Positions 1 through 64,000 of a DNA stretch of 64,000 nucleotides are shown one piece after another (position 1 is the stretch's first letter; each line of letters starts with the position of its first letter). Position numbers and translations under genes: made by a program. Source of the stretch: Salipiger bermudensis (GTDB taxonomy: Bacteria > Pseudomonadota > Alphaproteobacteria > Rhodobacterales > Rhodobacteraceae). The notes beneath the pieces were generated by a model that had not been told where the DNA came from, did not search any database, and was given only the letters and a program-made list of their open reading frames with translations. The stretch covers positions 620,001-684,000 of the forward strand of contig NZ_JAIUZY010000001.1 in NCBI RefSeq assembly GCF_020171625.1, written 5' to 3'.

Positions 1-1
1 G

Positions 2-598
2 CCCATCGGCCTCACCAACAGCCACAAGCCCGAGGACAAGGCCTATGCCGTGGTGCAGCTGCGCCGCGACAACGCCCTCGGCACGCTCTACAATATCGTC
101 GGCTTCCAGACCAAGATGAAGTACGGCGCCCAGACCGAGGTGTTCCGGATGATCCCCGGCCTCGAGAACGCCAAGTTCGCGCGGCTCGGCGGCATCCACC
201 GCAACACCTTCCTCAATTCGCCCACCCTGCTCGACAATCAGATGCGGCTGCGCTCGAGGCCCAACATCCGCTTCGCCGGCCAGATCACCGGCGTCGAGGG
301 CTACGTGGAATCCTCCGCCATGGGGCTCGCCGCGGGCCGCATGGCCGCCGCCGAGATCCTCGGCCGCCCGCTGCCCGAGATCCCGCAGGACACCGCCCAT
401 GGCGCGCTCATCCATCACATCACCGGCGGCGCCGAGGCCAAGACCTTCCAGCCGATGAACGTCAATTTCGGCCTGTTCCGCCCGGTCGACGGGCTCAAGG
501 GCGGGCGCCGGGGCCGCAAGGACCGCTACAAGGCCTATACCGACCGCGCCAAGGCCGAGTGGACCGGTTGGCTCGCATCACAGGAGGTGCCCGCATGA
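2..598 (+). CDS. trmFO: TrmFO, folate-dependent tRNA (uracil-54-C5)-methyltransferase, 5'-truncated by window edge
   Basis: The reading frame is open from the first bases of the window, so only the C-terminal 198 residues are seen. The segments [38 protein letters not shown] and [16 protein letters not shown] are characteristic of TrmFO, the FAD- and methylene-THF-dependent enzyme that makes ribothymidine 54 in tRNA. The [12 protein letters not shown] stretch belongs to the FAD-binding C-terminal part. The stop overlaps the start of the next gene by 4 bases (ATGA), which suggests translational coupling. Confidence 0.95.
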
Positions 599-816
599 AC
601 TATGTCCTCGCGCTGCTGCTGCCGCCGCTGTCGATCCTGCTCACCGGGCGGCCGATCCTGTCGATCGTGGTCTTTTTCGTCTGGGTGCCGGCGATCATCT
701 TCTCCGGCGGGTTGACCCACCCGATGTTCATCCTTCTGGCGTGGATCCTGATCTACCAGTCCGGCGAAGAGCGCCGCACCCGCCGCATCGAGCGCGCCTG
801 GCGCGACGAGGACTGA
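595..816 (+). CDS. Small YqaE/Pmp3-like two-helix membrane protein
   Basis: A 73-residue protein with the pattern [11 protein letters not shown], then a hydrophobic stretch, then [17 protein letters not shown] and a charged Arg/Glu tail. This resembles the UPF0057/Pmp3 proteolipid family, which has two membrane helices and an LPP motif in helix 1. The ATG at 595 is preferred over a GTG at 559 because it overlaps the trmFO stop as ATGA. The role of the family in bacteria is only loosely known (membrane potential or stress). The family assignment is moderate. Confidence 0.7.
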
Positions 817-940
817 GGGACGCGACGGCCACGGGCGGCGCGCCATGCCGCCCGGTCTCCCACTGCCACACCCTCACACCGGCCAGTCTCGCACCAGTGA
901 CGTTGACGCTGGCACGCGTCTCCGCCTAGGGTGGCGCGCC

Positions 941-1798
941 ATGATCACCCGCTTCGCCCCCTCGCCCACCGGCCCGCTGCATCTCGGCCACGCCTACTCG
1001 GCGCTGCTCAATCACGATCGGGCCAAAGCGGCCGGCGGCACCTTCCTGTTGCGCGTCGACGATCTCGACCAGAGCCGCGCCCGCCCCGAATGGGAGGCGC
1101 AGCTCAAGGACGACCTGCGCTGGCTGGGCCTCGACTGGCCAGAGCCCTGCCGGCGCGAATCCGAGCATCTTGGCGCCTACGAGGCCGCGCTCGACCGGCT
1201 CTGGGACATGGGCCTGCTCTACCCCTGCCACTGCACACGGCGCGACATCCGCGACGCGCTCTCGGCGCCGCAGGAGGGCGCGCCGGTGAGCGGTCCCGAC
1301 GGGCTGGTCTATCCCGGCACCTGCCGCCCGGCCGCACCACCGACCGGCCCCCGGCCAGAGGACACGACGCTGCGGCTCGACATGGCCCGCGCCTGCGCGG
1401 CGCTCGCCCGCCCCGTGAAGTTCGAAGAAACCGGCGCCGGCCCCGATGGCCAGACCGGCAGCATCGAGACCGCGGCGCAGGACATGGTCGCCACCATCGG
1501 AGACGTGGTGCTGGCCCGGCGCGAGATGGGCGCCGCCTACCACCTCGCGGTGGTGATCGACGACGCAGTTCAGGGCGTGACCGAGGTGATCCGCGGCCGC
1601 GATCTTTTCGAAGCCACCCGCATCCACGTGCTGCTCCAAGGCCTGCTCGAGCTGCCGACACCGCGCTACCACCATCACCGCCTGATCCGCGACGAGACCG
1701 GCAAGCGCCTCGCCAAGCGCGACGACGCCCGCGCCATCGCGCTCTACCGCAGCGAAGGCCGCACCCCGCGAGAGATCCGAGACATGGTCAGCCTCTGA
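941..1798 (+). CDS. gluQ: Glutamyl-Q tRNA(Asp) synthetase
   Basis: 285 residues. It starts with FAPSPTGPLHLGHAYSAL, the class I HIGH-type motif, and ends with a KRLAKRD KMSKS-like motif. There is a CHC zinc-binding element near residue 100. It lacks the tRNA anticodon-binding domain of GluRS, as expected for GluQRS, which attaches glutamate to queuosine-34 of tRNA-Asp. The ATG at 941 matches the family N-terminus; an in-frame upstream extension to 845 has no family similarity. Confidence 0.95.
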   Translation: MITRFAPSPTGPLHLGHAYSALLNHDRAKAAGGTFLLRVDDLDQSRARPEWEAQLKDDLRWLGLDWPEPCRRESEHLGAYEAALDRLWDMGLLYPCHCTRRDIRDALSAPQEGAPVSGPDGLVYPGTCRPAAPPTGPRPEDTTLRLDMARACAALARPVKFEETGAGPDGQTGSIETAAQDMVATIGDVVLARREMGAAYHLAVVIDDAVQGVTEVIRGRDLFEATRIHVLLQGLLELPTPRYHHHRLIRDETGKRLAKRDDARAIALYRSEGRTPREIRDMVSL

Positions 1799-1810
1799 GC
1801 GCCACGCCCC

Positions 1811-1877
1811 TGTCTTCTCTGGTTCAAAAATACCTCGGGGGAGTTGCGGCACAGCCGCGACGGGGGCAGCGCCCCCA
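1811..1877. repeat. GC-rich intergenic hairpin element of the type common in Rhodobacteraceae
   Basis: Between two convergent genes lies a 'ggttcaaaaatacctcggggg' style block followed by two perfect short hairpins, GCGGC-ACA-GCCGC (1846-1858) and GGGGGC-AGC-GCCCCC (1862-1876). Similar intergenic blocks are, to my knowledge, widespread in Rhodobacteraceae genomes. It may end transcription from both sides. Only one copy is seen in this window. Confidence 0.4.
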
Positions 1878-1925
1878 GGCCGCCATCGCCCGCCAGCGCA
1901 ACCGGCGGGCACACGGCGCCCCGGC

Positions 1926-2288
1926 TCACTCCGCCATCGGCGCCATGATCTCGACCTCGTCGCCGTCGCGCAGCGCGGTAAAGAAGCACGAGCGTCGGTT
2001 GGTGTGGCAGGCCGGTCCGGTCTGGCGCACGAGCGCCAGCAGGCAGTCGCGGTCGCAATCGACGCGAAGTTCCACAAGCTCCTGCACATGGCCCGAGCTC
2101 TCGCCCTTGACCCAGAACGCCGCCCGCGAGCGCGACCAGTAGGTCACCCGTCCGCTCTCGAGCGTGCGCGCCACCGCGTCGGCGTTCATCCACGCCATCA
2201 TCAGCACTTCGCCGGTTTCGGCCTCCTGGGCGATGCAGGGGATCAGGCCCTTGGCGTCGTAGACCAAAGTCTCGGGATCGAAGCTCAT
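1926..2288 (-). CDS. hisI: Phosphoribosyl-AMP cyclohydrolase (histidine biosynthesis)
   Basis: 120 residues, the normal size for a monofunctional HisI. The stretch VLMMAWMNADAV, the YWSRSR motif, the Cys-rich metal site VDCDRDCLL and the GPACHTNRRSCF motif are all present. It hydrolyses the pyrimidine ring of PR-AMP in the third step of histidine synthesis. It is transcribed away from the IscU-like gene, with a 69-bp shared upstream region. Confidence 0.96.
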   Translation of the reverse strand: MSFDPETLVYDAKGLIPCIAQEAETGEVLMMAWMNADAVARTLESGRVTYWSRSRAAFWVKGESSGHVQELVELRVDCDRDCLLALVRQTGPACHTNRRSCFFTALRDGDEVEIMAPMAE

Positions 2289-2357
2289 GGGGCAAAAATC
2301 CTTTTGCAGCCGGGAAATCCGCCCCTATTTAGGAGACAAGACCGGAAAGGGAAAGCC

Positions 2358-2810
2358 ATGTCCGCCGAGACCGACCTCATCAAGCTCTATTCGCAGCGCA
2401 TCCTCGCCCTCGCGGCGGACATCCCGCGCACCGGCCGGCTTGAGGCGCCCGATGCCAGCGTCAAGAAGCGCTCGCCGCTCTGCGGCTCGACGGTGACGGT
2501 CGATCTCACGATGCGCGACGGCGTGGTGTCGGATTACGCGCAGGACGTGAAGGCCTGCGCGCTCGGTCAGGCCTCGGCGGCGGTGGTGGGCGACGCCATC
2601 ATCGGACGCAGCCCGGAGGAAATCGCCGCGGCGCGCGATGCCCTGCGCGCCATGCTGAAAGACGACGGCCCGACCCCACCGGCGCCGTTCGAGGAGCTCG
2701 AGGTGCTGCGCCCGGCGCAGGCCTACAAGAACCGCCACGCATCGATCCTGCTGGCGCTCGACGCCGCCACCGAGGCCGCGAGCCAGGCCGCCGAGGCGCA
2801 GAGCGCCTGA
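2358..2810 (+). CDS. IscU/NifU-like iron-sulfur cluster assembly scaffold with an altered third Cys site
   Basis: 150 residues. The N-terminal fold resembles IscU, with two of the three expected cluster ligands (SPLCGSTV near residue 42 and VKACALGQAS near residue 67). At the position of the third IscU cysteine (family pattern RxKCSxL) this protein reads NRHASILLAL, so the Cys appears replaced by Ala. A C-terminal Ala-rich tail is extra. The ATG at 2358 follows a GGAAAGGGAAAG ribosome-binding stretch. It may be a degenerate scaffold or a carrier with only two Cys ligands. Confidence 0.8.
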   Translation: MSAETDLIKLYSQRILALAADIPRTGRLEAPDASVKKRSPLCGSTVTVDLTMRDGVVSDYAQDVKACALGQASAAVVGDAIIGRSPEEIAAARDALRAMLKDDGPTPPAPFEELEVLRPAQAYKNRHASILLALDAATEAASQAAEAQSA

Positions 2811-2853
2811 CGCTTTCGGGCGGCTCGCCCTCCCTTGCCCCACGTTCACGCAT

Positions 2854-2892
2854 AAAAAAACCGCCGCGCTCCGGGGGACATGGAGGCGGCGG
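2854..2892 (-). terminator. Rho-independent terminator for the leftward small gene
   Basis: On the minus strand a CCGCCGC/GCGGCGG stem (2861-2892) is followed by seven T residues (2854-2860). It lies downstream of the 39-residue minus-strand gene and supports it as a real transcription unit. Confidence 0.7.
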
Positions 2893-3028
2893 TCAGTGGC
2901 GTGTCTTCTCGAAGATCGGACCGGCCATCGCTCCCAGGCAGTGGAGCATCAGGCGGGGACAGCCGCCGCGCGTCGGGGACAGATGACGCGCGGACCGGAC
3001 CGATCGGAAAGACCGCAGGCAGAAACTG

Positions 3029-3148
3029 TCAGAAACCGGGCAGGTGCAGCGCCCCGATCAGGATGACGACCAGAGACATGCCGCCGATCATGTCGTGGAT
3101 CAGCGTGTTGTCGCTGCGCGAAAGAACCTTGCGAAGTGTGTCCATCAT
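3029..3148 (-). CDS. Small SOS-controlled membrane protein (39 aa)
   Basis: Begins MMDTLRKVLSRSDNTLIHDM and ends in one hydrophobic segment of about 18 residues (GGMSLVVILIGALHLPGF). A longer in-frame start exists but would read through the upstream LexA box, so the MM at 3148/3145 is chosen. It is flanked by a LexA-type operator upstream and a hairpin-T terminator downstream, so it looks like a monocistronic SOS gene. By analogy with the Caulobacter SOS-induced SidA, a very small inner-membrane division inhibitor, a role in DNA-damage control is possible, but this is inference from size, topology and regulation. I do not recognise a named family. Confidence 0.6.
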   Translation of the reverse strand: MMDTLRKVLSRSDNTLIHDMIGGMSLVVILIGALHLPGF

Positions 3149-3211
3149 GGTGTCGATCCCTGTTCTCGGTTTTGTTGCCACTTTGTTCTCATACAGACAA
3201 CGGTCTGTAAA

Positions 3212-3226
3212 GAACTTTTTGAGAAC
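3212..3226 (-). promoter_or_regulatory. LexA (SOS) box, GTTC-N7-GTTC
   Basis: The plus strand reads GAAC-TTTTTGA-GAAC, i.e. GTTC-N7-GTTC on the minus strand. This is the direct-repeat motif known for LexA of Rhodobacter and other alphaproteobacteria. It lies 64 bp upstream of the small membrane protein start. Additional GAAC half sites at 3232 and 3245 surround it. An ACAGAC-N4-GTCTGT palindrome lies between box and gene. Confidence 0.75.
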
Positions 3227-3353
3227 ATTTGTGAACGCGGGTTGAGAACATGCCCCAGAGATCGGCCAAGGCATTGATAAATATTAGTTAACGGAGGAAC
3301 GCTTTACGAGGACACTTCGCACGTCGCACAAGTTCGACGGGAACGAAGGCGCC

Positions 3354-5444
3354 TCACCCGACCGAGATCAGCCGGATCGCCTCGTCCTGTCGCATCAGCC
3401 ACAGCAGCATCTTCGCCGCCCGCCCGCGGGGGCTGTCGAGCGTGGGATCCTCGGCCAGAAGCTTGCGCGCGTCGCTCTGCGCCAACGCCATCAGGCCGGA
3501 CTGATGCTCGAGATCGGCCACCTTGAAGCGTGGCAGGCCCGATTGCGCCGTGCCGATCAGGTCACCCGCGCCGCGCATCTCGAGGTCGACCTCCGAGATG
3601 CGGAAGCCGTCCTCGGTCTCGCGCAGGGTCTTGAGGCGCTTCATGCCGGCCTCGCCCAGCGGCGACTGGTACATCAGCAGGCAGGTGCTGTCGCCCTCGC
3701 CGCGGCCCACGCGGCCGCGCAGCTGGTGCAGCTGCGCCAGCCCGAACCATTCGGCGCGCTCGATCACCATGATCGTGGCGTTGGGCACGTTGACGCCGAC
3801 TTCAATCACCGTGGTCGCCACGAGGACCTGGGTGTCTCCGGCGACGAAGCGCGCCATGGCGGCATCCTTCTCCGCCGGCGGCATCTGCCCGTGAACAAGG
3901 CCCACCACGCCCTCGCCAAGCACCGCGCGCAGCCGCTTGAACCGCTCCTCGGCGGCGGTCAGGTCGACCGCTTCGCTCTCCTCGACCAGCGGACAGACCC
4001 AATAGGCCTGCCGCCCCTCGGCCACCGCCTCCACGAGATGCTCGACCACCTCCTGCATCCGCTCGTCCGAGACCAGCGCGGTGCGGATCGGCTTGCGCCC
4101 CGGCGGCTTCTCGTCGAGCACCGAAACATCCATGTCGCCATATTGCGCCAGCGCAAGGCTGCGCGGGATCGGCGTCGCGGTCATCACCAGCACATCCGCG
4201 CCCGCCCCCTTGCGCCCCAGCTCGAGCCGCTGGCGCACGCCGAAGCGATGCTGTTCGTCGACGATCGCCAGCCGCAGGTCTCGGAACGCCACGTCGGCCT
4301 GAAACACCGCGTGCGTACCAACGAGGATCTGGATGTCGCCGCGCGCCAGCGCCGCCAGCTTGGCCTTGCGCTCGCTGCCCTTGTCGCGCCCGGTGAGGAT
4401 CTCGACCACCACGCCGGCGCTTTCGGCGAGGGGCCGCAGCCCCTCGAGATGCTGGCGTGCGAGGATCTCCGTGGGGGCCATCATCACGCCCTGCCCGCCG
4501 GCCTCGACCGCGATCAGCAGCGCCATGAAGGCCACCAGCGTCTTGCCCGCGCCGACATCGCCCTGCAGCAGGCGGTTCATCCGCTCGTCCGCCGCCATGT
4601 CCCCGGCGATCTCGTCCATCGCCCGCATCTGCGCGCCGGTGGGCCGGAACGGCAGCGCCGACAGAACCTTGCGCCGCAGCGTGCCGTCTCCTTGGGTGGC
4701 GCGGCCCTTGCCCTTGCGGCGATGCACCCGCGCCAGCGCGAGGGTGAGCTGATGGGCCAGGAGCTCGTCATAGGCCAGCCGCGCCCGCGCCGGCGCAGCG
4801 GGCGACAGCGCGTCGGCGCCCTCGGGGGCGTGCGCCGCCTGCAGCGCCGCGCGCCAGTCCGTCCAGCCTTCCCGCGCTTTCAACGGCCCGTCGATCCACT
4901 CGTCGAGCTCCGGCGCCTTGGCGAGCGCATCCGCGCCGGCCCGCGCCATGAGCTTCTGCGTCACCCCGCCGGTGAGCGGATAGACCGGCTCGAAAGCGGG
5001 CAGGCTCGCCGCCTCCTCGGGGGGCAGGATATGATCCGGGTGAACCATCTGCGCCATGCCGTCGAACAGCTCGACCCGCCCCGACACGATGCGCCGCGAT
5101 CCCTCCGGCAGCACCCGCCCGAGATAATCCGAGCGGCCGTGGAAGAACACCAGCTGGAAGCTCGTCTGCGCATCCTCGACATGGATGCGATAGGGCCGGC
5201 CCTTCTGCGCCGGCTGCATGTGGCGCCCGACCGTGACCTCGACCGTCACCACCCCCGGAAGGGTCGCCTCCTGCACGCTGTCGCGCGGGCGGCGGTCGAT
5301 CACCCCGTGCGGCAGGGTAAACAGCAGGTCGCGCGGCGCCACGATGTCGAGCCCCTCGAGCGCCTGCGCGGTCTTCGGTCCGACCCCGTCCAGCGACTTG
5401 AGCTCCGCGAAGAGCGCCCAGAGGGCTTCGGGCCTCTGGCTCAT
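3354..5444 (-). CDS. recG: ATP-dependent DNA helicase RecG
   Basis: 696 residues, the usual RecG length. N-terminal wedge/OB region (LDGVGPKTAQALEGL, then GRPYRIHVEDAQTSFQLVFF). Walker A is GDVGAGKTL and the DExH-type motif is VDEQHRFGV. Motif III is TATPIPRSLAL, and helicase C-terminal motifs include QLRGRVGRGEGDSTC. It remodels stalled replication forks and Holliday junctions. It lies 4 bp downstream of ligA on the same strand, so the two are probably co-transcribed. Confidence 0.98.
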   Translation of the reverse strand: MSQRPEALWALFAELKSLDGVGPKTAQALEGLDIVAPRDLLFTLPHGVIDRRPRDSVQEATLPGVVTVEVTVGRHMQPAQKGRPYRIHVEDAQTSFQLVFFHGRSDYLGRVLPEGSRRIVSGRVELFDGMAQMVHPDHILPPEEAASLPAFEPVYPLTGGVTQKLMARAGADALAKAPELDEWIDGPLKAREGWTDWRAALQAAHAPEGADALSPAAPARARLAYDELLAHQLTLALARVHRRKGKGRATQGDGTLRRKVLSALPFRPTGAQMRAMDEIAGDMAADERMNRLLQGDVGAGKTLVAFMALLIAVEAGGQGVMMAPTEILARQHLEGLRPLAESAGVVVEILTGRDKGSERKAKLAALARGDIQILVGTHAVFQADVAFRDLRLAIVDEQHRFGVRQRLELGRKGAGADVLVMTATPIPRSLALAQYGDMDVSVLDEKPPGRKPIRTALVSDERMQEVVEHLVEAVAEGRQAYWVCPLVEESEAVDLTAAEERFKRLRAVLGEGVVGLVHGQMPPAEKDAAMARFVAGDTQVLVATTVIEVGVNVPNATIMVIERAEWFGLAQLHQLRGRVGRGEGDSTCLLMYQSPLGEAGMKRLKTLRETEDGFRISEVDLEMRGAGDLIGTAQSGLPRFKVADLEHQSGLMALAQSDARKLLAEDPTLDSPRGRAAKMLLWLMRQDEAIRLISVG

Positions 5445-5448
5445 CGGC

Positions 5449-7734
<2,286 letters not shown>

Positions 7735-7793
7735 TCATTCAGCCGTCTGGCGGAAGGTTTAGGGCGCGGAGCCGGCGGCGTCCAGCCGACAGC

Positions 7794-7990
7794 TCAGGCT
7801 GAGGCGGCCATTGCGGACGGCTCGTCCGATCGCGGCTCGGGATCGCGCAGCACGTACCCCCGGCCCCAGACCGTTTCGATGTAGGTCTCGTCGCCCGTCG
7901 CCTCGCTCAGCTTCTTGCGGAGCTTGCAGATGAACACATCGATGATCTTGAGTTCGGGCTCGTCCATGCCGCCATAGAGGTGGTTGAGAA
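7794..7990 (-). pseudogene. ctrA: 3' fragment of ctrA, cut off by the prophage at attL
   Basis: Read on the minus strand from the phage junction, the frame gives [20 protein letters not shown], then the KLRKKL recognition region, [12 protein letters not shown] and a stop at 7794. This is the C-terminal 63 residues of the OmpR-type DNA-binding domain of CtrA, including the recognition helix and wing. It has no start or promoter of its own. The matching 5' part is at 55140-55694. Joining the two at the shared TTCTCAA core restores [10 protein letters not shown] in frame and a total of 238 residues. Confidence 0.95.
7984..7990. other. attL core (TTGAGAA)
   Basis: The same 7 bases occur at 55168-55174. 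Bacterial ctrA sequence lies to the left of this copy and phage sequence to the right. Around the core the two junctions are similar but not identical: minus strand TTCTCAACCACCTCTAT here, TTCTCAAGCATCTATAT at the other end. Confidence 0.8.
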
Positions 7991-8010
7991 TAGCGTAGAA
8001 AACTACGCTA
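7991..8010. repeat. Perfect palindrome next to attL
   Basis: TAGCGTAG-AAAA-CTACGCTA starts at the first phage base after the core. A perfect 8-bp stem directly at the crossover suggests an integrase/excisionase site or a hairpin. It is absent from the attR side and so belongs to the phage P arm. Confidence 0.6.
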
Positions 8011-8031
8011 TAACAACGCTACTGCGCAAAA

Positions 8032-8040
8032 CGTTTCAAC
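8032..8040 (-). promoter_or_regulatory. Candidate integrase arm-type site (left)
   Basis: CGTTTCAAC, the reverse complement of the GTTGAAACG found at 55099-55107 on the other flank. A second TTGAAACG lies at 8068-8075 on the plus strand. Repeated short motifs flanking the core on both phage arms are typical of tyrosine-integrase arm sites. The assignment is inferred. Confidence 0.35.
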
Positions 8041-8101
8041 GGACAAAGCGAAAACGCATCATGAATCTTGAAACGCCCGACGGGACGACAAAAAAACCCG
8101 A

Positions 8102-8314
8102 TCAGCCCCTATCCGGGGTTCCAGCCGACCATCCGAACCGCACTTCTTCCGGGCGCCCTACCCGCCCGCACCTGGAACACCGGAGCCGGGCAAGCGCCAC
8201 TTCGGTCATGACCCAGCCGGTTCCGTCCCGATCAGAACGCTGCAGGTCTGCCATCAAGACGGTGCTGTCGCGCCCACAGGCGCAGGTCAGGAGGGCATAA
8301 TGGCCGCGGCGCAT
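8102..8314 (-). CDS. Small zinc-ribbon-like hypothetical protein
   Basis: 70 residues with two Cys pairs (CACGRD near residue 11 and CSRCGRVGRP near residue 46) arranged like a small zinc ribbon. The rest is Arg-rich. No upstream ribosome-binding site is obvious. Function unknown. It lies at the phage left end on the strand opposite to the kinase cargo. Confidence 0.45.
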   Translation of the reverse strand: MRRGHYALLTCACGRDSTVLMADLQRSDRDGTGWVMTEVALARLRCSRCGRVGRPEEVRFGWSAGTPDRG

Positions 8315-8321
8315 GGCGCTA

Positions 8322-8522
8322 CTATCGTGACTGCATCACAAGACGGAAATTCTGCGCCAGCCGCTTTTGCGCTGTTGCAGGCTCGATGCCGGCAGAGAGC
8401 GCCAGCGCCGTCGCCGCGTCGATTAAGCTGGCAAAGGCCGCGACGGCATCTCCTTCGCATTCACGCACTGTCCTACGAACAAGCTCGCATACCCGCTCAT
8501 CGTGACTATCCCCGATAGGCAT
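8322..8522 (-). CDS. Small hypothetical protein (66 aa)
   Basis: Acidic helical protein starting MPIGDSHDERVCELVRRTV. The ATG at 8522 follows a strong purine-rich ribosome-binding stretch (GGGGGGAAGAA), so it is preferred over the upstream in-frame ATG at 8549. It ends 7 bp before the zinc-ribbon gene and is probably co-transcribed with it. No family recognised. Confidence 0.5.
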   Translation of the reverse strand: MPIGDSHDERVCELVRRTVRECEGDAVAAFASLIDAATALALSAGIEPATAQKRLAQNFRLVMQSR

Positions 8523-8970
8523 TTCTTCCCCCCTTTTCCTTTCGACCATACCGTGTGGGCCGACGCACCCAGTGCAGCTGCCAGAACCAGAAAATCAGAT
8601 CTCGCACGCTCGGGCCTCATGTTTCTTGCTCGGCGACTTGCTTGGTGATCTCAGAGAGATCCGTTTCAACCTCCTCCAGAGATCGCCCCTCGACCAACCC
8701 CTTACATTGTCCCAGTCGTGCTCTCTCAGATATTGGCGTGCCAGGTTACCACAGAGCGCACCCGCAGCGAATTCTTACGTGGCGGAGCCACTCTTGAAGC
8801 TATCTCGCAACTGGAGGTTCGGCTCTTACAGGCTGCTGCGTGCCTTTTTCGCATCGCTTACGAGCAGGAAAACTCTACCTCTAACAACTATCGAGACTTC
8901 GCTCTACCTAGAGATGCGAATATGGACAAAATTGCCGCATCTTTTAGCGGTTCCTTGGCAGGGTGAACCG
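8523..8970. other. 448-bp gap before the kinase; no gene supported
   Basis: Open frames exist, including an N-terminal extension of the kinase from 8572, but they have no ribosome-binding site and no protein-like composition. The region has lower GC than the host. It probably holds the promoter of the kinase cargo, though no clear -35/-10 pair was singled out. Confidence 0.4.
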
Positions 8971-11394
8971 ATGTCGAAGATTGTGACGATGATCGAGAGC
9001 GCCTCGGTCATGCTGCTTGCGGTTTTGGCCGTGAGCATGATCTACAGCAAATTCTCCCGCCAGTACTGGACAAAGAGCGTTCTACTGGGATTGCTTTTTG
9101 CTTTCGTCGGCATCCTAGTGATGGAAAACTCGGTCGAGATTGTCGAGGGTATCCGGACCGATCCACGAGGCGCGGTGGTGGTCCTGTCTGCTGCATTCGG
9201 CGGGCCCTTAAGTGTCGCGATCACCGCCCCCTGTCTCGCGATAATGAGGTTGATCCAAGGCGGTATGGGCGCTGGTCCCGGTGCCATCTACATTTTAGGC
9301 GTCGGCCTCGCATCCGGGTTGGCGTGGGTCTGGTGGTTTCGCATCGCCAAGGCACGCCTCAGCATTCCGTATGTTGTGGTGCAGTCGGTGATCGCCGGGA
9401 CAGTGCCGGCGATAATACTGCTTTTTGTCAGCAAAGCCCCTTGGGAAGTTTTCTTCATCTCCAACGCCCTTAGCGCACCGACGAACTTCGCGGCGACGCT
9501 GATCATGGGGACGATGCTGGTGCGCGATCTGGACCGCGCCGACGCCATAAAGCTCGGCGAAGAAAAACAGGCTCAAATCAACGCGATATCCGAGCATGCC
9601 CCGGTGGTCCTATTCCAAATCGTTCGCGCCGCTGACGGAGCCCCGAGCTTCACCTATGTCTCACGCTCCGCCGAGTCCATTCTGGGTATCGCTCCAGGCG
9701 ATCTGCTACACGATTTCACTGCAATAAATCGCATCTCCGACACGCCTACCGCGGGCGAAATCAACTCGAAGCTCAACGCTTCAGAGGAGGAATTTACCCC
9801 TTGGAGCTTCGAGCTTCAGTGCCTGAGGCACACCGGCAGCGAAAAGTGGCTGCGCGTTCATTCCGGCATCCGCAAGGATCTCGATGGCCGAACAACTTGG
9901 GATGGATCCTTTATCGACATCACTGAGGAGAAGATTGCCGCAAAGCTGAAGGACGAGTTCATTTCGACTGTCAGCCACGAACTGCGGACACCACTGACGT
10001 CCATCCGCGGTGCCCTGCGCCTCGTCATCGGCAAAGGATCCTCGGGGCTTCCCGAAAAAGTTCTACACATGCTTAACATCGCCGATCGCAACTCCGAGCG
10101 GTTGGTTCTGCTGATCAACGACATTCTCGACATGCAAAAAATCCGAGCCGGGCAGATGCAGTTTTCGCTCAGCTTGCAAGACCTGCAGAGCCATGCCGAA
10201 AACGCGCTGGCCTCTTCCGAGAACTATGCGCCAGAGAAGGAGATCTCCTTCGTCCTAGATGATCGCGCCGCCGGCAGAAAAGTGAACATCGATCCTATCC
10301 GTTTCGATCAGGTCCTCGCAAACTTGCTGTCCAATGCAATAAAGTTCTCACCAAAAGGCGGAACCGTCACACTTTCTATCCTACAGCTTGCGGATAAGCT
10401 GCGGGTGTCGGTGAAAGACGAGGGCGTTGGGATTCGAGCAGAGTATGCAGACCAGATCTTCCAGCCGTTTAGTCAGTCGGAAACGTCATCAACCCGAAGC
10501 GTCGGCGGAACCGGACTCGGCCTCAGCATCAGCAAGGGGCTGATCGAAGCAATGGACGGGCATCTCAGCTTCGAGTCGGTTGAAGGTCACGGGGCAACGT
10601 TTCACATCGATCTGCCCGCGATAGAAGTGCCCGCTCACGCCGATCATAGTACGGCGGAACCAGGCGCGATAGGTCGGCGCCTTCTAATTTGCAGCGATGA
10701 CAAAGCTTTCACTCAGATGGTGAAGGAAGCGGCCCAACTTTGCGGACTGTTCCCGGACTCATCTGAGAATTTGGATGCAGCACTCAGCTTTGCCAAACAG
10801 GGAAACTATGCCGCCCTACTGGTCGACGGAGATACCATCGCCCCGGAAGCTGCATTGGAGAAAATCCGCCGAGACGATTGGGCACGCCATCTTCCGGTGA
10901 TTGTAGCTTCGCGAGAAGAGGGCGGAATGGTCGAGGGCGCGATCGCTATTCTCCCGAAAGAGGCAACCAAGACCGAGCTTCAAGAAGCTTTGAACGAGGT
11001 GCTGTCTTCCCGCCAAATTCAATCGCACGTCCTGTACGTGGAGGATGACGCATACTTGCACGAGATCTTCCAGCAGAGCGTCGGAGATAAAGTACGGCTG
11101 ACGGGCGCCCGAACACTCGCCGAAGCTCGAGCAATTATCGCGTATAACAAATTCGATTTGGTCCTGCTCGATCTGGAGCTACCAGACGGCCATGGTGCTC
11201 AGTTACTGCCGATCCTACCGCCTTCGACATCGGTCATCGTGTTCTCTGCTCACGATGTGGATACGCATATCAGCCAGCGCGCGAGTGCAGTCTTTACCAA
11301 ATCGCGAACAAGAGAGACGGACGTGGTCGAAGCGGTGCTGAACGTCCTCGACGCCTCAAATTCGCTTGGTTCGTCGAACGTCGACGTTCTCTAG
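8971..11394 (+). CDS. Membrane hybrid histidine kinase with 5TM-LYT sensor, PAS and two receiver domains
   Basis: 807 residues. Residues about 1-190 form several membrane helices resembling the 5TMR-LYT sensor (AAFGGPLSVAITAPCLAIMR). A PAS region follows at about 200-325. The HisKA H-box is FISTVSHELRTPLTS with phospho-acceptor His336. The N-box is LANLLSNAIKFSPKGG near 450 and the G-box is GGTGLGLSISKG near 512. Two receiver domains follow, a weaker one (D619 in LLVDGD) and a clear one (D734 in LLDLELPDG). The ATG at 8971 is chosen because the frame upstream is not protein-like. It is followed 26 bp later by a single receiver protein, its likely partner. It is carried inside a prophage that has split ctrA. 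Confidence 0.9.
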   Translation: MSKIVTMIESASVMLLAVLAVSMIYSKFSRQYWTKSVLLGLLFAFVGILVMENSVEIVEGIRTDPRGAVVVLSAAFGGPLSVAITAPCLAIMRLIQGGMGAGPGAIYILGVGLASGLAWVWWFRIAKARLSIPYVVVQSVIAGTVPAIILLFVSKAPWEVFFISNALSAPTNFAATLIMGTMLVRDLDRADAIKLGEEKQAQINAISEHAPVVLFQIVRAADGAPSFTYVSRSAESILGIAPGDLLHDFTAINRISDTPTAGEINSKLNASEEEFTPWSFELQCLRHTGSEKWLRVHSGIRKDLDGRTTWDGSFIDITEEKIAAKLKDEFISTVSHELRTPLTSIRGALRLVIGKGSSGLPEKVLHMLNIADRNSERLVLLINDILDMQKIRAGQMQFSLSLQDLQSHAENALASSENYAPEKEISFVLDDRAAGRKVNIDPIRFDQVLANLLSNAIKFSPKGGTVTLSILQLADKLRVSVKDEGVGIRAEYADQIFQPFSQSETSSTRSVGGTGLGLSISKGLIEAMDGHLSFESVEGHGATFHIDLPAIEVPAHADHSTAEPGAIGRRLLICSDDKAFTQMVKEAAQLCGLFPDSSENLDAALSFAKQGNYAALLVDGDTIAPEAALEKIRRDDWARHLPVIVASREEGGMVEGAIAILPKEATKTELQEALNEVLSSRQIQSHVLYVEDDAYLHEIFQQSVGDKVRLTGARTLAEARAIIAYNKFDLVLLDLELPDGHGAQLLPILPPSTSVIVFSAHDVDTHISQRASAVFTKSRTRETDVVEAVLNVLDASNSLGSSNVDVL

Positions 11395-11420
11395 ATCCCG
11401 TTAATGTTAGAGGCCTGATA

Positions 11421-11783
11421 ATGAAGATTCTGCATGTCGACGACGAAGCGGACATCCGGGAAATCGCCGAGATGGCGCTGTCTCTTGACCCCACGTTCGA
11501 AGTCGCATCCGCGAAAAGCGGAGCGGCCGCCCTTGAGAGTATCTCAGATGACGCTCCCGACGTCATACTGCTCGACGTAATGATGCCTGAAATGGATGGG
11601 CCGAGCCTTCTGAAGATCCTGCGCGCCCGCCAAGAAACTGCAGATATCCCGATCATCTTCATGACGGCCGCGGTTCAACATCAAACGGTCGACAATCTGA
11701 AGTCGATCGGCGCGATCGGGGTGATCGGAAAGCCGTTCGATCCGATCTCGCTGGCGGATGAGATAAAAGCACTGTTGCCATGA
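11421..11783 (+). CDS. Stand-alone CheY-like response regulator
   Basis: 120 residues, only a receiver domain. The acidic pocket is HVDDEAD, the phospho-acceptor is Asp52 in VILLDVMMPEMDG, the switch Thr is in FMTAAV, and the Lys is in VIGKPFDP. There is no output domain, so it must act through protein contacts or as a phosphate shuttle. It starts 26 bp after the hybrid kinase and is probably in the same transcript. Confidence 0.93.
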   Translation: MKILHVDDEADIREIAEMALSLDPTFEVASAKSGAAALESISDDAPDVILLDVMMPEMDGPSLLKILRARQETADIPIIFMTAAVQHQTVDNLKSIGAIGVIGKPFDPISLADEIKALLP

Positions 11784-12193
11784 CTGGGAAGCGGGCCTCA
11801 GCAGGGTTCCAGTACGGCCACCTCGAGAGATGATGGAAAGCGAAGCTAGTTCAGCGGCGCATTGAGCGCGCATCATCTGGTTCGACTCCGCCTAGGCCGT
11901 CGAACTGCTCGCTTGGTTGGCGAAGATTCTGAGATCCGTGGCTGAGGCCGACATGCAGTGACAAGCTACCGATGTCATGCAGTGGTTTTTTGTCGCCAAT
12001 GTCACCAGAACACCACCGCATCAACCTGTCTCCCATTTCAGGTGTATTGAGGGCTCCGCCTTTAACGCTCCGCGCAGTGCAGTCTTTGATGATCTTTAGG
12101 ACATCTCGTGTATCTTAGCAGAGCGTCGGATGGACCGAGAGATCGAGCTGTCTGGCGCAGGAAGGTACCTTCGGCAACATTCGGTATGCGCGA
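11784..12193. other. 410-bp gap between receiver and glycosidase-like genes; nothing recognised
   Basis: Short open frames on both strands show no ribosome-binding site or domain. Codon-like structure is absent. It probably contains the end of the two-component transcript and the start region of the next gene. Confidence 0.4.
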
Positions 12194-13213
12194 GTGACAA
12201 TGAGAACCCTCTCAAGACGCCACGTAGTTTCTGCCTTTGGCGCAGTGACCATGGTCGGATCGCCGAGCTGGTCTTTTCCGCCCTCGTCATCGCCTGTCCT
12301 TCGCGGCTTCAACCTAATTGAAAGTGAAGATGCTCCGTTCGGAAGTATGGAAGCCGAAACCAGTATCCATCGGTTGGCCGCGACCGGAGCGACTGCCGCT
12401 GCCATCGTGCCGTTTCTCTGGCAAGCCAACGCTTCGTCGGATGAGATCATCATGGGTAATGCTGTGCCGGAAGACAGGATACGCGCTGGGATCGCACAGG
12501 TCCAGGCTGCCGGGTTGAGCGCGGTTGTTAAACCGCACGTCTGGGTTCCGGATCGCTGGGCAGGGGCAATATTGGTCGAGGGCGAGGGCAAGGTGCGTTG
12601 GCACGATGCTTACCGTAAAATTCTTCTTGAGCTGGCAGGCATCGCCCAGAACGAGCAGGCCGAAGTTCTAGTCCTCGGCACCGAACTACGGGGAATGTCC
12701 GACGGCCCGCGATGGGCAGAGCTGATCAAAGAAGTCCGACGGTCCTTTTCCGGAAGATTGACATATGTCGCGCACGGCGCAGACGAAGCGGAGCGTGTGG
12801 CCTTCTGGCCTCTTCTCGATGCGGTTGCCGTTTCTCTCTACCCACCCCTTGGCGCCGACAATGCCCAAGAGAATTGGAGGCGCGCCATCGAGACAGAACT
12901 CGACAGGGTAGAGGCCGTCGCCCGAAATGTTGAGAAGCCAGTGTGGATCGCAGAAATTGGCATTCGATCTGCCGAAGGCGCTGCGGCTCGGCCATGGGAA
13001 AGTGCCGAGGAACGTGCTGCACAGCCCGACCTGCAGCTCCAGGCAGCGGTGCTCTCGCAGTGGCTGCACGCCCTTAAAGATCGAAAGATCGACAATGTCT
13101 GGATCTGGCGGTGGCTGACGGACCCGGAAGGCGGTGGGCAATACGATACAGACTTCACCGTTCAAAACAAACTTGCCGAAAGCCGTATTGGAGATTGGTG
13201 GCGAGAGTATTGA
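12194..13213 (+). CDS. Tat-exported TIM-barrel glycosidase-like protein (GH113-like)
   Basis: 339 residues. The N-terminus RTLSRRHVVSAFGAV is a twin-arginine signal. The fold reads as a TIM barrel of the GH113 type, with a strand ending VLVLGTELRGM (candidate acid/base Glu) and a later strand PVWIAEIGIRS (candidate nucleophile Glu). The family acts on mannans or related polysaccharides. The substrate here is unknown. A second ATG at 12200 is equally possible. It follows the kinase/receiver pair in the same direction, and base composition is lower in GC than the phage structural genes, so the three genes look like one acquired cargo block. Confidence 0.65.
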   Translation: MTMRTLSRRHVVSAFGAVTMVGSPSWSFPPSSSPVLRGFNLIESEDAPFGSMEAETSIHRLAATGATAAAIVPFLWQANASSDEIIMGNAVPEDRIRAGIAQVQAAGLSAVVKPHVWVPDRWAGAILVEGEGKVRWHDAYRKILLELAGIAQNEQAEVLVLGTELRGMSDGPRWAELIKEVRRSFSGRLTYVAHGADEAERVAFWPLLDAVAVSLYPPLGADNAQENWRRAIETELDRVEAVARNVEKPVWIAEIGIRSAEGAAARPWESAEERAAQPDLQLQAAVLSQWLHALKDRKIDNVWIWRWLTDPEGGGQYDTDFTVQNKLAESRIGDWWREY

Positions 13214-13398
13214 GCTGCAGAACGATCCAATTCGCGAGGCCCATGCGCGACTGATCGGCTTTCGGGAGGCACCGCCCGTTTAATCGGGCACCAGAAAATT
13301 TGCCTGTTCTCCTGATCGCAGGTCGGTGCGCACGGCATAGAATGCCGGGACGCACGACGCCCGCCCGACCACCACCAGCACCGCGCCGGTGGATCTCG

Positions 13399-13599
13399 TC
13401 ACCAGCTGCAGTACCGCCGGCCGTATTCGTTCTCGACCCGGATCTGCTCCACGTCCTCACGGTCGGTCTTGAGCATCTGGGGCGCTGTCACCGCGGCGTC
13501 GAAGCGCTTCTCACCCGGCACGACATCGCAGAAATCCCCTGGCACAGCGCAGGCGCTAAGGCTCAGAAATACCGCGCAACAGCTCATCGTCCGTTTCAT
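13399..13599 (-). CDS. Outer-membrane spanin lipoprotein (Rz1-like)
   Basis: 66 residues. The signal peptide ends in a lipobox (LSLSAC), so the mature protein is a short lipoprotein of about 49 residues. The start is nested within the end of the inner-membrane spanin frame, the classical Rz/Rz1 overlap. A GGGAGATCTCC ribosome-binding region precedes the ATG. Together the two link inner and outer membrane and disrupt the latter at lysis. Confidence 0.75.
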   Translation of the reverse strand: MKRTMSCCAVFLSLSACAVPGDFCDVVPGEKRFDAAVTAPQMLKTDREDVEQIRVENEYGRRYCSW

Positions 13600-13750
13600 T
13601 GGAGATCTCCCTTTTGAGGTTGAGCATGTCCCGGCACGTGTCGAGCCGGGCGGCGGCGTCCTGCGCCCGGTCGAGCTGGAACCACAGCACGAGGCACAGC
13701 GCCATGAGGGCGGCGCAGAGCGCGATCAGGAGCTTGCTCAGCATCGTCAC
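13556..13750 (-). CDS. Inner-membrane spanin (Rz-like)
   Basis: 64 residues with one N-terminal membrane helix (LLIALCAALMALCLVLWFQL) followed by a charged periplasmic helix. It is short for an i-spanin. Its start overlaps the DUF5658 gene stop by 4 bases and its 3' end overlaps the Rz1-like start by 44 bases. The call rests on this arrangement and topology rather than sequence family. Confidence 0.65.
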   Translation of the reverse strand: MTMLSKLLIALCAALMALCLVLWFQLDRAQDAAARLDTCRDMLNLKREISNETDDELLRGISEP

Positions 13751-14010
13751 ACCTGCCGCAAGTTGTTGATGACGACGGCGGCATAGACCGCGTTGAGGAG
13801 CCAGATCAGCGGCTCAGCGCCGGCCCACCAGATCAGGGCGGCGGCAATCGCGGCCACGAGGATCTTCGGGGCCCACCAGAACCGGCCGAACCAGTCCATG
13901 AGCTTGGCAACGACAGGGTTCCGCTCGTAGCCGCCCGCCTCGAGCACGCGGATGGTGCTGAGCACGTCGCAGACCTGCAGCAGCGCGAGGATGGTCAGGG
14001 AGAGGGTCAT
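13747..14010 (-). CDS. DUF5658-like small membrane protein in the lysis cassette
   Basis: 87 residues starting MTLSLTILALLQVCDVLSTI. It has three hydrophobic segments, with the GGYERNPVVAKLM motif between the first two. It lies between the lysozyme and the spanins with 4-base overlaps on both sides, so a holin or anti-holin role is plausible. The ATG at 14010 is used because it overlaps the lysozyme stop. Confidence 0.65.
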   Translation of the reverse strand: MTLSLTILALLQVCDVLSTIRVLEAGGYERNPVVAKLMDWFGRFWWAPKILVAAIAAALIWWAGAEPLIWLLNAVYAAVVINNLRQV

Positions 14011-14804
14011 GCCGCGCCCACCATGCACAGGCGGTGCTCATCGGTACGACGGTTGACCAGTCCGCGCAGGACGCGCCCGCCGGCTTTGTTCCACCACGTC
14101 AACGCCTCGCATCCCCCGGCAACGTCACCCGCGTTGAGGCGGCGCGTGGCAGTGCTCTTGCCGGCAGCCGAGACGCCGACGTTGTAGGCGAGGCTCGAAT
14201 AGGCGGCATCCCTGGTCGGCGGCAGGCGCCGCGCTCGGGTGTCAGCCGTGAAGTGGCGGTGCAGCCCGGCGCGGTATTCGAGGATCCGCCGGCCGAGCAT
14301 CGCGGCGCACTGCTCGGCAGTGTACTGGTCGCCGGGCCGCACGCCCTGCGTCTCGCCGTAGCAGACCGTCCAGACCCCCACCGGATCGCGGTATGCCTTG
14401 GTCTCGAGCCCCTCCCATTTCGAGACCAGTGGGATCGCCACCTCGAGAAAGGCCTCCTCCGAGGTCCGCGCCTGCGAGACAGCCGGCGCGACGGGCGCCG
14501 GAGCATGGGCGCGCTGCCCGGTCATCAGGGCCCCGCCCGCGACCAGCACCAGCGCCAGGAGGCCGATCATCGGCGCGCTGCGCACCTTCGTTCGGTCGAT
14601 GCCCTGGTCCTTCAGCCGCCCGATCATCCCGTAGATCCACGCGGCGAAGGCGGCTACCCACCAGAACCGCGGGTTGGTGTCGATCCCGGCCACGACCCAG
14701 ATCAGGTCAGGCAGGATCAGAAACAGCCCGGTGAGGTAGAAACCCCACATGCTGTGCGATCGGCGCGCGACGGCGCCGGCATTGTCAATCAGTCGCATGG
14801 TCAT
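14007..14804 (-). CDS. Holin-like membrane domain fused to GH24 lysozyme (endolysin)
   Basis: 265 residues. Residues 1-100 hold three hydrophobic segments around FYLTGLFLILPDLIWVVAG, NPRFWWVAAFAAWIYGMIG and SAPMIGLLALVLVAGG, as in phage holins. Residues about 118-265 are a T4/P21-type muramidase with the catalytic Glu-8aa-Asp-5aa-Thr pattern (SKWEGLETKAYRDPVGVWTV). The fused form means the enzyme is membrane-anchored, like signal-anchor-release endolysins but with multiple helices. An SD (GGAGAA) lies just before ATGACCATG. Confidence 0.85.
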   Translation of the reverse strand: MTMRLIDNAGAVARRSHSMWGFYLTGLFLILPDLIWVVAGIDTNPRFWWVAAFAAWIYGMIGRLKDQGIDRTKVRSAPMIGLLALVLVAGGALMTGQRAHAPAPVAPAVSQARTSEEAFLEVAIPLVSKWEGLETKAYRDPVGVWTVCYGETQGVRPGDQYTAEQCAAMLGRRILEYRAGLHRHFTADTRARRLPPTRDAAYSSLAYNVGVSAAGKSTATRRLNAGDVAGGCEALTWWNKAGGRVLRGLVNRRTDEHRLCMVGAA

Positions 14805-14813
14805 TTCTCCATG

Positions 14814-14839
14814 AAAAAAGCCCGGCGCGATGGCCGGGC
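14814..14839 (-). terminator. Hairpin terminator upstream of the lysis cassette
   Basis: Minus strand GCCCGGC/GCCGGGC stem (14820-14839) followed by six T residues. It lies just before the lysozyme start in the leftward operon, so it would be read through under antitermination or reduce lysis gene expression. Confidence 0.7.
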
Positions 14840-14987
14840 GTTGGGGTTGTATTCAACTTGTTGATCTGCTCATGTTCGCGCGCGAGTGCCGCGCTAGACC
14901 TTCTTTCCCCAGGTCATGCCGCCTCCCCCAGGCGGACGCGGCGCTCGCGCCTAGTCTCACCAGAAATGAGTGTGGATCAGGTATCGC

Positions 14988-15590
14988 TCATCGCGGCAGC
15001 AGCCGGTACGGGAGGCCCTCCGTGCGATCCTCGAGAGTGGTCTCTCCGTCCGTACCGGGGCACCGGTAGGTCAACGTCAGATAGACGACGATCCGGCCAG
15101 GTCGGAGCACCTCAGGCGGGACCATCTCGACCCTTAGGCGCTGAGTGTTGGTGTCGATCTGGCGGCTGACCGGGCCCTTGCGTGACCGTTCGCCCGGCGT
15201 CGGGATATTGAGCTCATCTGTGAAAATAGGCACCCAGTCGATGAGCCGGCACCCCTCCCCCAGCCGGGTGCGGGCAACCACGAGGATCATCACCACGTTA
15301 TCACCTTGCGTCACCGGCTCCTGAATGTAGCTGAGCCCGTCCGGCTGGCGGATCACCCGGTCCTCGCCGTTCGCCCGCGCCACGTCGACCTGCAGTTGCT
15401 GCACCGTCGCCTCAAGTCGGCGGAAGTCATCCACGAAATTGGAGGCCATGCCGTAGATGTCCCGTAGCGGGCCGAGGGTCATACCCCAGATCAGGCTGCA
15501 CCCGCCGAAGATCGCTGCGATGGCACCCATGATTTTGCCCGCCTCGATTATCCGGCCTTTCCAGGTGCGCGGGAACTCGTCACCGGTCAT
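14988..15590 (-). CDS. Membrane-anchored phage protein of unknown function
   Basis: 200 residues starting MTGDEFPRTWKGRIIEAGKI, with one membrane helix at about residues 16-35, a helical linker (FRRLEATVQQLQVDVA) and a soluble beta-rich C-terminal domain (VMILVVARTRLGEGCRLIDW). The ATG at 15590 is chosen because GGGAGAAAACAGC lies directly upstream. It is located between the fibre genes and lysozyme and flanked by two terminators. No family recognised; it could be a lysis regulator or receptor-modifying protein. Confidence 0.65.
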   Translation of the reverse strand: MTGDEFPRTWKGRIIEAGKIMGAIAAIFGGCSLIWGMTLGPLRDIYGMASNFVDDFRRLEATVQQLQVDVARANGEDRVIRQPDGLSYIQEPVTQGDNVVMILVVARTRLGEGCRLIDWVPIFTDELNIPTPGERSRKGPVSRQIDTNTQRLRVEMVPPEVLRPGRIVVYLTLTYRCPGTDGETTLEDRTEGLPYRLLPR

Positions 15591-15630
15591 GCTGTTTTCT
15601 CCCATTGGGCCTCCGATGGTCCGAGGTCAT

Positions 15631-15653
15631 AAAAAAGCCCGCCGGCGGCGGGT
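15631..15653 (-). terminator. Hairpin terminator in the late operon
   Basis: Minus strand stem CCGCC/GGCGG ending GGCGGGC followed by six T residues. It separates the tail-fibre chaperone-like gene from the membrane protein gene. Confidence 0.6.
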
Positions 15654-15677
15654 CGTGTGGTGCGATGGTCGAGCGTA

Positions 15678-16088
15678 TCAGGACGGCCAGTAGATCGGAT
15701 CTGTGAAATCCTCCGGGATCGGGCCGGCATCCTTGATCGCCCAGCTTGCCTGCATCACGTCTTCGATCCACGTCATGCCGGCCTGGGCCAGCTCCACCGC
15801 CTGTGCGCCGGTGAGCATGTGCTCGGTGTTGGCGTCGTCGCGGAACAGAATGTCGGCGGTGCTGTCGTTCGCTGCGACGCGTGCGGCCCCGCGCTGGAGA
15901 AGCGAGAGCATCACGGTCTGATCGAAAGGCAGGCCGCGCAGGGGCACGTCGCCAATGCCGGTGACGGTCACGGTGGTGCCTTCCGCGATGAGTTGGTCGC
16001 GGTGCTGATGCAGCGCCACCTTCCGGCGAGCCTGCTCTTCCGCTACCTCTGCCTCTTTGCTCTCGTCGGTGCGAGTGATCGAGATCAT
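15678..16088 (-). CDS. DUF4376-type tail fibre accessory protein
   Basis: 136 residues. The second half with DDANTEHMLTGAQAVELAQA followed by a helix and ASWAIKDAGPIPEDFTDPIYW fits the DUF4376 domain found at the ends of phage tail-fibre assembly proteins. The start overlaps the preceding gene by 4 bases. It probably assists the TipJ/fibre protein. Confidence 0.65.
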   Translation of the reverse strand: MISITRTDESKEAEVAEEQARRKVALHQHRDQLIAEGTTVTVTGIGDVPLRGLPFDQTVMLSLLQRGAARVAANDSTADILFRDDANTEHMLTGAQAVELAQAGMTWIEDVMQASWAIKDAGPIPEDFTDPIYWPS

Positions 16089-16468
16089 TCCGGCACCTCC
16101 GCGACCGCGCTGCTCGGCAGGTAGGGCGCAGGTGGTGCGACATCGATCGAGTAGCGGCCCGCGTCCTCAAAGGCCAGCGTATCCGACCAGTCTTCTGTCT
16201 CGGTCACCATCCTCAGGACCGCCTCGCCGAGTTGATCGACGATGGTAACTCTTGTCCCAAGGGGAAGCGGGGGGATAGCGAGGTTGTTCCCGTCCAGCTC
16301 GGGCAGTTCGATCCGGGGCCGAGGCAGGAACCACCCCTCGCTGTAGTAGCTGTCCTGAACAACAGACACCTGATCGTCTGCGATTTCGATAGCCCCCTCG
16401 ATACCGAGGTCTATGTTGTGAATCTGCTGGACGCATCCGGCGCCATTCAGGATTACGTAGTGTGCCAT
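16085..16468 (-). CDS. Tail fibre-associated hypothetical protein
   Basis: 127 residues starting MAHYVILNGAGCVQQIHNID. It has a beta-rich middle with IELPELDGNNLAIPPLPLGT. The ATG at 16468 follows the TipJ stop by 2 bases, so the frame upstream is excluded. The pattern of a short protein after the fibre gene suggests a fibre cap or chaperone. No family recognised. Confidence 0.6.
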   Translation of the reverse strand: MAHYVILNGAGCVQQIHNIDLGIEGAIEIADDQVSVVQDSYYSEGWFLPRPRIELPELDGNNLAIPPLPLGTRVTIVDQLGEAVLRMVTETEDWSDTLAFEDAGRYSIDVAPPAPYLPSSAVAEVPE

Positions 16469-16470
16469 GG

Positions 16471-19400
16471 TCACCTCTGGATGGATTTGAAGAACAGGCT
16501 GGATTTGCGGTAACTTGTCACATCGTTGCCGCCGGTTGCCCTTAGGCGTACTCGAAGATCCTGCCCCTCGAAAGCATGGATCTCCGAATTGGAAACCACC
16601 CGCCATTCAGGATCGAGATCGTCAAATTCCCGCTCGATCACGAACAAATGATTCCAACCGACCCAGCTCCCATTAACTTTAACGTCAATCGAAATTTCCG
16701 CTCCGGGACCAACGGCGCCGTAACGACGCCTTAGATCCACAGACACTGAAATGATCCACACATCGTCCATCGTGACGGGGCGACCCAGTGTGTATAGCTG
16801 GATCACGTCTTCGTTCTCGTAGTCGGCACCAGCATCCGTCAGCACCACGCCATCGCTCACTGCGTTCTGTCGGAGACTTCCGCGAACGATCAGGTCGTTG
16901 AATTCCGCATCGCCGCCCTTCCGAATACGCCACCCTTGGTTCCCCGCCACGAAGTCGTCGGAACGTAGGTCGCCACCGAACAGCGCAAGGCCCTTCGCTG
17001 CGAAAGAGTCGGTGTCCATCCGGTCGGCCTGCATCGTCCCGGCAGCGACATGCCGGGAGAGGATGCTGTCGTTGATCAGCGTCCCGCCGTCGATGAAGGT
17101 CGACCCGCCCGGCGTATACTCGGCCCATTCGCTGGCTTGGGCGTGCGACCGGCTGAGCATCGGCTTATGAACGAACAGGTAAGAGTTGGACCCTGAGTTC
17201 GTAGCCCTCTTGCGGATATGCAGGGTCGCGTATGCCGCATTCGCGGGAGCGCCCCAACGAACGCCGCGTCTTGGCCATTCGTCCGGGTTGGTCGGACTAT
17301 AACTACCCGCCCCCACAGTGACCGAATTCGAGTACCCGATGGTGTCTCCGGCATCGTTCTTCCACTGGATGCGCAGTTCCACTTCACACCTGTGAATGGA
17401 TAGTTGCGCAGACATTTCGAGTACATCGCCTTGCTTTACCGGCGTCCCGTAACCGGCGTCGCCGTTTTCGTTGTACGCCGGTCTCCAAACAAGATCAGCG
17501 TATCCAGTGGTGTCGCCACTGCTCTGTTCAAGCACAAGGGTCGGATACCCGGCCCCTGCGTAAGTCGCTCCGGGGCTTCGCCGTTTCAGCGAGGTATCTG
17601 CCCCGGCTGCGCCAGACTTATAAATTTCGTAGTCTCTCGTCCCAGCCCAGAACTCTGTGTTGGTCAGAAGGTTGCCCCCGAGACCGACCGCCAGCTTGCG
17701 TGTGGTAAGCGTCCCATCGGCGACGATCTGGTCTGCGTCGAGCTGGATGGCCGAACCACCGGACCCATCCGGGTCCGCGTAGCTCGTTTGACGGATTTCC
17801 GAGACGTAGCTGTTGCCGTTGCTTCTGGCGGTGACCGCCAAGCCTGCGGAAGCGCGGGCTTTACCGTCGAGCGTGGCGATGGCCCCGGTATGCTGCTCCA
17901 CGGTGGCCGCCGTATCGAGATACTCGATCTCGTCGGGCGAAGCCGGACGGATCTGGAAGTAGTGCAGTTTGATGTGCTTTCGGTCTACTCCTCCAACAAA
18001 GCCAGACCACTGTACCATGAACCACGCTTCGTGAGAGGTGAAGTTGCCGGGAAACCCGGTAGGGCGCGTGAACACCTTGGAGGCATAGGTGGGTACGCCT
18101 GCTTTGAGGTAGCCCGTGATCATGTCAGACAGCGGAAATTGCCGCCGGCTCTCCCCGTCGGCATGGTTCCAGTCGATCAGAACTCCCGCGCCACCAAGAC
18201 CATTACCACCTACATAGGTGAAGACCACCTCCACGACGTATGCTGACTCGTTCTTCGGTCCCTTCCAGCCGTTATTATTTGACATGCGAACACCGGCGTT
18301 AAGGCTAGTATCGCTGTAGTTGTAGTTCAGCGTCTTGCCGGTAGCGAACACCTCGTTGTCGCCGGGGGTGTAGCTCGGCCCCTCACCAAAGTCCTGCCAC
18401 ATGGAGCCAGCTTCGCCGTAGGTGTCGAAGTAGGCGTCCTCCAAGCATCCGACGCCCTGTCCGGTGATCTGAGCAGCGGTCTTCTGGTAGTTACTCGCGG
18501 CCACCGCGCTGTCGGAGGCAGCGTCCCGGCTGATCGCTGACTGCCCAGCGTAGTTGCCCGCAAGGCCAGCCTGCGTGCTGGCGGTCTGGGCACTGCTGCT
18601 CGCTGCCTGTGCACTGGACGCGGCTTGGTTCTTGCTGGTGCTTGCGTTCGACGCGCTGACGCTAGCAGCTTGGGCGCTGCTTGCTGCATTATCCCTGCTC
18701 GTTGCCGCCTGCGAGGCGTAGCTACTGGCGCTGTTGGCAGACCCTGCTGCATTGCTGGCGCTAGTGGCGGCCTGTCCTGCGCTTGTCGATGCCTCCCCTG
18801 CCTTCGTGCTGGCCGTGTTCTTGCTGCTGTTGGCCGCGCTGGCAGACTGAGCCGCTCCGCTCTCAGACGTGGCGGCGCTTCTGGCGCTCTCAGATGCGGC
18901 CTCAGCAGCAACTTGCGCTTCCTTCTCGGCAGTCACGTCCTCGATGCGCAGCTCGACGATTTCCACGCCACCGTTTGTCTGAGGGTAGGCACCATTCCAA
19001 TAGGCGAAGCCCATCATCCACGGGGTGAGGCCGTTTAGATCCGTAATCTCGTGAACGAAAGTCTCAAAAGTATCCGCAGCGCTGAACACGCAGTTCATCG
19101 TCCAAGTGCCGCCCGTAGTGTGCGTGTAGTCCGCGTCAATCCGCCGGAACTGTAGCTTGAGCGGGGCCTCCGCCTGCTGGTTTCCCAGCGCTCCGGTATG
19201 CCTCGCACGGCAGGTCATGCGGAAGGTTCGGCCCGGCCCGTTGCGCAGGTATCCCTTCGGACCGCAATGCCAGTTGCTTGTGACGCTGTGGTAGTTGAAC
19301 GCGGCGCGACCTTCCGGCGTGTCCCGGAAGGTGGTCGGGTCGCCATCTCCGAGGTCGGTTTTATTGTCAGGGTTACCGCTGAGGGCGTGAGTCCAGAACT

Positions 19401-22400
19401 TGCCATCCTGCTCGAAATGCGACGGCTGCGCGTTCTCGCGCACGGTCTTCGCCGTCACGCTCTCCGAAGTCGCAGCAGCGTTGGCGGAGCCTTCCGCGCT
19501 GCTTTCGGACGCCGCCGCCGCTTGTGCGCTGGTGCTAGCCTCACCAGCCTTGGTACTGGCCGTGTTGGCGCTATTGCTGGCTGCGCTGGCCTTCTGCGTG
19601 GCAGTGGTGGCGCTCGAAGCGGCGGCGCTTGCCGAGGACGACGCAGCCCCCGCGCTCTCGCCTGCATCGTTGGCAGCGCTCGTCGCGGTCTCGGCTGCGG
19701 ACACGGCAGTCGAGGAAGCCCCTTCGGCGTCGTTCTTCGCGGCCACTGCCTCGTTGCGACTTACTCCGGCTTCACCAGCACTGGTGGCGGCGTTCGTCTC
19801 ACTGGTCTGAGCCGCAGTGGCGGATTCTCCGGCGTCCGAAGCACTGGCGGCTGCCGATGCAGCGCTGGTAGCCGCCGCTCGGCTCTCGGTGATGTCAGTC
19901 ACCTCCATGGACAGGAAGTGCAGTACCCCAGAAGTGACGCCCGCTTGGTTGGCGCGAAGCTGCGGGCGGAAGAACGCCGTGTCCTCATGGACCTCAATCG
20001 CAGCCCCCGAGCCAGCAAGACCCAATGTGGTGGTCCAGACGGTCACCACGCCTTCATCAGAGATTTCGGCGGCGCCAGACCCGTCTTGCAGGTTCTGGTT
20101 CAGCGAAGTTTGATCCGCGTCCCAGCTATACAGCCCGAGGATGAACCTCATCGGGCCGTCGATGACGATGACCTTGGCCTCGATCTGGTAGATGTGGCCG
20201 GGGGTGAACGTGAAGGGCACCCGCACGGCGATGGCAACATTGCCCGGCCCCATGACCCCGTAGCCCGTGGCCGGGTCAGTGTTGGGCCAATCTGCGCGGG
20301 CCTCCCAGCCGTAGCCCGTCGTGGCCTCGATGTAGAACTCAGGCGCGTAAGGAACCGGCTGCATTTCCTGCGCCACGCTCACCGCGACGCCCGCAGCCTC
20401 GATCGCTCCCACCTCTGCGGTCTCTGCTGCCGCCTTGGCGTCCTCGGCAAGCTGCCGGGCGGTGTCCGAGTTTGCCGCGTGCGTGGCCGCGTTGTCGCGG
20501 GCGGACTGCGACTCGTCGCGCGCCGTCTGAGCGTCCTGCGCCGCCTGCGTGGCGACGTTGTAGTCGACCGTGAGCCCTTCGATTGCGGTGTTCAACTCTT
20601 GCTGGACAGTGCCTGCCTTCTGGTCAGCCGCCGCCGCGTCTTGCAGGGCCTGATTGGCGGCGTCCGTGGCCCCATCGAGCTGATCCGTGATCCCCGGGTC
20701 GAGATCGACGCGGGAGATCCGCAGATCCTCCGTGGTCACATCGAGCCAGTCGCCCCAGCTCCGCAGATCGGCGGCGCCCGAGACGAAGCTCGCGTGGACC
20801 TGGTATGCGGTCGCAGGCAGAACCCCGTCCGAGATCAGCACCTGACCCTCGGAGGCCGCGGCGAACAGGCTGCGCTGAACCACCACGCCGGTCGCGGCAA
20901 CTCGCAGCTCCCACGTCACGCGCAACGTCCGGTTGGCGGGCATGGTCCAGTTCAGCGAGATCGCCGGACGACGCCCGTTGCCGGCGGCGTCGGGCACACT
21001 CGCGGCGGTGGCCGTGGCCGAGATCTGCGGCGGCGCCGGCGGCGCCGTGCTCGCGGTGACCGCATTGGGCGCCGCCACCCATCCGCGCGTCTTCCCTTCG
21101 GGATCGACCGAACGCACCTCGACCACGTAGGCCTCGCCGACATCGAGCGCCCGCGTCGTGAGGTTGTATTCGCCGGCGGAAACCGTTTCTCCATAGCTCC
21201 AAGCGGAGAGGTCCTCGGCATCGCGCCAACGGAGCTGCAGCGTCACGCCCTCGAGGTCGGTGGCGCTGGCGAACGGCGCGAGCTGCACTGCGATCCGGGG
21301 CCGCGCTGACAGGTCGGGCGCGATGATCTGCGTGAGGCTGTTTGAGTAGGCCGAAATGATCACAGGAAGCGGCGGCATACCTGCGGTCGCCGGATCGCGC
21401 GGCTCTGTGATCACCGGCGAATAGGTCGGGATCTCGCCACTGTCGGCCCCCAGAATGCCCGGCACCGCATCGACCAGTTGCAACTCCGCGCTTTCGTCCG
21501 CCTTTGGCCGAACGCTGGTCACGATCAGATCGACGCTTTCCTGCGTGAGCTCTTCAACGACCACCAGATCGCCAAGCGCCATGTCGCTCGCCGCCACGTT
21601 CACAGCCGGCGACCAAGTTCTTGCGTGCGGGTCCACCGGAGACAGCGCGGTGAAGGTCTGATTGCCGCCGACGTTCCGCACCAGCATTCGGAACGTGTCC
21701 TGGTCGAAGTCCAAGACATCATCGAGCATGATGCTCGCAACGTACCCGCTGCCGTCCTCCGTGATCGCCTTGATGCGCGCTTGCCCTACCCCGACCTTCG
21801 GCACGTCATGCACGAAGCGCACCTTGTCGCCACGCGTGACCCGCAGGTGCTCCCAGCCGACCTGCAGCGTGTAGGTGGCAGGCCGGTTCAGCGCCGCCGC
21901 AAGGTGGTAGCGCCCGAGCCGATAGACGTTGCCCTCGTCTTGATCGTCAGCAGTGACCACGACGCCGGGAAGCTCCAGCGTTTCCAGTTCGGTCGCGGTC
22001 TGCTTGGTGAAGCCATCGGCAAGAACGAAGATCTCATCTTCCTGCCACTCCAGACGCTCGGAGCGCGCCTTCACGCGGAAGCCGTGGATTTCACGCGGGA
22101 ACCGATGCTCCGCCCGGAAGCCCCAACTGTTGCGCGGCGTGAAGACCTGCCGCACCGGGCCGGCGGCGTTGTCCCGGATGATCGACCACTTGAGGTCGGT
22201 CAACGTGCGCTTCGCACGCCCCGAGGCGGCGATGATGTCGAGCACCTCGCCAAGCTGCGTGGCGGTATCGACCACGTAGTCGCACGTCCAATGCGGCTCT
22301 TCGACGGCCCACGCGCGGAAGGCTTCAAGATCGATTCGCTCGTCGCGCACCGGGCGGCGCAGATGCTTCCCGCGGATTGCCTGCAGGAACGCCCATGCCG

Positions 22401-24138
22401 GGTGCCGAACGGGCTGCGGGTCCGACCACGCGCTGCCATCCCAAACCGGCGCGAGCTGTTGCACGATGGCGTTGAGGCTGTCGATCTGCCCGTTGAGCTG
22501 ATCGCTGGCCTTGATGCGAAACGCGACCTCGGCAATGCCGTCATGGCTCGGCAGATCGCGGTCGCTGAACGAGCGAATGGCGGTGAGCGTGGCTGAGTTG
22601 TAATCCCCTGGCGCATCATCGATGCCGTTCGTTCGGGTGATCCTGATGGCGTACTCATCCGGGGCCGGGAACGCGATTTCCTTGGTCACCCGATACAGGC
22701 TGAAAAACTTGCCCGACCACTCGGTTTCCCCAAGGCTCACCCAGTCCGCCTCGTTGATGCCGCCCTGAGTGCTCTGATATTCGAACACGAACCGCGCCCG
22801 GTGGCTGCTCCGATCTCCGTCGAAGGTGCTGTTGTAGAGGCCCTGAGGGAACGTCAGGTCAACCGCAGCCGATACCGTATCCAGCCGGGTGTACTTGATG
22901 ACCGGCTCGCTCTCTTGCGGCACATCGTTATAGGCATCCTCGGTCACATCATCTGCGTAGAGACGCATCTTCTCAGCGCCATAGCGCCAGCCGGCGGTCG
23001 GAGCCTGATAGGTCGCCGAGGCCTTGGTGACCGTAAAGCCTTCGCGCCCCTCGAAAAGGGTCGTAAGGCCAAAGCTCGGGTCGGGCTCATCAGAAACGGT
23101 CTTGCCGGTGATCCGAACGCGCCAGCGGCGCGCCACGCCATCGGAGAACGGCCCGGCTTCGAATACCTGCTCGGTACTGATCCCGGTATAGGTCTCGACC
23201 TCGACCCAGCTCTCGCTCCCCACCTCGGCAACCTCGACCACTGCGTCGAAGGTGGTGCCGGCCAAGAGCGCGGTCGGCTCGATCGTGATGGCGACGGTTT
23301 TTGCCGCCTCCGCGGGCTGAAAGACAAACTCCTCTCCCTCGGCGGCGAGCAACCTCTTTACCGATCGGCTCTCCTCTGTGCGCGGCTTCACCAGCTCTGC
23401 GAGCTGCGGCATATTCGCGAGTGTGAGCGCTTCATCGACGTTGAGGAACTCGAGCTCGACGCCATCATATTCCCAGATCGGCGTATTACCGATGCGCAGA
23501 TCTTCGAGCGCAACCGGCCCCCATCCGAACGTCATGCGGCCGCGATAGTAGATATCCCGCCCCACCGTCTCCGAAAAGCCGGCGGCGGTCATCGGCGGGA
23601 ACATGCGCTGGCGCCCGATCACGTAGGGGAACACGCCATAGCGGTTCGCCGCATTGGCCACCCCTGTGATGGCGTAGTTCTGCGGGCCCGTGCCGCCGCC
23701 ACCCTGCTGCGCCGGCGGAATGAGCGCGTTGATCGCGAGCGCGCCGACAACCGTGATGGCGGCATAGGTCAGCGCATAGCCGACCGTCCCGGCCGCAAAG
23801 AGCGCGCCAGCACCAGCCGCCGCTGCGGTCGGCAGGAAAGCCGAAGCTGCCGCAGCGACGATCGCGCCACCCTCTTGCGCCGGAAACGCGATCTCGACCC
23901 GCGTTCCTTCCTTCGGGCGTATGTTCCGCCAGAGAGTGATCGGGACAGGCCACACCTCGGCACCCCTGATCAGCACCACGTAGGGCAGCCCATAGCGCGC
24001 GGTGTCGATGTCCATCAGTCGCACGATCTCGGAGACCGTCGTGCCCGCGCGCACAGCGCTATGGACCACCTCACGGCATAGCGGGTGCGTCTCGGCAGCG
24101 ACTTCGATAGCGCGCGCGTCGATCACGTCATCAAGCAA
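16471..24138 (-). CDS. Giant TipJ-like tail tip attachment/fibre protein (2555 aa)
   Basis: The N-terminal part (about residues 1-1000) reads as a host-specificity J/TipJ protein: a Gly/Ala-rich hydrophobic segment near 95-150, then GNTPIWEYDGVELEF, then beta-rich baseplate-hub domains. A fibronectin-like region follows at about 1000-1130. Three long Ala/Ser/Thr-rich helical stretches, about residues 1153-1249, 1416-1566 and 1739-1886, alternate with lectin-like beta domains. The C-terminus (FINAL segment about 2420-2555) is another beta domain ending FRKSSLFFKSIQR-like. It is at the distal tail tip and determines host recognition. It is about twice the length of lambda J (1132 aa), consistent with fusion of tip and fibre. 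Confidence 0.85.
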   Translation of the reverse strand: MLDDVIDARAIEVAAETHPLCREVVHSAVRAGTTVSEIVRLMDIDTARYGLPYVVLIRGAEVWPVPITLWRNIRPKEGTRVEIAFPAQEGGAIVAAAASAFLPTAAAAGAGALFAAGTVGYALTYAAITVVGALAINALIPPAQQGGGGTGPQNYAITGVANAANRYGVFPYVIGRQRMFPPMTAAGFSETVGRDIYYRGRMTFGWGPVALEDLRIGNTPIWEYDGVELEFLNVDEALTLANMPQLAELVKPRTEESRSVKRLLAAEGEEFVFQPAEAAKTVAITIEPTALLAGTTFDAVVEVAEVGSESWVEVETYTGISTEQVFEAGPFSDGVARRWRVRITGKTVSDEPDPSFGLTTLFEGREGFTVTKASATYQAPTAGWRYGAEKMRLYADDVTEDAYNDVPQESEPVIKYTRLDTVSAAVDLTFPQGLYNSTFDGDRSSHRARFVFEYQSTQGGINEADWVSLGETEWSGKFFSLYRVTKEIAFPAPDEYAIRITRTNGIDDAPGDYNSATLTAIRSFSDRDLPSHDGIAEVAFRIKASDQLNGQIDSLNAIVQQLAPVWDGSAWSDPQPVRHPAWAFLQAIRGKHLRRPVRDERIDLEAFRAWAVEEPHWTCDYVVDTATQLGEVLDIIAASGRAKRTLTDLKWSIIRDNAAGPVRQVFTPRNSWGFRAEHRFPREIHGFRVKARSERLEWQEDEIFVLADGFTKQTATELETLELPGVVVTADDQDEGNVYRLGRYHLAAALNRPATYTLQVGWEHLRVTRGDKVRFVHDVPKVGVGQARIKAITEDGSGYVASIMLDDVLDFDQDTFRMLVRNVGGNQTFTALSPVDPHARTWSPAVNVAASDMALGDLVVVEELTQESVDLIVTSVRPKADESAELQLVDAVPGILGADSGEIPTYSPVITEPRDPATAGMPPLPVIISAYSNSLTQIIAPDLSARPRIAVQLAPFASATDLEGVTLQLRWRDAEDLSAWSYGETVSAGEYNLTTRALDVGEAYVVEVRSVDPEGKTRGWVAAPNAVTASTAPPAPPQISATATAASVPDAAGNGRRPAISLNWTMPANRTLRVTWELRVAATGVVVQRSLFAAASEGQVLISDGVLPATAYQVHASFVSGAADLRSWGDWLDVTTEDLRISRVDLDPGITDQLDGATDAANQALQDAAAADQKAGTVQQELNTAIEGLTVDYNVATQAAQDAQTARDESQSARDNAATHAANSDTARQLAEDAKAAAETAEVGAIEAAGVAVSVAQEMQPVPYAPEFYIEATTGYGWEARADWPNTDPATGYGVMGPGNVAIAVRVPFTFTPGHIYQIEAKVIVIDGPMRFILGLYSWDADQTSLNQNLQDGSGAAEISDEGVVTVWTTTLGLAGSGAAIEVHEDTAFFRPQLRANQAGVTSGVLHFLSMEVTDITESRAAATSAASAAASASDAGESATAAQTSETNAATSAGEAGVSRNEAVAAKNDAEGASSTAVSAAETATSAANDAGESAGAASSSASAAASSATTATQKASAASNSANTASTKAGEASTSAQAAAASESSAEGSANAAATSESVTAKTVRENAQPSHFEQDGKFWTHALSGNPDNKTDLGDGDPTTFRDTPEGRAAFNYHSVTSNWHCGPKGYLRNGPGRTFRMTCRARHTGALGNQQAEAPLKLQFRRIDADYTHTTGGTWTMNCVFSAADTFETFVHEITDLNGLTPWMMGFAYWNGAYPQTNGGVEIVELRIEDVTAEKEAQVAAEAASESARSAATSESGAAQSASAANSSKNTASTKAGEASTSAGQAATSASNAAGSANSASSYASQAATSRDNAASSAQAASVSASNASTSKNQAASSAQAASSSAQTASTQAGLAGNYAGQSAISRDAASDSAVAASNYQKTAAQITGQGVGCLEDAYFDTYGEAGSMWQDFGEGPSYTPGDNEVFATGKTLNYNYSDTSLNAGVRMSNNNGWKGPKNESAYVVEVVFTYVGGNGLGGAGVLIDWNHADGESRRQFPLSDMITGYLKAGVPTYASKVFTRPTGFPGNFTSHEAWFMVQWSGFVGGVDRKHIKLHYFQIRPASPDEIEYLDTAATVEQHTGAIATLDGKARASAGLAVTARSNGNSYVSEIRQTSYADPDGSGGSAIQLDADQIVADGTLTTRKLAVGLGGNLLTNTEFWAGTRDYEIYKSGAAGADTSLKRRSPGATYAGAGYPTLVLEQSSGDTTGYADLVWRPAYNENGDAGYGTPVKQGDVLEMSAQLSIHRCEVELRIQWKNDAGDTIGYSNSVTVGAGSYSPTNPDEWPRRGVRWGAPANAAYATLHIRKRATNSGSNSYLFVHKPMLSRSHAQASEWAEYTPGGSTFIDGGTLINDSILSRHVAAGTMQADRMDTDSFAAKGLALFGGDLRSDDFVAGNQGWRIRKGGDAEFNDLIVRGSLRQNAVSDGVVLTDAGADYENEDVIQLYTLGRPVTMDDVWIISVSVDLRRRYGAVGPGAEISIDVKVNGSWVGWNHLFVIEREFDDLDPEWRVVSNSEIHAFEGQDLRVRLRATGGNDVTSYRKSSLFFKSIQR

Positions 24139-24511
24139 AGCGATAGATTCCTTCGAGCTTCCCGCGCCAGCCGGCGCCGTTCCACCGCTCTATGCGGCTG
24201 CAATGCTCGGCATCGTCGAGCGTGTGGATCATGTCGGTAGTGTTGAGCGCGTAGCCCAGGTGCAGCGGGCGCCCCGCCATCATGAACAGGAGGGCATCGC
24301 CTTCCTCCGCGACCTCCACCCTGCGAAAGCGCGGGCGAAGCTCGTCGACGGCGCCACGCTGCAGCGCCTCTGTCATCGTGCAGGCGGGGTCAGGGATCAC
24401 CACGCCGCGCCGGGCGAGATGCAGGGCGATGAAGAGGCCTAGGCAGTCAAAAGCGGTCGGCCCCCGCCCCCGCACCGCGTAAGGCAGGCCAACCCAAGCA
24501 TCGGTCCACAT
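24131..24511 (-). CDS. NlpC/P60-type tail tip peptidase (lambda K-like)
   Basis: 126 residues starting MWTDAWVGLPYAV. The catalytic Cys is in TAFDCLGLFIAL and the His in RPLHLGYALN, with the expected spacing for NlpC/P60. It cuts cell-wall peptides or assists tail assembly during DNA entry. It overlaps the TipJ start by 8 bases. The ATG at 24511 matches the family N-terminus; an upstream frame extends to 24556. Confidence 0.85.
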   Translation of the reverse strand: MWTDAWVGLPYAVRGRGPTAFDCLGLFIALHLARRGVVIPDPACTMTEALQRGAVDELRPRFRRVEVAEEGDALLFMMAGRPLHLGYALNTTDMIHTLDDAEHCSRIERWNGAGWRGKLEGIYRFA

Positions 24512-24535
24512 TTGATTTTCCGGATTTAGGAGGGT

Positions 24536-24566
24536 CCGGCGGAGGCTGGACTCCAACCCCCGCCGG
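24536..24566 (+). repeat. Stem-loop with GCTGGACTC loop, copy 1
   Basis: Perfect CCGGCGG/CCGCCGG arms enclose a loop containing GGCTGGACTCC. A second stem-loop with the same loop core lies at 49591-49620. Both stand immediately before a small rightward gene. This suggests a shared RNA or operator element. Confidence 0.5.
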
Positions 24567-24595
24567 TGCTCACCATCGCGTCACCACAACAATCG

Positions 24596-24931
24596 ATGGA
24601 GAATCTCTTGCCACTTCCGAACTATGTTGATCCCGACAAACCCATGAAGGTCATCCGCAAACCCGATGGAATTCCAAATGCCTACCGAGGAAGCCTGCCA
24701 CCCGAAAATATGGCGCTGAGCGCTGGCCTGATAATCGCAAATCAAGTTCTAATTGGCTATCTCGACCAGGTCGTCGAAGACCCAGACTGGCGAATTCAGG
24801 CATACAAAGAGATATGCGAGCATGCACTCAGACACAGTCATGAGGGCACTGGAAGTGAACCAGAAGTACAGCTTCATAAGGCGATGGAGATTATTTCCAG
24901 CCTGCTTAGCCTGCGTCAGGTGTCAGACTAA
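24596..24931 (+). CDS. Small rightward accessory gene of unknown function
   Basis: 111 residues starting MENLLPLPNYVDPDKPMKVI, helical in its second half. It lies against the direction of the tail operon between the NlpC gene and a 64-residue gene, with AT-rich codon use unlike its neighbours. This suggests an independently acquired moron. A GTG start at 24566 is an alternative. It is preceded by the stem-loop at 24536-24566. Confidence 0.6.
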   Translation: MENLLPLPNYVDPDKPMKVIRKPDGIPNAYRGSLPPENMALSAGLIIANQVLIGYLDQVVEDPDWRIQAYKEICEHALRHSHEGTGSEPEVQLHKAMEIISSLLSLRQVSD

Positions 24932-25117
24932 GAGATCACGTCTAGGCCTGAGAGCCGCGAACTGGCATTGACCCGTCTTCGGGTCGATGCACCATCCAGC
25001 CCCCGAAGTGGAATCGAAAAGGTTGGAATGCAGCTTACGACTCTCGGGCGAAGAATGCGCCATTTCTCCCGCCAAGAAGAGTCCGCGCGCTGCGAGGGCG
25101 CGAAGTTTCTTCAACAT
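24923..25117 (-). CDS. Small tail-operon protein (64 aa)
   Basis: Starts MLKKLRALAARGLFLAGEMA and has a Cys pair in GWCIDPKTGQCQFA. A strong ribosome-binding site GGAGGAATAAAG sits directly before the ATG, and the gene follows the DUF1833 stop by 17 bp. Its 3' end overlaps the convergent accessory gene by 9 bases. Function unknown. Confidence 0.6.
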   Translation of the reverse strand: MLKKLRALAARGLFLAGEMAHSSPESRKLHSNLFDSTSGAGWCIDPKTGQCQFAALRPRRDLLV

Positions 25118-25134
25118 CTTTATTCCTCCAGTGG

Positions 25135-25605
25135 TCAGAACAGCGCCGGCGTCGTGCCGGGCGTCATTTCCAGATAGCCGAACTGCTCTTGCAGGATCGG
25201 CTCGATTGTCATCACGCCACTGATGGTCAGGGCGTCATATTCGATGCCGGTGATCTCGACCTCGAACGGCCCGACCTCGACAACATCGGGATGCGAGGTC
25301 AGCACGTAGACCACGCGCCCGAGTACCTCGCCCGTGATGGCGCGGAACTGGCCAATAATCTCGCGCGAGACGTTCGATGCGGACCACTTGAGCACGGGGA
25401 ACCCCTTGTCGCGATCATCCGGCAGGCTGATCTCGAACGGGAACGGCAGGTATTCCTCGCCAGCGTGGATCAGGGCCGCATCGTCCCGCACCAGAAGGAC
25501 GGGCTCGGACCAGTTCGCGTGGGTCAGCTTCACCAGCGGCACCAACACCGCGCTGCTCTCGCCGGCGTAGAGCTCGGCCAGAAGTCGGCTTGTAATCTGC
25601 CTCAT
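25135..25605 (-). CDS. DUF1833-type tail protein
   Basis: 156 residues. The pattern LVKLTHANWSEPVLLVRDD, then YLPFPFEISLPDD, then VLTSHPDVVEVGPFEVEI matches DUF1833, a family encoded next to the tail tip genes of siphoviruses and likely playing a tail tip role like lambda L. The start overlaps the upstream gene by 4 bases. Confidence 0.8.
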   Translation of the reverse strand: MRQITSRLLAELYAGESSAVLVPLVKLTHANWSEPVLLVRDDAALIHAGEEYLPFPFEISLPDDRDKGFPVLKWSASNVSREIIGQFRAITGEVLGRVVYVLTSHPDVVEVGPFEVEITGIEYDALTISGVMTIEPILQEQFGYLEMTPGTTPALF

Positions 25606-25952
25606 GGAAGGATCTCCAATTCTGCGGTGATGAAGTAATACGGCCAGATGCGTTGGACGTTGTAGCTACCGACGAACCGGAAATCCCGGATCGCACCGTC
25701 GAACGGATCAGCCGCCGTGAAGTTGAGCGCGCCTTGCCCCAAGACGCTTGCGAAGAAGGTCTCGAACTCCGCTAGCTGATCGCCAGTGAGCGCCTGAATT
25801 GTGCCGGCCCGGCGCCGCACAGTCCCGCTGGTGCGTCTGCGCACTTGATCCGGACCGATGTCCATCTGGGACCTGATCACGGCCCCCTGCGGGCCGGTGC
25901 GGGATTCCTCGGCGCTCTCGAAGAACGGCAAGCTGGAGGGCCATGCGGGCAT
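25602..25952 (-). CDS. Minor tail protein
   Basis: 116 residues starting MPAWPSSLPFFESAEESRTG. It has the helix FETFFASVLGQGALNFTAADP and a beta-rich end RIWPYYFITAELEILP. The position between tape measure and DUF1833 is that of lambda M, and the sequence pattern agrees with small tail-tip proteins. A lambda-M-like role is inferred from order. Confidence 0.7.
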   Translation of the reverse strand: MPAWPSSLPFFESAEESRTGPQGAVIRSQMDIGPDQVRRRTSGTVRRRAGTIQALTGDQLAEFETFFASVLGQGALNFTAADPFDGAIRDFRFVGSYNVQRIWPYYFITAELEILP

Positions 25953-25956
25953 ATCT

Positions 25957-28209
25957 TTAACTCCTCGGGCGACCCTTCAGGCCGAAAGAGCGGCTCATGG
26001 CGCCGTCAGCCCCGCCGCTTTCGATGAACTCTTCGAACTTGCGCTCCATCATCACCTCGATGTCGATGCCGCCAGATCTACGACGCGTCGTCGCTGTGGC
26101 TCCCGGCGGAGTCTTGATGTTCACTTGAATATCGGGACCGCCACCGCCGCCGATCTGATGGTTCGGCACCACGACCCCGGAGGAGGTCGGGACCATGATC
26201 TCCGGCCCTTTCTCGCCAACGAGATACGCGCTGTTGGCGTTCACCGGGCCACCCATGGCGCGCTTGCCGAAAAGCCCGCCGATCACGGTGCCGATGAAGC
26301 TGTCATCAACCCCCTCCGTCGAAAGCCCGAGCGCGTTCAAGATCGCCAACTGCGCCTGTACCTTGGCGAACTCGATGACGGCATTCTGCGCCCAATCGCT
26401 GATTGAGGTGCTGTTGTCGAAAAGCGCGTCCGTGAAGCCCGCGATGCCGTCCTGCATGGTTTGCAGCCGGTCGGTGCTGCCGTCGAGGTCGTCCATGGCC
26501 TTCCGGTGCGCCTCATCGACCATGACCAGCCCTTCGGCGTAGTCCGCCGCTGTGATCTTGCCAGCCTTCAGCGCGTCGTTGAGGATCTTCAAGTTGTCCG
26601 AGTATTCGGCGTTGGCGTCCTTCAGCGGGTCAAGGCTGCGCGTCAGGCGCTCGTAGGCGTCTGCGATCTGCTTTGCCTCGCGCTCGGCATCGCTGATGCC
26701 TCCACGGCCTCCACGGCCCCCTGGGCGGCCCGTGCGGCCCTTGCGCGGTGGCTTCCATCCCTCTGCCTGCGGCGGAAGGAGACCCTCGGGGCCTTGGATG
26801 CTCACGTCGTGGAGGTCGAGACCGCCGCCGGCTGGCATCTTCGTCACCGGAAGGGGCAGGCCCTCCAATGGCTTGGCGTCCAAGTATGCCTGCCACGCTG
26901 CTGCCGAGTTCGCCATGTTGTCTGCGAGGCGAGCGGCCTCGTCTGCTGCGCCGGCTAGCGTCACAGCCATTTCGGACGCGGCCAAGCCATTGGCAGCATC
27001 CCACGCCCGCATGATCTCGTCCGCGAGCTCGCCGGCAATACCCTTGGAGGCGAGTGTTTCGTCGTAAGCGTCCCTCTCCGCAAGCAGGCGCGCGTGTGCA
27101 GCCTCGGCACTGTCCTCTCCGAATATTGCGATGGTCTTGCGAAGATCTGCGTCCTGTTGAAGGCCCGCAATGATCGCGTCACCCTCTTCCCGGATCAGGC
27201 GGTTGGCGTCGGCGGTTGCTTCGGCGGCAGCGCCCATCAATTCCAAGCGCTGGATGTTCTCGTTCAACTGCCGCCAGAACGCCTTCTGCTCGCCGGTCAT
27301 CTCCTGCGAGATGTCAACTTGCGACCGGAAGACATCTCGCACTTGCAGCGCCATTTCGTACATGCCCTCCATGTCGGTTGCGGTGTTCATGCCCCGCACC
27401 AGATCCATGAAGGCCCGAACCTCTGCCCGGTTCTCTTTCCAGATCCCGACATGGCCTTGAAGGACCGTCTCGATATTCAGCAAGTCACCGACCACACCAA
27501 TATCGGTCCCCATCATCGCCTTGCGCCAGATGCTCGCCTCGGTATTTGCGTCCGCGAGGTCTTGCGACAGGTTCTTGATGGCGTCGAACGCCTCGATCCG
27601 GGACATTTCCAGAAGGATTTGAGCCGTCTCAGATGTGGTCATGAGCGACTTCTCAAGCCCCTTGAACACATCCCCGGCGGCGGTCTCGCGCAGGGCCGCA
27701 AGGTAGCCTTCGAGAGCCTCGATATCCTTCGCCAGGTCGTCCGCAGACCGCCTCGCCCCTGCGGCGTTCATCGCCCACTGACCAAGTGCAGCGCCGCCCG
27801 CAATGATGCCGACGGTTGCTAGCGACACGGGGTTGATCATAGCCGCAAAGCCCGCGCCGACGGCGCGCAGCGCGCCCACACCGCCGCCCATCTGGTTCAA
27901 GACCTGCGAGACCTGCGCACCTTGCTGCAACGCAAGTTGGATGGGGCTTTGGCCGGCGGCCATCATGACCGCAATATCGTTCCACTGCGCCGCAAGGTTG
28001 GCCGTGTGCGCGGACGAGGATTGCACGGCCTTGTCGTAGTTTCGCAGGGGTGCAGAGAGGGAGTTGAAGGACTTCTTACTGCTACCACCGAGGCCGACCA
28101 CTTGCTTTTCCGTGGTCGCCGCCTGATCGCCGAGGCGATTGAGGTCTTGCGTTGCCTTGACAACCCCACGGCTGTCCGCAGCAATACCGAGACGTGCAAT
28201 ATCTGTCAT
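25957..28209 (-). CDS. Tail length tape measure protein
   Basis: 750 residues. Helical throughout, with membrane-active segments near 120-165 (VGALRAVGAGFAAMINPVS, VGIIAGGAALGQ) and a C-terminal GKRAMGGPVNANSAYLVGEK motif typical of tape measures. The length, at about 1.5 angstrom per residue, suggests a tail near 110 nm. It follows the G/GT chaperone genes as expected. Confidence 0.9.
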   Translation of the reverse strand: MTDIARLGIAADSRGVVKATQDLNRLGDQAATTEKQVVGLGGSSKKSFNSLSAPLRNYDKAVQSSSAHTANLAAQWNDIAVMMAAGQSPIQLALQQGAQVSQVLNQMGGGVGALRAVGAGFAAMINPVSLATVGIIAGGAALGQWAMNAAGARRSADDLAKDIEALEGYLAALRETAAGDVFKGLEKSLMTTSETAQILLEMSRIEAFDAIKNLSQDLADANTEASIWRKAMMGTDIGVVGDLLNIETVLQGHVGIWKENRAEVRAFMDLVRGMNTATDMEGMYEMALQVRDVFRSQVDISQEMTGEQKAFWRQLNENIQRLELMGAAAEATADANRLIREEGDAIIAGLQQDADLRKTIAIFGEDSAEAAHARLLAERDAYDETLASKGIAGELADEIMRAWDAANGLAASEMAVTLAGAADEAARLADNMANSAAAWQAYLDAKPLEGLPLPVTKMPAGGGLDLHDVSIQGPEGLLPPQAEGWKPPRKGRTGRPGGRGGRGGISDAEREAKQIADAYERLTRSLDPLKDANAEYSDNLKILNDALKAGKITAADYAEGLVMVDEAHRKAMDDLDGSTDRLQTMQDGIAGFTDALFDNSTSISDWAQNAVIEFAKVQAQLAILNALGLSTEGVDDSFIGTVIGGLFGKRAMGGPVNANSAYLVGEKGPEIMVPTSSGVVVPNHQIGGGGGPDIQVNIKTPPGATATTRRRSGGIDIEVMMERKFEEFIESGGADGAMSRSFGLKGRPRS

Positions 28210-28229
28210 TCTAACCTCGGAACCTGTTC

Positions 28230-28535
28230 ATGCTTCTCTTGAAGATTTCATACGCCATTGCGTTTTTGGCGTCGGCGCTCAGCGTCATTTTTGCGGTGGA
28301 TGAGGGGGAGCCGATCTTCTTCAGCGCCGCCATTGCGGCATTCATCGCCGGTTCGGTGATTGCTGGTCTTGACCGGATCATCACGCTTCTGACCCCAACC
28401 AAGGAGACGGTGGACGCAGCGCCCGTAGAGCCGCCCTCGCAGCCCACCCCAGCGCCGGTGTCTCGCGCGCCCGCTCCCGATGCCGATGACTTGGATAAGA
28501 GGATAGCCGCCGCGAAATCTCGACAGACCGCTTAG
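28230..28535 (+). CDS. Small membrane protein on the opposite strand (possible moron)
   Basis: 101 residues with two hydrophobic helices (KISYAIAFLASALSVIFAV and FSAAIAAFIAGSVIAGL) and a Pro/Ala-rich acidic tail. It is inserted against the operon direction between tape measure and chaperone genes. No strong ribosome-binding site. The hydrophobic pattern is better than that of any competing minus-strand frame. A superinfection exclusion role is conceivable but not shown. Confidence 0.5.
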   Translation: MLLLKISYAIAFLASALSVIFAVDEGEPIFFSAAIAAFIAGSVIAGLDRIITLLTPTKETVDAAPVEPPSQPTPAPVSRAPAPDADDLDKRIAAAKSRQTA

Positions 28536-28537
28536 CG

Positions 28538-28888
28538 TCAAGCCTCGGCCTGTGACATCGGGTGCATCGCAAACGGGTCTTCCCCGAAGCTCGTACCCTC
28601 AAGGTAAGACGCCGACATGTCCCGGATCAGGTTCCGCTCAGTCTCGTCCGCCCACGGCGCTGCGAGGGCAATTTCGGAGTATGGGACCGGTGATAGCCCC
28701 ATACCGCTGGAATGCGCCGGTCCTACCCGCATGAAGAGCGCGAGATAGTCAGACGCGGCGGGGTCAACCGCGGGCAACCTGCCTTTCCCGCCGCTCTTCT
28801 GCATCCGGTTACGTTCCCATCCCTTGGGTTTCGAGTGCAGGTAGCCGAGGCACCGCGCCCAGAGGGTCAGCTGTCCTCGGCACTCGAG
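28538..28888 (-). CDS. Tail chaperone T extension, made by -1 frameshift from gene G
   Basis: Frame -1 is open from the slippery heptamer to a stop at 28538. It reads LECRGQLTLWARCLGYLHSK and continues into PKGWERNRMQKSGGKGRLP. Only the last 88 residues follow an ATG (28804), which lacks a ribosome-binding site. The fused product gpGT would be about 239 residues. In lambda the analogous protein binds the tape measure and recruits tail tube protein. Confidence 0.8.
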   Translation of the reverse strand, partial: LECRGQLTLWARCLGYLHSKPKGWERNRMQKSGGKGRLPAVDPAASDYLALFMRVGPAHSSGMGLSPVPYSEIALAAPWADETERNLIRDMSASYLEGTSFGEDPFAMHPMSQAEA

Positions 28889-29253
28889 AAAAAAGAGGCC
28901 CGGTCTCCCGCGAAGGCTTCGATCTGCTCGATGATCCAGATGAAGCCGGGCTTCGCCATCAGAGCGCTCAGCTTCTCGACGGTGCTGGTTTCGCCCGATC
29001 CGCCGCGAAGGCCGGTGAGCGCAGTCTGGGCACGAACGAGAGGAAGGCGTTCGAGGATCGCGACAGCCGCCTCCCTGTCTTTGGCACGGCTGGCGCGGCG
29101 GCGAAGATCCCGCTCGGCGGTCTCCACTTCCTCGCTGTCGTAGCCAAGCACAGTCGGGAAAACGCCGATCCCTTCCCCGGTGCCCGGGTGCTTGAGTTCG
29201 AATTCGGCGCCCTCAGAGACAGCGGCGCGGAGGTCAAGTTTCGTCAGGTCCAT
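28867..29253 (-). CDS. Tail assembly chaperone G
   Basis: 128 residues starting MDLTKLDLRAAVSEGAEFEL. It contains the GVFPTVLGYDSEEVE and RDLRRRA segments typical of siphovirus G-type chaperones. The start at 29253 lies 10 bp after the tail tube stop. It carries the frameshift site near its end. Confidence 0.8.
   Translation of the reverse strand: MDLTKLDLRAAVSEGAEFELKHPGTGEGIGVFPTVLGYDSEEVETAERDLRRRASRAKDREAAVAILERLPLVRAQTALTGLRGGSGETSTVEKLSALMAKPGFIWIIEQIEAFAGDRASFFSSAEDS
28888..28894 (-). other. Programmed -1 ribosomal frameshift site
   Basis: Minus strand T-TTT-TTC, a canonical X-XXY-YYZ heptamer read in frame 0 as TCT-TTT-TTC. It lies seven codons before the G stop. Slipping back one base enters the frame of the downstream ORF without any stop, exactly the lambda G/GT arrangement. 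Confidence 0.85.
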
Positions 29254-29263
29254 GGTCTGCTCC

Positions 29264-29740
29264 TTACGCCGGCTCGGTTGCTTCGACAGCGGGCACGTTC
29301 TGGCGGAAACCCACGGCAAAGCCGCGATAGCTGGTGGTGTTGCCCTGGTTGCGCTGGTGGCTGTGCGCGATGCCCTGCGAGTAGGCCACCGGGTCGCCGG
29401 TCGTGAGCTCGTTGTCCGTGCCGGTGCCGTAGCCGATCTTGACGGCGATCTTGCCGGGGTAGCTCTGCGCTGCGGCGATGATGGCAGCCTGCCCGGCATC
29501 GTTCGGCACGTCGCGGAACTGCGCTTGGCTGTCCATCCCGGTGCCTGCGCCTTTGACAGCGGTGGTGAAGCCCGTGGTTAGGTCGGGAACGTCGATCATC
29601 GCGTCCGTCTTGCCGAGTTGCGGCTCTTGGATCAGGCCGTTGACCTGCATCCACGTAAGAGCCTCGTAGCCTGCCGCGTCGTTGGTCTCGGGCAGCGTGG
29701 TACTGATGAACAGCGTTGCGCCGATATGGGATTCGGTCAT
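29264..29740 (-). CDS. Major tail tube protein
   Basis: 158 residues starting MTESHIGATLFISTTLPETN, with WMQVNGLIQEPQLGKTDAMI and a C-terminal NTTSYRGFAVGFRQNVP. This fits the siphovirus tail tube fold. An AAGGAGAAAGACC ribosome-binding site lies before the ATG. Position directly upstream of the chaperones supports it. Confidence 0.85.
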   Translation of the reverse strand: MTESHIGATLFISTTLPETNDAAGYEALTWMQVNGLIQEPQLGKTDAMIDVPDLTTGFTTAVKGAGTGMDSQAQFRDVPNDAGQAAIIAAAQSYPGKIAVKIGYGTGTDNELTTGDPVAYSQGIAHSHQRNQGNTTSYRGFAVGFRQNVPAVEATEPA

Positions 29741-29757
29741 GGTCTTTCTCCTTGGGG

Positions 29758-30147
29758 TCAGAAGACGAAGGTGGCCCGGATGATGACCGGGATTGAGATA
29801 ACGCCGTCGGAGACCGGCAGCGGGGGGCGCACGTCGGGAGCGCGGTCGATCTTCACGCCGTCGAACTTCGCGCCCGGCGGGAAGCGGGCCACGAGAGCGC
29901 CGACAAGCTGGTCGCTCTCGATGAAATACTGTCCTTCCGGCCAAGCCTTGGTCTCTACGCGGACGACGATCTCAGGGAAGGCGCGGGTCTTTCCGGTCAG
30001 GTCCGCCGGGGTCTGCGCACCGCCTGCGGCTTGGATCACGTAGCGCGGCAAGCCCTTTCCGGGGCCGTTGGGCAGCGTGACGTTGGGCGGGTCGGTCATC
30101 GTGACCACCCGACGGATGAGGGCCGCGTGGCCCGTTGTGACGCTCAT
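29758..30147 (-). CDS. Tail terminator protein (DUF4128/lambda U-like)
   Basis: 129 residues starting MSVTTGHAALIRRVVTMTDP. A beta-rich core has PEIVVRVETKAWPEGQYF. The gene order HK97-gp10 / this / tail tube is that of lambda Z-U-V, so it should cap the tail tube. It starts 2 bp after the gp10-like stop; the ATG at 30147 is used for this reason. Confidence 0.75.
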   Translation of the reverse strand: MSVTTGHAALIRRVVTMTDPPNVTLPNGPGKGLPRYVIQAAGGAQTPADLTGKTRAFPEIVVRVETKAWPEGQYFIESDQLVGALVARFPPGAKFDGVKIDRAPDVRPPLPVSDGVISIPVIIRATFVF

Positions 30148-30149
30148 GA

Positions 30150-30596
30150 TCAGTCCTCGAAGAGCTTGGCGTTCATCTGAACGATGGTGTCCCACTGCTG
30201 AATAGCCGTGGTGACCCATAGACGCCCCGGAACCTGCGCCCCTGAGGTCGTCGTGAAGCCGTAGTGCAGAGGTCTTGCGTGGGCGGCTGTGAAGTAGATT
30301 TCCGCTACGCCGCCGAGTTCCAGCCCGGCCAAGGATGCCACGAAATCAGGCGGCGCCTTGTTTGCGCCCTGCCCCGTGATCGTGCCATCGACCGAAACCT
30401 CAACGCTGTTAATCAGTTCGCCACTGAGGACGGGAACGTAGCCGACCTGAAATGTCCCGCCGGTATCTTGGACGCTCGCCTGCCTGCGGGCCATCAGCTC
30501 CGAGATATCCTCGACAGAGCCTTTGAAGATGAACTCGGCGTCATGCTTGGTTTTCTCGGTCCAGTTCCGGATCTGTGCGGCGAACGTCTGTGTCAT
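30150..30596 (-). CDS. HK97 gp10-like tail completion protein
   Basis: 148 residues. An N-terminal helix is followed by GYVPVLSGELINSVEVSVDG and YFTAAHARPLHYGFTTTSG, which resemble the LR-SG / HARYVEYGT pattern of gp10/lambda Z-like proteins. It completes the head-facing end of the tail. Confidence 0.8.
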   Translation of the reverse strand: MTQTFAAQIRNWTEKTKHDAEFIFKGSVEDISELMARRQASVQDTGGTFQVGYVPVLSGELINSVEVSVDGTITGQGANKAPPDFVASLAGLELGGVAEIYFTAAHARPLHYGFTTTSGAQVPGRLWVTTAIQQWDTIVQMNAKLFED

Positions 30597-30664
30597 GGCT
30601 CACTCCACGCGGAAGGGACGGCTCCCGGAGGAACCGCCCTTTTCTTCTACTGACCTGTCAAACT

Positions 30665-31414
30665 TCAGGCTTCGCGCGCGACCCCGGGCATCAATCTCGC
30701 CAACCGGCTCAAGCCCTTCGCAGTCACGCGCACCTGCTCAGTGATCTTCTCAGAGCCGTCCGCTCGCAGGACGGTCGTGCTCTTGTGCTCAAGATAGCCC
30801 GTGTTGGTTTTGGACTGGTAGCCCAGCCACGCGTTGCCGCCGGGGCGCTTGTAGATCCAGCCGTTGGTGCTCAGCCAAGTGAACAGGTCTTTCGGCCTCA
30901 CCCCGAGGTTCTTTGCCGCCTCGGTTACATTCAGCGATCCGTCAGCCTTCGTCAGGCGCTCGTCCGCCTCAACGTCCTCGCGCATGTCCTCGATCTGCGC
31001 TGCCTGTGCGCTCAGGGTCTGCTGAGCCTCGATCAGCGCCGCCGACATGAGTTGCGGGCCGGTGAGCATGGCTGGCGCGGGCTGTGCTGCCTCAAGTTCC
31101 TGCCAGCGATCCACAAGCTGCGCCGTGAACTCCGGCGACATCTGCGCAACCACAATGTAGGTGTCACGCTTTTCCAGCCGGCAGACAGATGTGGTGCGCT
31201 TGCGGCCCATCGCATCCGTATCTTGTTCGTCCCCCATTGGGGGTTGGACGATCACCCCGCGTGCGACCAGCCGCTCAATGGATTGCTTCACCTTGTCGTG
31301 GCGGCTTTCCAGAAGCTCCGCGATTTCGCGGCTGCTCATGGTCAGCGCCTGTGCCGCGCCGAAGATTTCCGGGACGCCGGCGGAGGTCGGGTTCACGTTC
31401 GGTTGCTCCATCAC
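30665..31414 (-). CDS. Rha-family / KilAC antirepressor
   Basis: 249 residues. The N-terminal Rha-type DNA-binding domain includes LTMSSREIAELLESRHDKVK and RDTYIVVAQMSPEFTAQLVD. A central coiled coil is followed by a C-terminal KilAC/ANT domain (LNVTEAAKNLGVRPKDLFTW, then GWIYKRPGGNAWLGYQ). Such proteins block phage repressors or change gene expression. It overlaps the Tat-signal gene by 4 bases and lies downstream of the Arc-like repressor gene, which suggests a P22 immI-like control unit. Confidence 0.88.
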   Translation of the reverse strand: MMEQPNVNPTSAGVPEIFGAAQALTMSSREIAELLESRHDKVKQSIERLVARGVIVQPPMGDEQDTDAMGRKRTTSVCRLEKRDTYIVVAQMSPEFTAQLVDRWQELEAAQPAPAMLTGPQLMSAALIEAQQTLSAQAAQIEDMREDVEADERLTKADGSLNVTEAAKNLGVRPKDLFTWLSTNGWIYKRPGGNAWLGYQSKTNTGYLEHKSTTVLRADGSEKITEQVRVTAKGLSRLARLMPGVAREA

Positions 31415-31803
31415 ACGAGCCTCCCCTTGAGCGCTTCGACCGCAAGCTCAAGCGCCTCGCGGTGGCCGTATTGGAAGTCTGCGCCCGTGCTATCCGCGAG
31501 CATCCATTCCAACTGCGCCAGCGCGCCGTCCGCGCTGCGGGCCTCGGTCGAGGTGATCTTGCGTTCGAGCGCGTCAGCCTCATTCCAGAGGATCTGCCCG
31601 TGCTCGGTCTCTTCGCCGGTCGCGTCGTGGCCCTCGTCCATCCAGCGCGATTTGAGTTCGGACCACTGGTTCAGCCAGTCTCGGATGGGATCGGGGTGCG
31701 GTGTTTCGGTGATCGGCATCTGGTAAGCCAGCGCCGGGGTTGCGGTTGCCGCAAGCGCGGCGGATGCGGACTTGAAAAAGCCGCGGCGATCAAGCATATT
31801 CAT
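31411..31803 (-). CDS. Small Tat-signal protein encoded in the prophage
   Basis: 130 residues. The N-terminus DRRGFFKSASAALAATATPA is a perfect twin-arginine signal (RRGFFK) with an Ala-x-Ala cleavage site. The mature part is about 105 residues, acidic and helical (WLNQWSELKSRWMDEG). A Tat signal is rare for a phage virion gene, so this product likely acts in the lysogen or infected cell envelope. It is co-transcribed with the antirepressor. No family recognised; superinfection exclusion is one possibility. Confidence 0.7.
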   Translation of the reverse strand: MNMLDRRGFFKSASAALAATATPALAYQMPITETPHPDPIRDWLNQWSELKSRWMDEGHDATGEETEHGQILWNEADALERKITSTEARSADGALAQLEWMLADSTGADFQYGHREALELAVEALKGRLV

Positions 31804-31838
31804 GCCTAGATCCTTTCCGTAGTGGGTTAGGTTTCATC

Positions 31839-31872
31839 AAAGGCCGTTGGGATGCCAGTCCCAGCGGCCTTT
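31839..31872 (-). terminator. Long hairpin after the Arc-like gene
   Basis: Near-perfect stem of AAAGGCCG-x-TGGGA with TCCCA-x-CGGCCTTT, overlapping the stop of the Arc-like gene. It has short T runs on both sides. It probably separates the Arc-like transcript from the Tat/antirepressor genes, or attenuates between them. Confidence 0.6.
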
Positions 31873-32023
31873 ACTTTTGTGCGACAATTTCTTGCGCCGT
31901 CATCTTCTCCCGCAGTGCCAGAACAACCTCTTGAGACTGCGACCGAAGGTTATTTTTAGCCTGTTCCGCCAGCCACGCTTTGACGTCAGCCGGAAGGTTT
32001 AGCTTGAACTGTTTTTTCTCCAT
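31871..32023 (-). CDS. Arc-like ribbon-helix-helix repressor
   Basis: 50 residues starting MEKKQFKLNLPADVKAWLAE. The N-terminal strand KKQFKLNLP and helices with SQSQEVVLALREKM match the Arc/Mnt fold. The ATG at 32023 follows GGATGGAGAG. It is divergent from a second Arc-like gene, with shared operator repeats between them. Confidence 0.8.
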   Translation of the reverse strand: MEKKQFKLNLPADVKAWLAEQAKNNLRSQSQEVVLALREKMTAQEIVAQK

Positions 32024-32036
32024 CTCTCCATCCACT

Positions 32037-32109
32037 GTACATATTATGTCCAATAGGTACATTTATTGTCCGCATTGCGTCAAGGACAAAATAGGGACAT
32101 TTACTGTGC
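32037..32109. promoter_or_regulatory. Operator array between divergent Arc-like genes
   Basis: Three related 15-mers in the same direction: GTACATATTATGTCC (32037), GTACATTTATTGTCC (32057) and GGACATTTACTGTGC (32095). Starts are 20 and 38 bp apart, about two and four helical turns. An inverted relative GGACAAAAT is at 32084. The array runs into both start regions, as expected for cooperative ribbon-helix-helix binding. Confidence 0.65.
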
Positions 32110-32787
32110 ATGGCACACGATGAGCGCGTTCAGTACAAATTCATGATCCCCGCCTCTCTTAAGAAGCGGATCGAAGATGCTGCACATGACAACCGCCGTA
32201 GTCTCTCGGCCGAGATCGTGACCGCACTAGAAGAGAAATACCCAGCGCCATTCGAACCAGATGAAGACCTGATGCTAGCATGCGCTGCTGCGATCACATT
32301 CGCACCAGAACGCGTAGGCGAGCAATTTCGAGACGACTACAAAGACCTCACGAGATATATGCAAGAGGTTCATAGGATCGATGACCCTGAACGCTTCATC
32401 GCGTCTTACATGCATGACCTCGTGGCCTTCAGGGAAATGTCATTAGAGCGGCTTTTTGAGTGGTTACAAAAGGTCTTCCGGCCTTGGGCAGCTGCCAGAC
32501 GCGCGCAACCCGAAGAGTTTCGATCCCCTTCCATCGGTCGGAAACCTCGGATTGTCGGCAATCCGGACTCCAACCATGTGATCCCCTGCCCGGCTGAACC
32601 TACTACTGAGGAACTTCAATCAGCCCGCAGGCTTCTTCGCGCTCACCCAGACCGCGAACTCGCACGGGAATTCCATTCTAAGCTAGCCAAAGCCATCGCC
32701 GAAAATCGCCCAAAAGCGGAGATCGTCGCGCAGATCCACGAGTGGCTTGGCGATGAAGATCCCGATCAGGAGTATGAGCCAGCCTAA
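32110..32787 (+). CDS. Arc-like DNA-binding protein with long C-terminal extension
   Basis: 225 residues. Residues 1-48 are a ribbon-helix-helix domain (VQYKFMIPASLKKRIEDAAH, then NRRSLSAEIVTALEEKY). The rest is a helical extension with no family I recognise. It is the rightward partner of the divergent Arc-like pair. It may be the Mnt-like arm of the secondary immunity switch. Confidence 0.75.
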   Translation: MAHDERVQYKFMIPASLKKRIEDAAHDNRRSLSAEIVTALEEKYPAPFEPDEDLMLACAAAITFAPERVGEQFRDDYKDLTRYMQEVHRIDDPERFIASYMHDLVAFREMSLERLFEWLQKVFRPWAAARRAQPEEFRSPSIGRKPRIVGNPDSNHVIPCPAEPTTEELQSARRLLRAHPDRELAREFHSKLAKAIAENRPKAEIVAQIHEWLGDEDPDQEYEPA

Positions 32788-32881
32788 GCGGCAACCCGCC
32801 ACCACCTGCCCTAACACGACCGGACCCGTCCGAAGTCCTCACCCGCCATACCGCACTGACCTGCGTAATGCCTTAAGCAGT

Positions 32882-32939
32882 TGTGAAACAAGTTTCACAT
32901 TTACCTTGAAACACACTCTTGCTAGCGTATATTGCTAGC
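32882..32939. promoter_or_regulatory. Two palindromes upstream of hicA
   Basis: TGTGAAAC-AA-GTTTCACA (32882-32899) and GCTAGC-N7-GCTAGC (32921-32939) are both perfect inverted repeats. The second ends at the base before the hicA ATG. They are likely HicB operators for autoregulation. Confidence 0.65.
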
Positions 32940-33194
32940 ATGAACCGAAAGCAGCAACGTACCCTCGCCAAGGTGTTCACCGATCCGGTTTCCGGCACGA
33001 TTAACTGGGCAGACATCGAAAGCCTACTAATCGCAGCTGGCGCGGAAGCCATCGAGGGTAACGGGTCGCGTGTTCGGTTCGTGAAGGATGGGGTCGTTGG
33101 CAGTTTCCACCGTCCGCATCCAGAGAAAGAGGCAAAGCGCTACCAAGTCAGAGATGCGCGGAACTTCCTTTCGCAGATTGGAGTGGAACCATGA
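32940..33194 (+). CDS. hicA: HicA-type mRNA interferase toxin
   Basis: 84 residues. The dsRBD-like HicA fold shows as INWADIESLLIAAGAEAIEG followed by GSRVRFVKDGVVGSFHRPHP and a final QVRDARNFLSQIGV helix. The catalytic His is expected in the beta strand at SFHRPHP. The ATG at 32940 follows the GCTAGC palindrome. It overlaps hicB by 4 bases, in toxin-first order as usual for hicAB. Confidence 0.88.
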   Translation: MNRKQQRTLAKVFTDPVSGTINWADIESLLIAAGAEAIEGNGSRVRFVKDGVVGSFHRPHPEKEAKRYQVRDARNFLSQIGVEP

Positions 33195-33535
33195 AGAACG
33201 TGATGAATTACAAAGGCTACAGTGCTCGTGTCGACTACGACGATGACGACGGCATTCTTGTTGGTCGCATCGCGGGCATTCAGGATGTGGTCGGCTTCCA
33301 CGGCGACAGCGTTGAAGAACTTAAGGAAGCGTTTCACGAGGCGGTCGACGATTATCTCGCAACCTGCGAAGCCGTCGGCAAAGACCCTCAGAAGCCCTTC
33401 TCCGGGAAGGTTATGTTTCGAGTTGCACCCGAGGTGCATCGCAAAGCAGCTCTCGCAGCTGAGCTTTCTGGTAAGAGCCTGAACCAGTGGGCCGAAGAAG
33501 TGCTTTCGCACGCAACCGAAGGCTGCGCAGCCTAA
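33191..33535 (+). CDS. hicB: HicB-type antitoxin
   Basis: 114 residues. The partial RNase H-like N-terminal domain (YKGYSARVDYDDDDGILVGR, then VGFHGDSVEELKEAFHEAVD) is followed by a C-terminal HTH/RHH-type domain (HRKAALAAELSGKSLNQWAE). It neutralises HicA and binds the operator. The pair sits rightward between the connector and Arc-like genes and may stabilise the prophage. Confidence 0.9.
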   Translation: MKNVMNYKGYSARVDYDDDDGILVGRIAGIQDVVGFHGDSVEELKEAFHEAVDDYLATCEAVGKDPQKPFSGKVMFRVAPEVHRKAALAAELSGKSLNQWAEEVLSHATEGCAA

Positions 33536-34602
33536 GCCGCCAACCCTTCCCTCTCGCTCCGCCAAAGCAACACAGCCTTCCAGTCGATGCGGAACCGTGC
33601 CGAGCATCGGCAACTCACGGTCTCAGCTGCCGGCGCGTCCTCGTCGTGCGGCCAGCGCATCAGGGCGCCGGTGACGGGAGAGACGAAGAACGCCCCCCAT
33701 TTGATCGTCTGGGCGTTTAGCGCCCGGTGGCTGTCACGTGTGCGTGGTCCCGGGGTGGCGTCCCAGATGATCGTGACGTGCTCGGCAAGGATTTCCCCGC
33801 GCTCAATCATCTGGACCACGCCTTCGGCGCGCCCGGCGTTCATGGCCCGGTTCCCTTCGGACCGGCTTATAGTCTTCGCCCTGGCACGCAGGAGGCGATC
33901 TGAGTAGCGCCCGGTGATGCGCTCGATGTCGGCGGCGCTCAGCGGCTGGCCCGCCTCGATCGCCTTGCGCACGGCGCTGTCGAACCGCTTGTCTCGCAGC
34001 GTGCGGGCGAAGTAGCGAACGTCCAGCGCCTCCAGCTCCCCACGGGCGCCTCGCACTGCCCGCGCCTGCCGGGAATGCAGGCCGATCAGCGCGCCGGTCT
34101 TCTGGTTGCCATCGGTGCGCCCGAGCAGCTCGCGCGTCACGCGACGGTAGGGCCGCGCTTGTTCGACTGCCTCAGTCAGCGCCTCCCGGATCAGCTTCTC
34201 GGTGTCGTCCGTGATCTCGGTGATCAGCGCCGCGCTGCGCCGGCGTGTCCACGTCTCGGCGTTCGGGTGCCGCCCGTCGAAGCGAATGATCAGCGGCCCC
34301 TGCGAGCCTGTCGAGACGCGCTTTGGGAGGTTGGACAATTGCCATACTCCCCCCTGGTAGAACGCCTCGGAAATGGCACGATCGAGCGGGGCGAAGGACT
34401 CGCTGCCCAGTTGGATGGCTGCGATCACCTGCTGCACGCCGCCGGCGATGTCGCCAGTCTCGATCGCGCGCTTGATCGCCTCATCGATGACACGGGCCTG
34501 CGCGGTGCTGCGGATGTCCTGAATGGCGCGCTCGAAGGCGTCGCGCAGCTGAGGCGCGACCTTGTCGAGCTCTGCAAGGAAGGCAGCGCGCGTATCGGCC
34601 AT
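33532..34602 (-). CDS. Mu gpF-like minor head protein
   Basis: 356 residues. The C-terminal half has the head-morphogenesis signature: SRSEGNRAMNAGRAEGV, then IWDATPGPRTRDSHRALNAQ, then ETVSCRCSARF. This matches the phage Mu F / SPP1 gp7 family, a minor capsid protein associated with the portal. In this phage it lies downstream of the capsid and connector genes rather than next to the portal. Its stop meets the convergent hicB stop. Confidence 0.85.
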   Translation of the reverse strand: MADTRAAFLAELDKVAPQLRDAFERAIQDIRSTAQARVIDEAIKRAIETGDIAGGVQQVIAAIQLGSESFAPLDRAISEAFYQGGVWQLSNLPKRVSTGSQGPLIIRFDGRHPNAETWTRRRSAALITEITDDTEKLIREALTEAVEQARPYRRVTRELLGRTDGNQKTGALIGLHSRQARAVRGARGELEALDVRYFARTLRDKRFDSAVRKAIEAGQPLSAADIERITGRYSDRLLRARAKTISRSEGNRAMNAGRAEGVVQMIERGEILAEHVTIIWDATPGPRTRDSHRALNAQTIKWGAFFVSPVTGALMRWPHDEDAPAAETVSCRCSARFRIDWKAVLLWRSEREGLAA

Positions 34603-34985
34603 CAGTCCTCACCCTTTCGTGCCTGGCATTCCCAATACAAGACCACGCCCCCTGGCTGGATCGCATCCACGTTCTCGATGCTGAAGGTCTTGCCCGCGAC
34701 GGTCAAGCTGTCGCCATTGCGCGGATCGGTCTCCGCATCGGGGGCGATCATCGCCTTGACGTCCCGAGCGGTGATCTGGGTGCCCTCTCGGTCCCGAGAG
34801 CTGTACTGGTCCAGCAGCACGGTACAGGAGTAGCTGGTCGCGCCGCCCGGCGTCGGCGGATAGGTCGTCTCGTCGGCGCCGGTGACGCGCGTGATGGCAC
34901 CCACCAGAGGCGCCCCTCCGCCCGTCTCCGCCCCAGCCTCCGCGATAGCTGCCGCGACCTCGGCGGCGATATCCGCCCCGCTCAC
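34602..34985 (-). CDS. Head-tail adaptor-like protein
   Basis: 127 residues from a GTG at 34985 (VSGADIAAEVAAAIAEAG) that overlaps the previous stop as GTGA. Beta-rich core with SYSCTVLLDQYSSRDREGTQ and VKAMIAPDA. Such short proteins between the connector and minor head genes are head-tail adaptors. The call rests on position and fold impression. Confidence 0.65.
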   Translation of the reverse strand: MSGADIAAEVAAAIAEAGAETGGGAPLVGAITRVTGADETTYPPTPGGATSYSCTVLLDQYSSRDREGTQITARDVKAMIAPDAETDPRNGDSLTVAGKTFSIENVDAIQPGGVVLYWECQARKGED

Positions 34986-35395
34986 AGACCCGGGCTCCGG
35001 CCGATGCTCATCAGGAACGCCGGTGTCTTCCCACGCTCGAGCATGTAGGGATAGAACATCGCCTCGATCGTGGTGCTGATCGGGGTGGCGGCCTCGGCCC
35101 CGCTCGCGTCTCCGCGCACAGTCCACTGGATGCTGCCGACCTTCGTCAGCACCTTCTGCTGGTCGGCAGTGTAGGTCTTCGAAAAGAAGCCCGGGTTGGC
35201 CAGTTCCAGCTTCGCCGCCTCGTAGGTGGCCTCGTCGACGACCTGCTCGGGCGCCGAGGAGGTAAGCCGGTTGAGGTAGAAGCGCGCGACGTAGTCGACC
35301 CCACGCATCAACGCCGCAGCGCTGGTCGCATCATCCGCGACCGTGTCGCCCCGCGCTCCGGCGTAGGCCATCCATCCCTCAACCGTCGCCGTCAT
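34982..35395 (-). CDS. DnaT-like / head-tail connector protein
   Basis: 137 residues. It contains GVDYVARFYLNRLT and QVVDEATYEAAKLELANPGFF, which I associate with the family often labelled DnaT-like single-strand binding protein. In this position after the capsid gene it is more likely a gp6-type head-tail connector. The stop overlaps the next start by 4 bases. Confidence 0.65.
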   Translation of the reverse strand: MTATVEGWMAYAGARGDTVADDATSAAALMRGVDYVARFYLNRLTSSAPEQVVDEATYEAAKLELANPGFFSKTYTADQQKVLTKVGSIQWTVRGDASGAEAATPISTTIEAMFYPYMLERGKTPAFLMSIGRSPGL

Positions 35396-35754
35396 CAGCC
35401 GCGATCCGCCTTCACGGCGTCAGCGATTCCCGGCCAGAGCTGGTCGCGCTCGGCGGCCGAGAACTTGGCGACGCCCTCATCGAGCAGGGCATTGATCTCG
35501 CGCACGTCCGGGACGCCCTCAGCGCTGAAATGCTCGTCGTCCAGCACCTTCGCGGCCTCGGCCAGCAGCGCCTGACGCTCCTGCGCGGAATCCTGCACGG
35601 CACCGGTGGCTGGGTTGGTCACCGCGACGCGCTCGGTCAGTACGCGGCCCTTGTTCAGCAGGAAGCCGGGCACCTTCTCGCCCTCGAACTCGACGACATC
35701 GCCGACCTTGCGGCCCTCGACGCCCTTCTTGGTGATCTCGAACTTGGTCTTCAT
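35395..35754 (-). CDS. Small head-region protein with HeH/LEM-like C-terminus
   Basis: 119 residues starting MKTKFEITKKGVEGRKVGDV. A small beta domain is followed by a helical end FAKFSAAERDQLWPGIAD-like. The ATG at 35754 is preferred to an upstream in-frame start because of a GGAGTCTCCTC region. Possibly a decoration or connector accessory factor. Function unknown. Confidence 0.6.
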   Translation of the reverse strand: MKTKFEITKKGVEGRKVGDVVEFEGEKVPGFLLNKGRVLTERVAVTNPATGAVQDSAQERQALLAEAAKVLDDEHFSAEGVPDVREINALLDEGVAKFSAAERDQLWPGIADAVKADRG

Positions 35755-35815
35755 GAGGAGACTCCATTGCATGACCTCTGGCAATGAGCCGAGCGAACCC
35801 GGCCCATCACAGAGG

Positions 35816-36874
35816 TCACGACGAGTGCGCGATACCGCAGTTGCCCTCGGCGTCGGTTTTGATCTCGAGCGCCTGCGCCGCCATGACGACGAAGTTGTAG
35901 TCGTCCTCGGGGTTGGCGCGGAACTGCTGGCGGGTGGCCATGGGCATGGCGTTCAGCACCTGCACGACGCGGCGGTCCTTGACGACGGCGAAGATGGTGT
36001 CGGCGGGCACGTCCGAGGCCGGAATGACCTCGCGGACGCCACCGTTCTCGAGCACACGCTGCGCGATGGTCTTGTTCGGGTAGGCCGCCGAGAAGTCGGT
36101 CTGGGTGGCGTAGAACCAGTCGTCCCAGTTGACGTAGAGCGTGGCCGGCACCCGGTAGTTGTCGCCGTGCAGCAGCTTCAGGGTGGCGTTTACGTCGCCC
36201 AGCCACTCGGGACCGGTGCAGGCCGAGAGGTCGTTGATGGTCGAGCGGGTGTTGCGGTTCGGGTGATTGCCCAGACCATACAGCTGATCGCCGCCGACGA
36301 TGATCTGGCTGTTGCCGTTGATCGCCATGCCCTCGAGCATCTTCGCCACCTTGAACATGGAGTTCCGGCGGGCGGCTCCGTCGAGCTGGAAGCCCTCCGA
36401 CTGGGCCGCGGCCATCTGACGCCAGCCGAAGCTGAAGGTGCTGTCCACGATCGGCAGCGGGGTGCCCTGGTAGGTGATCTGCGGCTGGTCGGTGCGGGCC
36501 TTGGAGCGGCCATCCATCGAGACATGCGCCTCTCCGGAATCGCTGATCTGCTGGAAGTAGTGGACCAGCTTGCCGATCGGCATAGGCATGCCCACCGAGC
36601 CCGCGAGGTCACCGAAGACGGCCAGCACCTCGCGCTGAACCTCGATGCCATCGCGGTCCCAGATGCCCCAGACGTCGCGCGGCAGGGCCGACGCGTTGCC
36701 GATGACACCGGCGGCGTTGCCCAGCATCTCTTCGAAGCTGGTATCCCGCCGGGCGGCGGCGGCGCGGTTGGCCGCGATCACGCGGCTCTGCTCATCCGTC
36801 GCGAGCGCCAGGCGGTCGGGGATATCCACGCCGCTCTCGGCGCCCATCGGGTGACGGGAGTTATAGACGAACAT
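35816..36874 (-). CDS. Major capsid protein
   Basis: 352 residues. It lacks the propeptide of HK97. Segments RDVWGIWDRDGIEVQREVLA and LVHYFQQISDSGEAHVSMDG, then FSFGWRQMAAAQSEGFQL, fit the encapsulin-like capsid group annotated as DUF6260. The genes upstream are decoration and protease/scaffold, the usual order. It forms the icosahedral shell. Confidence 0.85.
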   Translation of the reverse strand: MFVYNSRHPMGAESGVDIPDRLALATDEQSRVIAANRAAAARRDTSFEEMLGNAAGVIGNASALPRDVWGIWDRDGIEVQREVLAVFGDLAGSVGMPMPIGKLVHYFQQISDSGEAHVSMDGRSKARTDQPQITYQGTPLPIVDSTFSFGWRQMAAAQSEGFQLDGAARRNSMFKVAKMLEGMAINGNSQIIVGGDQLYGLGNHPNRNTRSTINDLSACTGPEWLGDVNATLKLLHGDNYRVPATLYVNWDDWFYATQTDFSAAYPNKTIAQRVLENGGVREVIPASDVPADTIFAVVKDRRVVQVLNAMPMATRQQFRANPEDDYNFVVMAAQALEIKTDAEGNCGIAHSS

Positions 36875-36887
36875 CTGTGCGTCCTCC

Positions 36888-37331
36888 TTATGCTGCGGCG
36901 ATGTTGAAGGAGTTCGCGATGCGAACGTCGTTCAGCGTGCCGGCGGTGATTGCGCCCGCCACGCCCTCGAAGAACGCGACGACGCGCTCCCCGGCAGCGG
37001 CAGCGGTGAGGTAGCCGGACGCACCGATGGTGAGCGGAACACCCTTGGCGTAGGTCGCGGCTGCGAGACGGGTCTGGTAGATCTCGCCAGGGCGCGGGCG
37101 GTAGGCCACACCGGTGTCACCCGAGGCGTAGGCATCGCCGACGCCCTGGTCGTAGAAGCGGCGGTTGGAGAGGATCAGCAGATCCGCCTCGATGTCGACC
37201 GCCGTGGCGACGGTGAGGGCCGTGGCGCTCTCGGTCACGAGAATGCCCGGCAGGTATGCGCCGGCCACGGTCTTGTCGGAGACGGTCTCCGGCTCGTCCT
37301 TGATCGGGCCGCGGTAGATGACGTTCGCCAT
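36888..37331 (-). CDS. Capsid decoration protein
   Basis: 147 residues starting MANVIYRGPIKDEPETVSDK. Beta-rich, with AGAYLPGILVTESATALTVA and GVPLTIGASGYLTAAAAGER, similar to small head decoration proteins that stabilise expanded capsids. It is placed between scaffold and major capsid genes. Confidence 0.75.
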   Translation of the reverse strand: MANVIYRGPIKDEPETVSDKTVAGAYLPGILVTESATALTVATAVDIEADLLILSNRRFYDQGVGDAYASGDTGVAYRPRPGEIYQTRLAAATYAKGVPLTIGASGYLTAAAAGERVVAFFEGVAGAITAGTLNDVRIANSFNIAAA

Positions 37332-37334
37332 GGT

Positions 37335-37715
37335 TTAGGCCTCCTTCTGCTTGGCGGCGGCGTTCAGGCTGAACCCATCCCACTCGTCCTTGTCGCTGGA
37401 GCCGCCGAACGCGCCGTTGAGCGCGGCGGCCTTGCCAGCCGCGGCCTTGGGCGCCAGGGCGCGCAGGGTGTTCAGCGGGGTCGCCTTGGCGGTCTCCTCG
37501 TCGAGGATGTTTGCCTTGACCACCTTGGCCTCGAGTTCGGCCTTCTCGGCGTCCTCCTTGGCCTTGTTGGCGGCATCGAGCGACTCGACGTGGTCCTTCA
37601 GCGGCTTCACCGCCTCTCCCACCGCATTCGCGATGGTCTCACCGATCTTCGACAGGCCTTCCTCGATGGCGTTCACCTTCGCGGAAAGCTGCTCAAGCTG
37701 CTTCTCATCAGCCAT
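37335..37715 (-). CDS. Nested scaffold protein from an internal start
   Basis: An in-frame ATG at 37715 (MADEKQLEQLSAKVNAIEEG) is preceded by AAGGAGAAGCAGAC, a strong ribosome-binding site inside the protease gene. The product of 126 residues is just the coiled-coil scaffold part, the arrangement of lambda C/Nu3. An excess of free scaffold would be expected. Confidence 0.7.
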   Translation of the reverse strand: MADEKQLEQLSAKVNAIEEGLSKIGETIANAVGEAVKPLKDHVESLDAANKAKEDAEKAELEAKVVKANILDEETAKATPLNTLRALAPKAAAGKAAALNGAFGGSSDKDEWDGFSLNAAAKQKEA

Positions 37716-38477
37716 GTCTGCTTCTCCTTGATTTGCAGAGGGTTCCCGCTCTGAGGCGCCCGGCAGGGCATCCATGATGGCGGATTTGATGCGCTCCCAC
37801 GTGGAAGCGCGCTCGCGCCGCTCAAGCGCACTGAGCAGGTGCATCCCGGCCCAGTCGAGTTCCTGGTCGGCCATATCGATGGCCGAGTTGATAACCTCGA
37901 GCTCCTCCGGCTGGCCGGCGGAGTTGACGAACATGCCGACGCCCTGGCCTGGTGTGGCCGCGCCCTCCTCGTCCAGAAGGATCGCGTCATGGTCGAAGTC
38001 GATGTCGCGGGCGATGTGCTTGTAGGCGACGTCGCCGTTGGCGGCCTCGAGGTTGCACAGCAGGCCGGTCGAGGTGTGGATCGGCTCGCCCTTGTCGACC
38101 GCCTCCAGCACCGCCTTGCCGCGCTCGGACTGGTTCGCCGTCTGCACGTCGATCACCTTGTCGAGGAGCACCCGCCCGCCCTCGCGGCGCGCGTTCTCGT
38201 TCCAAGCGCCGATCCAGCCGATGTTGATGCCCTCGGGGTCGCGAGCGCTGACGAACTTGCCGTTGATCAGCGGGTGCCCGGCAGGCGCGGGCGTGCGATT
38301 CAGGCTGGCGAAGCTCTTCTCGATCTCGTCGGCCGGGTAGAGGATGTTGTTCATGACCACGTCGTCGGGCAGCGTGGCGCTCGGCACGATGATCACGTCG
38401 CGCCCGTTTCGCTTCTCGCGGCGGGCAGCCTTCGTATTGGCCAACGCGCGGACGTTGACCCGGACTCGTTTCGTCAT
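37335..38477 (-). CDS. DUF2213-type prohead protease/scaffold fusion
   Basis: 380 residues starting MTKRVRVNVRALANTKAARR. Residues about 20-230 match DUF2213 (YPADEIEKSFASLNRTPAPA, then GHPLINGKFVSARDPEGI, then IHTSTGLLCNLEAANGD), a likely prohead protease. The C-terminal 126 residues are a charged coiled coil, a typical scaffold. The ATG at 38477 is used. Confidence 0.8.
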   Translation of the reverse strand: MTKRVRVNVRALANTKAARREKRNGRDVIIVPSATLPDDVVMNNILYPADEIEKSFASLNRTPAPAGHPLINGKFVSARDPEGINIGWIGAWNENARREGGRVLLDKVIDVQTANQSERGKAVLEAVDKGEPIHTSTGLLCNLEAANGDVAYKHIARDIDFDHDAILLDEEGAATPGQGVGMFVNSAGQPEELEVINSAIDMADQELDWAGMHLLSALERRERASTWERIKSAIMDALPGASEREPSANQGEADMADEKQLEQLSAKVNAIEEGLSKIGETIANAVGEAVKPLKDHVESLDAANKAKEDAEKAELEAKVVKANILDEETAKATPLNTLRALAPKAAAGKAAALNGAFGGSSDKDEWDGFSLNAAAKQKEA

Positions 38478-38487
38478 TGGGAAGCTC

Positions 38488-39867
38488 CTATTCCTCGCCG
38501 TCGTCGGGCGGGTCCAAGTCCGCCTCGTCGTCATCGGGCAGAGCGTCGGCGTCGCTCAGGGGCTCCTTGCCGACGGTCTCGCGGATTTCGTCAGACGTAA
38601 ACACGATCTCGCCTGCGCCCGTGCGGGAAGCCCGTTCGTTGATGCTGGCCATCTTGTCGGCCCGATCAATCTTCTCGCTGATGCTAGCCTCGGTCAGGTC
38701 CGCCCACCGCAGGTACCAGTCGCGCTCTGGCAAGATGCCGAAGCGCTCCAGTCGGTTCACGAATTCCATGATGGCCGGGATCACCCGGTCGGACCGGACG
38801 CCCATGCAGGTCTGCGCCCACTCGTCGGCGTCCTCGGTGCTGGCCCGCTCGCCGGTCTGCATGCCGGTGAGGATCTTCTTGGGCATCTCGATCGACGCGG
38901 CGAAGTTCTCTAGGGCGCCCGCCCGGAAATGCTCGGGAATGGGCAGGGTGATGGCCAGCGTGTCAGCCTTCATGCCCTGCAGCATCAGGCTCTGGTCGAA
39001 GCCCTTCTGCCAGTTCTCGGTCTGGGTGTTGAGCGCATCGGCGATCTCCGACGCGTCCACGCCCATGGCCTGAGCCATTTGCGAGAGCTGGGCATCCTTC
39101 TCGATCGAGAAGACCGGTGCCGACTTGGCGTTCTTCCAGAAGCCCTCGCCCCCGGCACCCGTGATCTTCTCCAGCGTGAGGAGGTCGTTGAACCCCGGCT
39201 CCAGCATCGAGCGGCCATGGACGGTGCCATCCTCGGACCAAACGATGACGCGGTCGGGGTTGACCTCGAAGGCGCGGTTGCGGCCCTGCGCGTCGTTGCC
39301 CACCTCGGCCTCGTTGAACGAGAACATGGTCGGCTGCCCGTAGGTGTCGGAGGTCTCGTCAGTGTCCCAGGTGGAGACCTTGAGCTGTCCCTCCCACGCG
39401 GGAATGATCTCAACCAACCCGTCGAGCCCGCCGCCGACACGATCAACCGGCTCGGCGAAGCGCTTATCGTCGGCCACCCGTAGGATCACCCCGGCGTAGC
39501 CGCCGACCATGCTGCGGCGGTCCGCCTCGGCGAGGCGCTGCCAGACCCGGAGGTCCGCGAAGCGCTGCCGGATTTCCCCCTCGAGAGTCGTTTCCTTGTG
39601 CGCTTCCTCGCGCTCCACCAGGAACGGGTGATCCTGCCAGACCTTGCGGGCCGTCTTCTTCACCGCGGCGCGCGCGAGGCCGTTCCGGCAGTACACCGCG
39701 TAGAGCAGGTCGAAGGTGACCTCGTTCGGCCACCCGAAGTCCCGATAGTGGTTGTGCTTGGCCTCTTTGAAGTAGCCCGGGAACATGGTCGACATGCGCC
39801 GGCTAGCGGCATTGGCGAGCAGCGCCAGCGCGTTCACGATGGCAGATCGGTCTTTCTGGTCTGTCAT
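38488..39867 (-). CDS. Portal protein (DUF1073 / Phage_portal_3)
   Basis: 459 residues. Segments YAVYCRNGLARAAVKKTARK, GGLDGLVEIIPAWEGQLKVS and VNPDRVIVWSEDGTVHGRSM followed by EPGFNDLLTLEKITGAGGEG match DUF1073 portal proteins. It forms the dodecameric vertex for DNA passage. It overlaps TerL by 4 bases. An acidic C-terminus is typical. Confidence 0.88.
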   Translation of the reverse strand: MTDQKDRSAIVNALALLANAASRRMSTMFPGYFKEAKHNHYRDFGWPNEVTFDLLYAVYCRNGLARAAVKKTARKVWQDHPFLVEREEAHKETTLEGEIRQRFADLRVWQRLAEADRRSMVGGYAGVILRVADDKRFAEPVDRVGGGLDGLVEIIPAWEGQLKVSTWDTDETSDTYGQPTMFSFNEAEVGNDAQGRNRAFEVNPDRVIVWSEDGTVHGRSMLEPGFNDLLTLEKITGAGGEGFWKNAKSAPVFSIEKDAQLSQMAQAMGVDASEIADALNTQTENWQKGFDQSLMLQGMKADTLAITLPIPEHFRAGALENFAASIEMPKKILTGMQTGERASTEDADEWAQTCMGVRSDRVIPAIMEFVNRLERFGILPERDWYLRWADLTEASISEKIDRADKMASINERASRTGAGEIVFTSDEIRETVGKEPLSDADALPDDDEADLDPPDDGEE

Positions 39868-41327
39868 CGGTTGCCTTTCAGTTTCGCCCGGGCCGCGGAG
39901 CTCAGCAGCATCTGGACCGTCGGGGCCGATTGGATAGGCGCGAAGGCCATGACGAAGGCGTCGGCGTTGTTTGGTGAGGCGACGTCACGCTTCGCCAAGT
40001 CCTTCTTGCTCTCGACCTTCGAGCGCCCGGCGTTGTCCACGTCCTTGCGCGGCGTGGCCAGCTCGTTGATCAGCTGGTCGAGTTTTTCGCACTCGCTGCT
40101 GATCGCGATCAGGTCGGCGGCGTCGTACTGGTGGCCCTTCTCGACCGCGTTGAAGGTATTGCGGAGGCGGCGGGCTATGTCCCACCAGGCCTGCGCCTTC
40201 ACGTTGGCGTAGAAGTCCTTGTTGGTCGGCGCGTTCGGGTCGGTGTCGTGCGGGTCGACCCGCGCCTCGGGGTTCAGCACCCCGCCCCCGGCGTTGAAGC
40301 CGCGGTAGGTGACCCGAACGGCGTGCTCCTCGTTCAGGGCGGCGAAGTGCGCGCCGGCGAAGGCGCCGACGCCGATGCTGTCGAAGTCGATGTCCGCGCC
40401 GGTTTCCCGCGCCAGCCGGTGGACGCGCCCGGCGGACTTGAGCAGCTCATCCTCGGCCGCCTTCCACTCGTCGCACTGGAGCGCGAGGAAGCCGTGAGCC
40501 ATCACGGTGGCGCAGAGGTCGGCGCCGCTGTCCGCGATGTCGAAGCCCACGCGCTTGCGGCCGGCGGGCTCCAAGCCGAGCTTCTTGTGCGCGTCGATCG
40601 CGGCCATGAGCCACGACCGCTTGATAATCACCGCGTCGTCGTCCTGGCGCGGCTCGCCGTGGTAGATGTGCCGGTATTCTTCCTCGTCCTCAGCCCGCTT
40701 GCGCTCGATGACCTTGACGATGGTGTCGGAGAGGAAGGGGTTTTCTTCGTAGTTGATCAGGCGCTTGATGGTCGCGCCGACCACGCCCTTGATCTTGCCG
40801 CTGATGACCGCGCTCGGCGTGCCGGTGATGAACTTGCGGTAGACGAAGTCGGAGGCCAGCCGCGGGTTGAAGATGATCCAGAACTGAGAGCCCTCGCCTC
40901 GGAGGGTGGGCTCGAGGATTTCCCACTGCTCGGCGGTGAGGTTGTGCGCCTCCTCGATCCAGCAAATGTCTATGCTCTCCAGCGACTTGATTTCGTCGAT
41001 GTGCCGCCAGAGGCCGTAGAACATGAACTCCGCGCCGGTCAGCTTGTGCCGGATGGAGTTCTCGGTGATGACGAACTGGTCCCGAAGGCCGAAGCGGTCG
41101 ATCTGGATCTTGAGCAGCGTGTAGACCGACTCCGCGATCTTGTTCTGGAACTGCCGGGCGCAAAGCACGCGGATGCGGCACTGCGTCGCTAGAAAGACCG
41201 CGAACCCCGCCGCATCCCATGACTTCGAGCTGGACCGGCCCCCGTAGAGGACGCGCTCGCGGGCTGGTGTAAGCCAGAACTCCCTCAGGGCCGGGTTCAG
41301 CGTCGGCGGGCTACTCTCCCTTGCCAC
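39864..41327 (-). CDS. Terminase large subunit
   Basis: 487 residues. The Walker A-like sequence is YGGRSSSKSW and Walker B is IDICWIEEAHN. The nuclease domain starts at RVGFDIADSGADLC, and a later metal ligand region is GADIDFDSIGVGA. It packages DNA into the prohead by ATP hydrolysis. PBSX/SPP1-type family. It overlaps the small subunit by 17 bases. Confidence 0.93.
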   Translation of the reverse strand: MARESSPPTLNPALREFWLTPARERVLYGGRSSSKSWDAAGFAVFLATQCRIRVLCARQFQNKIAESVYTLLKIQIDRFGLRDQFVITENSIRHKLTGAEFMFYGLWRHIDEIKSLESIDICWIEEAHNLTAEQWEILEPTLRGEGSQFWIIFNPRLASDFVYRKFITGTPSAVISGKIKGVVGATIKRLINYEENPFLSDTIVKVIERKRAEDEEEYRHIYHGEPRQDDDAVIIKRSWLMAAIDAHKKLGLEPAGRKRVGFDIADSGADLCATVMAHGFLALQCDEWKAAEDELLKSAGRVHRLARETGADIDFDSIGVGAFAGAHFAALNEEHAVRVTYRGFNAGGGVLNPEARVDPHDTDPNAPTNKDFYANVKAQAWWDIARRLRNTFNAVEKGHQYDAADLIAISSECEKLDQLINELATPRKDVDNAGRSKVESKKDLAKRDVASPNNADAFVMAFAPIQSAPTVQMLLSSAARAKLKGNR

Positions 41328-41769
41328 CGTAGAAATCCGACAGGGTGCGGACCTCGTGCTGTACCGGCCCGCCGCCCAAGCCCCCTACCTCGCGGCGGTT
41401 GGTGTAGCTGCCGCCGGTCTCCTTCGCCGCCTGCTCGAGCAGCGAGGACGCCAGGACCATGTTGCCCTGCGACTCCGCCTTCTCCGCCATCCGTTGGAGC
41501 GCCCGAAGCCGCACCGCGCGGTGGCTGATGGCGATCTCGCTCGTGTCCTCGAGAAAGGCGGCGCGGGTCGCGTCGAAGAGCTCGCGATGCTTCTTCGAGA
41601 CGTTCTTGCCGGCGCGCTTCGTCGGGTCGTAGCTCTCGACCTTCTGGCGCGCGACATTGAGGCCGAACTCATCCTTGACCGACTTCGAGACCACCGAAGG
41701 GGTGTCGAAGCACGCTAGGGCCTGAACGATATAGGTTTTGACCTCTTCGGGGAGACGTTGTTGCGCCAT
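41311..41769 (-). CDS. Terminase small subunit (DUF2280)
   Basis: 152 residues starting MAQQRLPEEVKTYIVQALAC. The N-terminal helix-turn-helix FDTPSVVSKSVKDEFGLNVA and EDTSEIAISHRAVRLRALQR agree with DUF2280, a terminase small subunit family. It binds the packaging site. Confidence 0.85.
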   Translation of the reverse strand: MAQQRLPEEVKTYIVQALACFDTPSVVSKSVKDEFGLNVARQKVESYDPTKRAGKNVSKKHRELFDATRAAFLEDTSEIAISHRAVRLRALQRMAEKAESQGNMVLASSLLEQAAKETGGSYTNRREVGGLGGGPVQHEVRTLSDFYGGKGE

Positions 41770-41793
41770 GGGTTTCGTCTGGCCTCAGTCTTG

Positions 41794-42408
41794 CTACGCG
41801 GCCTTGAGGCAAACCCCGCAGAGTTGCGAAATGCGCGCCTCGCCGATCTCCGGCCCCGCCAGTGCAGCGTCGACCATCTCCTGGACTCCGGCGGTTGTCG
41901 CGCCGTAGCGGCGAACGACGCCGACGAACTCCTCGACGTCGTGCCCGCGCATAGTGAAGAATGGGCGGCCCGTCTGCTTGTTGAACTTGGGCGCCCCGAA
42001 GGCGTCCGTTGCCTGCGCGCAGTGGTAGAGCTCATGCTCGACCAGAGCGCAGCGCTGCGGGTCCGTGGCGCTGAGCCACCAGTCCGCCTGCAGCGTGACG
42101 ATGAAATCCGGGATGGTACCGAACCACTCGGCCACCCGGAGCTCTGCCCGTGCGCGGCTCCACTTGCCCATGGACCCCTGCGGTGCGCCGGGCTCGGCCT
42201 GCCCTATTACCATCCGCCCCTTCTTGGTGTTCCCGACGTTGGTCCAGAGGAAACCCAGAGTGGCGGCGCGGAGGTGCGCGTGGTCCTCGTTCAGGAGGTC
42301 GGCGTCCTCGGCGATGAAGGTCTCGCGGGCCCATCTCCCCAAATCGGGTGTGGGTGCGAAGGCGTCGCACAGGGCATCCGCGACATCGGAGGGGGGCATA
42401 GGGATCAT
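41794..42408 (-). CDS. Putative phage zinc metallopeptidase
   Basis: 204 residues starting MIPMPPSDVADALCDAFAPT. An HExxH-type motif is present in CALVEHELYHCAQATD, followed by a region RPFFTMRGHDVEEFVGVVRR that may supply a third ligand. This fits the phage metallopeptidase family commonly found next to terminase. The role is uncertain. Confidence 0.75.
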   Translation of the reverse strand: MIPMPPSDVADALCDAFAPTPDLGRWARETFIAEDADLLNEDHAHLRAATLGFLWTNVGNTKKGRMVIGQAEPGAPQGSMGKWSRARAELRVAEWFGTIPDFIVTLQADWWLSATDPQRCALVEHELYHCAQATDAFGAPKFNKQTGRPFFTMRGHDVEEFVGVVRRYGATTAGVQEMVDAALAGPEIGEARISQLCGVCLKAA

Positions 42409-42705
42409 GACCGGATCACCTCGTCTGCCGCACATGGGGAAAGCTGCTGTGGCGGAGCCATTGAGCCCCGCCTGTTCCGGAATTCGCCGTCCGGTACGCC
42501 ACCTGACCGCCGCCGGGCTGGTGCAAGCGCAATTCGGCAATAGGTGAAGACTACCAGATATAGCAGCAGGATCAATAGCTGGTAAGGATGATCCAGTAAG
42601 TCACATACGCCGTGCCGAAATAAGTCTTCGTAGCTTCCGCACTTGAGGTTCAGGCAGCCTGACCGCCAAATAGGACCGCATAACTCCTTAGCTAGGGACC
42701 GAGTC

Positions 42706-43389
42706 TTGGACGAGTTACAAATTCCAAATACGAACTGGCTGCAGCCTGATGGCGGTGTCAACCGTATCGATGTGCTTCATTCTCCCGCGGTGTCTATCCG
42801 ATGCCCACATTGTTCGCACGTTGGGACTTTCGAGCCTGCATCGACAGGGCTTCAATGGACCAAAACGAGACCGGATCGCGGGCACTATGTTGAGGCATGC
42901 CTGCGAGTGTGCCCAAATCCCAAATGTTCCGGTGTCATTCTGACCTTGGCGGCGGGCGAGAACGTCCATCAGGTCTTACCTGCTGAACTTCTCGACTTTG
43001 ATGGGACCGAGATCCCCGAAAACCTCCGGAGAACCTTGGAAGAAGCCATCTCATGTCACGCAGCGGGGGCATATCGTGCGTCAGCAATGATGGTTCGGCG
43101 CCTCTTGGAGGAGATCTGCGAAGACAGTCACGCGCATGGCAAAGACTTGCACCAACGCCTGACAGCTCTCCGTGAAAAAGTGACACTGCCAGAAGAGCTT
43201 TTCGAGGCGATGGGAGAGCTCAAAGCTCTAGGTAATGACGCAGCGCATATCACCGCGAAGACTTACGAAGTGATCGGCAAAGACGAGGCAGAGGATTCAA
43301 TCGAACTGGCGAAAGAGATCCTCAAAGCGCGATATCAATTGAAAACGCTGCTTGCTCGCCTGAAGGCACGCAAGAGAGGCGCCGCTTAA
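42706..43389 (+). CDS. DUF4145-type protein with N-terminal zinc-ribbon Cys pairs
   Basis: About 227 residues from a TTG at 42706 preceded by AGGGA. The start is uncertain (TTG 42643 and a later GTG are alternatives). CPHCSHVGTFEP and CPNPKCSG form a zinc ribbon. ISCHAAGAYRASAMMVRRLL followed by EEICEDSHAHGKDLHQRLTA is the DUF4145 signature. The family occurs alone and in restriction enzymes. It is transcribed against the late operon and uses more AT-rich codons than its neighbours, so it is a likely moron. Confidence 0.7.
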   Translation: MDELQIPNTNWLQPDGGVNRIDVLHSPAVSIRCPHCSHVGTFEPASTGLQWTKTRPDRGHYVEACLRVCPNPKCSGVILTLAAGENVHQVLPAELLDFDGTEIPENLRRTLEEAISCHAAGAYRASAMMVRRLLEEICEDSHAHGKDLHQRLTALREKVTLPEELFEAMGELKALGNDAAHITAKTYEVIGKDEAEDSIELAKEILKARYQLKTLLARLKARKRGAA

Positions 43390-43427
43390 TCGCGGCGGCG
43401 CCACATCTTTTAGGCATGCGCGGCACG

Positions 43428-43994
43428 TCACCCTGCCCTCCGCACATCGAGCGGGTCGATCCGGATCCGCACGCTCTGGCCGAACAGCGAGGCGTTGCCG
43501 ATGATCTCCGGCCAGCCTTCGGCGTTCTGCACCATGCGCTGGAACTCTACGGCCTGATCCATGAAGGGCCCTGAGATGATCTCCAGTGCGTCGCCAGAGC
43601 TGAACTGACTCATCGCGGCGCGGTCATTGCGCGCCTGGATGCGATCGGCCTCGGCCTCTTCCTCGGCGGCCGCGGCGATGAAGGTCTGCACCTGATTCTG
43701 CACCTCCTTGAGCGGGATCGCCATCATGGTGCGCGATAGGCCGCGGCATGAGGCGGCGTCCATGTAGAGGAGCGCCGGGATATCGGCGAAGACGTAGCCC
43801 GGGAGGTAGGCGCCAACCTGCGCCTCGGCGTAGCGCTTCTTGCCCGAACGGACGAAAGTCACCCGGCGGGGAGCATGGGCCTCGATCCCGAGGCCGCGGA
43901 GCTGCTGCTCGACCGCGAATTCCCCGCGGATCTTCTCAGCGCCGAGCCGGGGCGCGATCAGACGCGTCGTGGTGATGCCCAGATACCAGGTCAT
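43428..43994 (-). CDS. NusG-like transcription antiterminator
   Basis: 188 residues. The N-terminal NGN fold has WYLGITTTRLIAPRLGAEKI, then APRRVTFVRSGKKRYAEAQV and GAYLPGYVFADIPA. The C-terminal KOW-like part reads SGDALEIISGPFMDQAVEFQ. It is probably a NusG/RfaH paralog that lets RNA polymerase read through the terminators within the 30-kb late operon downstream. It lies at the border of early and late genes, the place of lambda Q. Confidence 0.82.
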   Translation of the reverse strand: MTWYLGITTTRLIAPRLGAEKIRGEFAVEQQLRGLGIEAHAPRRVTFVRSGKKRYAEAQVGAYLPGYVFADIPALLYMDAASCRGLSRTMMAIPLKEVQNQVQTFIAAAAEEEAEADRIQARNDRAAMSQFSSGDALEIISGPFMDQAVEFQRMVQNAEGWPEIIGNASLFGQSVRIRIDPLDVRRAG

Positions 43995-44530
43995 TCCGCC
44001 GCCTCCGCACCGAAGCGCTTGGGCGCGAAGCCGGCAGCGCGCAGGATCTCGTTGGCGCGCTCGGGGCTCACCGGGTCGCGGGGCGCCTCGTTCGCCACCC
44101 CGGCCCAGCCGGAGCGCTCACGGATCTCGGCGGCGCGTACAGCCATCATCTCGACCTTGCAGCGAGCCTCGATGTCACCTTCCAGCGGGCGCTTTCGGCG
44201 ATCCGGGTTCGCTGCGGATTTCCACCACTTGCAGGCGCGATCGATGGCCCAATCAGGAAAGCGGTCCAGCGCATCGGCCCAGTCTTCCATCTCGATTTCG
44301 CGGATGCTCTGCGGCGTGCCCTTGTCGTAGTAGGGCTCAAGCAGTGCGGCAGCGCGCGCCATGGTGCGCACCGGGTCGCAGGGCTGAGAAAGGGCCGTCA
44401 CCACGTTCGCCACCGCCTCACGTTCTGCTGGAGCGACGTGCTGCGACCGCAGCCGCTGCGTGATAAAGGCTAGACCGCGATCCACCTGGGCGGGCTGATT
44501 GATGTCCAGAGTTGCCAGTGCGGTTGTCAT
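43991..44530 (-). CDS. Early phage protein, possibly replication-associated
   Basis: 179 residues starting MTTALATLDINQPAQVDRGL. Helical with IREIEMEDWADALDRFPDWA and IDRACKWWKSAANPDRRKRP, a pattern recurrent in phage early regions next to replication initiators. The ATG at 44530 lies inside the end of the upstream replication gene. The function is unknown. Confidence 0.6.
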   Translation of the reverse strand: MTTALATLDINQPAQVDRGLAFITQRLRSQHVAPAEREAVANVVTALSQPCDPVRTMARAAALLEPYYDKGTPQSIREIEMEDWADALDRFPDWAIDRACKWWKSAANPDRRKRPLEGDIEARCKVEMMAVRAAEIRERSGWAGVANEAPRDPVSPERANEILRAAGFAPKRFGAEAAE

Positions 44531-45269
44531 AGTTGCCCTCCATGAGCTTCGTGAAGTTTGCGGACTTGATGAGCCAGTCGAAGCCAAAGCCCGTCCAAGG
44601 CTGGGCCGTTCGTCCGCGGCAGAAATCGCTGTCGAAGGCTTTGCGCAGCGCCACCTCCCACCCCTTGGCCCCGCCACAATCCTTGAGGCGAGAGCGCAGA
44701 GAACGGGCGCGGCTTGGGCTGAGCTTCTGGACCTGGGGCCAACCCGCCTTCGCAGCGGCGGAGTTGTACCGGGAGACTGCTTGGGAAAGCTCGTTGGCAT
44801 GAACGGGCTCACCGACGGCGGAAGCCGTCAGGGATACGTCAGTATCCTCTTCCCCTTCTTCCCTCTGTATTTCATCCTTATTCTCGTTTGCGTCGGTCCT
44901 GCGTCGGTCCTGCGTCGGTCCTGCGTCGGATGCTGCGCCGCCGCCCTGATAATCGTCGTAATTACAGATGGTTATGACCGTCACACCTGCGTCGGTTTTA
45001 GCGCTAACCATTTCGAGTTTCTGCAAGCGTTCGATGAAGCGACGGACCTTGCTATCCGTCCAACCCCAACATTTAGCGGCGAAACGGCTTGAGAGCACAA
45101 GCTGGCCGCGCTCGAGAGGCACGACGAGATCACCTGCTCGCGTCACCCTGCCCTTCCAACTGGCTTCGCCAAGCATCCAGATCCAAGCCTCGCGCTCTGT
45201 GAATTTCTCGCGCTTGAAAGCCGCATGATCCCAGAGGCCACGCGACACGGAGAAGGTTCCACCGCTCAT
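44418..45269 (-). CDS. Phage replication protein with N-terminal HTH (lambda O-like)
   Basis: 283 residues. The N-terminal winged-helix region reads LWDHAAFKREKFTEREAWIW, then KCWGWTDSKVRRFIERLQKL. An acidic linker of about 40 residues follows, and then a C-terminal segment PSRARSLRSRLKDCGGAKGW ... GFDWLIKSANFTKLMEGNY, which is common in phage initiators. It overlaps the next gene by 113 bases. An origin may lie in its linker-coding region, where a GTCGGTCCTGC unit is repeated (44893-44930). Confidence 0.7.
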   Translation of the reverse strand: MSGGTFSVSRGLWDHAAFKREKFTEREAWIWMLGEASWKGRVTRAGDLVVPLERGQLVLSSRFAAKCWGWTDSKVRRFIERLQKLEMVSAKTDAGVTVITICNYDDYQGGGAASDAGPTQDRRRTDANENKDEIQREEGEEDTDVSLTASAVGEPVHANELSQAVSRYNSAAAKAGWPQVQKLSPSRARSLRSRLKDCGGAKGWEVALRKAFDSDFCRGRTAQPWTGFGFDWLIKSANFTKLMEGNYDNRTGNSGHQSARPGGSRSSLYHAAAAVAARRSSRT

Positions 45270-45445
45270 TTCCCCACCTTCGCCAGCGCCTTGTCGAGCC
45301 GGTCCCTGAAGTTCTGTGTGGATGCGCTGACGGTCTCGCCGGCGCGCATCGGTTGCAGCGCCACGCGGAGAGAATGTACCTGGTCGCGCGGGATGCGGAT
45401 CAGCACCGTGTCGCCGTCCTCGCGGATGCCGTAGCCCTCGCTCAT
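45266..45445 (-). CDS. Small early protein (59 aa)
   Basis: Starts MSEGYGIREDGDTVLIRIPR and ends RLDKALAKVGK. Its stop overlaps the replication gene start (TGA/ATG) and its own start overlaps the RusA stop, so it is fixed in a coupled operon. Function unknown. It is too short for many gene finders. Confidence 0.65.
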   Translation of the reverse strand: MSEGYGIREDGDTVLIRIPRDQVHSLRVALQPMRAGETVSASTQNFRDRLDKALAKVGK

Positions 45446-45795
45446 GGCGTCACCTCGATCAGGACAGCGCCGCCCTTGACCGGCTCGGTGAAGCGGTCAG
45501 CGTACTGGACACGGAACCGGCGATCGTCGCAGCCCATCGCGTCGGCAATGCCATCGATCAGAGGCTTGCAGCGGCCCGGCATGTTCTGAACATCTGGCTT
45601 GCCGCCGCGCCCTGTGGGAGGGTGATAGGAGACGCGGAGAACGGCAGCAGGGGCGCGAGGAACCTTGGCCTTCTTCGCGAGCCCCCATGCCGCCGCGCGG
45701 TACTCCTTCGTAGCCCTGATGCGCGGCCAGCGTGAGGCGTTCGCGTGGCCGGCTAGGCGACCGTCAGGCCAAGGAAGGCGGATAGTCTTCGCCAT
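45442..45795 (-). CDS. rusA: RusA-type Holliday junction resolvase
   Basis: 117 residues. The RusA metal-binding region GGKPDVQNMPGRCKPLIDGI followed by ADAMGCDDRRF gives the conserved Asp residues. N-terminal IRLPWPDGRLAGHANASRW also fits. It resolves recombination intermediates before packaging. Confidence 0.85.
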   Translation of the reverse strand: MAKTIRLPWPDGRLAGHANASRWPRIRATKEYRAAAWGLAKKAKVPRAPAAVLRVSYHPPTGRGGKPDVQNMPGRCKPLIDGIADAMGCDDRRFRVQYADRFTEPVKGGAVLIEVTP

Positions 45796-46052
45796 CAGTT
45801 CACCAGCCCCCGGCCCCGGCGCATCTGCTTGATGCAGGCATCTTGGATGCGCAGGCGCTCGGCGTGGTCCTCGGCGATCAGAGCTTTACGGCGCTCGATG
45901 CGGACGTGCAGCTTGGCGAGGCGTCGAAGCTGCCGCTCGTCCGCGAACCGCAGCCATTTCGCCTTGAGGCCAAACAGGTCGCGGCGCTTCTCTACCGGTT
46001 GCTGTCCAGTAGCTTTCACTGGACAGTGAAGCTCTCGAATGGGTGCGGTCAT
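45795..46052 (-). CDS. Small basic early protein
   Basis: 85 residues starting MTAPIRELHCPVKATGQQPV, then Lys/Arg-rich helices (KAKWLRFADERQLRRLAKLH). The ATG at 46052 is used because the frame upstream reads through the next gene. Its 3' end overlaps RusA by 1 base. Function unknown; a nucleic acid-binding role is possible. Confidence 0.55.
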   Translation of the reverse strand: MTAPIRELHCPVKATGQQPVEKRRDLFGLKAKWLRFADERQLRRLAKLHVRIERRKALIAEDHAERLRIQDACIKQMRRGRGLVN

Positions 46053-46056
46053 GGGC

Positions 46057-46491
46057 TTAGCTCCACATCTGCGAGCGGTCCTGGCCACCGGCTGCGCGGA
46101 CCTTCTGCCCGCCAGCCTGCGCCGACATGCGGCTGGCGATTTCCTGCTCGTGAAATTGCGCGAGGGTGATGCTCTTGCCCTTCGATGACAGAGGGCGCGG
46201 GGCGAGGCCGAGACGGTCACGGCGCTTGTGAATGGCCTGCTTGTGCCGGTAGCCGAAGAACTCGACCATCTCGCGCACGTTCACCCCGGCCAGCCACATG
46301 CGGCGAAAGGTGTCCTCGTTCGCATTCGGAACGCGGCCGGTGGCGCGCGGGGCGATGCCGAGCTCTGCGCGCTTCCAGCTTAGCGTGGAGCGATTGATGC
46401 CGAGCATGTCGGCCACCTTCTGCGTCGGGATGCTGCGATTGGCCCAGATCGGGGCCAGCGTCTCGGCGGTGATGTTCGCGGTCTTCGCCAT
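46057..46491 (-). CDS. HTH-containing early regulator
   Basis: 144 residues starting MAKTANITAETLAPIWANRS. The helix-turn-helix is TQKVADMLGINRSTLSWKRA, and a second one is NVREMVEFFGYRHKQAIHKR. It probably binds DNA in the early leftward operon. GAGGTGGCGTG precedes the ATG. Confidence 0.65.
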   Translation of the reverse strand: MAKTANITAETLAPIWANRSIPTQKVADMLGINRSTLSWKRAELGIAPRATGRVPNANEDTFRRMWLAGVNVREMVEFFGYRHKQAIHKRRDRLGLAPRPLSSKGKSITLAQFHEQEIASRMSAQAGGQKVRAAGGQDRSQMWS

Positions 46492-46753
46492 CACGCCACC
46501 TCGGAAGAACGCACCCGCCGCGAAAATACCGGCACGGCGCGAGCGCGGCGGGCGATGCGGGCGTCGTGCCCGGCATTCGGAATGAGGTCAGGGGCTTCAC
46601 CAGCCGCACGCGGCCCCTGTTCGCGTGTACCAAGTTCACTCGTGAAGACGGCTAGATATTTGTGGCGCCCCGTGGCCGTTGTGGGGGCTGTGGTAGCCAC
46701 CGGACGCCGCCCTGGTTCCGTGAGTGTGACGCGGGCATTCTGGCGCGCAGAGA
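46492..46753 (-). other. Uncertain coding stretch in the early operon
   Basis: A long minus-strand frame ending at 46491 covers this stretch and reads protein-like near its end (GRHKYLAVFTSELGTREQ), but no start codon with a ribosome-binding site separates it from the MDELTQ gene. It may be a gene with a frameshift or an unannotatable start. Confidence 0.3.
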
Positions 46754-46927
46754 TCAGGCGGCTTTGAAGCTGCCATACCCGCGCGTGCAAACGGCCTCGC
46801 CCGGCGCCCGGACGGCAAACCCTTTCTCGACCAGCTTCGCACCAACGACGGCGGGAATTGCCGTCGCCTTGCCGGCCGACTTGAGGGTCTCGAGGTGGGT
46901 CTTCTGCGATTGCGTGAGTTCGTCCAT
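46754..46927 (-). CDS. Small early protein (57 aa)
   Basis: Starts MDELTQSQKTHLETLKSAGK and ends CTRGYGSFKAA. GGAGATGAAC precedes the ATG. Helical first half with a glycine-rich end. It occurs in a different frame from the long spurious ORF crossing this region. Function unknown. Confidence 0.55.
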   Translation of the reverse strand: MDELTQSQKTHLETLKSAGKATAIPAVVGAKLVEKGFAVRAPGEAVCTRGYGSFKAA

Positions 46928-47053
46928 GTTCATCTCCGATGGAACTGCAGCTGCCCCCCGCTGCCGGGATCTGGCGCGCGTCGAGGCCGTGGGAGGAGGT
47001 CGCCCCGACGCGCTGACCGGCGGAGGAGGTGCCGGTGTTGATGTGGATTGCGG

Positions 47054-47282
47054 TCATTGATCCGCCTTTGCCGGAAAAGATCCGGCGAGGATGTATCCGG
47101 GCGGCAGTAGGCGAATGGTATCCTCGCGAACGGAGACACAGCCAGCCTTTTCCAGCCGCCGGATGATCCGCTTCTGGTCGTGTTCCACCCCCCCCCGTAC
47201 GGGAGAGCATGTCCTCGGTGGTCATCGGGCCATAGGCGCGGAGGTAGTCGATGATCTCGGCGCGTTGTGCTGTGAGCCTCAT
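47054..47282 (-). pseudogene. Winged-helix early regulator with +1 shift in a C9 tract
   Basis: The N-terminal part MRLTAQRAEIIDYLRAYGPM continues to MLSRTGG. The C-terminal part VEHDQKRIIRRLEKAGCVSV, then REDTIRLLPPGYILAGSF and a stop at 47054, is in another frame. The two frames meet at nine C residues (47188-47196); eight would restore a single 75-residue protein. This is either a sequencing/assembly error or slippage in a live gene. The protein looks like a small winged-helix DNA-binding factor. Confidence 0.75.
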
Positions 47283-47737
47283 GCGCGCTTCCCCTTCATC
47301 ATCGCGACGGGGCGGGCCGCAAGCGGCTCAAGCAGGTCGATCATGTTCTGAGCCAGGGGGCGCAGGTTGGCGGCCTCTTGATGGTCCACATAGCCATCTT
47401 CGACGGCGGAAGAGATCATGGAGACCAGCTCACCTGCCGCGCAGAGGACGCGCATGTGTTCCGGGTCATCGCCGCTGCACCCGCTTGCGGATTGATCGGC
47501 CAAGGCCAAAACGTCGCTGGTGAAGCCGGGTCCTAGGGTGGCGAACAGGCTGAGAAGCGGACCAAGGGTCGGGGCGTTGTCGCCGCGCGCGTAGCTGTCG
47601 ATGGTACGCTCAGCGATTCCAGATGCGTCAGACACCTGTCGGAAGCTGAACCGCTTGCCCCGACCGATGCGGAGAGACAGAGCCTCAGACACGCGCGCCT
47701 TGGCAGCTTCTTGCGAAATGAGCAGTGGCTTTCTCAT
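47279..47737 (-). CDS. Cro/C1-type HTH regulator
   Basis: 152 residues. A lambda repressor-like helix-turn-helix is FSFRQVSDASGIAERTIDSY, and a long helical C-terminus follows. It is the second gene of the leftward early operon, a position comparable to lambda cII. It overlaps the frameshifted winged-helix gene start by 4 bases. Confidence 0.7.
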   Translation of the reverse strand: MRKPLLISQEAAKARVSEALSLRIGRGKRFSFRQVSDASGIAERTIDSYARGDNAPTLGPLLSLFATLGPGFTSDVLALADQSASGCSGDDPEHMRVLCAAGELVSMISSAVEDGYVDHQEAANLRPLAQNMIDLLEPLAARPVAMMKGKRA

Positions 47738-47786
47738 AACAATCTTCCGTGCTTAGCCCCATGTCTGAGGCATGGAAAATGCGTGG

Positions 47787-47984
47787 TCAGGCGGCGGAGG
47801 GCTTAGGCTCATCACTCATGTAAGAGCGAAGGCGTTCAGCGACTTCGAGCGTGCAACTCTTGCCGCCGACAAGACGCGCATAGAGGCGGCTGTTGCCGAC
47901 CGCACGACTGGTGACAGTTGCGGGTGCCAGGCCTCGCGCGCTGGCAAACGCTTCGATATCGGCTATGAGTTGTTCTCTGGTCAT
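47787..47984 (-). CDS. Cro-like HTH protein, apparently leaderless
   Basis: 65 residues starting MTREQLIADIEAFASARGLA, with HTH region APATVTSRAVGNSRLYARLV. It diverges from the S24 repressor gene. A -10 box TATACT ends only 5 bases before the ATG, so the mRNA would start at or near the start codon. As the first lytic gene it probably antagonises repressor synthesis. Confidence 0.75.
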   Translation of the reverse strand: MTREQLIADIEAFASARGLAPATVTSRAVGNSRLYARLVGGKSCTLEVAERLRSYMSDEPKPSAA

Positions 47985-47989
47985 GCCGC

Positions 47990-48065
47990 AGTATAGGGAT
48001 ATTTATCCCCATAAAACAAGGGAGAATCGTCGCCTAGCGGCTGCGTTTGACGCGGATTATTATCC
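47990..48065. promoter_or_regulatory. OR-like region between Cro-like and repressor genes
   Basis: Operator 1 is AGGGATATTTATCCCC (47995-48010) and lies between the leftward -35 (TTGTTT) and -10 (TATACT, 47990-47995) elements. Operator 2 is GGATTATTATCC (48054-48065) and overlaps a TATTAT -10 (48058-48063) of the rightward repressor promoter, 6 bases from its ATG. The same operator sequence recurs at 50124 and 50153. Confidence 0.75.
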
Positions 48066-48069
48066 CGCC

Positions 48070-48699
48070 ATGTCAATGACCTTCTCAGAAGCGTTAAAAG
48101 CGGCGATGTCCAACCGAGGAATATCTCTTCGGAAAATCGCAGATGTGGCTGGCGTTTCTTATGAGCAGCTCAAAAAGGTTGGCCAAGGAAAGTCGCGTTC
48201 AACAAATGTAGATGACGCTCAGAAGGTCGCTTCGGCGCTCAACATGACGCTCGATCAGTTTCTCAACGGTGGCATCGAAGCGCCAAACACCATCGCCATC
48301 GCGGGCAGGGTCGGCGCGGGAGCACAAGTCCCGGTGTTCGACGCCTACGCCAAGGGCGACGGCCCCCAGGTGGAATGCCCGCAGGGACTATCGCCGCGCG
48401 GTGTCGTGGCGGTGGAAATCGTCGGTGACAGCATGGAGCCCATCTACAGCGCGGGCGACTTGCTGTTCTACACCCGCCACACTCACGATTGCATCCCGGA
48501 CGATGTGGTCGGCCACCGTTGCGTGGTCGAGGATGAGGACGGCATGGGTTGGGTGAAACAGGTGAAGCCCGGCGACGAGCCCGGCCTGTTCCACCTGATC
48601 TCGCTGAACCCCGGGGCCACGACGATGTGGAACAAGCGGCTCCGCTGGGCGGCGCGTGTGCGGCTGCACTGGCCGGCTGAGCTCACTAGGAAGGTGTAA
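48070..48699 (+). CDS. LexA-like S24 prophage repressor
   Basis: 209 residues starting MSMTFSEALKAAMSNRGISL. The HTH is SLRKIADVAGVSYEQLKKVG. The C-terminal S24 peptidase domain has the nucleophile Ser in VGDSMEPIYSAGD and the Lys in GWVKQVKPGD. Self-cleavage under RecA stimulation would trigger induction. The ATG at 48070 lies 6 bases after a TATTAT box, so the transcript may be leaderless like lambda pRM. An upstream extension from 47893 would cross the operators and is rejected. Confidence 0.92.
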   Translation: MSMTFSEALKAAMSNRGISLRKIADVAGVSYEQLKKVGQGKSRSTNVDDAQKVASALNMTLDQFLNGGIEAPNTIAIAGRVGAGAQVPVFDAYAKGDGPQVECPQGLSPRGVVAVEIVGDSMEPIYSAGDLLFYTRHTHDCIPDDVVGHRCVVEDEDGMGWVKQVKPGDEPGLFHLISLNPGATTMWNKRLRWAARVRLHWPAELTRKV

Positions 48700-49427
48700 T
48701 GAGCCCACATCTGACGTTCTATGGTGACGCCAGCAGTCGCGATAAAGATTACATGGTCGCTGGCGGCTTCGCGGTGGCGGGGAACCGGATTGCAGAGATC
48801 GAGGACCGTATCGCGACCTTGCGCGACGACGCTGGAATTCGATCAGAATTTCACTGGAGCGCGTATCGTGGCGGTGAAAAGAGAGCCGCGTACGAGAAGC
48901 TCGTGGACTACGGCTTTGACCTCGTTAAAAAGCGTTATGCGGCACTACACATAATCATCTCACCGTTTGGGGGCTACAACCACAAGGCCCGACCAGGCGA
49001 GAACCGCGACACCAGCATCAACAGGATGTACTATCAACTTTGCCTGCACCGTCTCGCGCGATTTTATGGAGATAAACGCACCCTCCATGTAAGGCTCGAT
49101 GCTGGAAACGACTCACGGGATATCTGCGCCATGCGGAACGAGCTCTGCGCGGCAGCCTACAAGACACACGCAACTCGTCCGAACTGCTTTCGCAGCATCG
49201 AGCCCGTGAACTCAGAGAACCATAGCCTCATCCAATTGGCTGACGTGATCGTCGGTGGGATTGCGGCAATACAGAATAGCGTGAAACACACCTCCCCGAA
49301 GGGCGACCTGGCTCGCTATGTGCTGCGAAAGTCCGGTCGGCACTCGTGGGGCACCCCTACCCCCAAAGAGGCAAGATTCTTGACCGTTTGGCACTTTAGG
49401 GGGAGGTCAGGTCCCTCGCAGCCCTAG
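48699..49427 (+). CDS. DUF3800 protein co-expressed with the repressor
   Basis: 242 residues. The first strand carries FYGDASS, a later one HVRLDAGNDSRD, and the end NHSLIQLADVIVGGIAAIQN, the acidic residues of the RNase H-like DUF3800 family. Its ATG overlaps the repressor stop (TAATG), so it is translated from the repressor message and expressed in the lysogen. DUF3800 genes occur in defence neighbourhoods. An exclusion or immunity function is inferred. Confidence 0.82.
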   Translation: MSPHLTFYGDASSRDKDYMVAGGFAVAGNRIAEIEDRIATLRDDAGIRSEFHWSAYRGGEKRAAYEKLVDYGFDLVKKRYAALHIIISPFGGYNHKARPGENRDTSINRMYYQLCLHRLARFYGDKRTLHVRLDAGNDSRDICAMRNELCAAAYKTHATRPNCFRSIEPVNSENHSLIQLADVIVGGIAAIQNSVKHTSPKGDLARYVLRKSGRHSWGTPTPKEARFLTVWHFRGRSGPSQP

Positions 49428-49564
49428 CTGTAGGGCACGGCTGGTCTAGCCAGCGTATTCGGGCTGCGAAGGCCTAATAAGTACATAGGCCTAAATCCAA
49501 CATAAATCAATGAGTCGCTAGCATCGAGGCTGCCTGGTTGCAGGTAGGTATATTGATGCCCCAC
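49428..49564. other. Intergenic stretch after DUF3800; no gene
   Basis: AT-richer sequence with AGGCCTA occurring twice (49470 and 49488 region). No coding frame with a ribosome-binding site was seen. Confidence 0.35.
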
Positions 49565-49585
49565 CCCCGCTCCGGCGGGGTTTTT
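49565..49585 (+). terminator. Terminator of the repressor-DUF3800 operon
   Basis: CCCCGC-TCCG-GCGGGG stem followed by five T residues. Confidence 0.75.
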
Positions 49586-49590
49586 CATGT

Positions 49591-49620
49591 GCGCCGGAAG
49601 CTGGACTCAGCCCCCGGCGC
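49591..49620 (+). repeat. Stem-loop with GCTGGACTC loop, copy 2
   Basis: GCGCCGG/CCGGCGC arms enclose a loop with AGCTGGACTCAGCC. It ends 6 bases before the ATG of the next gene. Same loop core as the element at 24536-24566. Confidence 0.5.
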
Positions 49621-49626
49621 TACCCC

Positions 49627-49917
49627 ATGATCGAAAGCGCGACACAACCGAAAATGGAGAATTCTGTGAGCATTAAAGGCGTTACGTTCAACATCAAATA
49701 CGACGACACCTACACTGAGCGGTACAACAATCTCAGAGCGGTGTTCGAGCGCCACAACCAAGTGGAAGATCGCACCACATCCTGCGTGTTCCTCGATACG
49801 CCGAAGTCAGTTGATGAGGTTCACACTGCACTATACGGCGCGCTAGACTACACCAAAGACAAAGCTATCGTCTTCGAAACCTACCGCCACAACATGAAGA
49901 CGTTCGGGCCCAAATGA
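49627..49917 (+). CDS. Small accessory protein (96 aa)
   Basis: Starts MIESATQPKMENSVSIKGVT, then YDDTYTERYNNLRAVFERHN. A second ATG at 49654 follows at MENSV. Its codon use is less GC-rich than the early operon. It is preceded by the stem-loop element, as is the accessory gene at 24596. No family recognised. Confidence 0.55.
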   Translation: MIESATQPKMENSVSIKGVTFNIKYDDTYTERYNNLRAVFERHNQVEDRTTSCVFLDTPKSVDEVHTALYGALDYTKDKAIVFETYRHNMKTFGPK

Positions 49918-50017
49918 GATAGTCCGGCTTAACGTCCACAGGGACATGGAAGACCCGATAGCTGATCCAGAACGCGATCTTGAGGCGTCGGACGCGCCAC
50001 TCCTCGCTGTCGAACAT
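49865..50017 (-). CDS. Small possible protein convergent with the accessory gene
   Basis: 50 residues starting MFDSEEWRVRRLKIAFWISY. A strong AGGAGGTCTGAA site precedes the ATG. It overlaps the plus-strand gene end by 53 bases, which lowers confidence. Basic C-terminus. Confidence 0.4.
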   Translation of the reverse strand: MFDSEEWRVRRLKIAFWISYRVFHVPVDVKPDYLIWARTSSCCGGRFRRR

Positions 50018-50123
50018 TTCAGACCTCCTGAATGGCTCCGCTCCGGCGGGGCCTCTTTCATGCCGCCAGCACCGCGCTGACACCGGCACTGTAGCACGGC
50101 GCCTCAGTCGGCGTAAGGATCGT

Positions 50124-50175
50124 GGGGATTAATATCCCCTTTCTTCTTGACTGGGGATATTTGTCCCCTTACTCT
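50124..50175 (+). promoter_or_regulatory. OL-like early promoter with two repressor operators
   Basis: GGGGATTAATATCCCC (50124-50139) and GGGGATATTTGTCCCC (50153-50168) match the operators at the repressor gene. TTGACT (50147-50152) and TACTCT (50170-50175) are 17 bp apart with the second operator filling the spacer, so bound repressor would block RNA polymerase. This should drive the rightward recombination/integration operon. Confidence 0.75.
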
Positions 50176-50238
50176 CTTCCTATAAACCGCCGCCGAAGAC
50201 GCTACCGGCTGATCGCGGACAGAGATGGGAGAGACACA

Positions 50239-50571
50239 ATGCGTCACGATCCGAATATCAGCCGCCACGAGGGGAAGCGCCCGGTGAGCTTCACGCCCTG
50301 TGGCTGCTCGCGCTGCGGCGACTACCCGCTCGATATCGAGGACATGGCCCCGGCGGCGATGTTCAAGGATGGCTGGGTCGCCCGGCTGGTCGAGGACAAC
50401 GGCGGCACCGTCTGCCTGACCTGCGCCCATGACGCCAAGGCTTGCGACTGGTGCGCAGGCCCGGTCAGCACCGAGGAATTCACCGCGTCGAATGCCTATG
50501 CCGAGCGCCGTTTTTGCTGCGCCGAGTGCATGGATGCATGGACGACCGCAAGCGAGCCGGTGAGGTCGTGA
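50239..50571 (+). CDS. Zinc-finger-like early protein
   Basis: 110 residues starting MRHDPNISRHEGKRPVSFTP. Eight or more Cys in pairs: CGCSRCGDYP, CLTCAHDAKACDWC, CCAECMDAW. It is the first gene after the early promoter. The ATG at 50239 is chosen because the upstream frame includes the operators. Function unknown; a metal-binding regulator or host-takeover factor is possible. Confidence 0.65.
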   Translation: MRHDPNISRHEGKRPVSFTPCGCSRCGDYPLDIEDMAPAAMFKDGWVARLVEDNGGTVCLTCAHDAKACDWCAGPVSTEEFTASNAYAERRFCCAECMDAWTTASEPVRS

Positions 50572-50690
50572 TGCGTGACCTCATGCCCCTCCTTGATTGG
50601 CTCCTGTTCGCCGCCGCCTGCGTCTTCGCTGGCTGGCTCTTCCATGCAATCCACACCGCCGCTCAGGCGATCAAGATGGGGGCAATCTGA
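50571..50690 (+). CDS. Small one-helix membrane protein (39 aa)
   Basis: MRDLMPLLDWLLFAAACVFA then GWLFHAIHTAAQAIKMGAI. The ATG overlaps the previous stop and the stop overlaps the next start, so it is fixed in the operon. Confidence 0.6.
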   Translation: MRDLMPLLDWLLFAAACVFAGWLFHAIHTAAQAIKMGAI

Positions 50691-50872
50691 TGCCCGTATC
50701 CCTCTCCCAAGTCATCGACGGCGCCGAGAACGGCAACGACCGTGCCGAGGCCGAGCTGTGGGCGCGCTTCCGCGCCGTCCGACCGCTCGACGCCCTGATG
50801 ATCACCGACCACGACCGCCAGACCGAAACCGCAATCGCATGGGCCAAGGCCCAGATGGAGGACGCAGCATGA
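50690..50872 (+). CDS. Small early protein (60 aa)
   Basis: Starts MPVSLSQVIDGAENGNDRAE. Helical and acidic. Overlaps the ERF gene by 4 bases. Function unknown. Confidence 0.6.
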   Translation: MPVSLSQVIDGAENGNDRAEAELWARFRAVRPLDALMITDHDRQTETAIAWAKAQMEDAA

Positions 50873-51702
50873 ACGCAGTGACGCAACACCAGCAGGCGGG
50901 AAACAACGTCTCCGCGCTGCCCGCCGACCCGATGGTTTCGATGATCGAGCGGCTTGTCCTGAACCCGGACGCTGACCTCGACAAGCTGGAACGAATGCTG
51001 GCGCTCAAGCGGGACCACGAGCGGGACAACGCCCGTATCTCGTTCGCCCGCGCCCTGTCCGCAGCCCGCGCCGAAATTCCGCCGATCATGAAGGACGCAA
51101 CGGTCGACTTCACGAGCAACAAGGGGCGCACCCACTACCGGCACGAGACGCTGGCCGGCATCGCCAAGGTGATCGACCCGATCCTCTCCCTGCACGGGCT
51201 GTCCTACCGGTTCCGCACGGATCAGAGCCAAGGCGGGGTGAAAGTTACCTGTGTCATCGCCCACGCCGACGGTCACAGCGAGGAAACGTCGCTTCAGTGC
51301 GCCCCTGATGGCTCGGGATCGAAGAACCCCTTCCAGGCGGTCGGCTCTGCGGTCACCTACTTGCAGCGCTACACCCTCAAGGCCGCCCTCGGCCTCTCCG
51401 CCGAGGAGGACGACGACGCTCAAGGCGCCGCGCCGCGCGCCGGCCAGAACCGCGAGCAGCCGCGCAACGAAAAGCCGCCGACCTCGCAGGCGGAGCAGAC
51501 CGCAGACAGCATGATCGACAGCATCCGCCGCCACGGCGCGGACAATGTGGAAGCCGACGAGCGGTTCCGCCACGAGTTCTCGCGGCTGCGCTCCACCGAT
51601 GCCGAGCAAGCCGCCCGCGTCGACATCGAGATCGCCAACTGGCGCGAGGCCAACAAGCCCCGCACCGGCGAGATCATCGACCCGAACGAAATTCCCTACT
51701 GA
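50869..51702 (+). CDS. ERF-family single-strand annealing recombinase
   Basis: 277 residues. The ERF core reads ARISFARALSAARAEIPPIM, then DFTSNKGRTHYRHETLAGIA, then NPFQAVGSAVTYLQRYTLKA and ALGLSAEEDDD. A disordered linker and a short conserved end (GEIIDPNEIPY) follow. It promotes annealing of homologous strands, perhaps for genome circularisation. The ATG overlaps the preceding gene. Confidence 0.92.
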   Translation: MNAVTQHQQAGNNVSALPADPMVSMIERLVLNPDADLDKLERMLALKRDHERDNARISFARALSAARAEIPPIMKDATVDFTSNKGRTHYRHETLAGIAKVIDPILSLHGLSYRFRTDQSQGGVKVTCVIAHADGHSEETSLQCAPDGSGSKNPFQAVGSAVTYLQRYTLKAALGLSAEEDDDAQGAAPRAGQNREQPRNEKPPTSQAEQTADSMIDSIRRHGADNVEADERFRHEFSRLRSTDAEQAARVDIEIANWREANKPRTGEIIDPNEIPY

Positions 51703-51713
51703 GGATCCAGACC

Positions 51714-52406
51714 ATGAACGACATGACCCCCGCCGCCGGGCACAACAACCCGCCTGAACCTCTGGACGACGCCCTCGCACCCTATGGCGACTTCATCACC
51801 GAGGCCGAGGGTTGGCTTGATGGCGAACCCGTCACCACCGAAGCGCAGATGAACGCCGTTGACGATCTGGCGAAGCATATCAAGGCCGCAGAGAAGGCAG
51901 TGAAGACGGCAGAGGAAAGCGCCGCCAAGCCGCTCTATGACGCATGGAAGGCCGAGAAGGCCCGCTATGCGCCGACGCTGGACGACCTCGGGCGGCTCAA
52001 GAAAGGGCTCGCCTCCATCGTCAACGAATTCAAGCGCAAGCTCGCTGCCGAAAAGGCGGAGGCAGAGCACAAGGCGCGTGCGGAAGCTGAAAAGGCCCGT
52101 CGCGAGGCGGAGGCCAAGGCCAGAGCCGCGCAGGAAGCCGATATCGAGGCGCAGCGCGAAGCAGCCGCAGCGCAGGCAGAGGCTGAGCGGATGCAGGCCG
52201 AATCCGCGAAGGCCAGCAAGGGGCAAGTGAAGGGCCTTCGCACCGTCACCCGCTACGCGATCGATGATCACCGGGCAGCACTGCATGATATCGCCACGAA
52301 TGACCGGGGCGCGATGACCGCCTTCATCGAGGAGTACGTGCGCCGCAACCACAAGGCCCGCGCCATCAATGGCGTGCGCGTGTGGCAGGAAAAAGAGGCG
52401 TTCTGA
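51714..52406 (+). CDS. Coiled-coil early protein next to ERF
   Basis: 230 residues. Residues about 90-165 form a long Ala/Glu/Lys-rich coiled coil (EKARREAEAKARAAQEADIE). The C-terminal domain reads VTRYAIDDHRAALHDIATND. Proteins of this layout often accompany ERF or RecT in phage. They may assist recombination or inhibit host nucleases. Not assigned to a named family. Confidence 0.65.
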   Translation: MNDMTPAAGHNNPPEPLDDALAPYGDFITEAEGWLDGEPVTTEAQMNAVDDLAKHIKAAEKAVKTAEESAAKPLYDAWKAEKARYAPTLDDLGRLKKGLASIVNEFKRKLAAEKAEAEHKARAEAEKARREAEAKARAAQEADIEAQREAAAAQAEAERMQAESAKASKGQVKGLRTVTRYAIDDHRAALHDIATNDRGAMTAFIEEYVRRNHKARAINGVRVWQEKEAF

Positions 52407-52579
52407 TGACCCCCGCCACCATCTTCGAGACCTATCAAGAGCGCGTCTCTGCGGACAGGTCTCCGCAAGGGCCGGATCGTGACGCTATCGCCGAGGATCT
52501 GGCAGCCGAGAACGGCCTGACGAAAGCCGAGGTCGATGAGATCATCACCGGCTACCTGATCGGTGCGGGGGCGGGCTGA
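52406..52579 (+). CDS. Small early protein (57 aa)
   Basis: Starts MTPATIFETYQERVSADRSP and ends ITGYLIGAGAG. Its ATG overlaps the previous stop and its stop overlaps the next start. Helical; function unknown. Confidence 0.6.
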   Translation: MTPATIFETYQERVSADRSPQGPDRDAIAEDLAAENGLTKAEVDEIITGYLIGAGAG

Positions 52580-53031
52580 TGCCGACGAAGGTTCTCCGCG
52601 ATCCGGGGCACGTCGATGCGCTGGCTATCCTCCTAAAGGCTCGCAAGCTGCCGATCACGGTGACATGGGCGCAGGGCACTTCCCGCAGCTCATCGCAGAA
52701 CCGGCTGGCGCAGCGGTGGTTCACCGATATCGCCTTGCAGCTTGGCGACCAGACCCACGAGGAGGTGCGCGCCGAATGCAAGCTCACCATCGGCGTGCCG
52801 ATCCTCAGGGCCGAGAATGAGGCTTTCCGCCTCTCCTATGACCGGACGATGAAGCACCTGCCTTACGAGGAAAAGCTCGCAGCGGTGAAAGCCTTCGATC
52901 TTCCGGTGACGCGCCTGATGACCGTCAAGCAGATGACCGACTTCATGGATCAGATGCAGCGGCACTGGATCATGATGGGCGTGCGGCTGACCGATCCCGA
53001 GGCGCTCAAGTACGAGCAGGAATTCACATGA
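52579..53031 (+). CDS. NinB-like recombination accessory protein
   Basis: 150 residues. RSSSQNRLAQRWFTDIALQL and MKHLPYEEKLAAVKAFDLPV, then TVKQMTDFMDQMQRHWIMMG resemble phage NinB/Orf-type proteins. Lambda Orf (NinB) helps load recombinases on single-stranded DNA. The similarity is partial and the call tentative. Confidence 0.5.
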   Translation: MPTKVLRDPGHVDALAILLKARKLPITVTWAQGTSRSSSQNRLAQRWFTDIALQLGDQTHEEVRAECKLTIGVPILRAENEAFRLSYDRTMKHLPYEEKLAAVKAFDLPVTRLMTVKQMTDFMDQMQRHWIMMGVRLTDPEALKYEQEFT

Positions 53032-53429
53032 CCCTCGCCCGCCGATCCCTGCTCAAGGCCAAGGCCCGCATCAAGCCCGTGTCGGACAAGCGCCGCAAGC
53101 ACCGGGCCAGCGCCTCGGGTCAGGCTGACCTCGAATACATGCGCCGCGTCCGGGCTCTGCCCTGCTGCGCCTGCGGCAAGCACGGCCCGAGCGATGCGCA
53201 CCACTGCCGCGACCTGCCCGACTTCAACGAGCGCGGCCTGTACGACCGCCTCCCCGGCGCCGGGTCCAAGTCCGGCGACCGCGACACCATCCCGCTCTGC
53301 GGTGGCCCCCACGGCTGTCACAGCCTGTTTCACGGCGACCGCGCTGAATTCCACCGGCTGCACGGCAAGGATTACGGCTTCATCGCCCCTACCCGCGCCA
53401 CCCTGTCCAACATGGAGATTGATTTCTGA
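53028..53429 (+). CDS. DUF968/Ref-like HNH nuclease
   Basis: 133 residues. A basic N-terminus is followed by CCACGKHGPSDAHHCRDLPD and DTIPLCGGPHGCHSLFHGDR, giving the zinc Cys/His ligands and HNH histidines. The lambda and P1 relatives (NinG-like, Ref) act in recombination. It overlaps its neighbours by 4 and 1 bases. Confidence 0.8.
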   Translation: MTLARRSLLKAKARIKPVSDKRRKHRASASGQADLEYMRRVRALPCCACGKHGPSDAHHCRDLPDFNERGLYDRLPGAGSKSGDRDTIPLCGGPHGCHSLFHGDRAEFHRLHGKDYGFIAPTRATLSNMEIDF

Positions 53430-53596
53430 TGCAGACCCCCGTTCTCACGCACTCCGCCACGCTGGCGAATATGACAGACCGCGAAATCCGCATCGGCCTG
53501 GACTTGGCCGGCGGTCGCACCAGCCTGCCCGACACCCTTCCCCCGATGGGCCCCGAGGTGGCCGCTTGGGCTATGGAGCGGAGGGCGGAAGGATGA
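53429..53596 (+). CDS. Small early protein (55 aa)
   Basis: Starts MQTPVLTHSATLANMTDREI and ends WAMERRAEG. ATG and stop overlap the neighbouring genes. Function unknown. Confidence 0.55.
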   Translation: MQTPVLTHSATLANMTDREIRIGLDLAGGRTSLPDTLPPMGPEVAAWAMERRAEG

Positions 53597-53724
53597 CCGC
53601 GCACTCCTTCCCGCCTCTCACCCCTCCCGACGAAACGCAGGAACCCGGCTCCCGGATCTGGGCGGAGTACCACGCCAACGAGGGTCTGCCGCCGGCTTCT
53701 GGTTCGCTCTCGGCGTTCTCGTGA
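53593..53724 (+). CDS. Small early protein (43 aa)
   Basis: Starts MTAHSFPPLTPPDETQEPGS. The ATG overlaps the preceding stop as ATGA. Pro-rich and probably unstructured. Confidence 0.5.
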   Translation: MTAHSFPPLTPPDETQEPGSRIWAEYHANEGLPPASGSLSAFS

Positions 53725-53822
53725 TCCTCGGAGTCGGCGTCGTCGGCACCGTCTGGGCGCTGTCCATGAGCGTCACCGAGTGGGGTCCGGCGCTGATCAT
53801 GTCTGCGGGGTGGAGCGGGTGA
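53721..53822 (+). CDS. Possible small membrane peptide
   Basis: From a GTG that overlaps the preceding stop: a hydrophobic stretch VILGVGVVGTVWALSMSV and a short tail. The open frame extends upstream with more hydrophobic residues (FWFALGVL), so the true start may be earlier. Confidence 0.35.
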   Translation: MILGVGVVGTVWALSMSVTEWGPALIMSAGWSG

Positions 53823-53928
53823 CACAGCAGCTTCCCAAATGGACCAACAAAGGCTGCCTGATGCCCATGTCAGCGCCCCAGAGATGGGGCGTTGCGATGG
53901 ACACCAGACCGAGCGCGGAGACTCTCGC

Positions 53929-54099
53929 ATGACCACACACGCCGCACATCCACTCAAAGGAGCAGAACTTCGCAAGGCGGTAGCTGAGTGGGCTGGCCTT
54001 GGTTGTGCAGTCAAGATCGGCTCGGATGGCACGATCGAAGTGATCCCGCCCACGCGCGATAGCGCCGAGCCAGATCTCGTGAACTGGAGCCGCAAATGA
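53929..54099 (+). CDS. Small protein before the integrase, possible excisionase
   Basis: 56 residues starting MTTHAAHPLKGAELRKAVAE, with AVKIGSDGTIEVIPPTRDS. It overlaps the integrase start as ATGA. Short proteins in this position are often directionality factors, but no clear winged helix is visible, so the role is inferred from position. Confidence 0.5.
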   Translation: MTTHAAHPLKGAELRKAVAEWAGLGCAVKIGSDGTIEVIPPTRDSAEPDLVNWSRK

Positions 54100-55103
54100 A
54101 ACGTAACCTTCCCGCCTACGTCTATGCCCGGGGAAAGCGCGGCTATCTCTACTTCATCCGCTCCGGCGTCTGCCAGCGCATCCACAGCGAGCCGGGAACA
54201 CCGGAATTTGCGGCCGATTACGCGCTGTTGATGAGGGGCCGACCTGTCACGCCCAAGCGCAACATTGGCAAGCTCATCGAGCTTTTCATGTGCTCTCCGA
54301 AATGGGCCAGCTATGCCCACAACACGCGGCGAGGATATGAACGTCACCTCACCTACCTGCGCGACACGGCGGGGAATATCGATCCGGCCAAGCTGCGCAC
54401 CGTCCACGTCTACGAGATGCGGGACGCGCTGGCCGATAAGCCGACCGACGCCAACCGGAAGATCGACACGCTTGTAGCGCTGCTGAACTACGGGATTCAG
54501 ATCGGATGGTTCGACCGAAACCCGGCGCACGGCGTCGAGCGCCTGAAGGCGACGGGACGGAAGCGAAAGCCGTGGCCGGTCGATCTAATCGAAGCATTCC
54601 GGGCCGAGGCGGATGGCCGAACGCTGCTCATTTTTGAAATGCTGCTCGGCACCGGCCAGCGCATCAATGACGTGCTGTCTCTTCGCTGGTCCGACCTAGA
54701 CGGCGACGGCTTCACCCTCACGCAAGGCAAGACCAAGACCGAACTCTACATCCCTCTGACAGACCGCCTGCGCTCCGTGCTGGCGTCTCAGAAGCGGCGC
54801 GGCCTGTTCATCATCTGTCACGAGGACGGCACCAAGATCAGCTACCAGCTTGCCCACAAGGACGTGATGGCTGTGCGGAAGAAGATTGGCGCGGATGAGT
54901 ACGACATTCACGCGCTGCGCTACGCCGCGGCGTCCGAGATCGCCGCGATCCCCGGCATGACCCGCGACCACATCCAAGCAATCACCGGCCACGCCGATGC
55001 CGCCATGATCCGCCGCTATGCCGGTGCTGCCGTACAGAAGATCCGGGCAACAGAGGCGCAGAAGGCTCGCACGGACAGAACGAATACGAAACGAGAACGT
55101 TGA
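54096..55103 (+). CDS. int: Tyrosine integrase targeting ctrA
   Basis: 335 residues. SAM-like core-binding domain at about 60-160 (WASYAHNTRRGYERHLTYLR). Catalytic residues visible: Arg189 (GTGQRINDVLSLRW), His272 and Arg275 (HALRYAAAS), His299 (TGHADAAM) and the nucleophile Tyr308 (IRRYAG). A Lys is expected in the QGKTKTE hairpin. It ends 64 bp before the attR core. The last codons overlap the repeated TGAAACG motifs. Confidence 0.96.
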   Translation: MKRNLPAYVYARGKRGYLYFIRSGVCQRIHSEPGTPEFAADYALLMRGRPVTPKRNIGKLIELFMCSPKWASYAHNTRRGYERHLTYLRDTAGNIDPAKLRTVHVYEMRDALADKPTDANRKIDTLVALLNYGIQIGWFDRNPAHGVERLKATGRKRKPWPVDLIEAFRAEADGRTLLIFEMLLGTGQRINDVLSLRWSDLDGDGFTLTQGKTKTELYIPLTDRLRSVLASQKRRGLFIICHEDGTKISYQLAHKDVMAVRKKIGADEYDIHALRYAAASEIAAIPGMTRDHIQAITGHADAAMIRRYAGAAVQKIRATEAQKARTDRTNTKRER

Positions 55104-55119
55104 AACGGTTTCTGAAACG
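55099..55119 (+). promoter_or_regulatory. Candidate integrase arm-type sites (right)
   Basis: TGAAACG occurs at 55101 and 55113 with a 12-bp period. The first is part of GTTGAAACG, which is found inverted at 8032-8040 on the other arm. Confidence 0.35.
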
Positions 55120-55139
55120 CTGAGACGCACATAATGTTT

Positions 55140-55694
55140 TCAGCACCTTACAGACCGATATAGATGCTTGAGAAACATCTCCTTGGTGAGGGTGGTGCCC
55201 TTGCGCAGCGAGAGCAGCTCGAGCATCTGGTACTCCTTGCCGGTGAGATGCACCGACTTGCCGTCAACCTCGACGGTCTTGGCGTCGAGATTGACCGAGA
55301 TCTTCCCGGTGCGGATCACCGACTGCGAATGCCCCTTCGAGCGGCGAATGATGGCATGGATCCGCGCCACCAGTTCGTCACGGTGGAACGGCTTGGTGAG
55401 GTAATCGTCGGCGCCGAAGCCGAACCCCTTGATCTTGCTCTCGGTATCGTCGGCCCCCGACAGGATCAGGATCGGCGTGCTGATCCGCGCCATGCGCAGC
55501 TGTCGCAGCACCTCGTGCCCATTGATGTCGGGCAGATTGAGATCGAGCAGGATCAGGTCGTAATCATAGAGCTTGGCCAGATCGATCCCCTCTTCTCCGA
55601 GATCGGTGGCGTAGACGTTCAGATTGGCATGGGTCAGCATCAGCTCGATGCTTTTCGAGGTGGTCGGATCATCTTCCACAAGGAGGATTCGCAT
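55140..55694 (-). pseudogene. ctrA: 5' fragment of ctrA, cut by the prophage at attR
   Basis: 184 codons. Residues 1-175 are CtrA: acidic pocket VEDD, phospho-acceptor Asp51 in [10 protein letters not shown], Lys in YLTKPF, and the first part of the DNA-binding domain ([20 protein letters not shown], then [11 protein letters not shown]). After the core it reads KHLYRSVRC from phage sequence and stops. The recognition helix and wing are missing. The fragment keeps its native promoter region and may still make a receiver protein that dimerises but cannot bind DNA normally. Confidence 0.95.
55168..55174. other. attR core (TTGAGAA)
   Basis: Identical to 7984-7990. Phage sequence is to the left and ctrA to the right. 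The phage side mimics ctrA for several codons (KHLY for NHLY) before diverging to a stop. Confidence 0.8.
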
Positions 55695-55745
55695 AGAAAG
55701 TTCTCCGCTTGTTCTGTCCTGTCGGTCCGACCCTGAGGCAAATAA

Positions 55746-55761
55746 GTTAACGCTTCTTTAC
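55746..55761 (-). promoter_or_regulatory. Candidate CtrA box in the ctrA promoter
   Basis: Minus strand GTAA-AGAAGCG-TTAAC, one mismatch from the TTAA-N7-TTAAC consensus. It is 52 bp upstream of the ctrA start. It would fit autoregulation of ctrA. Confidence 0.45.
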
Positions 55762-55819
55762 TGTAGACATCCGGATTTTCATTTCAATCTTCGGTTGGCC
55801 GTGCGGCGGAACGCGCCGG

Positions 55820-56119
55820 TCAGACATCGGACGGGTCCGCCCCGGGCGCGCGAAAACGCTGGACCAGCGTTGCCTTCAGCGCCTCCTCGCCATGATTGCT
55901 GACTGCGCGCACCCATTCCCCAAGCTCCTCGACGCTGAGACCGTAGCGCTCCATCGCCTGATTTTCGGAGAGCAGACCGTAGGTTACCGCCTTGACCACC
56001 GCGGCCTTGCGCGAGGCCACCCAGCGGCACGTCTCGGCCGGGGGCAGATCGGCGCGGGTCATGATCGTGCCGTCCGGGAGCGTCACCGCGCGCGGGCCTT
56101 TGATTTTCTTGAGGTACAT
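55820..56119 (-). CDS. sciP: SciP-type CtrA inhibitor (DUF1153)
   Basis: 99 residues starting MYLKKIKGPRAVTLPDGTIM, then RADLPPAETCRWVASRKAAV and VKAVTYGLLSENQAMERYGL. This is the DUF1153 helix-turn-helix protein known as SciP in Caulobacter, which binds CtrA and blocks activation of its promoters. It is intact, 125 bp upstream of the broken ctrA on the same strand. The ATG at 56119 is the family start. Confidence 0.92.
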   Translation of the reverse strand: MYLKKIKGPRAVTLPDGTIMTRADLPPAETCRWVASRKAAVVKAVTYGLLSENQAMERYGLSVEELGEWVRAVSNHGEEALKATLVQRFRAPGADPSDV

Positions 56120-56209
56120 CCCGTTTCCGTTCCGCTCTGTTCTGTCCCGTTTTTTCCGGCTGGAGGCCATTTGAGCGCGGTGGATTTAACGCGGCCTAAA
56201 AACCGCCCC

Positions 56210-56237
56210 TTGAGAGTACGAAGCATTTTCCTATATT
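56210..56237 (+). promoter_or_regulatory. Likely sigma-70-type promoter of mnmA
   Basis: TTGAGA (56210-56215), 16-bp spacer, TATATT (56232-56237), 26 bp before the mnmA ATG, which has an AGGAGA site. Confidence 0.6.
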
Positions 56238-56262
56238 CGCGACCTGTTCCCAGGAGACCGCC

Positions 56263-57405
56263 ATGCCCCTCGACGCCCCGATCCTCAATTCGCTCGGCCT
56301 GCCCAAGCCGCCGTCCGAGACGCGCGTCGTTGTCGCCATGTCCGGCGGCGTGGATAGCTCGGTCGTCGCCGCGATGCTGGCCGAGGAAGGCTACGACGTC
56401 GTCGGCGTCACGCTGCAGCTCTACGATCACGGCGCCGCGCTGGCCAAGAAAGGCGCCTGCTGCGCCGGCGTCGACATCCACGATGCCCGCCGCGTCGCCG
56501 AGCAGATGGGCTTTCCGCATTACGTGCTCGATTACGAGAACATCTTCCGCGACGCGGTCATCGACGAGTTCGCCGAGAGCTATCTCGGCGGCGCGACGCC
56601 AGTGCCCTGCATCCGCTGCAACGAGCGGGTGAAGTTCAAGGATCTGCTGGAAACCGCCAAGGATCTCGACGCCGATTGCATGGCGACCGGGCATTACATC
56701 CAGCGCATGGTCGGCGATCATGGCGCCGAGTTGCACTCGGCAGCCGATGCCAACCGCGACCAGAGCTATTTCCTGTTCTCGACCACGCCCGAACAGCTCG
56801 ACTACCTGCGCTTTCCGCTGGGCCACCTCAAGAGCAAGGCCGAGACCCGCGCGCTGGCGGCGAAGTACGGGCTGAGCGTGGCCGACAAGCCCGACAGCCA
56901 GGACATCTGCTTCGTGCCCGACGGCAACTATGCCAGCGTGATCGAGAAGCTGCGCCCGGGCGCTGCCGAGCCGGGCGAGATCGTGCACACAGATGGCCGG
57001 GTGATGGGCACGCATCGCGGCGTGATCCACTACACCATCGGCCAGCGCCGGGGCCTCGGGATCGGCGGCCTCGCGGAGCCGCTCTACGTGGTCAAGCTCG
57101 ACGTCGACAGGAAACAGGTGATCGTCGGGCCGAAAGAGATGCTTGCGACCCGTAAGGTACCGGTGCGCGAGATCAACTGGCTGGGCGATGCCCCCTTCAC
57201 CTCGCGCGAGGAATGGCATCTCTCGGTCAAGGTGCGCTCCACGCGCCCGCCGCGCGAGGCCATCGTGCGGCCGATCTCCGAGACCGAGGCCGAGGTCGAA
57301 CTGGTGGTCGCCGAGGAAGGCGTCTCGCCGGGTCAGGCCTGCGTGTTCTACGATCCCGACAGCAGCCGGATCTTCGGCGGCGGCTGGATCTGGCGCGGTT
57401 ACTGA
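56263..57405 (+). CDS. mnmA: tRNA 2-thiouridylase MnmA
   Basis: 380 residues. The PP-loop is [16 protein letters not shown]. Catalytic Cys in [13 protein letters not shown] and the second Cys in [12 protein letters not shown]. The C-terminal beta-barrel includes [15 protein letters not shown]. It inserts sulfur at U34 of Lys, Glu and Gln tRNAs. Confidence 0.97.
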
Positions 57406-57469
57406 GGGCTTGGGGGACGGCTGCATTCGCCTCCCTGCTGACCTGACCGATGATCGAGACATTTTCATG

Positions 57470-57670
57470 TGCCACACGCGTGGGGCGCCGCCGCGCCATC
57501 GACGGCCCTCGGGATGGCGATCCGACAGACGAGCCTCTCGATTTATCCGTGCCAAGTTCGAAAGACCTCAACACGCGGCACAGACGTTAGCAAATCGCCA
57601 GCCCGTCCGGGCGGGTCATCCCGGAGGCTTGCTTTCAGCATGACCGATGGCGCGGCGGCTTCGCCTTGTT
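57470..57670. repeat. Diverged intergenic repeat, copy 1
   Basis: GC-rich non-coding stretch that resembles 63128-63310 in the same orientation. Shared blocks include GCCGCGCC, ATCCGA-AGACGA and GATGGCGC. Many mismatches and indels separate the copies. It may be a decayed mobile or structural element. Confidence 0.4.
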
Positions 57671-57745
57671 TCCGCGCATGGGACTTCGCGCACGGATCGC
57701 CGCGTGGGGTCCAACTCACCGTCACGAGCGTGAACGGCCCGCCCG

Positions 57746-58621
57746 CTACCGCCCCTGCTCCCGCCGGCTGAGGAACGTATGCAGCAACGCCCCCGCCACG
57801 GTCAGCGCGATGATCACCGTGCCCACCGCGTTGATCACCGGCGGATGGCCGTTGGGGTTGCGCGCCATGGCGCCGATCTCGGTGGCGAAGGTGCAGGCGC
57901 CGCCCTTGGCGAACATCGTGGTGTTGTAGTTCTCCATGCTCGCCATCAGCGCGATCACCGCCGCCGAGGCCAGCGCGGGGGCGAGATAGGGCAGCGTCAG
58001 GCGGCGGAAGACGCGGAACGGCGTGGCGCCGAGATCCAGCGCCGCCTCTTCGAGTTCGACCGGCTGGCGCTGCAGCCGCGCCATCAGGATCAGCATCGGG
58101 TAGCCGGCGATAAAAGTGGTCTGCGCCATCACGATGGTGAAGAGCCCGGCATCCACACCCAGACGGCTCCAGAACACCAGCGCCGAGAGGCCCAGCACGA
58201 TGCCCGGCGCCAGCATGGGCGACAGCAGCACCCACCAGAGCGCGCTGTTGGCGCGCGAGCGCCAGCGGGTCAGCAGCACCGCGCCCGCCAGCCCCAGAAG
58301 CAGCGACAGCGGCACCACCATGGCGGCGACGTAGAGCGAATTGCCGAAGCAGCTCACGAAGCGGTCGCGGTCGAGCGACCGCAGCACCGGATCGGCCCGC
58401 AGCGTCTCCTCGGGCATCCAGAAAAACGTGTACCACTTGGTCGTGAAGCCCTGCCACTCGGTCACCGAAGGCGGCGAGGTGTCGTTGAAGGACGACAGGA
58501 TCATCAGCAGCAGCGGCAGGAACATGAACACGAGAAAGGCCCATGTGTAGGCGCTGAGGAGACCATCGGCGGTCAGCAGCCGCAGGCGGCGGCGCGGCGG
58601 GGTGTGGGAAAGATCGGTCAT
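57746..58621 (-). CDS. Spermidine/putrescine-type ABC transporter permease (PotC/PotI-like)
   Basis: 291 residues with six membrane helices and the EAA loop ELEEAALDLGATPFRVFRRL. The N-terminal insert between helix 1 and 2 has TEWQGFTTKWYTFFWM, typical of PotC. The ATG at 58621 overlaps the upstream permease stop by 4 bases. It partners with the other permease, ATPase and binding protein upstream. Confidence 0.9.
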   Translation of the reverse strand: MTDLSHTPPRRRLRLLTADGLLSAYTWAFLVFMFLPLLLMILSSFNDTSPPSVTEWQGFTTKWYTFFWMPEETLRADPVLRSLDRDRFVSCFGNSLYVAAMVVPLSLLLGLAGAVLLTRWRSRANSALWWVLLSPMLAPGIVLGLSALVFWSRLGVDAGLFTIVMAQTTFIAGYPMLILMARLQRQPVELEEAALDLGATPFRVFRRLTLPYLAPALASAAVIALMASMENYNTTMFAKGGACTFATEIGAMARNPNGHPPVINAVGTVIIALTVAGALLHTFLSRREQGR

Positions 58622-60062
58622 TGCACCCTCGCGAAATCCTTGAGCCGCGTCCGCATCAGCCACATGAAGAGCGCCACCAGCAGGAAGCATACAATCGTGT
58701 ATGCAAAGCTGTATGCAGCGCCCACGTTGGCATTGGGGCTCTCGAAGAACTTGTTGTAGATCGTCTGGCTGAACCACTCGGCCTGCAACCCGCGGCTGAT
58801 GATGCGCGGCACCGAGAAGGCGCCCGCGGCAAGCATGAATGTGGCGATGGTGCCGACCGCAATGCCCGGCTTGGAATGCGGGATGATGATGCGCAGGTGC
58901 ACCCGCCACGGGCTCGCCCCGAGATCGCGCGCCGCCTCGATCTGGTTGCGGTCGAGCGTGCTCATGACGTTGTAGATCGGGAACACCATGAACAGCACGT
59001 AGGTGTAGACGATGACGAGGAACACGGTGCCCGGGAAGCGCTTGAACTGGATCGGCACGTCGATCACCCCCAGCCAGTGCAGCAGCCCGTTGATCAGCCC
59101 CGAATTGTCGATGATCGTGGTCCAGGCATAGATCCGCATCAGCTCGACGATGGCGTAGGGGATGATGAGTCCGAGAAACAGCCAGACCGCCTGCTTCGGC
59201 CGGCTGGCCAGCGCCACCTTGTAGGCGATGGGATAGCATAGCAGCAGCGCCAGCGCCGTGGCGATCACCGCCTGCAGCAACGTCCGCGTCAGCGTCACGA
59301 GGCCGATGCGGCTGTAGGTCTCGCCATCGCGCTCGAAGCGCAGGCCGGTGAGGCTCATGAGTTTGTTCGAGATCTTGGCGTTCTCGACGGCGCGCTGCGC
59401 ATCGGATTGCGGGATCAGACGGGCCTCGAACAACGTGGCGAAGTTCGACAGCGTGTAAGGTGAGGCGCCGGCCTCGGCCTCGCGGATGCGCAGCGAGGCC
59501 TCGCGGGCCAGCGTTTCGATCTCTTCGGCAGAGGCGATCTGGTCCGCGATCGGGTCGGTGTCGGAGACGCCGAGCCACGGCAGGTCGTAGACCTCGTCAA
59601 GCCAGCTTGCGCCGCCGCTTAGCGGCTTGTGGGTGGTCGCGCGGTCGCATTGCAGAATGTAGGGGCGCGTTGGCGCGGCGCTCTCGGCGCCGCCTGCCCC
59701 GCCTGTCATCGACGGGATCGCAAGCCCGCCGGAGGGTGCGGGGTCCGGCGCGCGGCCGGTCATCGAGGGAATGGCCATGCCGCCCGAGGAGGGCGCGCCG
59801 CCCGACATCGACGGGACCGCGAGTCCACCGGACGGCGCCGCCGGGGCCTCGTCGGTCACGTAGGTCTGCAGCACCGAGATGCAGGTGCGCGCATCCCGCG
59901 CCAGCCCCTGCGCCACCGAGCTGTCGAGCGCGCGCGACGGCGCGGTCAGAGCGCGCTCCACCATCGTCAGCTGCGGCAGCACGATCAGCATCAGCCCCCA
60001 GACCGCGGCGGCGAGAAAGAACACCAGCGTCAGGCCCCGGCCATAGCCCTGCAGCAGCCCGC

Positions 60063-60066
<4 letters not shown>
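58618..60066 (-). CDS. PotB-like ABC permease with large repeat-bearing periplasmic insert
   Basis: 482 residues, much longer than the roughly 300 of PotB/PotH. After helix 1 (residues 12-32) comes a periplasmic insert of about 190 residues with three copies of a GG(L/M)A(V/I)PSM(S/T)G unit near 78-125 and a Cys pair in TCISVLQ and ILQCDRA. The remaining membrane part is normal, with the EAA loop IEAARDLGASPWRVHLRIII. It overlaps PotA by 4 bases. Confidence 0.88.
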
Positions 60067-61166
<1,100 letters not shown>

Positions 61167-61276
61167 GGCCTGCTCCGTGGGGTCTTTCGCCGGGCGCCTC
61201 GAACGGCACCCCGATGCGTGCGAAGAGCGGGCCGCGCGGCCCGCCCTTGCTTGTCGGACTGGATCACGAAGGCCGG

Positions 61277-62401
61277 TCAGGCGTTGGTGATGATCTCGAC
61301 ATACTCGTTGCGGATCGGGTCGAAGAACGGCGTCGAGGCCTGCCACCACCACATGTTGCCCAGCACCTCGTCGGTGTAGACCTCGTTGAACTGGCGCTTG
61401 AATTCCTCGCTGGCATAATCCGCCGCGCCGATCACCGCAGAGTTGTAGCCGGTGTTGTTGGCGAACATGCCGCCGACTTCCGGCTGCAGCATGAAGTTCA
61501 TGAAGGCCACCGCCTGCTCCGGGTTGGGCGCATTGCGCAACATGCCCATGGTGTCCATCCAGGTGATGATGCCTTCCTTGGGTGCGCGGTAGACGTAATC
61601 GGGGTTCTCGCGGTTGAGCAGCAGGCCGGTGGTGTCCCAGGTCTGGCCGATGACGCAGCCGGCATCCTTGAAGGCGGCGGTCGCCTCGGTTGCGTTGTTC
61701 CAGAACGCGCCAAAGTTCTCCTTATTGGAGAGGATCCACTCGGTCACGGCCTTCCAGACGCGGTGCGCGTCCTCCTCCGATTTGTAGACGTCGAGCATCC
61801 GGTTCGAGGGCACCTCGCCGGTGGCATCGAGGTAGAGACCGGCGCCGACGATCACCGACTTCTGGCGGAAGGCGGCAGCGCCCTTCGCGGCCTCCTGCAG
61901 GAACAGGTCGCCATAGGACAGATCGGCATCCGAGATCGGCAGCGCGGCGCGGTTGAGGGTGATGCCCTCGGTGCCCCAATCATGCGGCAGCAGGATCTGC
62001 TTGCCATTGTGCGACGCGCCAAGCGCCACGCTGTCGCGCATGAAGGTGGGATAGATCGCATCGACGTTCACGTCTGCGGGCACCGGCGCGAAATAGCTCT
62101 CGCCGTTTTCGTCGAGATAGTTCACCGCGGTGTCGATCGTGGGGAAGACCACGTCGAAATCGCCGCCATTGGAGGCACGCACGATCGATTGCGCCTCGTC
62201 GTTGGAACCGAAGGTGGTGATCTCGAGCGCGATGCCGGTGTCGGCCTCGAACTTCTCGGCGATGTCGGGGGTGATGTATTCCTGCCAGACCAGCACCTTG
62301 ACGGTGCCCGACTGCGCCAGAGCGTCATGCGCGCGCAGCACGACCGGCGCGGCCACCGCGGTGGCGGTCATCTTCATCGCGGAACGACGGGTGATCTTCA
62401 T
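61277..62401 (-). CDS. Tat-exported polyamine-type substrate-binding protein (PotD/F-like)
   Basis: 374 residues. The signal KITRRSAMKMTATAVAAPVV is of Tat type. The mature part starts near GTVKVLVWQEYITPDIAEKF and has DFDVVFPTIDTAVNYLDENG, characteristic of PotD/PotF. It delivers a polyamine or related solute to the permeases. First gene of a four-gene leftward operon. Confidence 0.9.
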   Translation of the reverse strand: MKITRRSAMKMTATAVAAPVVLRAHDALAQSGTVKVLVWQEYITPDIAEKFEADTGIALEITTFGSNDEAQSIVRASNGGDFDVVFPTIDTAVNYLDENGESYFAPVPADVNVDAIYPTFMRDSVALGASHNGKQILLPHDWGTEGITLNRAALPISDADLSYGDLFLQEAAKGAAAFRQKSVIVGAGLYLDATGEVPSNRMLDVYKSEEDAHRVWKAVTEWILSNKENFGAFWNNATEATAAFKDAGCVIGQTWDTTGLLLNRENPDYVYRAPKEGIITWMDTMGMLRNAPNPEQAVAFMNFMLQPEVGGMFANNTGYNSAVIGAADYASEEFKRQFNEVYTDEVLGNMWWWQASTPFFDPIRNEYVEIITNA

Positions 62402-62663
62402 ATCTCTATCCCTTTTATTGGCATCTCGGGCGCTTCGCCTTCGGTGGATCGCCGGGTTACCCGGTTCGTTGTCATAGCTGTGCCGAAGTTGTAACAAGTG
62501 GATGACAGCTGGCAATGGGCTGTTCCGCCTGAAGCTGATCTTTACCCGACGTCGCTCCGGCTTCAATCCCCGACTGCACCGCCGCGATCCGGCCGCCTCC
62601 GACAGGTCTGGCCCTCGGTCGCAATCCGGTCCAAGAGGGAGACGTCATCCCCGGAGTGTTGCC

Positions 62664-62993
62664 ATGACCTATGTGATCCTTGCCTTTGCCGTGCTGGCGG
62701 AAACCATCGGGACCGCCGCGTTGCAGGCCAGCCAGCAGTTCACCCGGCCCCTGCCCTCGGTGCTGGTGGTGATCTCCTACGCGCTGGCGTTCTGGCTGTT
62801 GTCGATCGTGCTGCGCAGTTTCCCGGTGGGGATCGCCTACGCGCTGTGGTCGGGGCTCGGCATCGTGTTCATCGCGATCATCGGCCTGGTGGTCTTCGGG
62901 CAGCGCCTCGACTGGCCGGCGATCATCGGCATCGCGCTGATCCTTGCGGGGATCGTGGTGATCAACCTGTTCTCCGCGACGACGGGGCACTGA
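62664..62993 (+). CDS. Small multidrug resistance (SMR) family transporter
   Basis: 109 residues, four membrane helices. The conserved membrane Glu is in VLAETIGTAALQASQQF, and YALWSGLGIVFIAIIGLVVF is the SMR signature. The ATG at 62664 follows CCGGAG. Exports cationic compounds by proton exchange. Confidence 0.92.
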   Translation: MTYVILAFAVLAETIGTAALQASQQFTRPLPSVLVVISYALAFWLLSIVLRSFPVGIAYALWSGLGIVFIAIIGLVVFGQRLDWPAIIGIALILAGIVVINLFSATTGH

Positions 62994-63127
62994 GGGGGCG
63001 ACGCGCCTCCGGCTTGGTACGGCGGAACGAGGCCTCGGGTGGTCGATCCCCGATGGCCTGCGATGTTGCCCGACGACGCAGCGATCGTGCCCTCACTCCG
63101 AAAAACGCCTTCAGCACCCTCAAGCGG

Positions 63128-63310
63128 CTTTTCGGAGGCGTCGCCGCGCCGTCGCCGGCCAGCGGGGTGACAATCCGAGAGACGAACCTCGTGTCGTACG
63201 CCCGCCAAATCCGAAACTCCTCGACACCTGGTGCCCGGCCCGACCAAATCGCCCGCCGGAGACACGCTGTCAGCAGGACGATGGCGCAGCGGCCTGCGGC
63301 CTTGAGCCCG
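63128..63310. repeat. Diverged intergenic repeat, copy 2
   Basis: Resembles 57470-57670 with many differences. No protein-like frame is shared, so it is probably not a gene. The rest of the 520-bp gap before typA holds no recognised gene. Confidence 0.4.
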
Positions 63311-63443
63311 CGCTCAGGGCCTGTTCGCTCCTCCGCCCTGGCGGCCCCGGGACGCAACGTTCACCAGCCAACCCGACCGTCCGCGCCCCCTGCCCGGACA
63401 CGTATCGATAGGAAACGCATCGCCAGTATATGAAGGCGCAGCG

Positions 63444-63462
63444 GGCAAGCGGCTTGCCTTTT
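63444..63462 (+). terminator. Short hairpin with T run upstream of typA
   Basis: GGCAAG-CGG-CTTGCC... stem followed by TTTT. It could end transcription from the upstream rightward SMR gene. Confidence 0.5.
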
Positions 63463-63514
63463 GCAGGGTTCCCCGTTAGGGGGCGCGCAACCCTCCCCTT
63501 TAAAGGCTCTCCTT

Positions 63515-64000
63515 ATGGACCTGCGCAATATCGCAATCATCGCTCACGTGGACCACGGCAAGACCACGCTTGTCGACGAATTGCTGAAACAATCCGGCGC
63601 ATTCCGCGAAAACCAGGCCGTCGCCGAGCGCGCGATGGACAGCAACGACCTCGAGCGCGAGCGCGGCATCACGATCTTTGCCAAGCCGACCTCGGTCGAG
63701 TGGAAGAACACCCGCATCAACATCGTCGACACCCCGGGCCACGCCGATTTCGGCGGCGAGGTGGAGCGCATCCTGAGCATGGTCGACGGTGTCGTCCTGC
63801 TGGTCGATGCCGCCGAAGGCCCGATGCCGCAGACCAAGTTCGTGACCTCCAAGGCGCTGGCGCTCGGCCTGCGTCCGATCGTGGTGCTCAACAAGGTCGA
63901 CAAGCCCGACGCCGAGCCCGACCGCGCGCTCGACGAGTGCTTCGACCTCTTCGCCTCGCTCGATGCCGACGAAGACCAGCTCGACTTCCCGCACATGTAC
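63515..64000 (+). CDS. typA: TypA/BipA ribosome-binding GTPase, 3'-truncated by window edge
   Basis: The first 162 codons are present, with the frame open to the window end. G1 is [15 protein letters not shown], the switch region [21 protein letters not shown]3 [15 protein letters not shown], and G4 [14 protein letters not shown]. This is the BipA/TypA pattern, differing from LepA and EF-G. It acts in ribosome assembly and stress adaptation. Confidence 0.96.

Follow-up and report, generated by a model that had tools for sequence, protein, structure and literature searches.

Gene-disrupting prophages of the switch type are known, the Listeria comK phage being one of them. The hlb-converting phages of S. 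aureus are described as inserting precisely within a functional host gene that is restored on excision, and prophages that disrupt genes have been discussed as switches in print (e.g. PMC6597384). The locus reported here differs from these in that a global two-component regulator is the gene hit, the host is an environmental alphaproteobacterium and excision is predicted. The dusA integrases of prophages and islands (PMC4482086) offer another parallel, a family of integrases that enter the same conserved protein-coding gene across many hosts, but they use a different gene and enter it at the 5' end, whereas ctrA is entered in its interior. A phage life cycle coupled to CtrA has been described for Jorvik (PMC10589892) and for lytic-deferment phages (PMC9437464); however, those phages require or read CtrA, while the ctrA-site prophages considered here would destroy it at integration. 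Among the closest described systems is the Paracoccus phage vB_PkoS_Pkon1 (MK291442), published in 2019, which is reported to disrupt the gene of an "OmpR family transcriptional regulator", is mitomycin-C-inducible and has the attB GTTTCTCAA(G/C)CAT (PMC6536676). The same paper lists vB_PpaP_PD15 of P. pantotrophus J46, a tyrosine-recombinase prophage with a 'putative ompR regulator' as its site; it is listed as a podovirus, and its link to ctrA is only a lead (PMC6536676).

The prophage of the window, the 64,000-nucleotide stretch of Salipiger bermudensis DNA analysed here, resembles Pkon1 in having a related integrase (55% identity across 99% of the query), a site matching the Pkon1 attB and a disrupted regulator gene. 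The sequence GTTTCTCAAGCAT, part of that attB, is present at the window's N-side junction, and the C variant of the attB occurs in the ctrA of genome G404. The two phages differ elsewhere, since only three of the 18 window prophage proteins compared match Pkon1: the integrase, the head morphogenesis protein (38%) and the tape measure protein (33%). The integrase and the attB suggest that Pkon1 very probably splits ctrA in Paracoccus as well. The word CtrA is absent from the main text of the Pkon1 paper (PMC6536676). The first-pass annotation had called ctrA a new kind of target, which is too strong, as Pkon1 is reported to disrupt an OmpR-family regulator at a matching site. A mention of ctrA as a prophage site was not found in the main texts of the open-access literature searched. 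We conclude that ctrA-disrupting lysogeny is real and recurrent, and that its target is an important one not previously named as such in that literature.

In the window the prophage lies between the two parts of ctrA (Table 1). It has the features of a temperate tailed phage: the integrase gene adjoins one attachment site, direct repeats lie at both ends, and repressor, packaging, head, tail and lysis genes are present, a gene set by which the prophage genome appears complete. For the cargo kinase, a phage record covering 80% of its length was not found. The 7-bp repeat is the longest word common to the two 100-base stretches compared at the junctions, and deleting the insert with one repeat (47,184 bp) in silico gives a continuous ctrA frame of 238 aa. 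This joined frame is not due to chance, because it aligns with one uninterrupted CtrA frame in 15 of the 20 genus members, at 93-95% identity from residue 1 to residue 227-238. The receiver of the 5' part matches the CtrA receiver 4qpj_C (E 7e-52), and the 3' part has no listed open reading frame of at least 80 aa. These results confirm the first-pass annotation's account of a 47-kb prophage between ctrA halves that a 7-bp core joins in frame. They also bear out its view that the phage does not restore the gene and that the recognition helix is lost: the prophage side appends K-H-L-Y-R-S-V-R-C and then a stop to the truncated CtrA, and the rebuilt frame needs the insert removed. The integration is therefore not of the gene-restoring, tRNA type, the stop falling nine codons past the last ctrA codon. 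Three of the four relatives meet a stop on the phage side within 4-9 codons, and the fourth carries an unrelated extension. A second intact ctrA, which had been named as a ground for abandoning this view, was absent from the whole-genome search, where the best by E-value of 37 other matches is 36% identical. Judged from the anatomy of the split gene, lysogens have almost certainly lost CtrA.

Table 1. Features of the prophage and the split ctrA gene (positions in the window)
Feature	Position	Strand	Remarks
ctrA 3' part	7794..7990	-	recognition helix and wing, by homology
Attachment core, junction with ctrA 3' part	7984..7990		TTGAGAA on +, TTCTCAA in ctrA direction
Prophage	7991..55174		47,184 bp with one core counted
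Cargo hybrid sensor histidine kinase (5TMR, PAS, HisKA, HATPase, receiver)	8971..11394	+	domain matches
Cargo single-domain response regulator	11421..11783	+	PF00072 E 4e-26
Cargo glycoside hydrolase family 113	12194..13213	+	PF22612 E 1e-36
Phage lysozyme	14007..14804	-	PF00959 E 4.9e-37
Central tail fibre J-like protein, 2555 aa	16471..24138	-	family match
Tail tape measure protein	25957..28209	-	family match
Head morphogenesis protein	33532..34602	-	family match
Virion structural / major head protein	35816..36874	-	phrog_771 E 2.5e-78, phrog_264 E 1.9e-8
Portal protein	38488..39867	-	family match
Terminase large subunit (TerL)	39864..41327	-	family match
CI-like repressor with S24 peptidase domain	47893..48699	+	family matches
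DUF3800 protein adjoining repressor	48699..49427	+	also matches candidate-defence model
ERF single-strand annealing protein	50575..51702	+	PF04404 E 2.8e-23
Tyrosine integrase, 335 aa	54096..55103	+	PF00589 E 1.7e-19; phrog_1 E 3e-38
ctrA 5' part	55140..55694	-	receiver with Asp51 and portion of DNA-binding domain; 184 aa including nine junction/phage residues, then stop
Attachment core, junction with ctrA 5' part	55168..55174		TTGAGAA on +, TTCTCAA in ctrA direction
Host ORF upstream of ctrA	55820..56170	-	putatively DUF1153-like; ORF listing, conserved in relatives

The search of related genomes for the integrase and for ctrA interruptions, which had been proposed from the window, was rewarded. 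A genome scan for close relatives of the integrase gave four distinct further loci, three in Salipiger and one in Pseudooceanicola, and in all four cases the neighbouring ctrA is interrupted at the codons cut in the window. The matching ctrA 3' parts are present in all four genomes, and insertion at the M-F-L-N-H codons is seen in the window and four other genomes. Among 20 members of the genus, ctrA is intact in 15, split by this element in four and frameshifted in one, and every sampled member of the three-species clade (G000, G401 and G092) is occupied. Compared in full, the G401 and G092 prophages have little in common with that of the window beyond the integrase-attachment cassette: of its 45,831 interior bases, 4,528 are matched in G401 and 1,365 in G092, and the window TerL, portal, head and tape-measure proteins are unmatched in both. 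The prophages of G003 (the Pseudooceanicola) and G415 are visible in part only, owing to contig ends. In Pseudooceanicola, the DNA seen beside the ctrA 3' half holds transposase and transporter genes and no phage genes; ctrA is split there, and a working prophage remains putative. An IMG/VR scan with the integrase gave one locus, apparently an S. thiooxidans contig already in the genome set. The family search found integrase matches in 30 of 394 genomes, of which 28 hold distant relatives at 36-49% identity, as against 55-96% within the integrase group. When 41 integrase loci (L024-L053, L084-L092, L109 and L124; the G203 C45 match has no locus) were checked for a neighbouring CtrA, it was found in four (window, G092, G401 and G415), and one additional 26% match is an unrelated receiver. 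None of the distant relatives lies beside ctrA among the loci checked, several of which are truncated by contig ends, where absence is less certain; the family surveys cover about one genome per genus, and in one of them CtrA was counted among the matches listed, so that they undercount.

The explanation that we consider highly probable is that a phage integrates in ctrA and leaves a lysogen without working CtrA, that the ctrA-specific cassette is recurrent, and that exact excision rebuilds the gene. A temperate tailed phage would insert by means of its tyrosine integrase at the codons for M-F-L-N-H, and the insertion would stop CtrA after residue 175, ahead of the recognition helix, and leave the remaining part 47 kb distant; with the gene end stranded and the helix lost, the lysogen would have no working CtrA. 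The integrase and the attachment arms on either side would constitute a cassette specific for ctrA, which otherwise largely unrelated Salipiger prophages appear to carry, and the same integrase would split ctrA in Pseudooceanicola. Together with Pkon1, these cases suggest that CtrA loss would be a recurrent outcome of lysogeny in this group. If the prophage excised exactly, ctrA would be whole again, and the intact gene that active lysogeny demands was obtained in silico; for the window strain, excision is something we only infer. One point against the full explanation is that the retained CtrA receiver, with its Asp51, could still act on the phosphorelay.

In Rhodobacterales, both flagella and gene transfer agents (GTA) are under the control of CtrA. 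In mutants of relatives, losses have been reported of flagella and motility (PMC12363192, PMC4046655) and of GTA expression (PMC4046655). By analogy with these mutants, the lysogen would be CtrA-null, without flagella and with GTA reduced or absent, and phages at the ctrA site probably switch off the swimming and gene-transfer programmes of their lysogens. If lysogens are CtrA-null, strains would differ in how they move, in gene transfer by GTA and in their susceptibility to phages for a cause that gene-content surveys do not reveal, and excision would provide a ready on/off experiment. The host genome contains a GTA-like cluster, flagellin-domain genes and a ChpT-family gene. CtrA-binding sites of the form TTAA-N7-TTAA do not occur in the window, where 0.03 would be expected by chance at such composition, which makes their absence uninformative.

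As to why ctrA is the target, there is a little short of an even chance that it is simply a convenient landing site, its codons being conserved across many hosts and the gene dispensable, and that CtrA loss is an incidental effect that is tolerated and serves no selected function. The attachment site encodes identical residues in the 15 intact genus members, and in those Rhodobacterales that have been examined CtrA has not proved essential (PMC4046655, PMC3692519). A G415 integrase that is 78% identical lies not at ctrA but in a different target gene with a similar core, so ctrA specificity is not absolute within the integrase group and can shift regardless of CtrA function. The gene is also broken in other ways in assemblies of the family, by apparent frameshifts in G402, G221 and G026 and by an IS-like element in G358. 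However, several phages take a mid-gene site in a global regulator without restoring the gene, and the known CtrA-dependent phages may make neutrality less likely. A more tentative reading is that removal of CtrA would quiet GTA and CtrA-dependent prophages and deprive the cell of flagella or of other entry routes that need CtrA, shielding lysogens from lysis and from superinfection beyond ordinary repressor immunity. For example, among six R. capsulatus knockouts, consistent resistance to Jorvik was seen in the ctrA deletion only, and a ctrA plasmid restored infection (PMC10589892). In phosphorelay mutants of P. inhibens, the strongest repression included the terminus region with a 35.6-kb prophage (PMC12363192), and CtrA sites are carried by phages that use pili and flagella (PMC9437464). 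The GTA-like cluster and flagellin-domain genes of the host fit this reading as well, but the CtrA-dependent rival phages named infect other genera, and GTA expression is almost absent in P. inhibens anyway (PMC12363192). With somewhat more reserve still, we speculate that a mobile ctrA-specific integrase-attachment cassette circulates among unrelated phages of the family (Salipiger, Pseudooceanicola, Paracoccus). It would be maintained because an integration that destroys CtrA silences the competing CtrA-dependent elements of the cell, GTA and other prophages, and shuts infection routes that depend on CtrA. The choice of integration site would then itself exclude superinfection, until excision reversed the effect. 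The recurrence raises a testable question, namely whether phages pick integration sites to disarm rival mobile elements.

The stranded 3' half of ctrA in the three sister species is under strong purifying selection. The three pairs among the window, G401 and G092 show 1-3 nonsynonymous versus 8-11 synonymous changes, with pN/pS of 0.03-0.09 (one-sided p 2e-4 to 8e-7; the G402 row was removed before counting owing to its frameshift). The values are higher in pairs with G415 (0.13-0.16) and G003 (0.29-0.39), in part an effect of comparing the variable C-terminal tail ungapped. Therefore, the insertions in the three sister species would be either recent or often reversed, and the two fit the selection equally well. 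Reversal would suit a regulated switch, or active lysogeny, in which conditional excision restores CtrA without cell death and is followed by re-integration. Without the prophage the site reads as ctrA exactly in frame, and gene-disrupting prophages offer precedents, but the lytic gene set looks complete, which points to phage production as the normal outcome of excision, and recent insertion accounts equally for the conserved half, which leaves this reading doubtful. A regulated switch and suppression of CtrA-dependent rivals (GTA, prophages and phages) are both plausible as candidates. The same selection makes it improbable that ctrA was lost anciently and for good in the three-species clade, with prophage contents turned over later, as a dead fragment would not change in this manner. 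Occupation of all three sampled members and integrase distances similar to host distances agree with such a loss, whereas the mostly unrelated prophage interiors and the retained ChpT-family gene speak against it. In AU tests, only one of three topologies withstands the host alignment, and the integrase alignment rejects none of the three, the host tree included. Because integrase divergence roughly follows that of the hosts and the host tree is not rejected, occupation of the sister species could stem partly from an old integration whose interior was replaced. That an assembly artefact fused phage to ctrA, a doubt the first-pass annotation had itself raised, is very unlikely to the point of being negligible and was rejected, since the integrase-ctrA junction occurs in four other assemblies as well as the window, and in three of these five assemblies, those of the window, G401 and G092, a single contig holds both halves. 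The host open reading frame upstream of ctrA presumably resembles sciP (DUF1153).

The results of this analysis show that CtrA has been lost from the window host through site-specific integration of a prophage with a shared cassette. The window is part of contig 1 of a 4.74 Mb genome. Beyond codon 175, the ctrA frame runs on through the attachment core, gains K-H-L-Y-R-S-V-R-C on the prophage side and stops, and joining the two flanks in silico restores a ctrA of 238 codons. The first-pass annotation, which described ctrA halves that flank the prophage and join in frame, and a phage side giving KHLY and a stop after RSVRC, is thus correct on both points. Homology with OmpR/PhoB regulators places the recognition helix and wing in the lost 3' part. 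The 5' part retains the phospho-acceptor Asp51, and its receiver matches the solved structure of a CtrA receiver, 4qpj_C (E 7e-52). An objection foreseen at first pass, an intact second ctrA elsewhere, finds no support, as a whole-genome search found none and the best by E-value of 37 other matches is 36% identical.

Coordinates of the split gene, the attachment sites and neighbouring features
Feature	Sequence	Position	Strand	Remark
ctrA 5' part	window	start 55694	-	frame read to codon 175 (...KEMFL)
ctrA 3' part	window	7990-7794	-	N-H-L-Y-G-G-M through natural stop
Attachment cores	window	7984-7990 and 55168-55174		one per prophage junction
Hybrid histidine kinase and single-domain response regulator	window	8971-11783		adjoining attachment site
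GH113 glycoside hydrolase	window	12194-13213		phage cargo
DUF3800 protein	window	48699-49427		adjoining repressor
Transposase and TRAP-transporter gene	P. marinus, L105	within C8:1-7500		insert side of ctrA 3' part
STING-domain protein	S. thiooxidans (G415)	L104:16285-17538		attachment-site neighbour
Second integrase	S. thiooxidans (G415), L107	C18:116999-118000		core similar to ctrA site

Recurrence at this site, which the first-pass annotation had regarded as support for its reading, is indeed seen when related genomes are searched for ctrA interruptions and the integrase. Across the GTDB species collection, scanning found close integrase relatives (77-96% identical) at four distinct loci, in S. 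bermudensis DP6N14-6 and HTCC2601, S. thiooxidans DSM 10146 and Pseudooceanicola marinus LMG 23705. At every one of these loci, the ctrA 5' part, cut at the same codons, comes next after the integrase; each genome also holds the 3' part and has a single CtrA N-terminal match at E<=1e-40. In DP6N14-6 and HTCC2601 a single contig holds both parts, separated by about 40 and 50 kb, and in S. thiooxidans and P. marinus they are on separate contigs. The P. marinus insert is a candidate prophage only and may be rearranged or decayed, since a transposase and a TRAP-transporter gene lie within 4 kb of the 3' part and the contig with the 5' part ends about 480 bases past the integrase. Among 20 genomes of the genus sample, ctrA is intact in 15, split by this element in four and frameshifted in one (G402) without such an integrase.

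Largely unrelated phages use this target. Of the 45,831 bases of the window prophage interior, 4,528 match in G401 and 1,365 in G092, the two S. bermudensis genomes above, which are sister species to the window host. For the TerL, portal, head and tape-measure proteins, tblastn at 1e-5 finds nothing in G401, in G092 or in the examined parts of S. thiooxidans (G415) and P. marinus (G003). G401 does have counterparts of the tail tip and of a minor tail protein, and the repressor is matched in both G401 (55%) and G415 (62%); the portal and head-closure protein of G092 belong to other PHROGs families. Common to all are the integrase and 35-79 similar bases at the other attachment arm, which is what a circular phage genome with a single int-attP cassette would give. 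Neighbours of the attachment site are TPR and Na/Ca-exchanger proteins in G401, a SASA-type esterase domain protein in G092 and, in G415, a prokaryotic STING-domain protein, which possibly belongs to a defence system and has no PADLOC match.

The genes of the window insert suggest that it is a complete temperate phage: next to one end is a tyrosine integrase, and there are an ERF protein, a repressor of the S24 type, a lysozyme, and genes for the large terminase, portal, head, head closure, tape measure and J-like tail tip. Its GC content is 62.8% versus 67.3% in the flanks. The stretch from the lysozyme to the opposite end holds presumed cargo: genes for a hybrid histidine kinase, for a protein with a single receiver domain and for a GH113 glycoside hydrolase. 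The phage carries a kinase and a response regulator and, by inserting, removes a response regulator of its host; at 1e-5, the examined parts of the other ctrA prophages contain nothing that matches the kinase. The DUF3800 protein matches the PADLOC candidate-defence model PDC-M04A (E 1e-19).

The nearest INPHARED phage is Paracoccus phage Pkon1, whose integrase is 55% identical and whose annotation reads 'attachment site in OmpR-family transcriptional regulator gene'. The paper on this phage (PMC6536676), which reports that it disrupts an OmpR-family regulator, lists a further prophage, PD15, with a putative ompR regulator as its site; the word CtrA has no occurrence in its main text. The attB given for Pkon1 agrees with the site seen here: GTTTCTCAAGCAT is present at the N-side junction of the window, and the intact ctrA of G404 contains GTTTCTCAACCAT, in frame for M-F-L-N-H. 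From this we infer that Pkon1 probably also splits ctrA. The earlier suggestion of a new kind of target therefore goes too far: prophages that disrupt genes have been described before and a phage of this integrase group is already published, which makes this a variant of a known phenomenon. Within the literature searched, what seems new is CtrA as a prophage target, its sharing by largely unrelated phages, its splitting by the same integrase in two genera (probably three with Pkon1), and a stranded gene staying under selection.

The last point comes from 54 codons of the 3' part, compared among the three sister species, all occupied. The window differs from G401 by 8 synonymous and 2 nonsynonymous changes (one-sided binomial p 2e-4) and from G092 by 10 and 3 (p 6e-5), and G401 differs from G092 by 11 and 1 (p 8e-7), giving pN/pS of 0.03-0.09 over these non-independent pairs. 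Values are 0.13-0.16 in pairs with G415 and 0.29-0.39 with G003, where the variable tail was compared ungapped, which raises the number of changes; for the 5' part, pairs of Salipiger genomes have values of 0.03-0.05. Such low pN/pS indicates that the stranded part is not a long-dead fragment and that ctrA was whole during most of sister-species divergence, the insertions being recent or frequently reversed. The three sister species group as one clade when 20 genus members are placed on a tree, and G415 falls elsewhere at a weakly supported position. The cassette may have co-diverged with its hosts, since all three topologies compared are compatible with the integrase alignment and integrase distances are similar in magnitude to host distances.

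In published work, ctrA is non-essential in the Rhodobacterales examined (PMC3692519, PMC4046655), mutants of relatives lose flagellar gene expression and motility (PMC12363192, PMC4046655), and gene transfer agent (GTA) genes are under CtrA control in R. capsulatus and, to a lesser degree, in D. shibae (PMC4046655); in P. inhibens GTA expression is nearly absent regardless (PMC12363192). The window host has a GTA-like cluster with a TIM-barrel tail gene (families such as tail, protease, portal or terminase are hit by 8 of the 9 scanned ORFs), five flagellin-domain matches and a ChpT-family gene, the last found in all 20 genus members. CtrA-driven programmes are thus available in this host and, by analogy with these relatives, would be expected to be off in the lysogen.

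Why ctrA is chosen leaves three readings. It may be a convenient conserved landing site: a second S. thiooxidans integrase, 78% identical, sits with a similar core at the start of another gene, which we take to be rlmJ-like, in an apparent shift of target, and unrelated lesions break ctrA in a few other assemblies, both of which argue against a special purpose. Alternatively, the insertion may suppress CtrA-dependent rivals, in line with two reports, in which an R. capsulatus ctrA deletion is resistant to phage Jorvik (PMC10589892) and P. inhibens phosphorelay mutants strongly repress a terminus region with a 35.6-kb prophage (PMC12363192). The third reading is a regulated switch.

Other assemblies also show irregular ctrA loci. 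The gene appears frameshifted in G402 (L106), G221 (L128) and the incomplete genome G026 (C371), which may be sequencing error, and in G358 (L129, L130) it is interrupted by an element labelled IS-like from reading its sequence. In G356 (L126, L127), the ends of two contigs overlap exactly over 50 bases that include the ctrA attachment site, perhaps because occupied and empty sites are mixed, or by chance.
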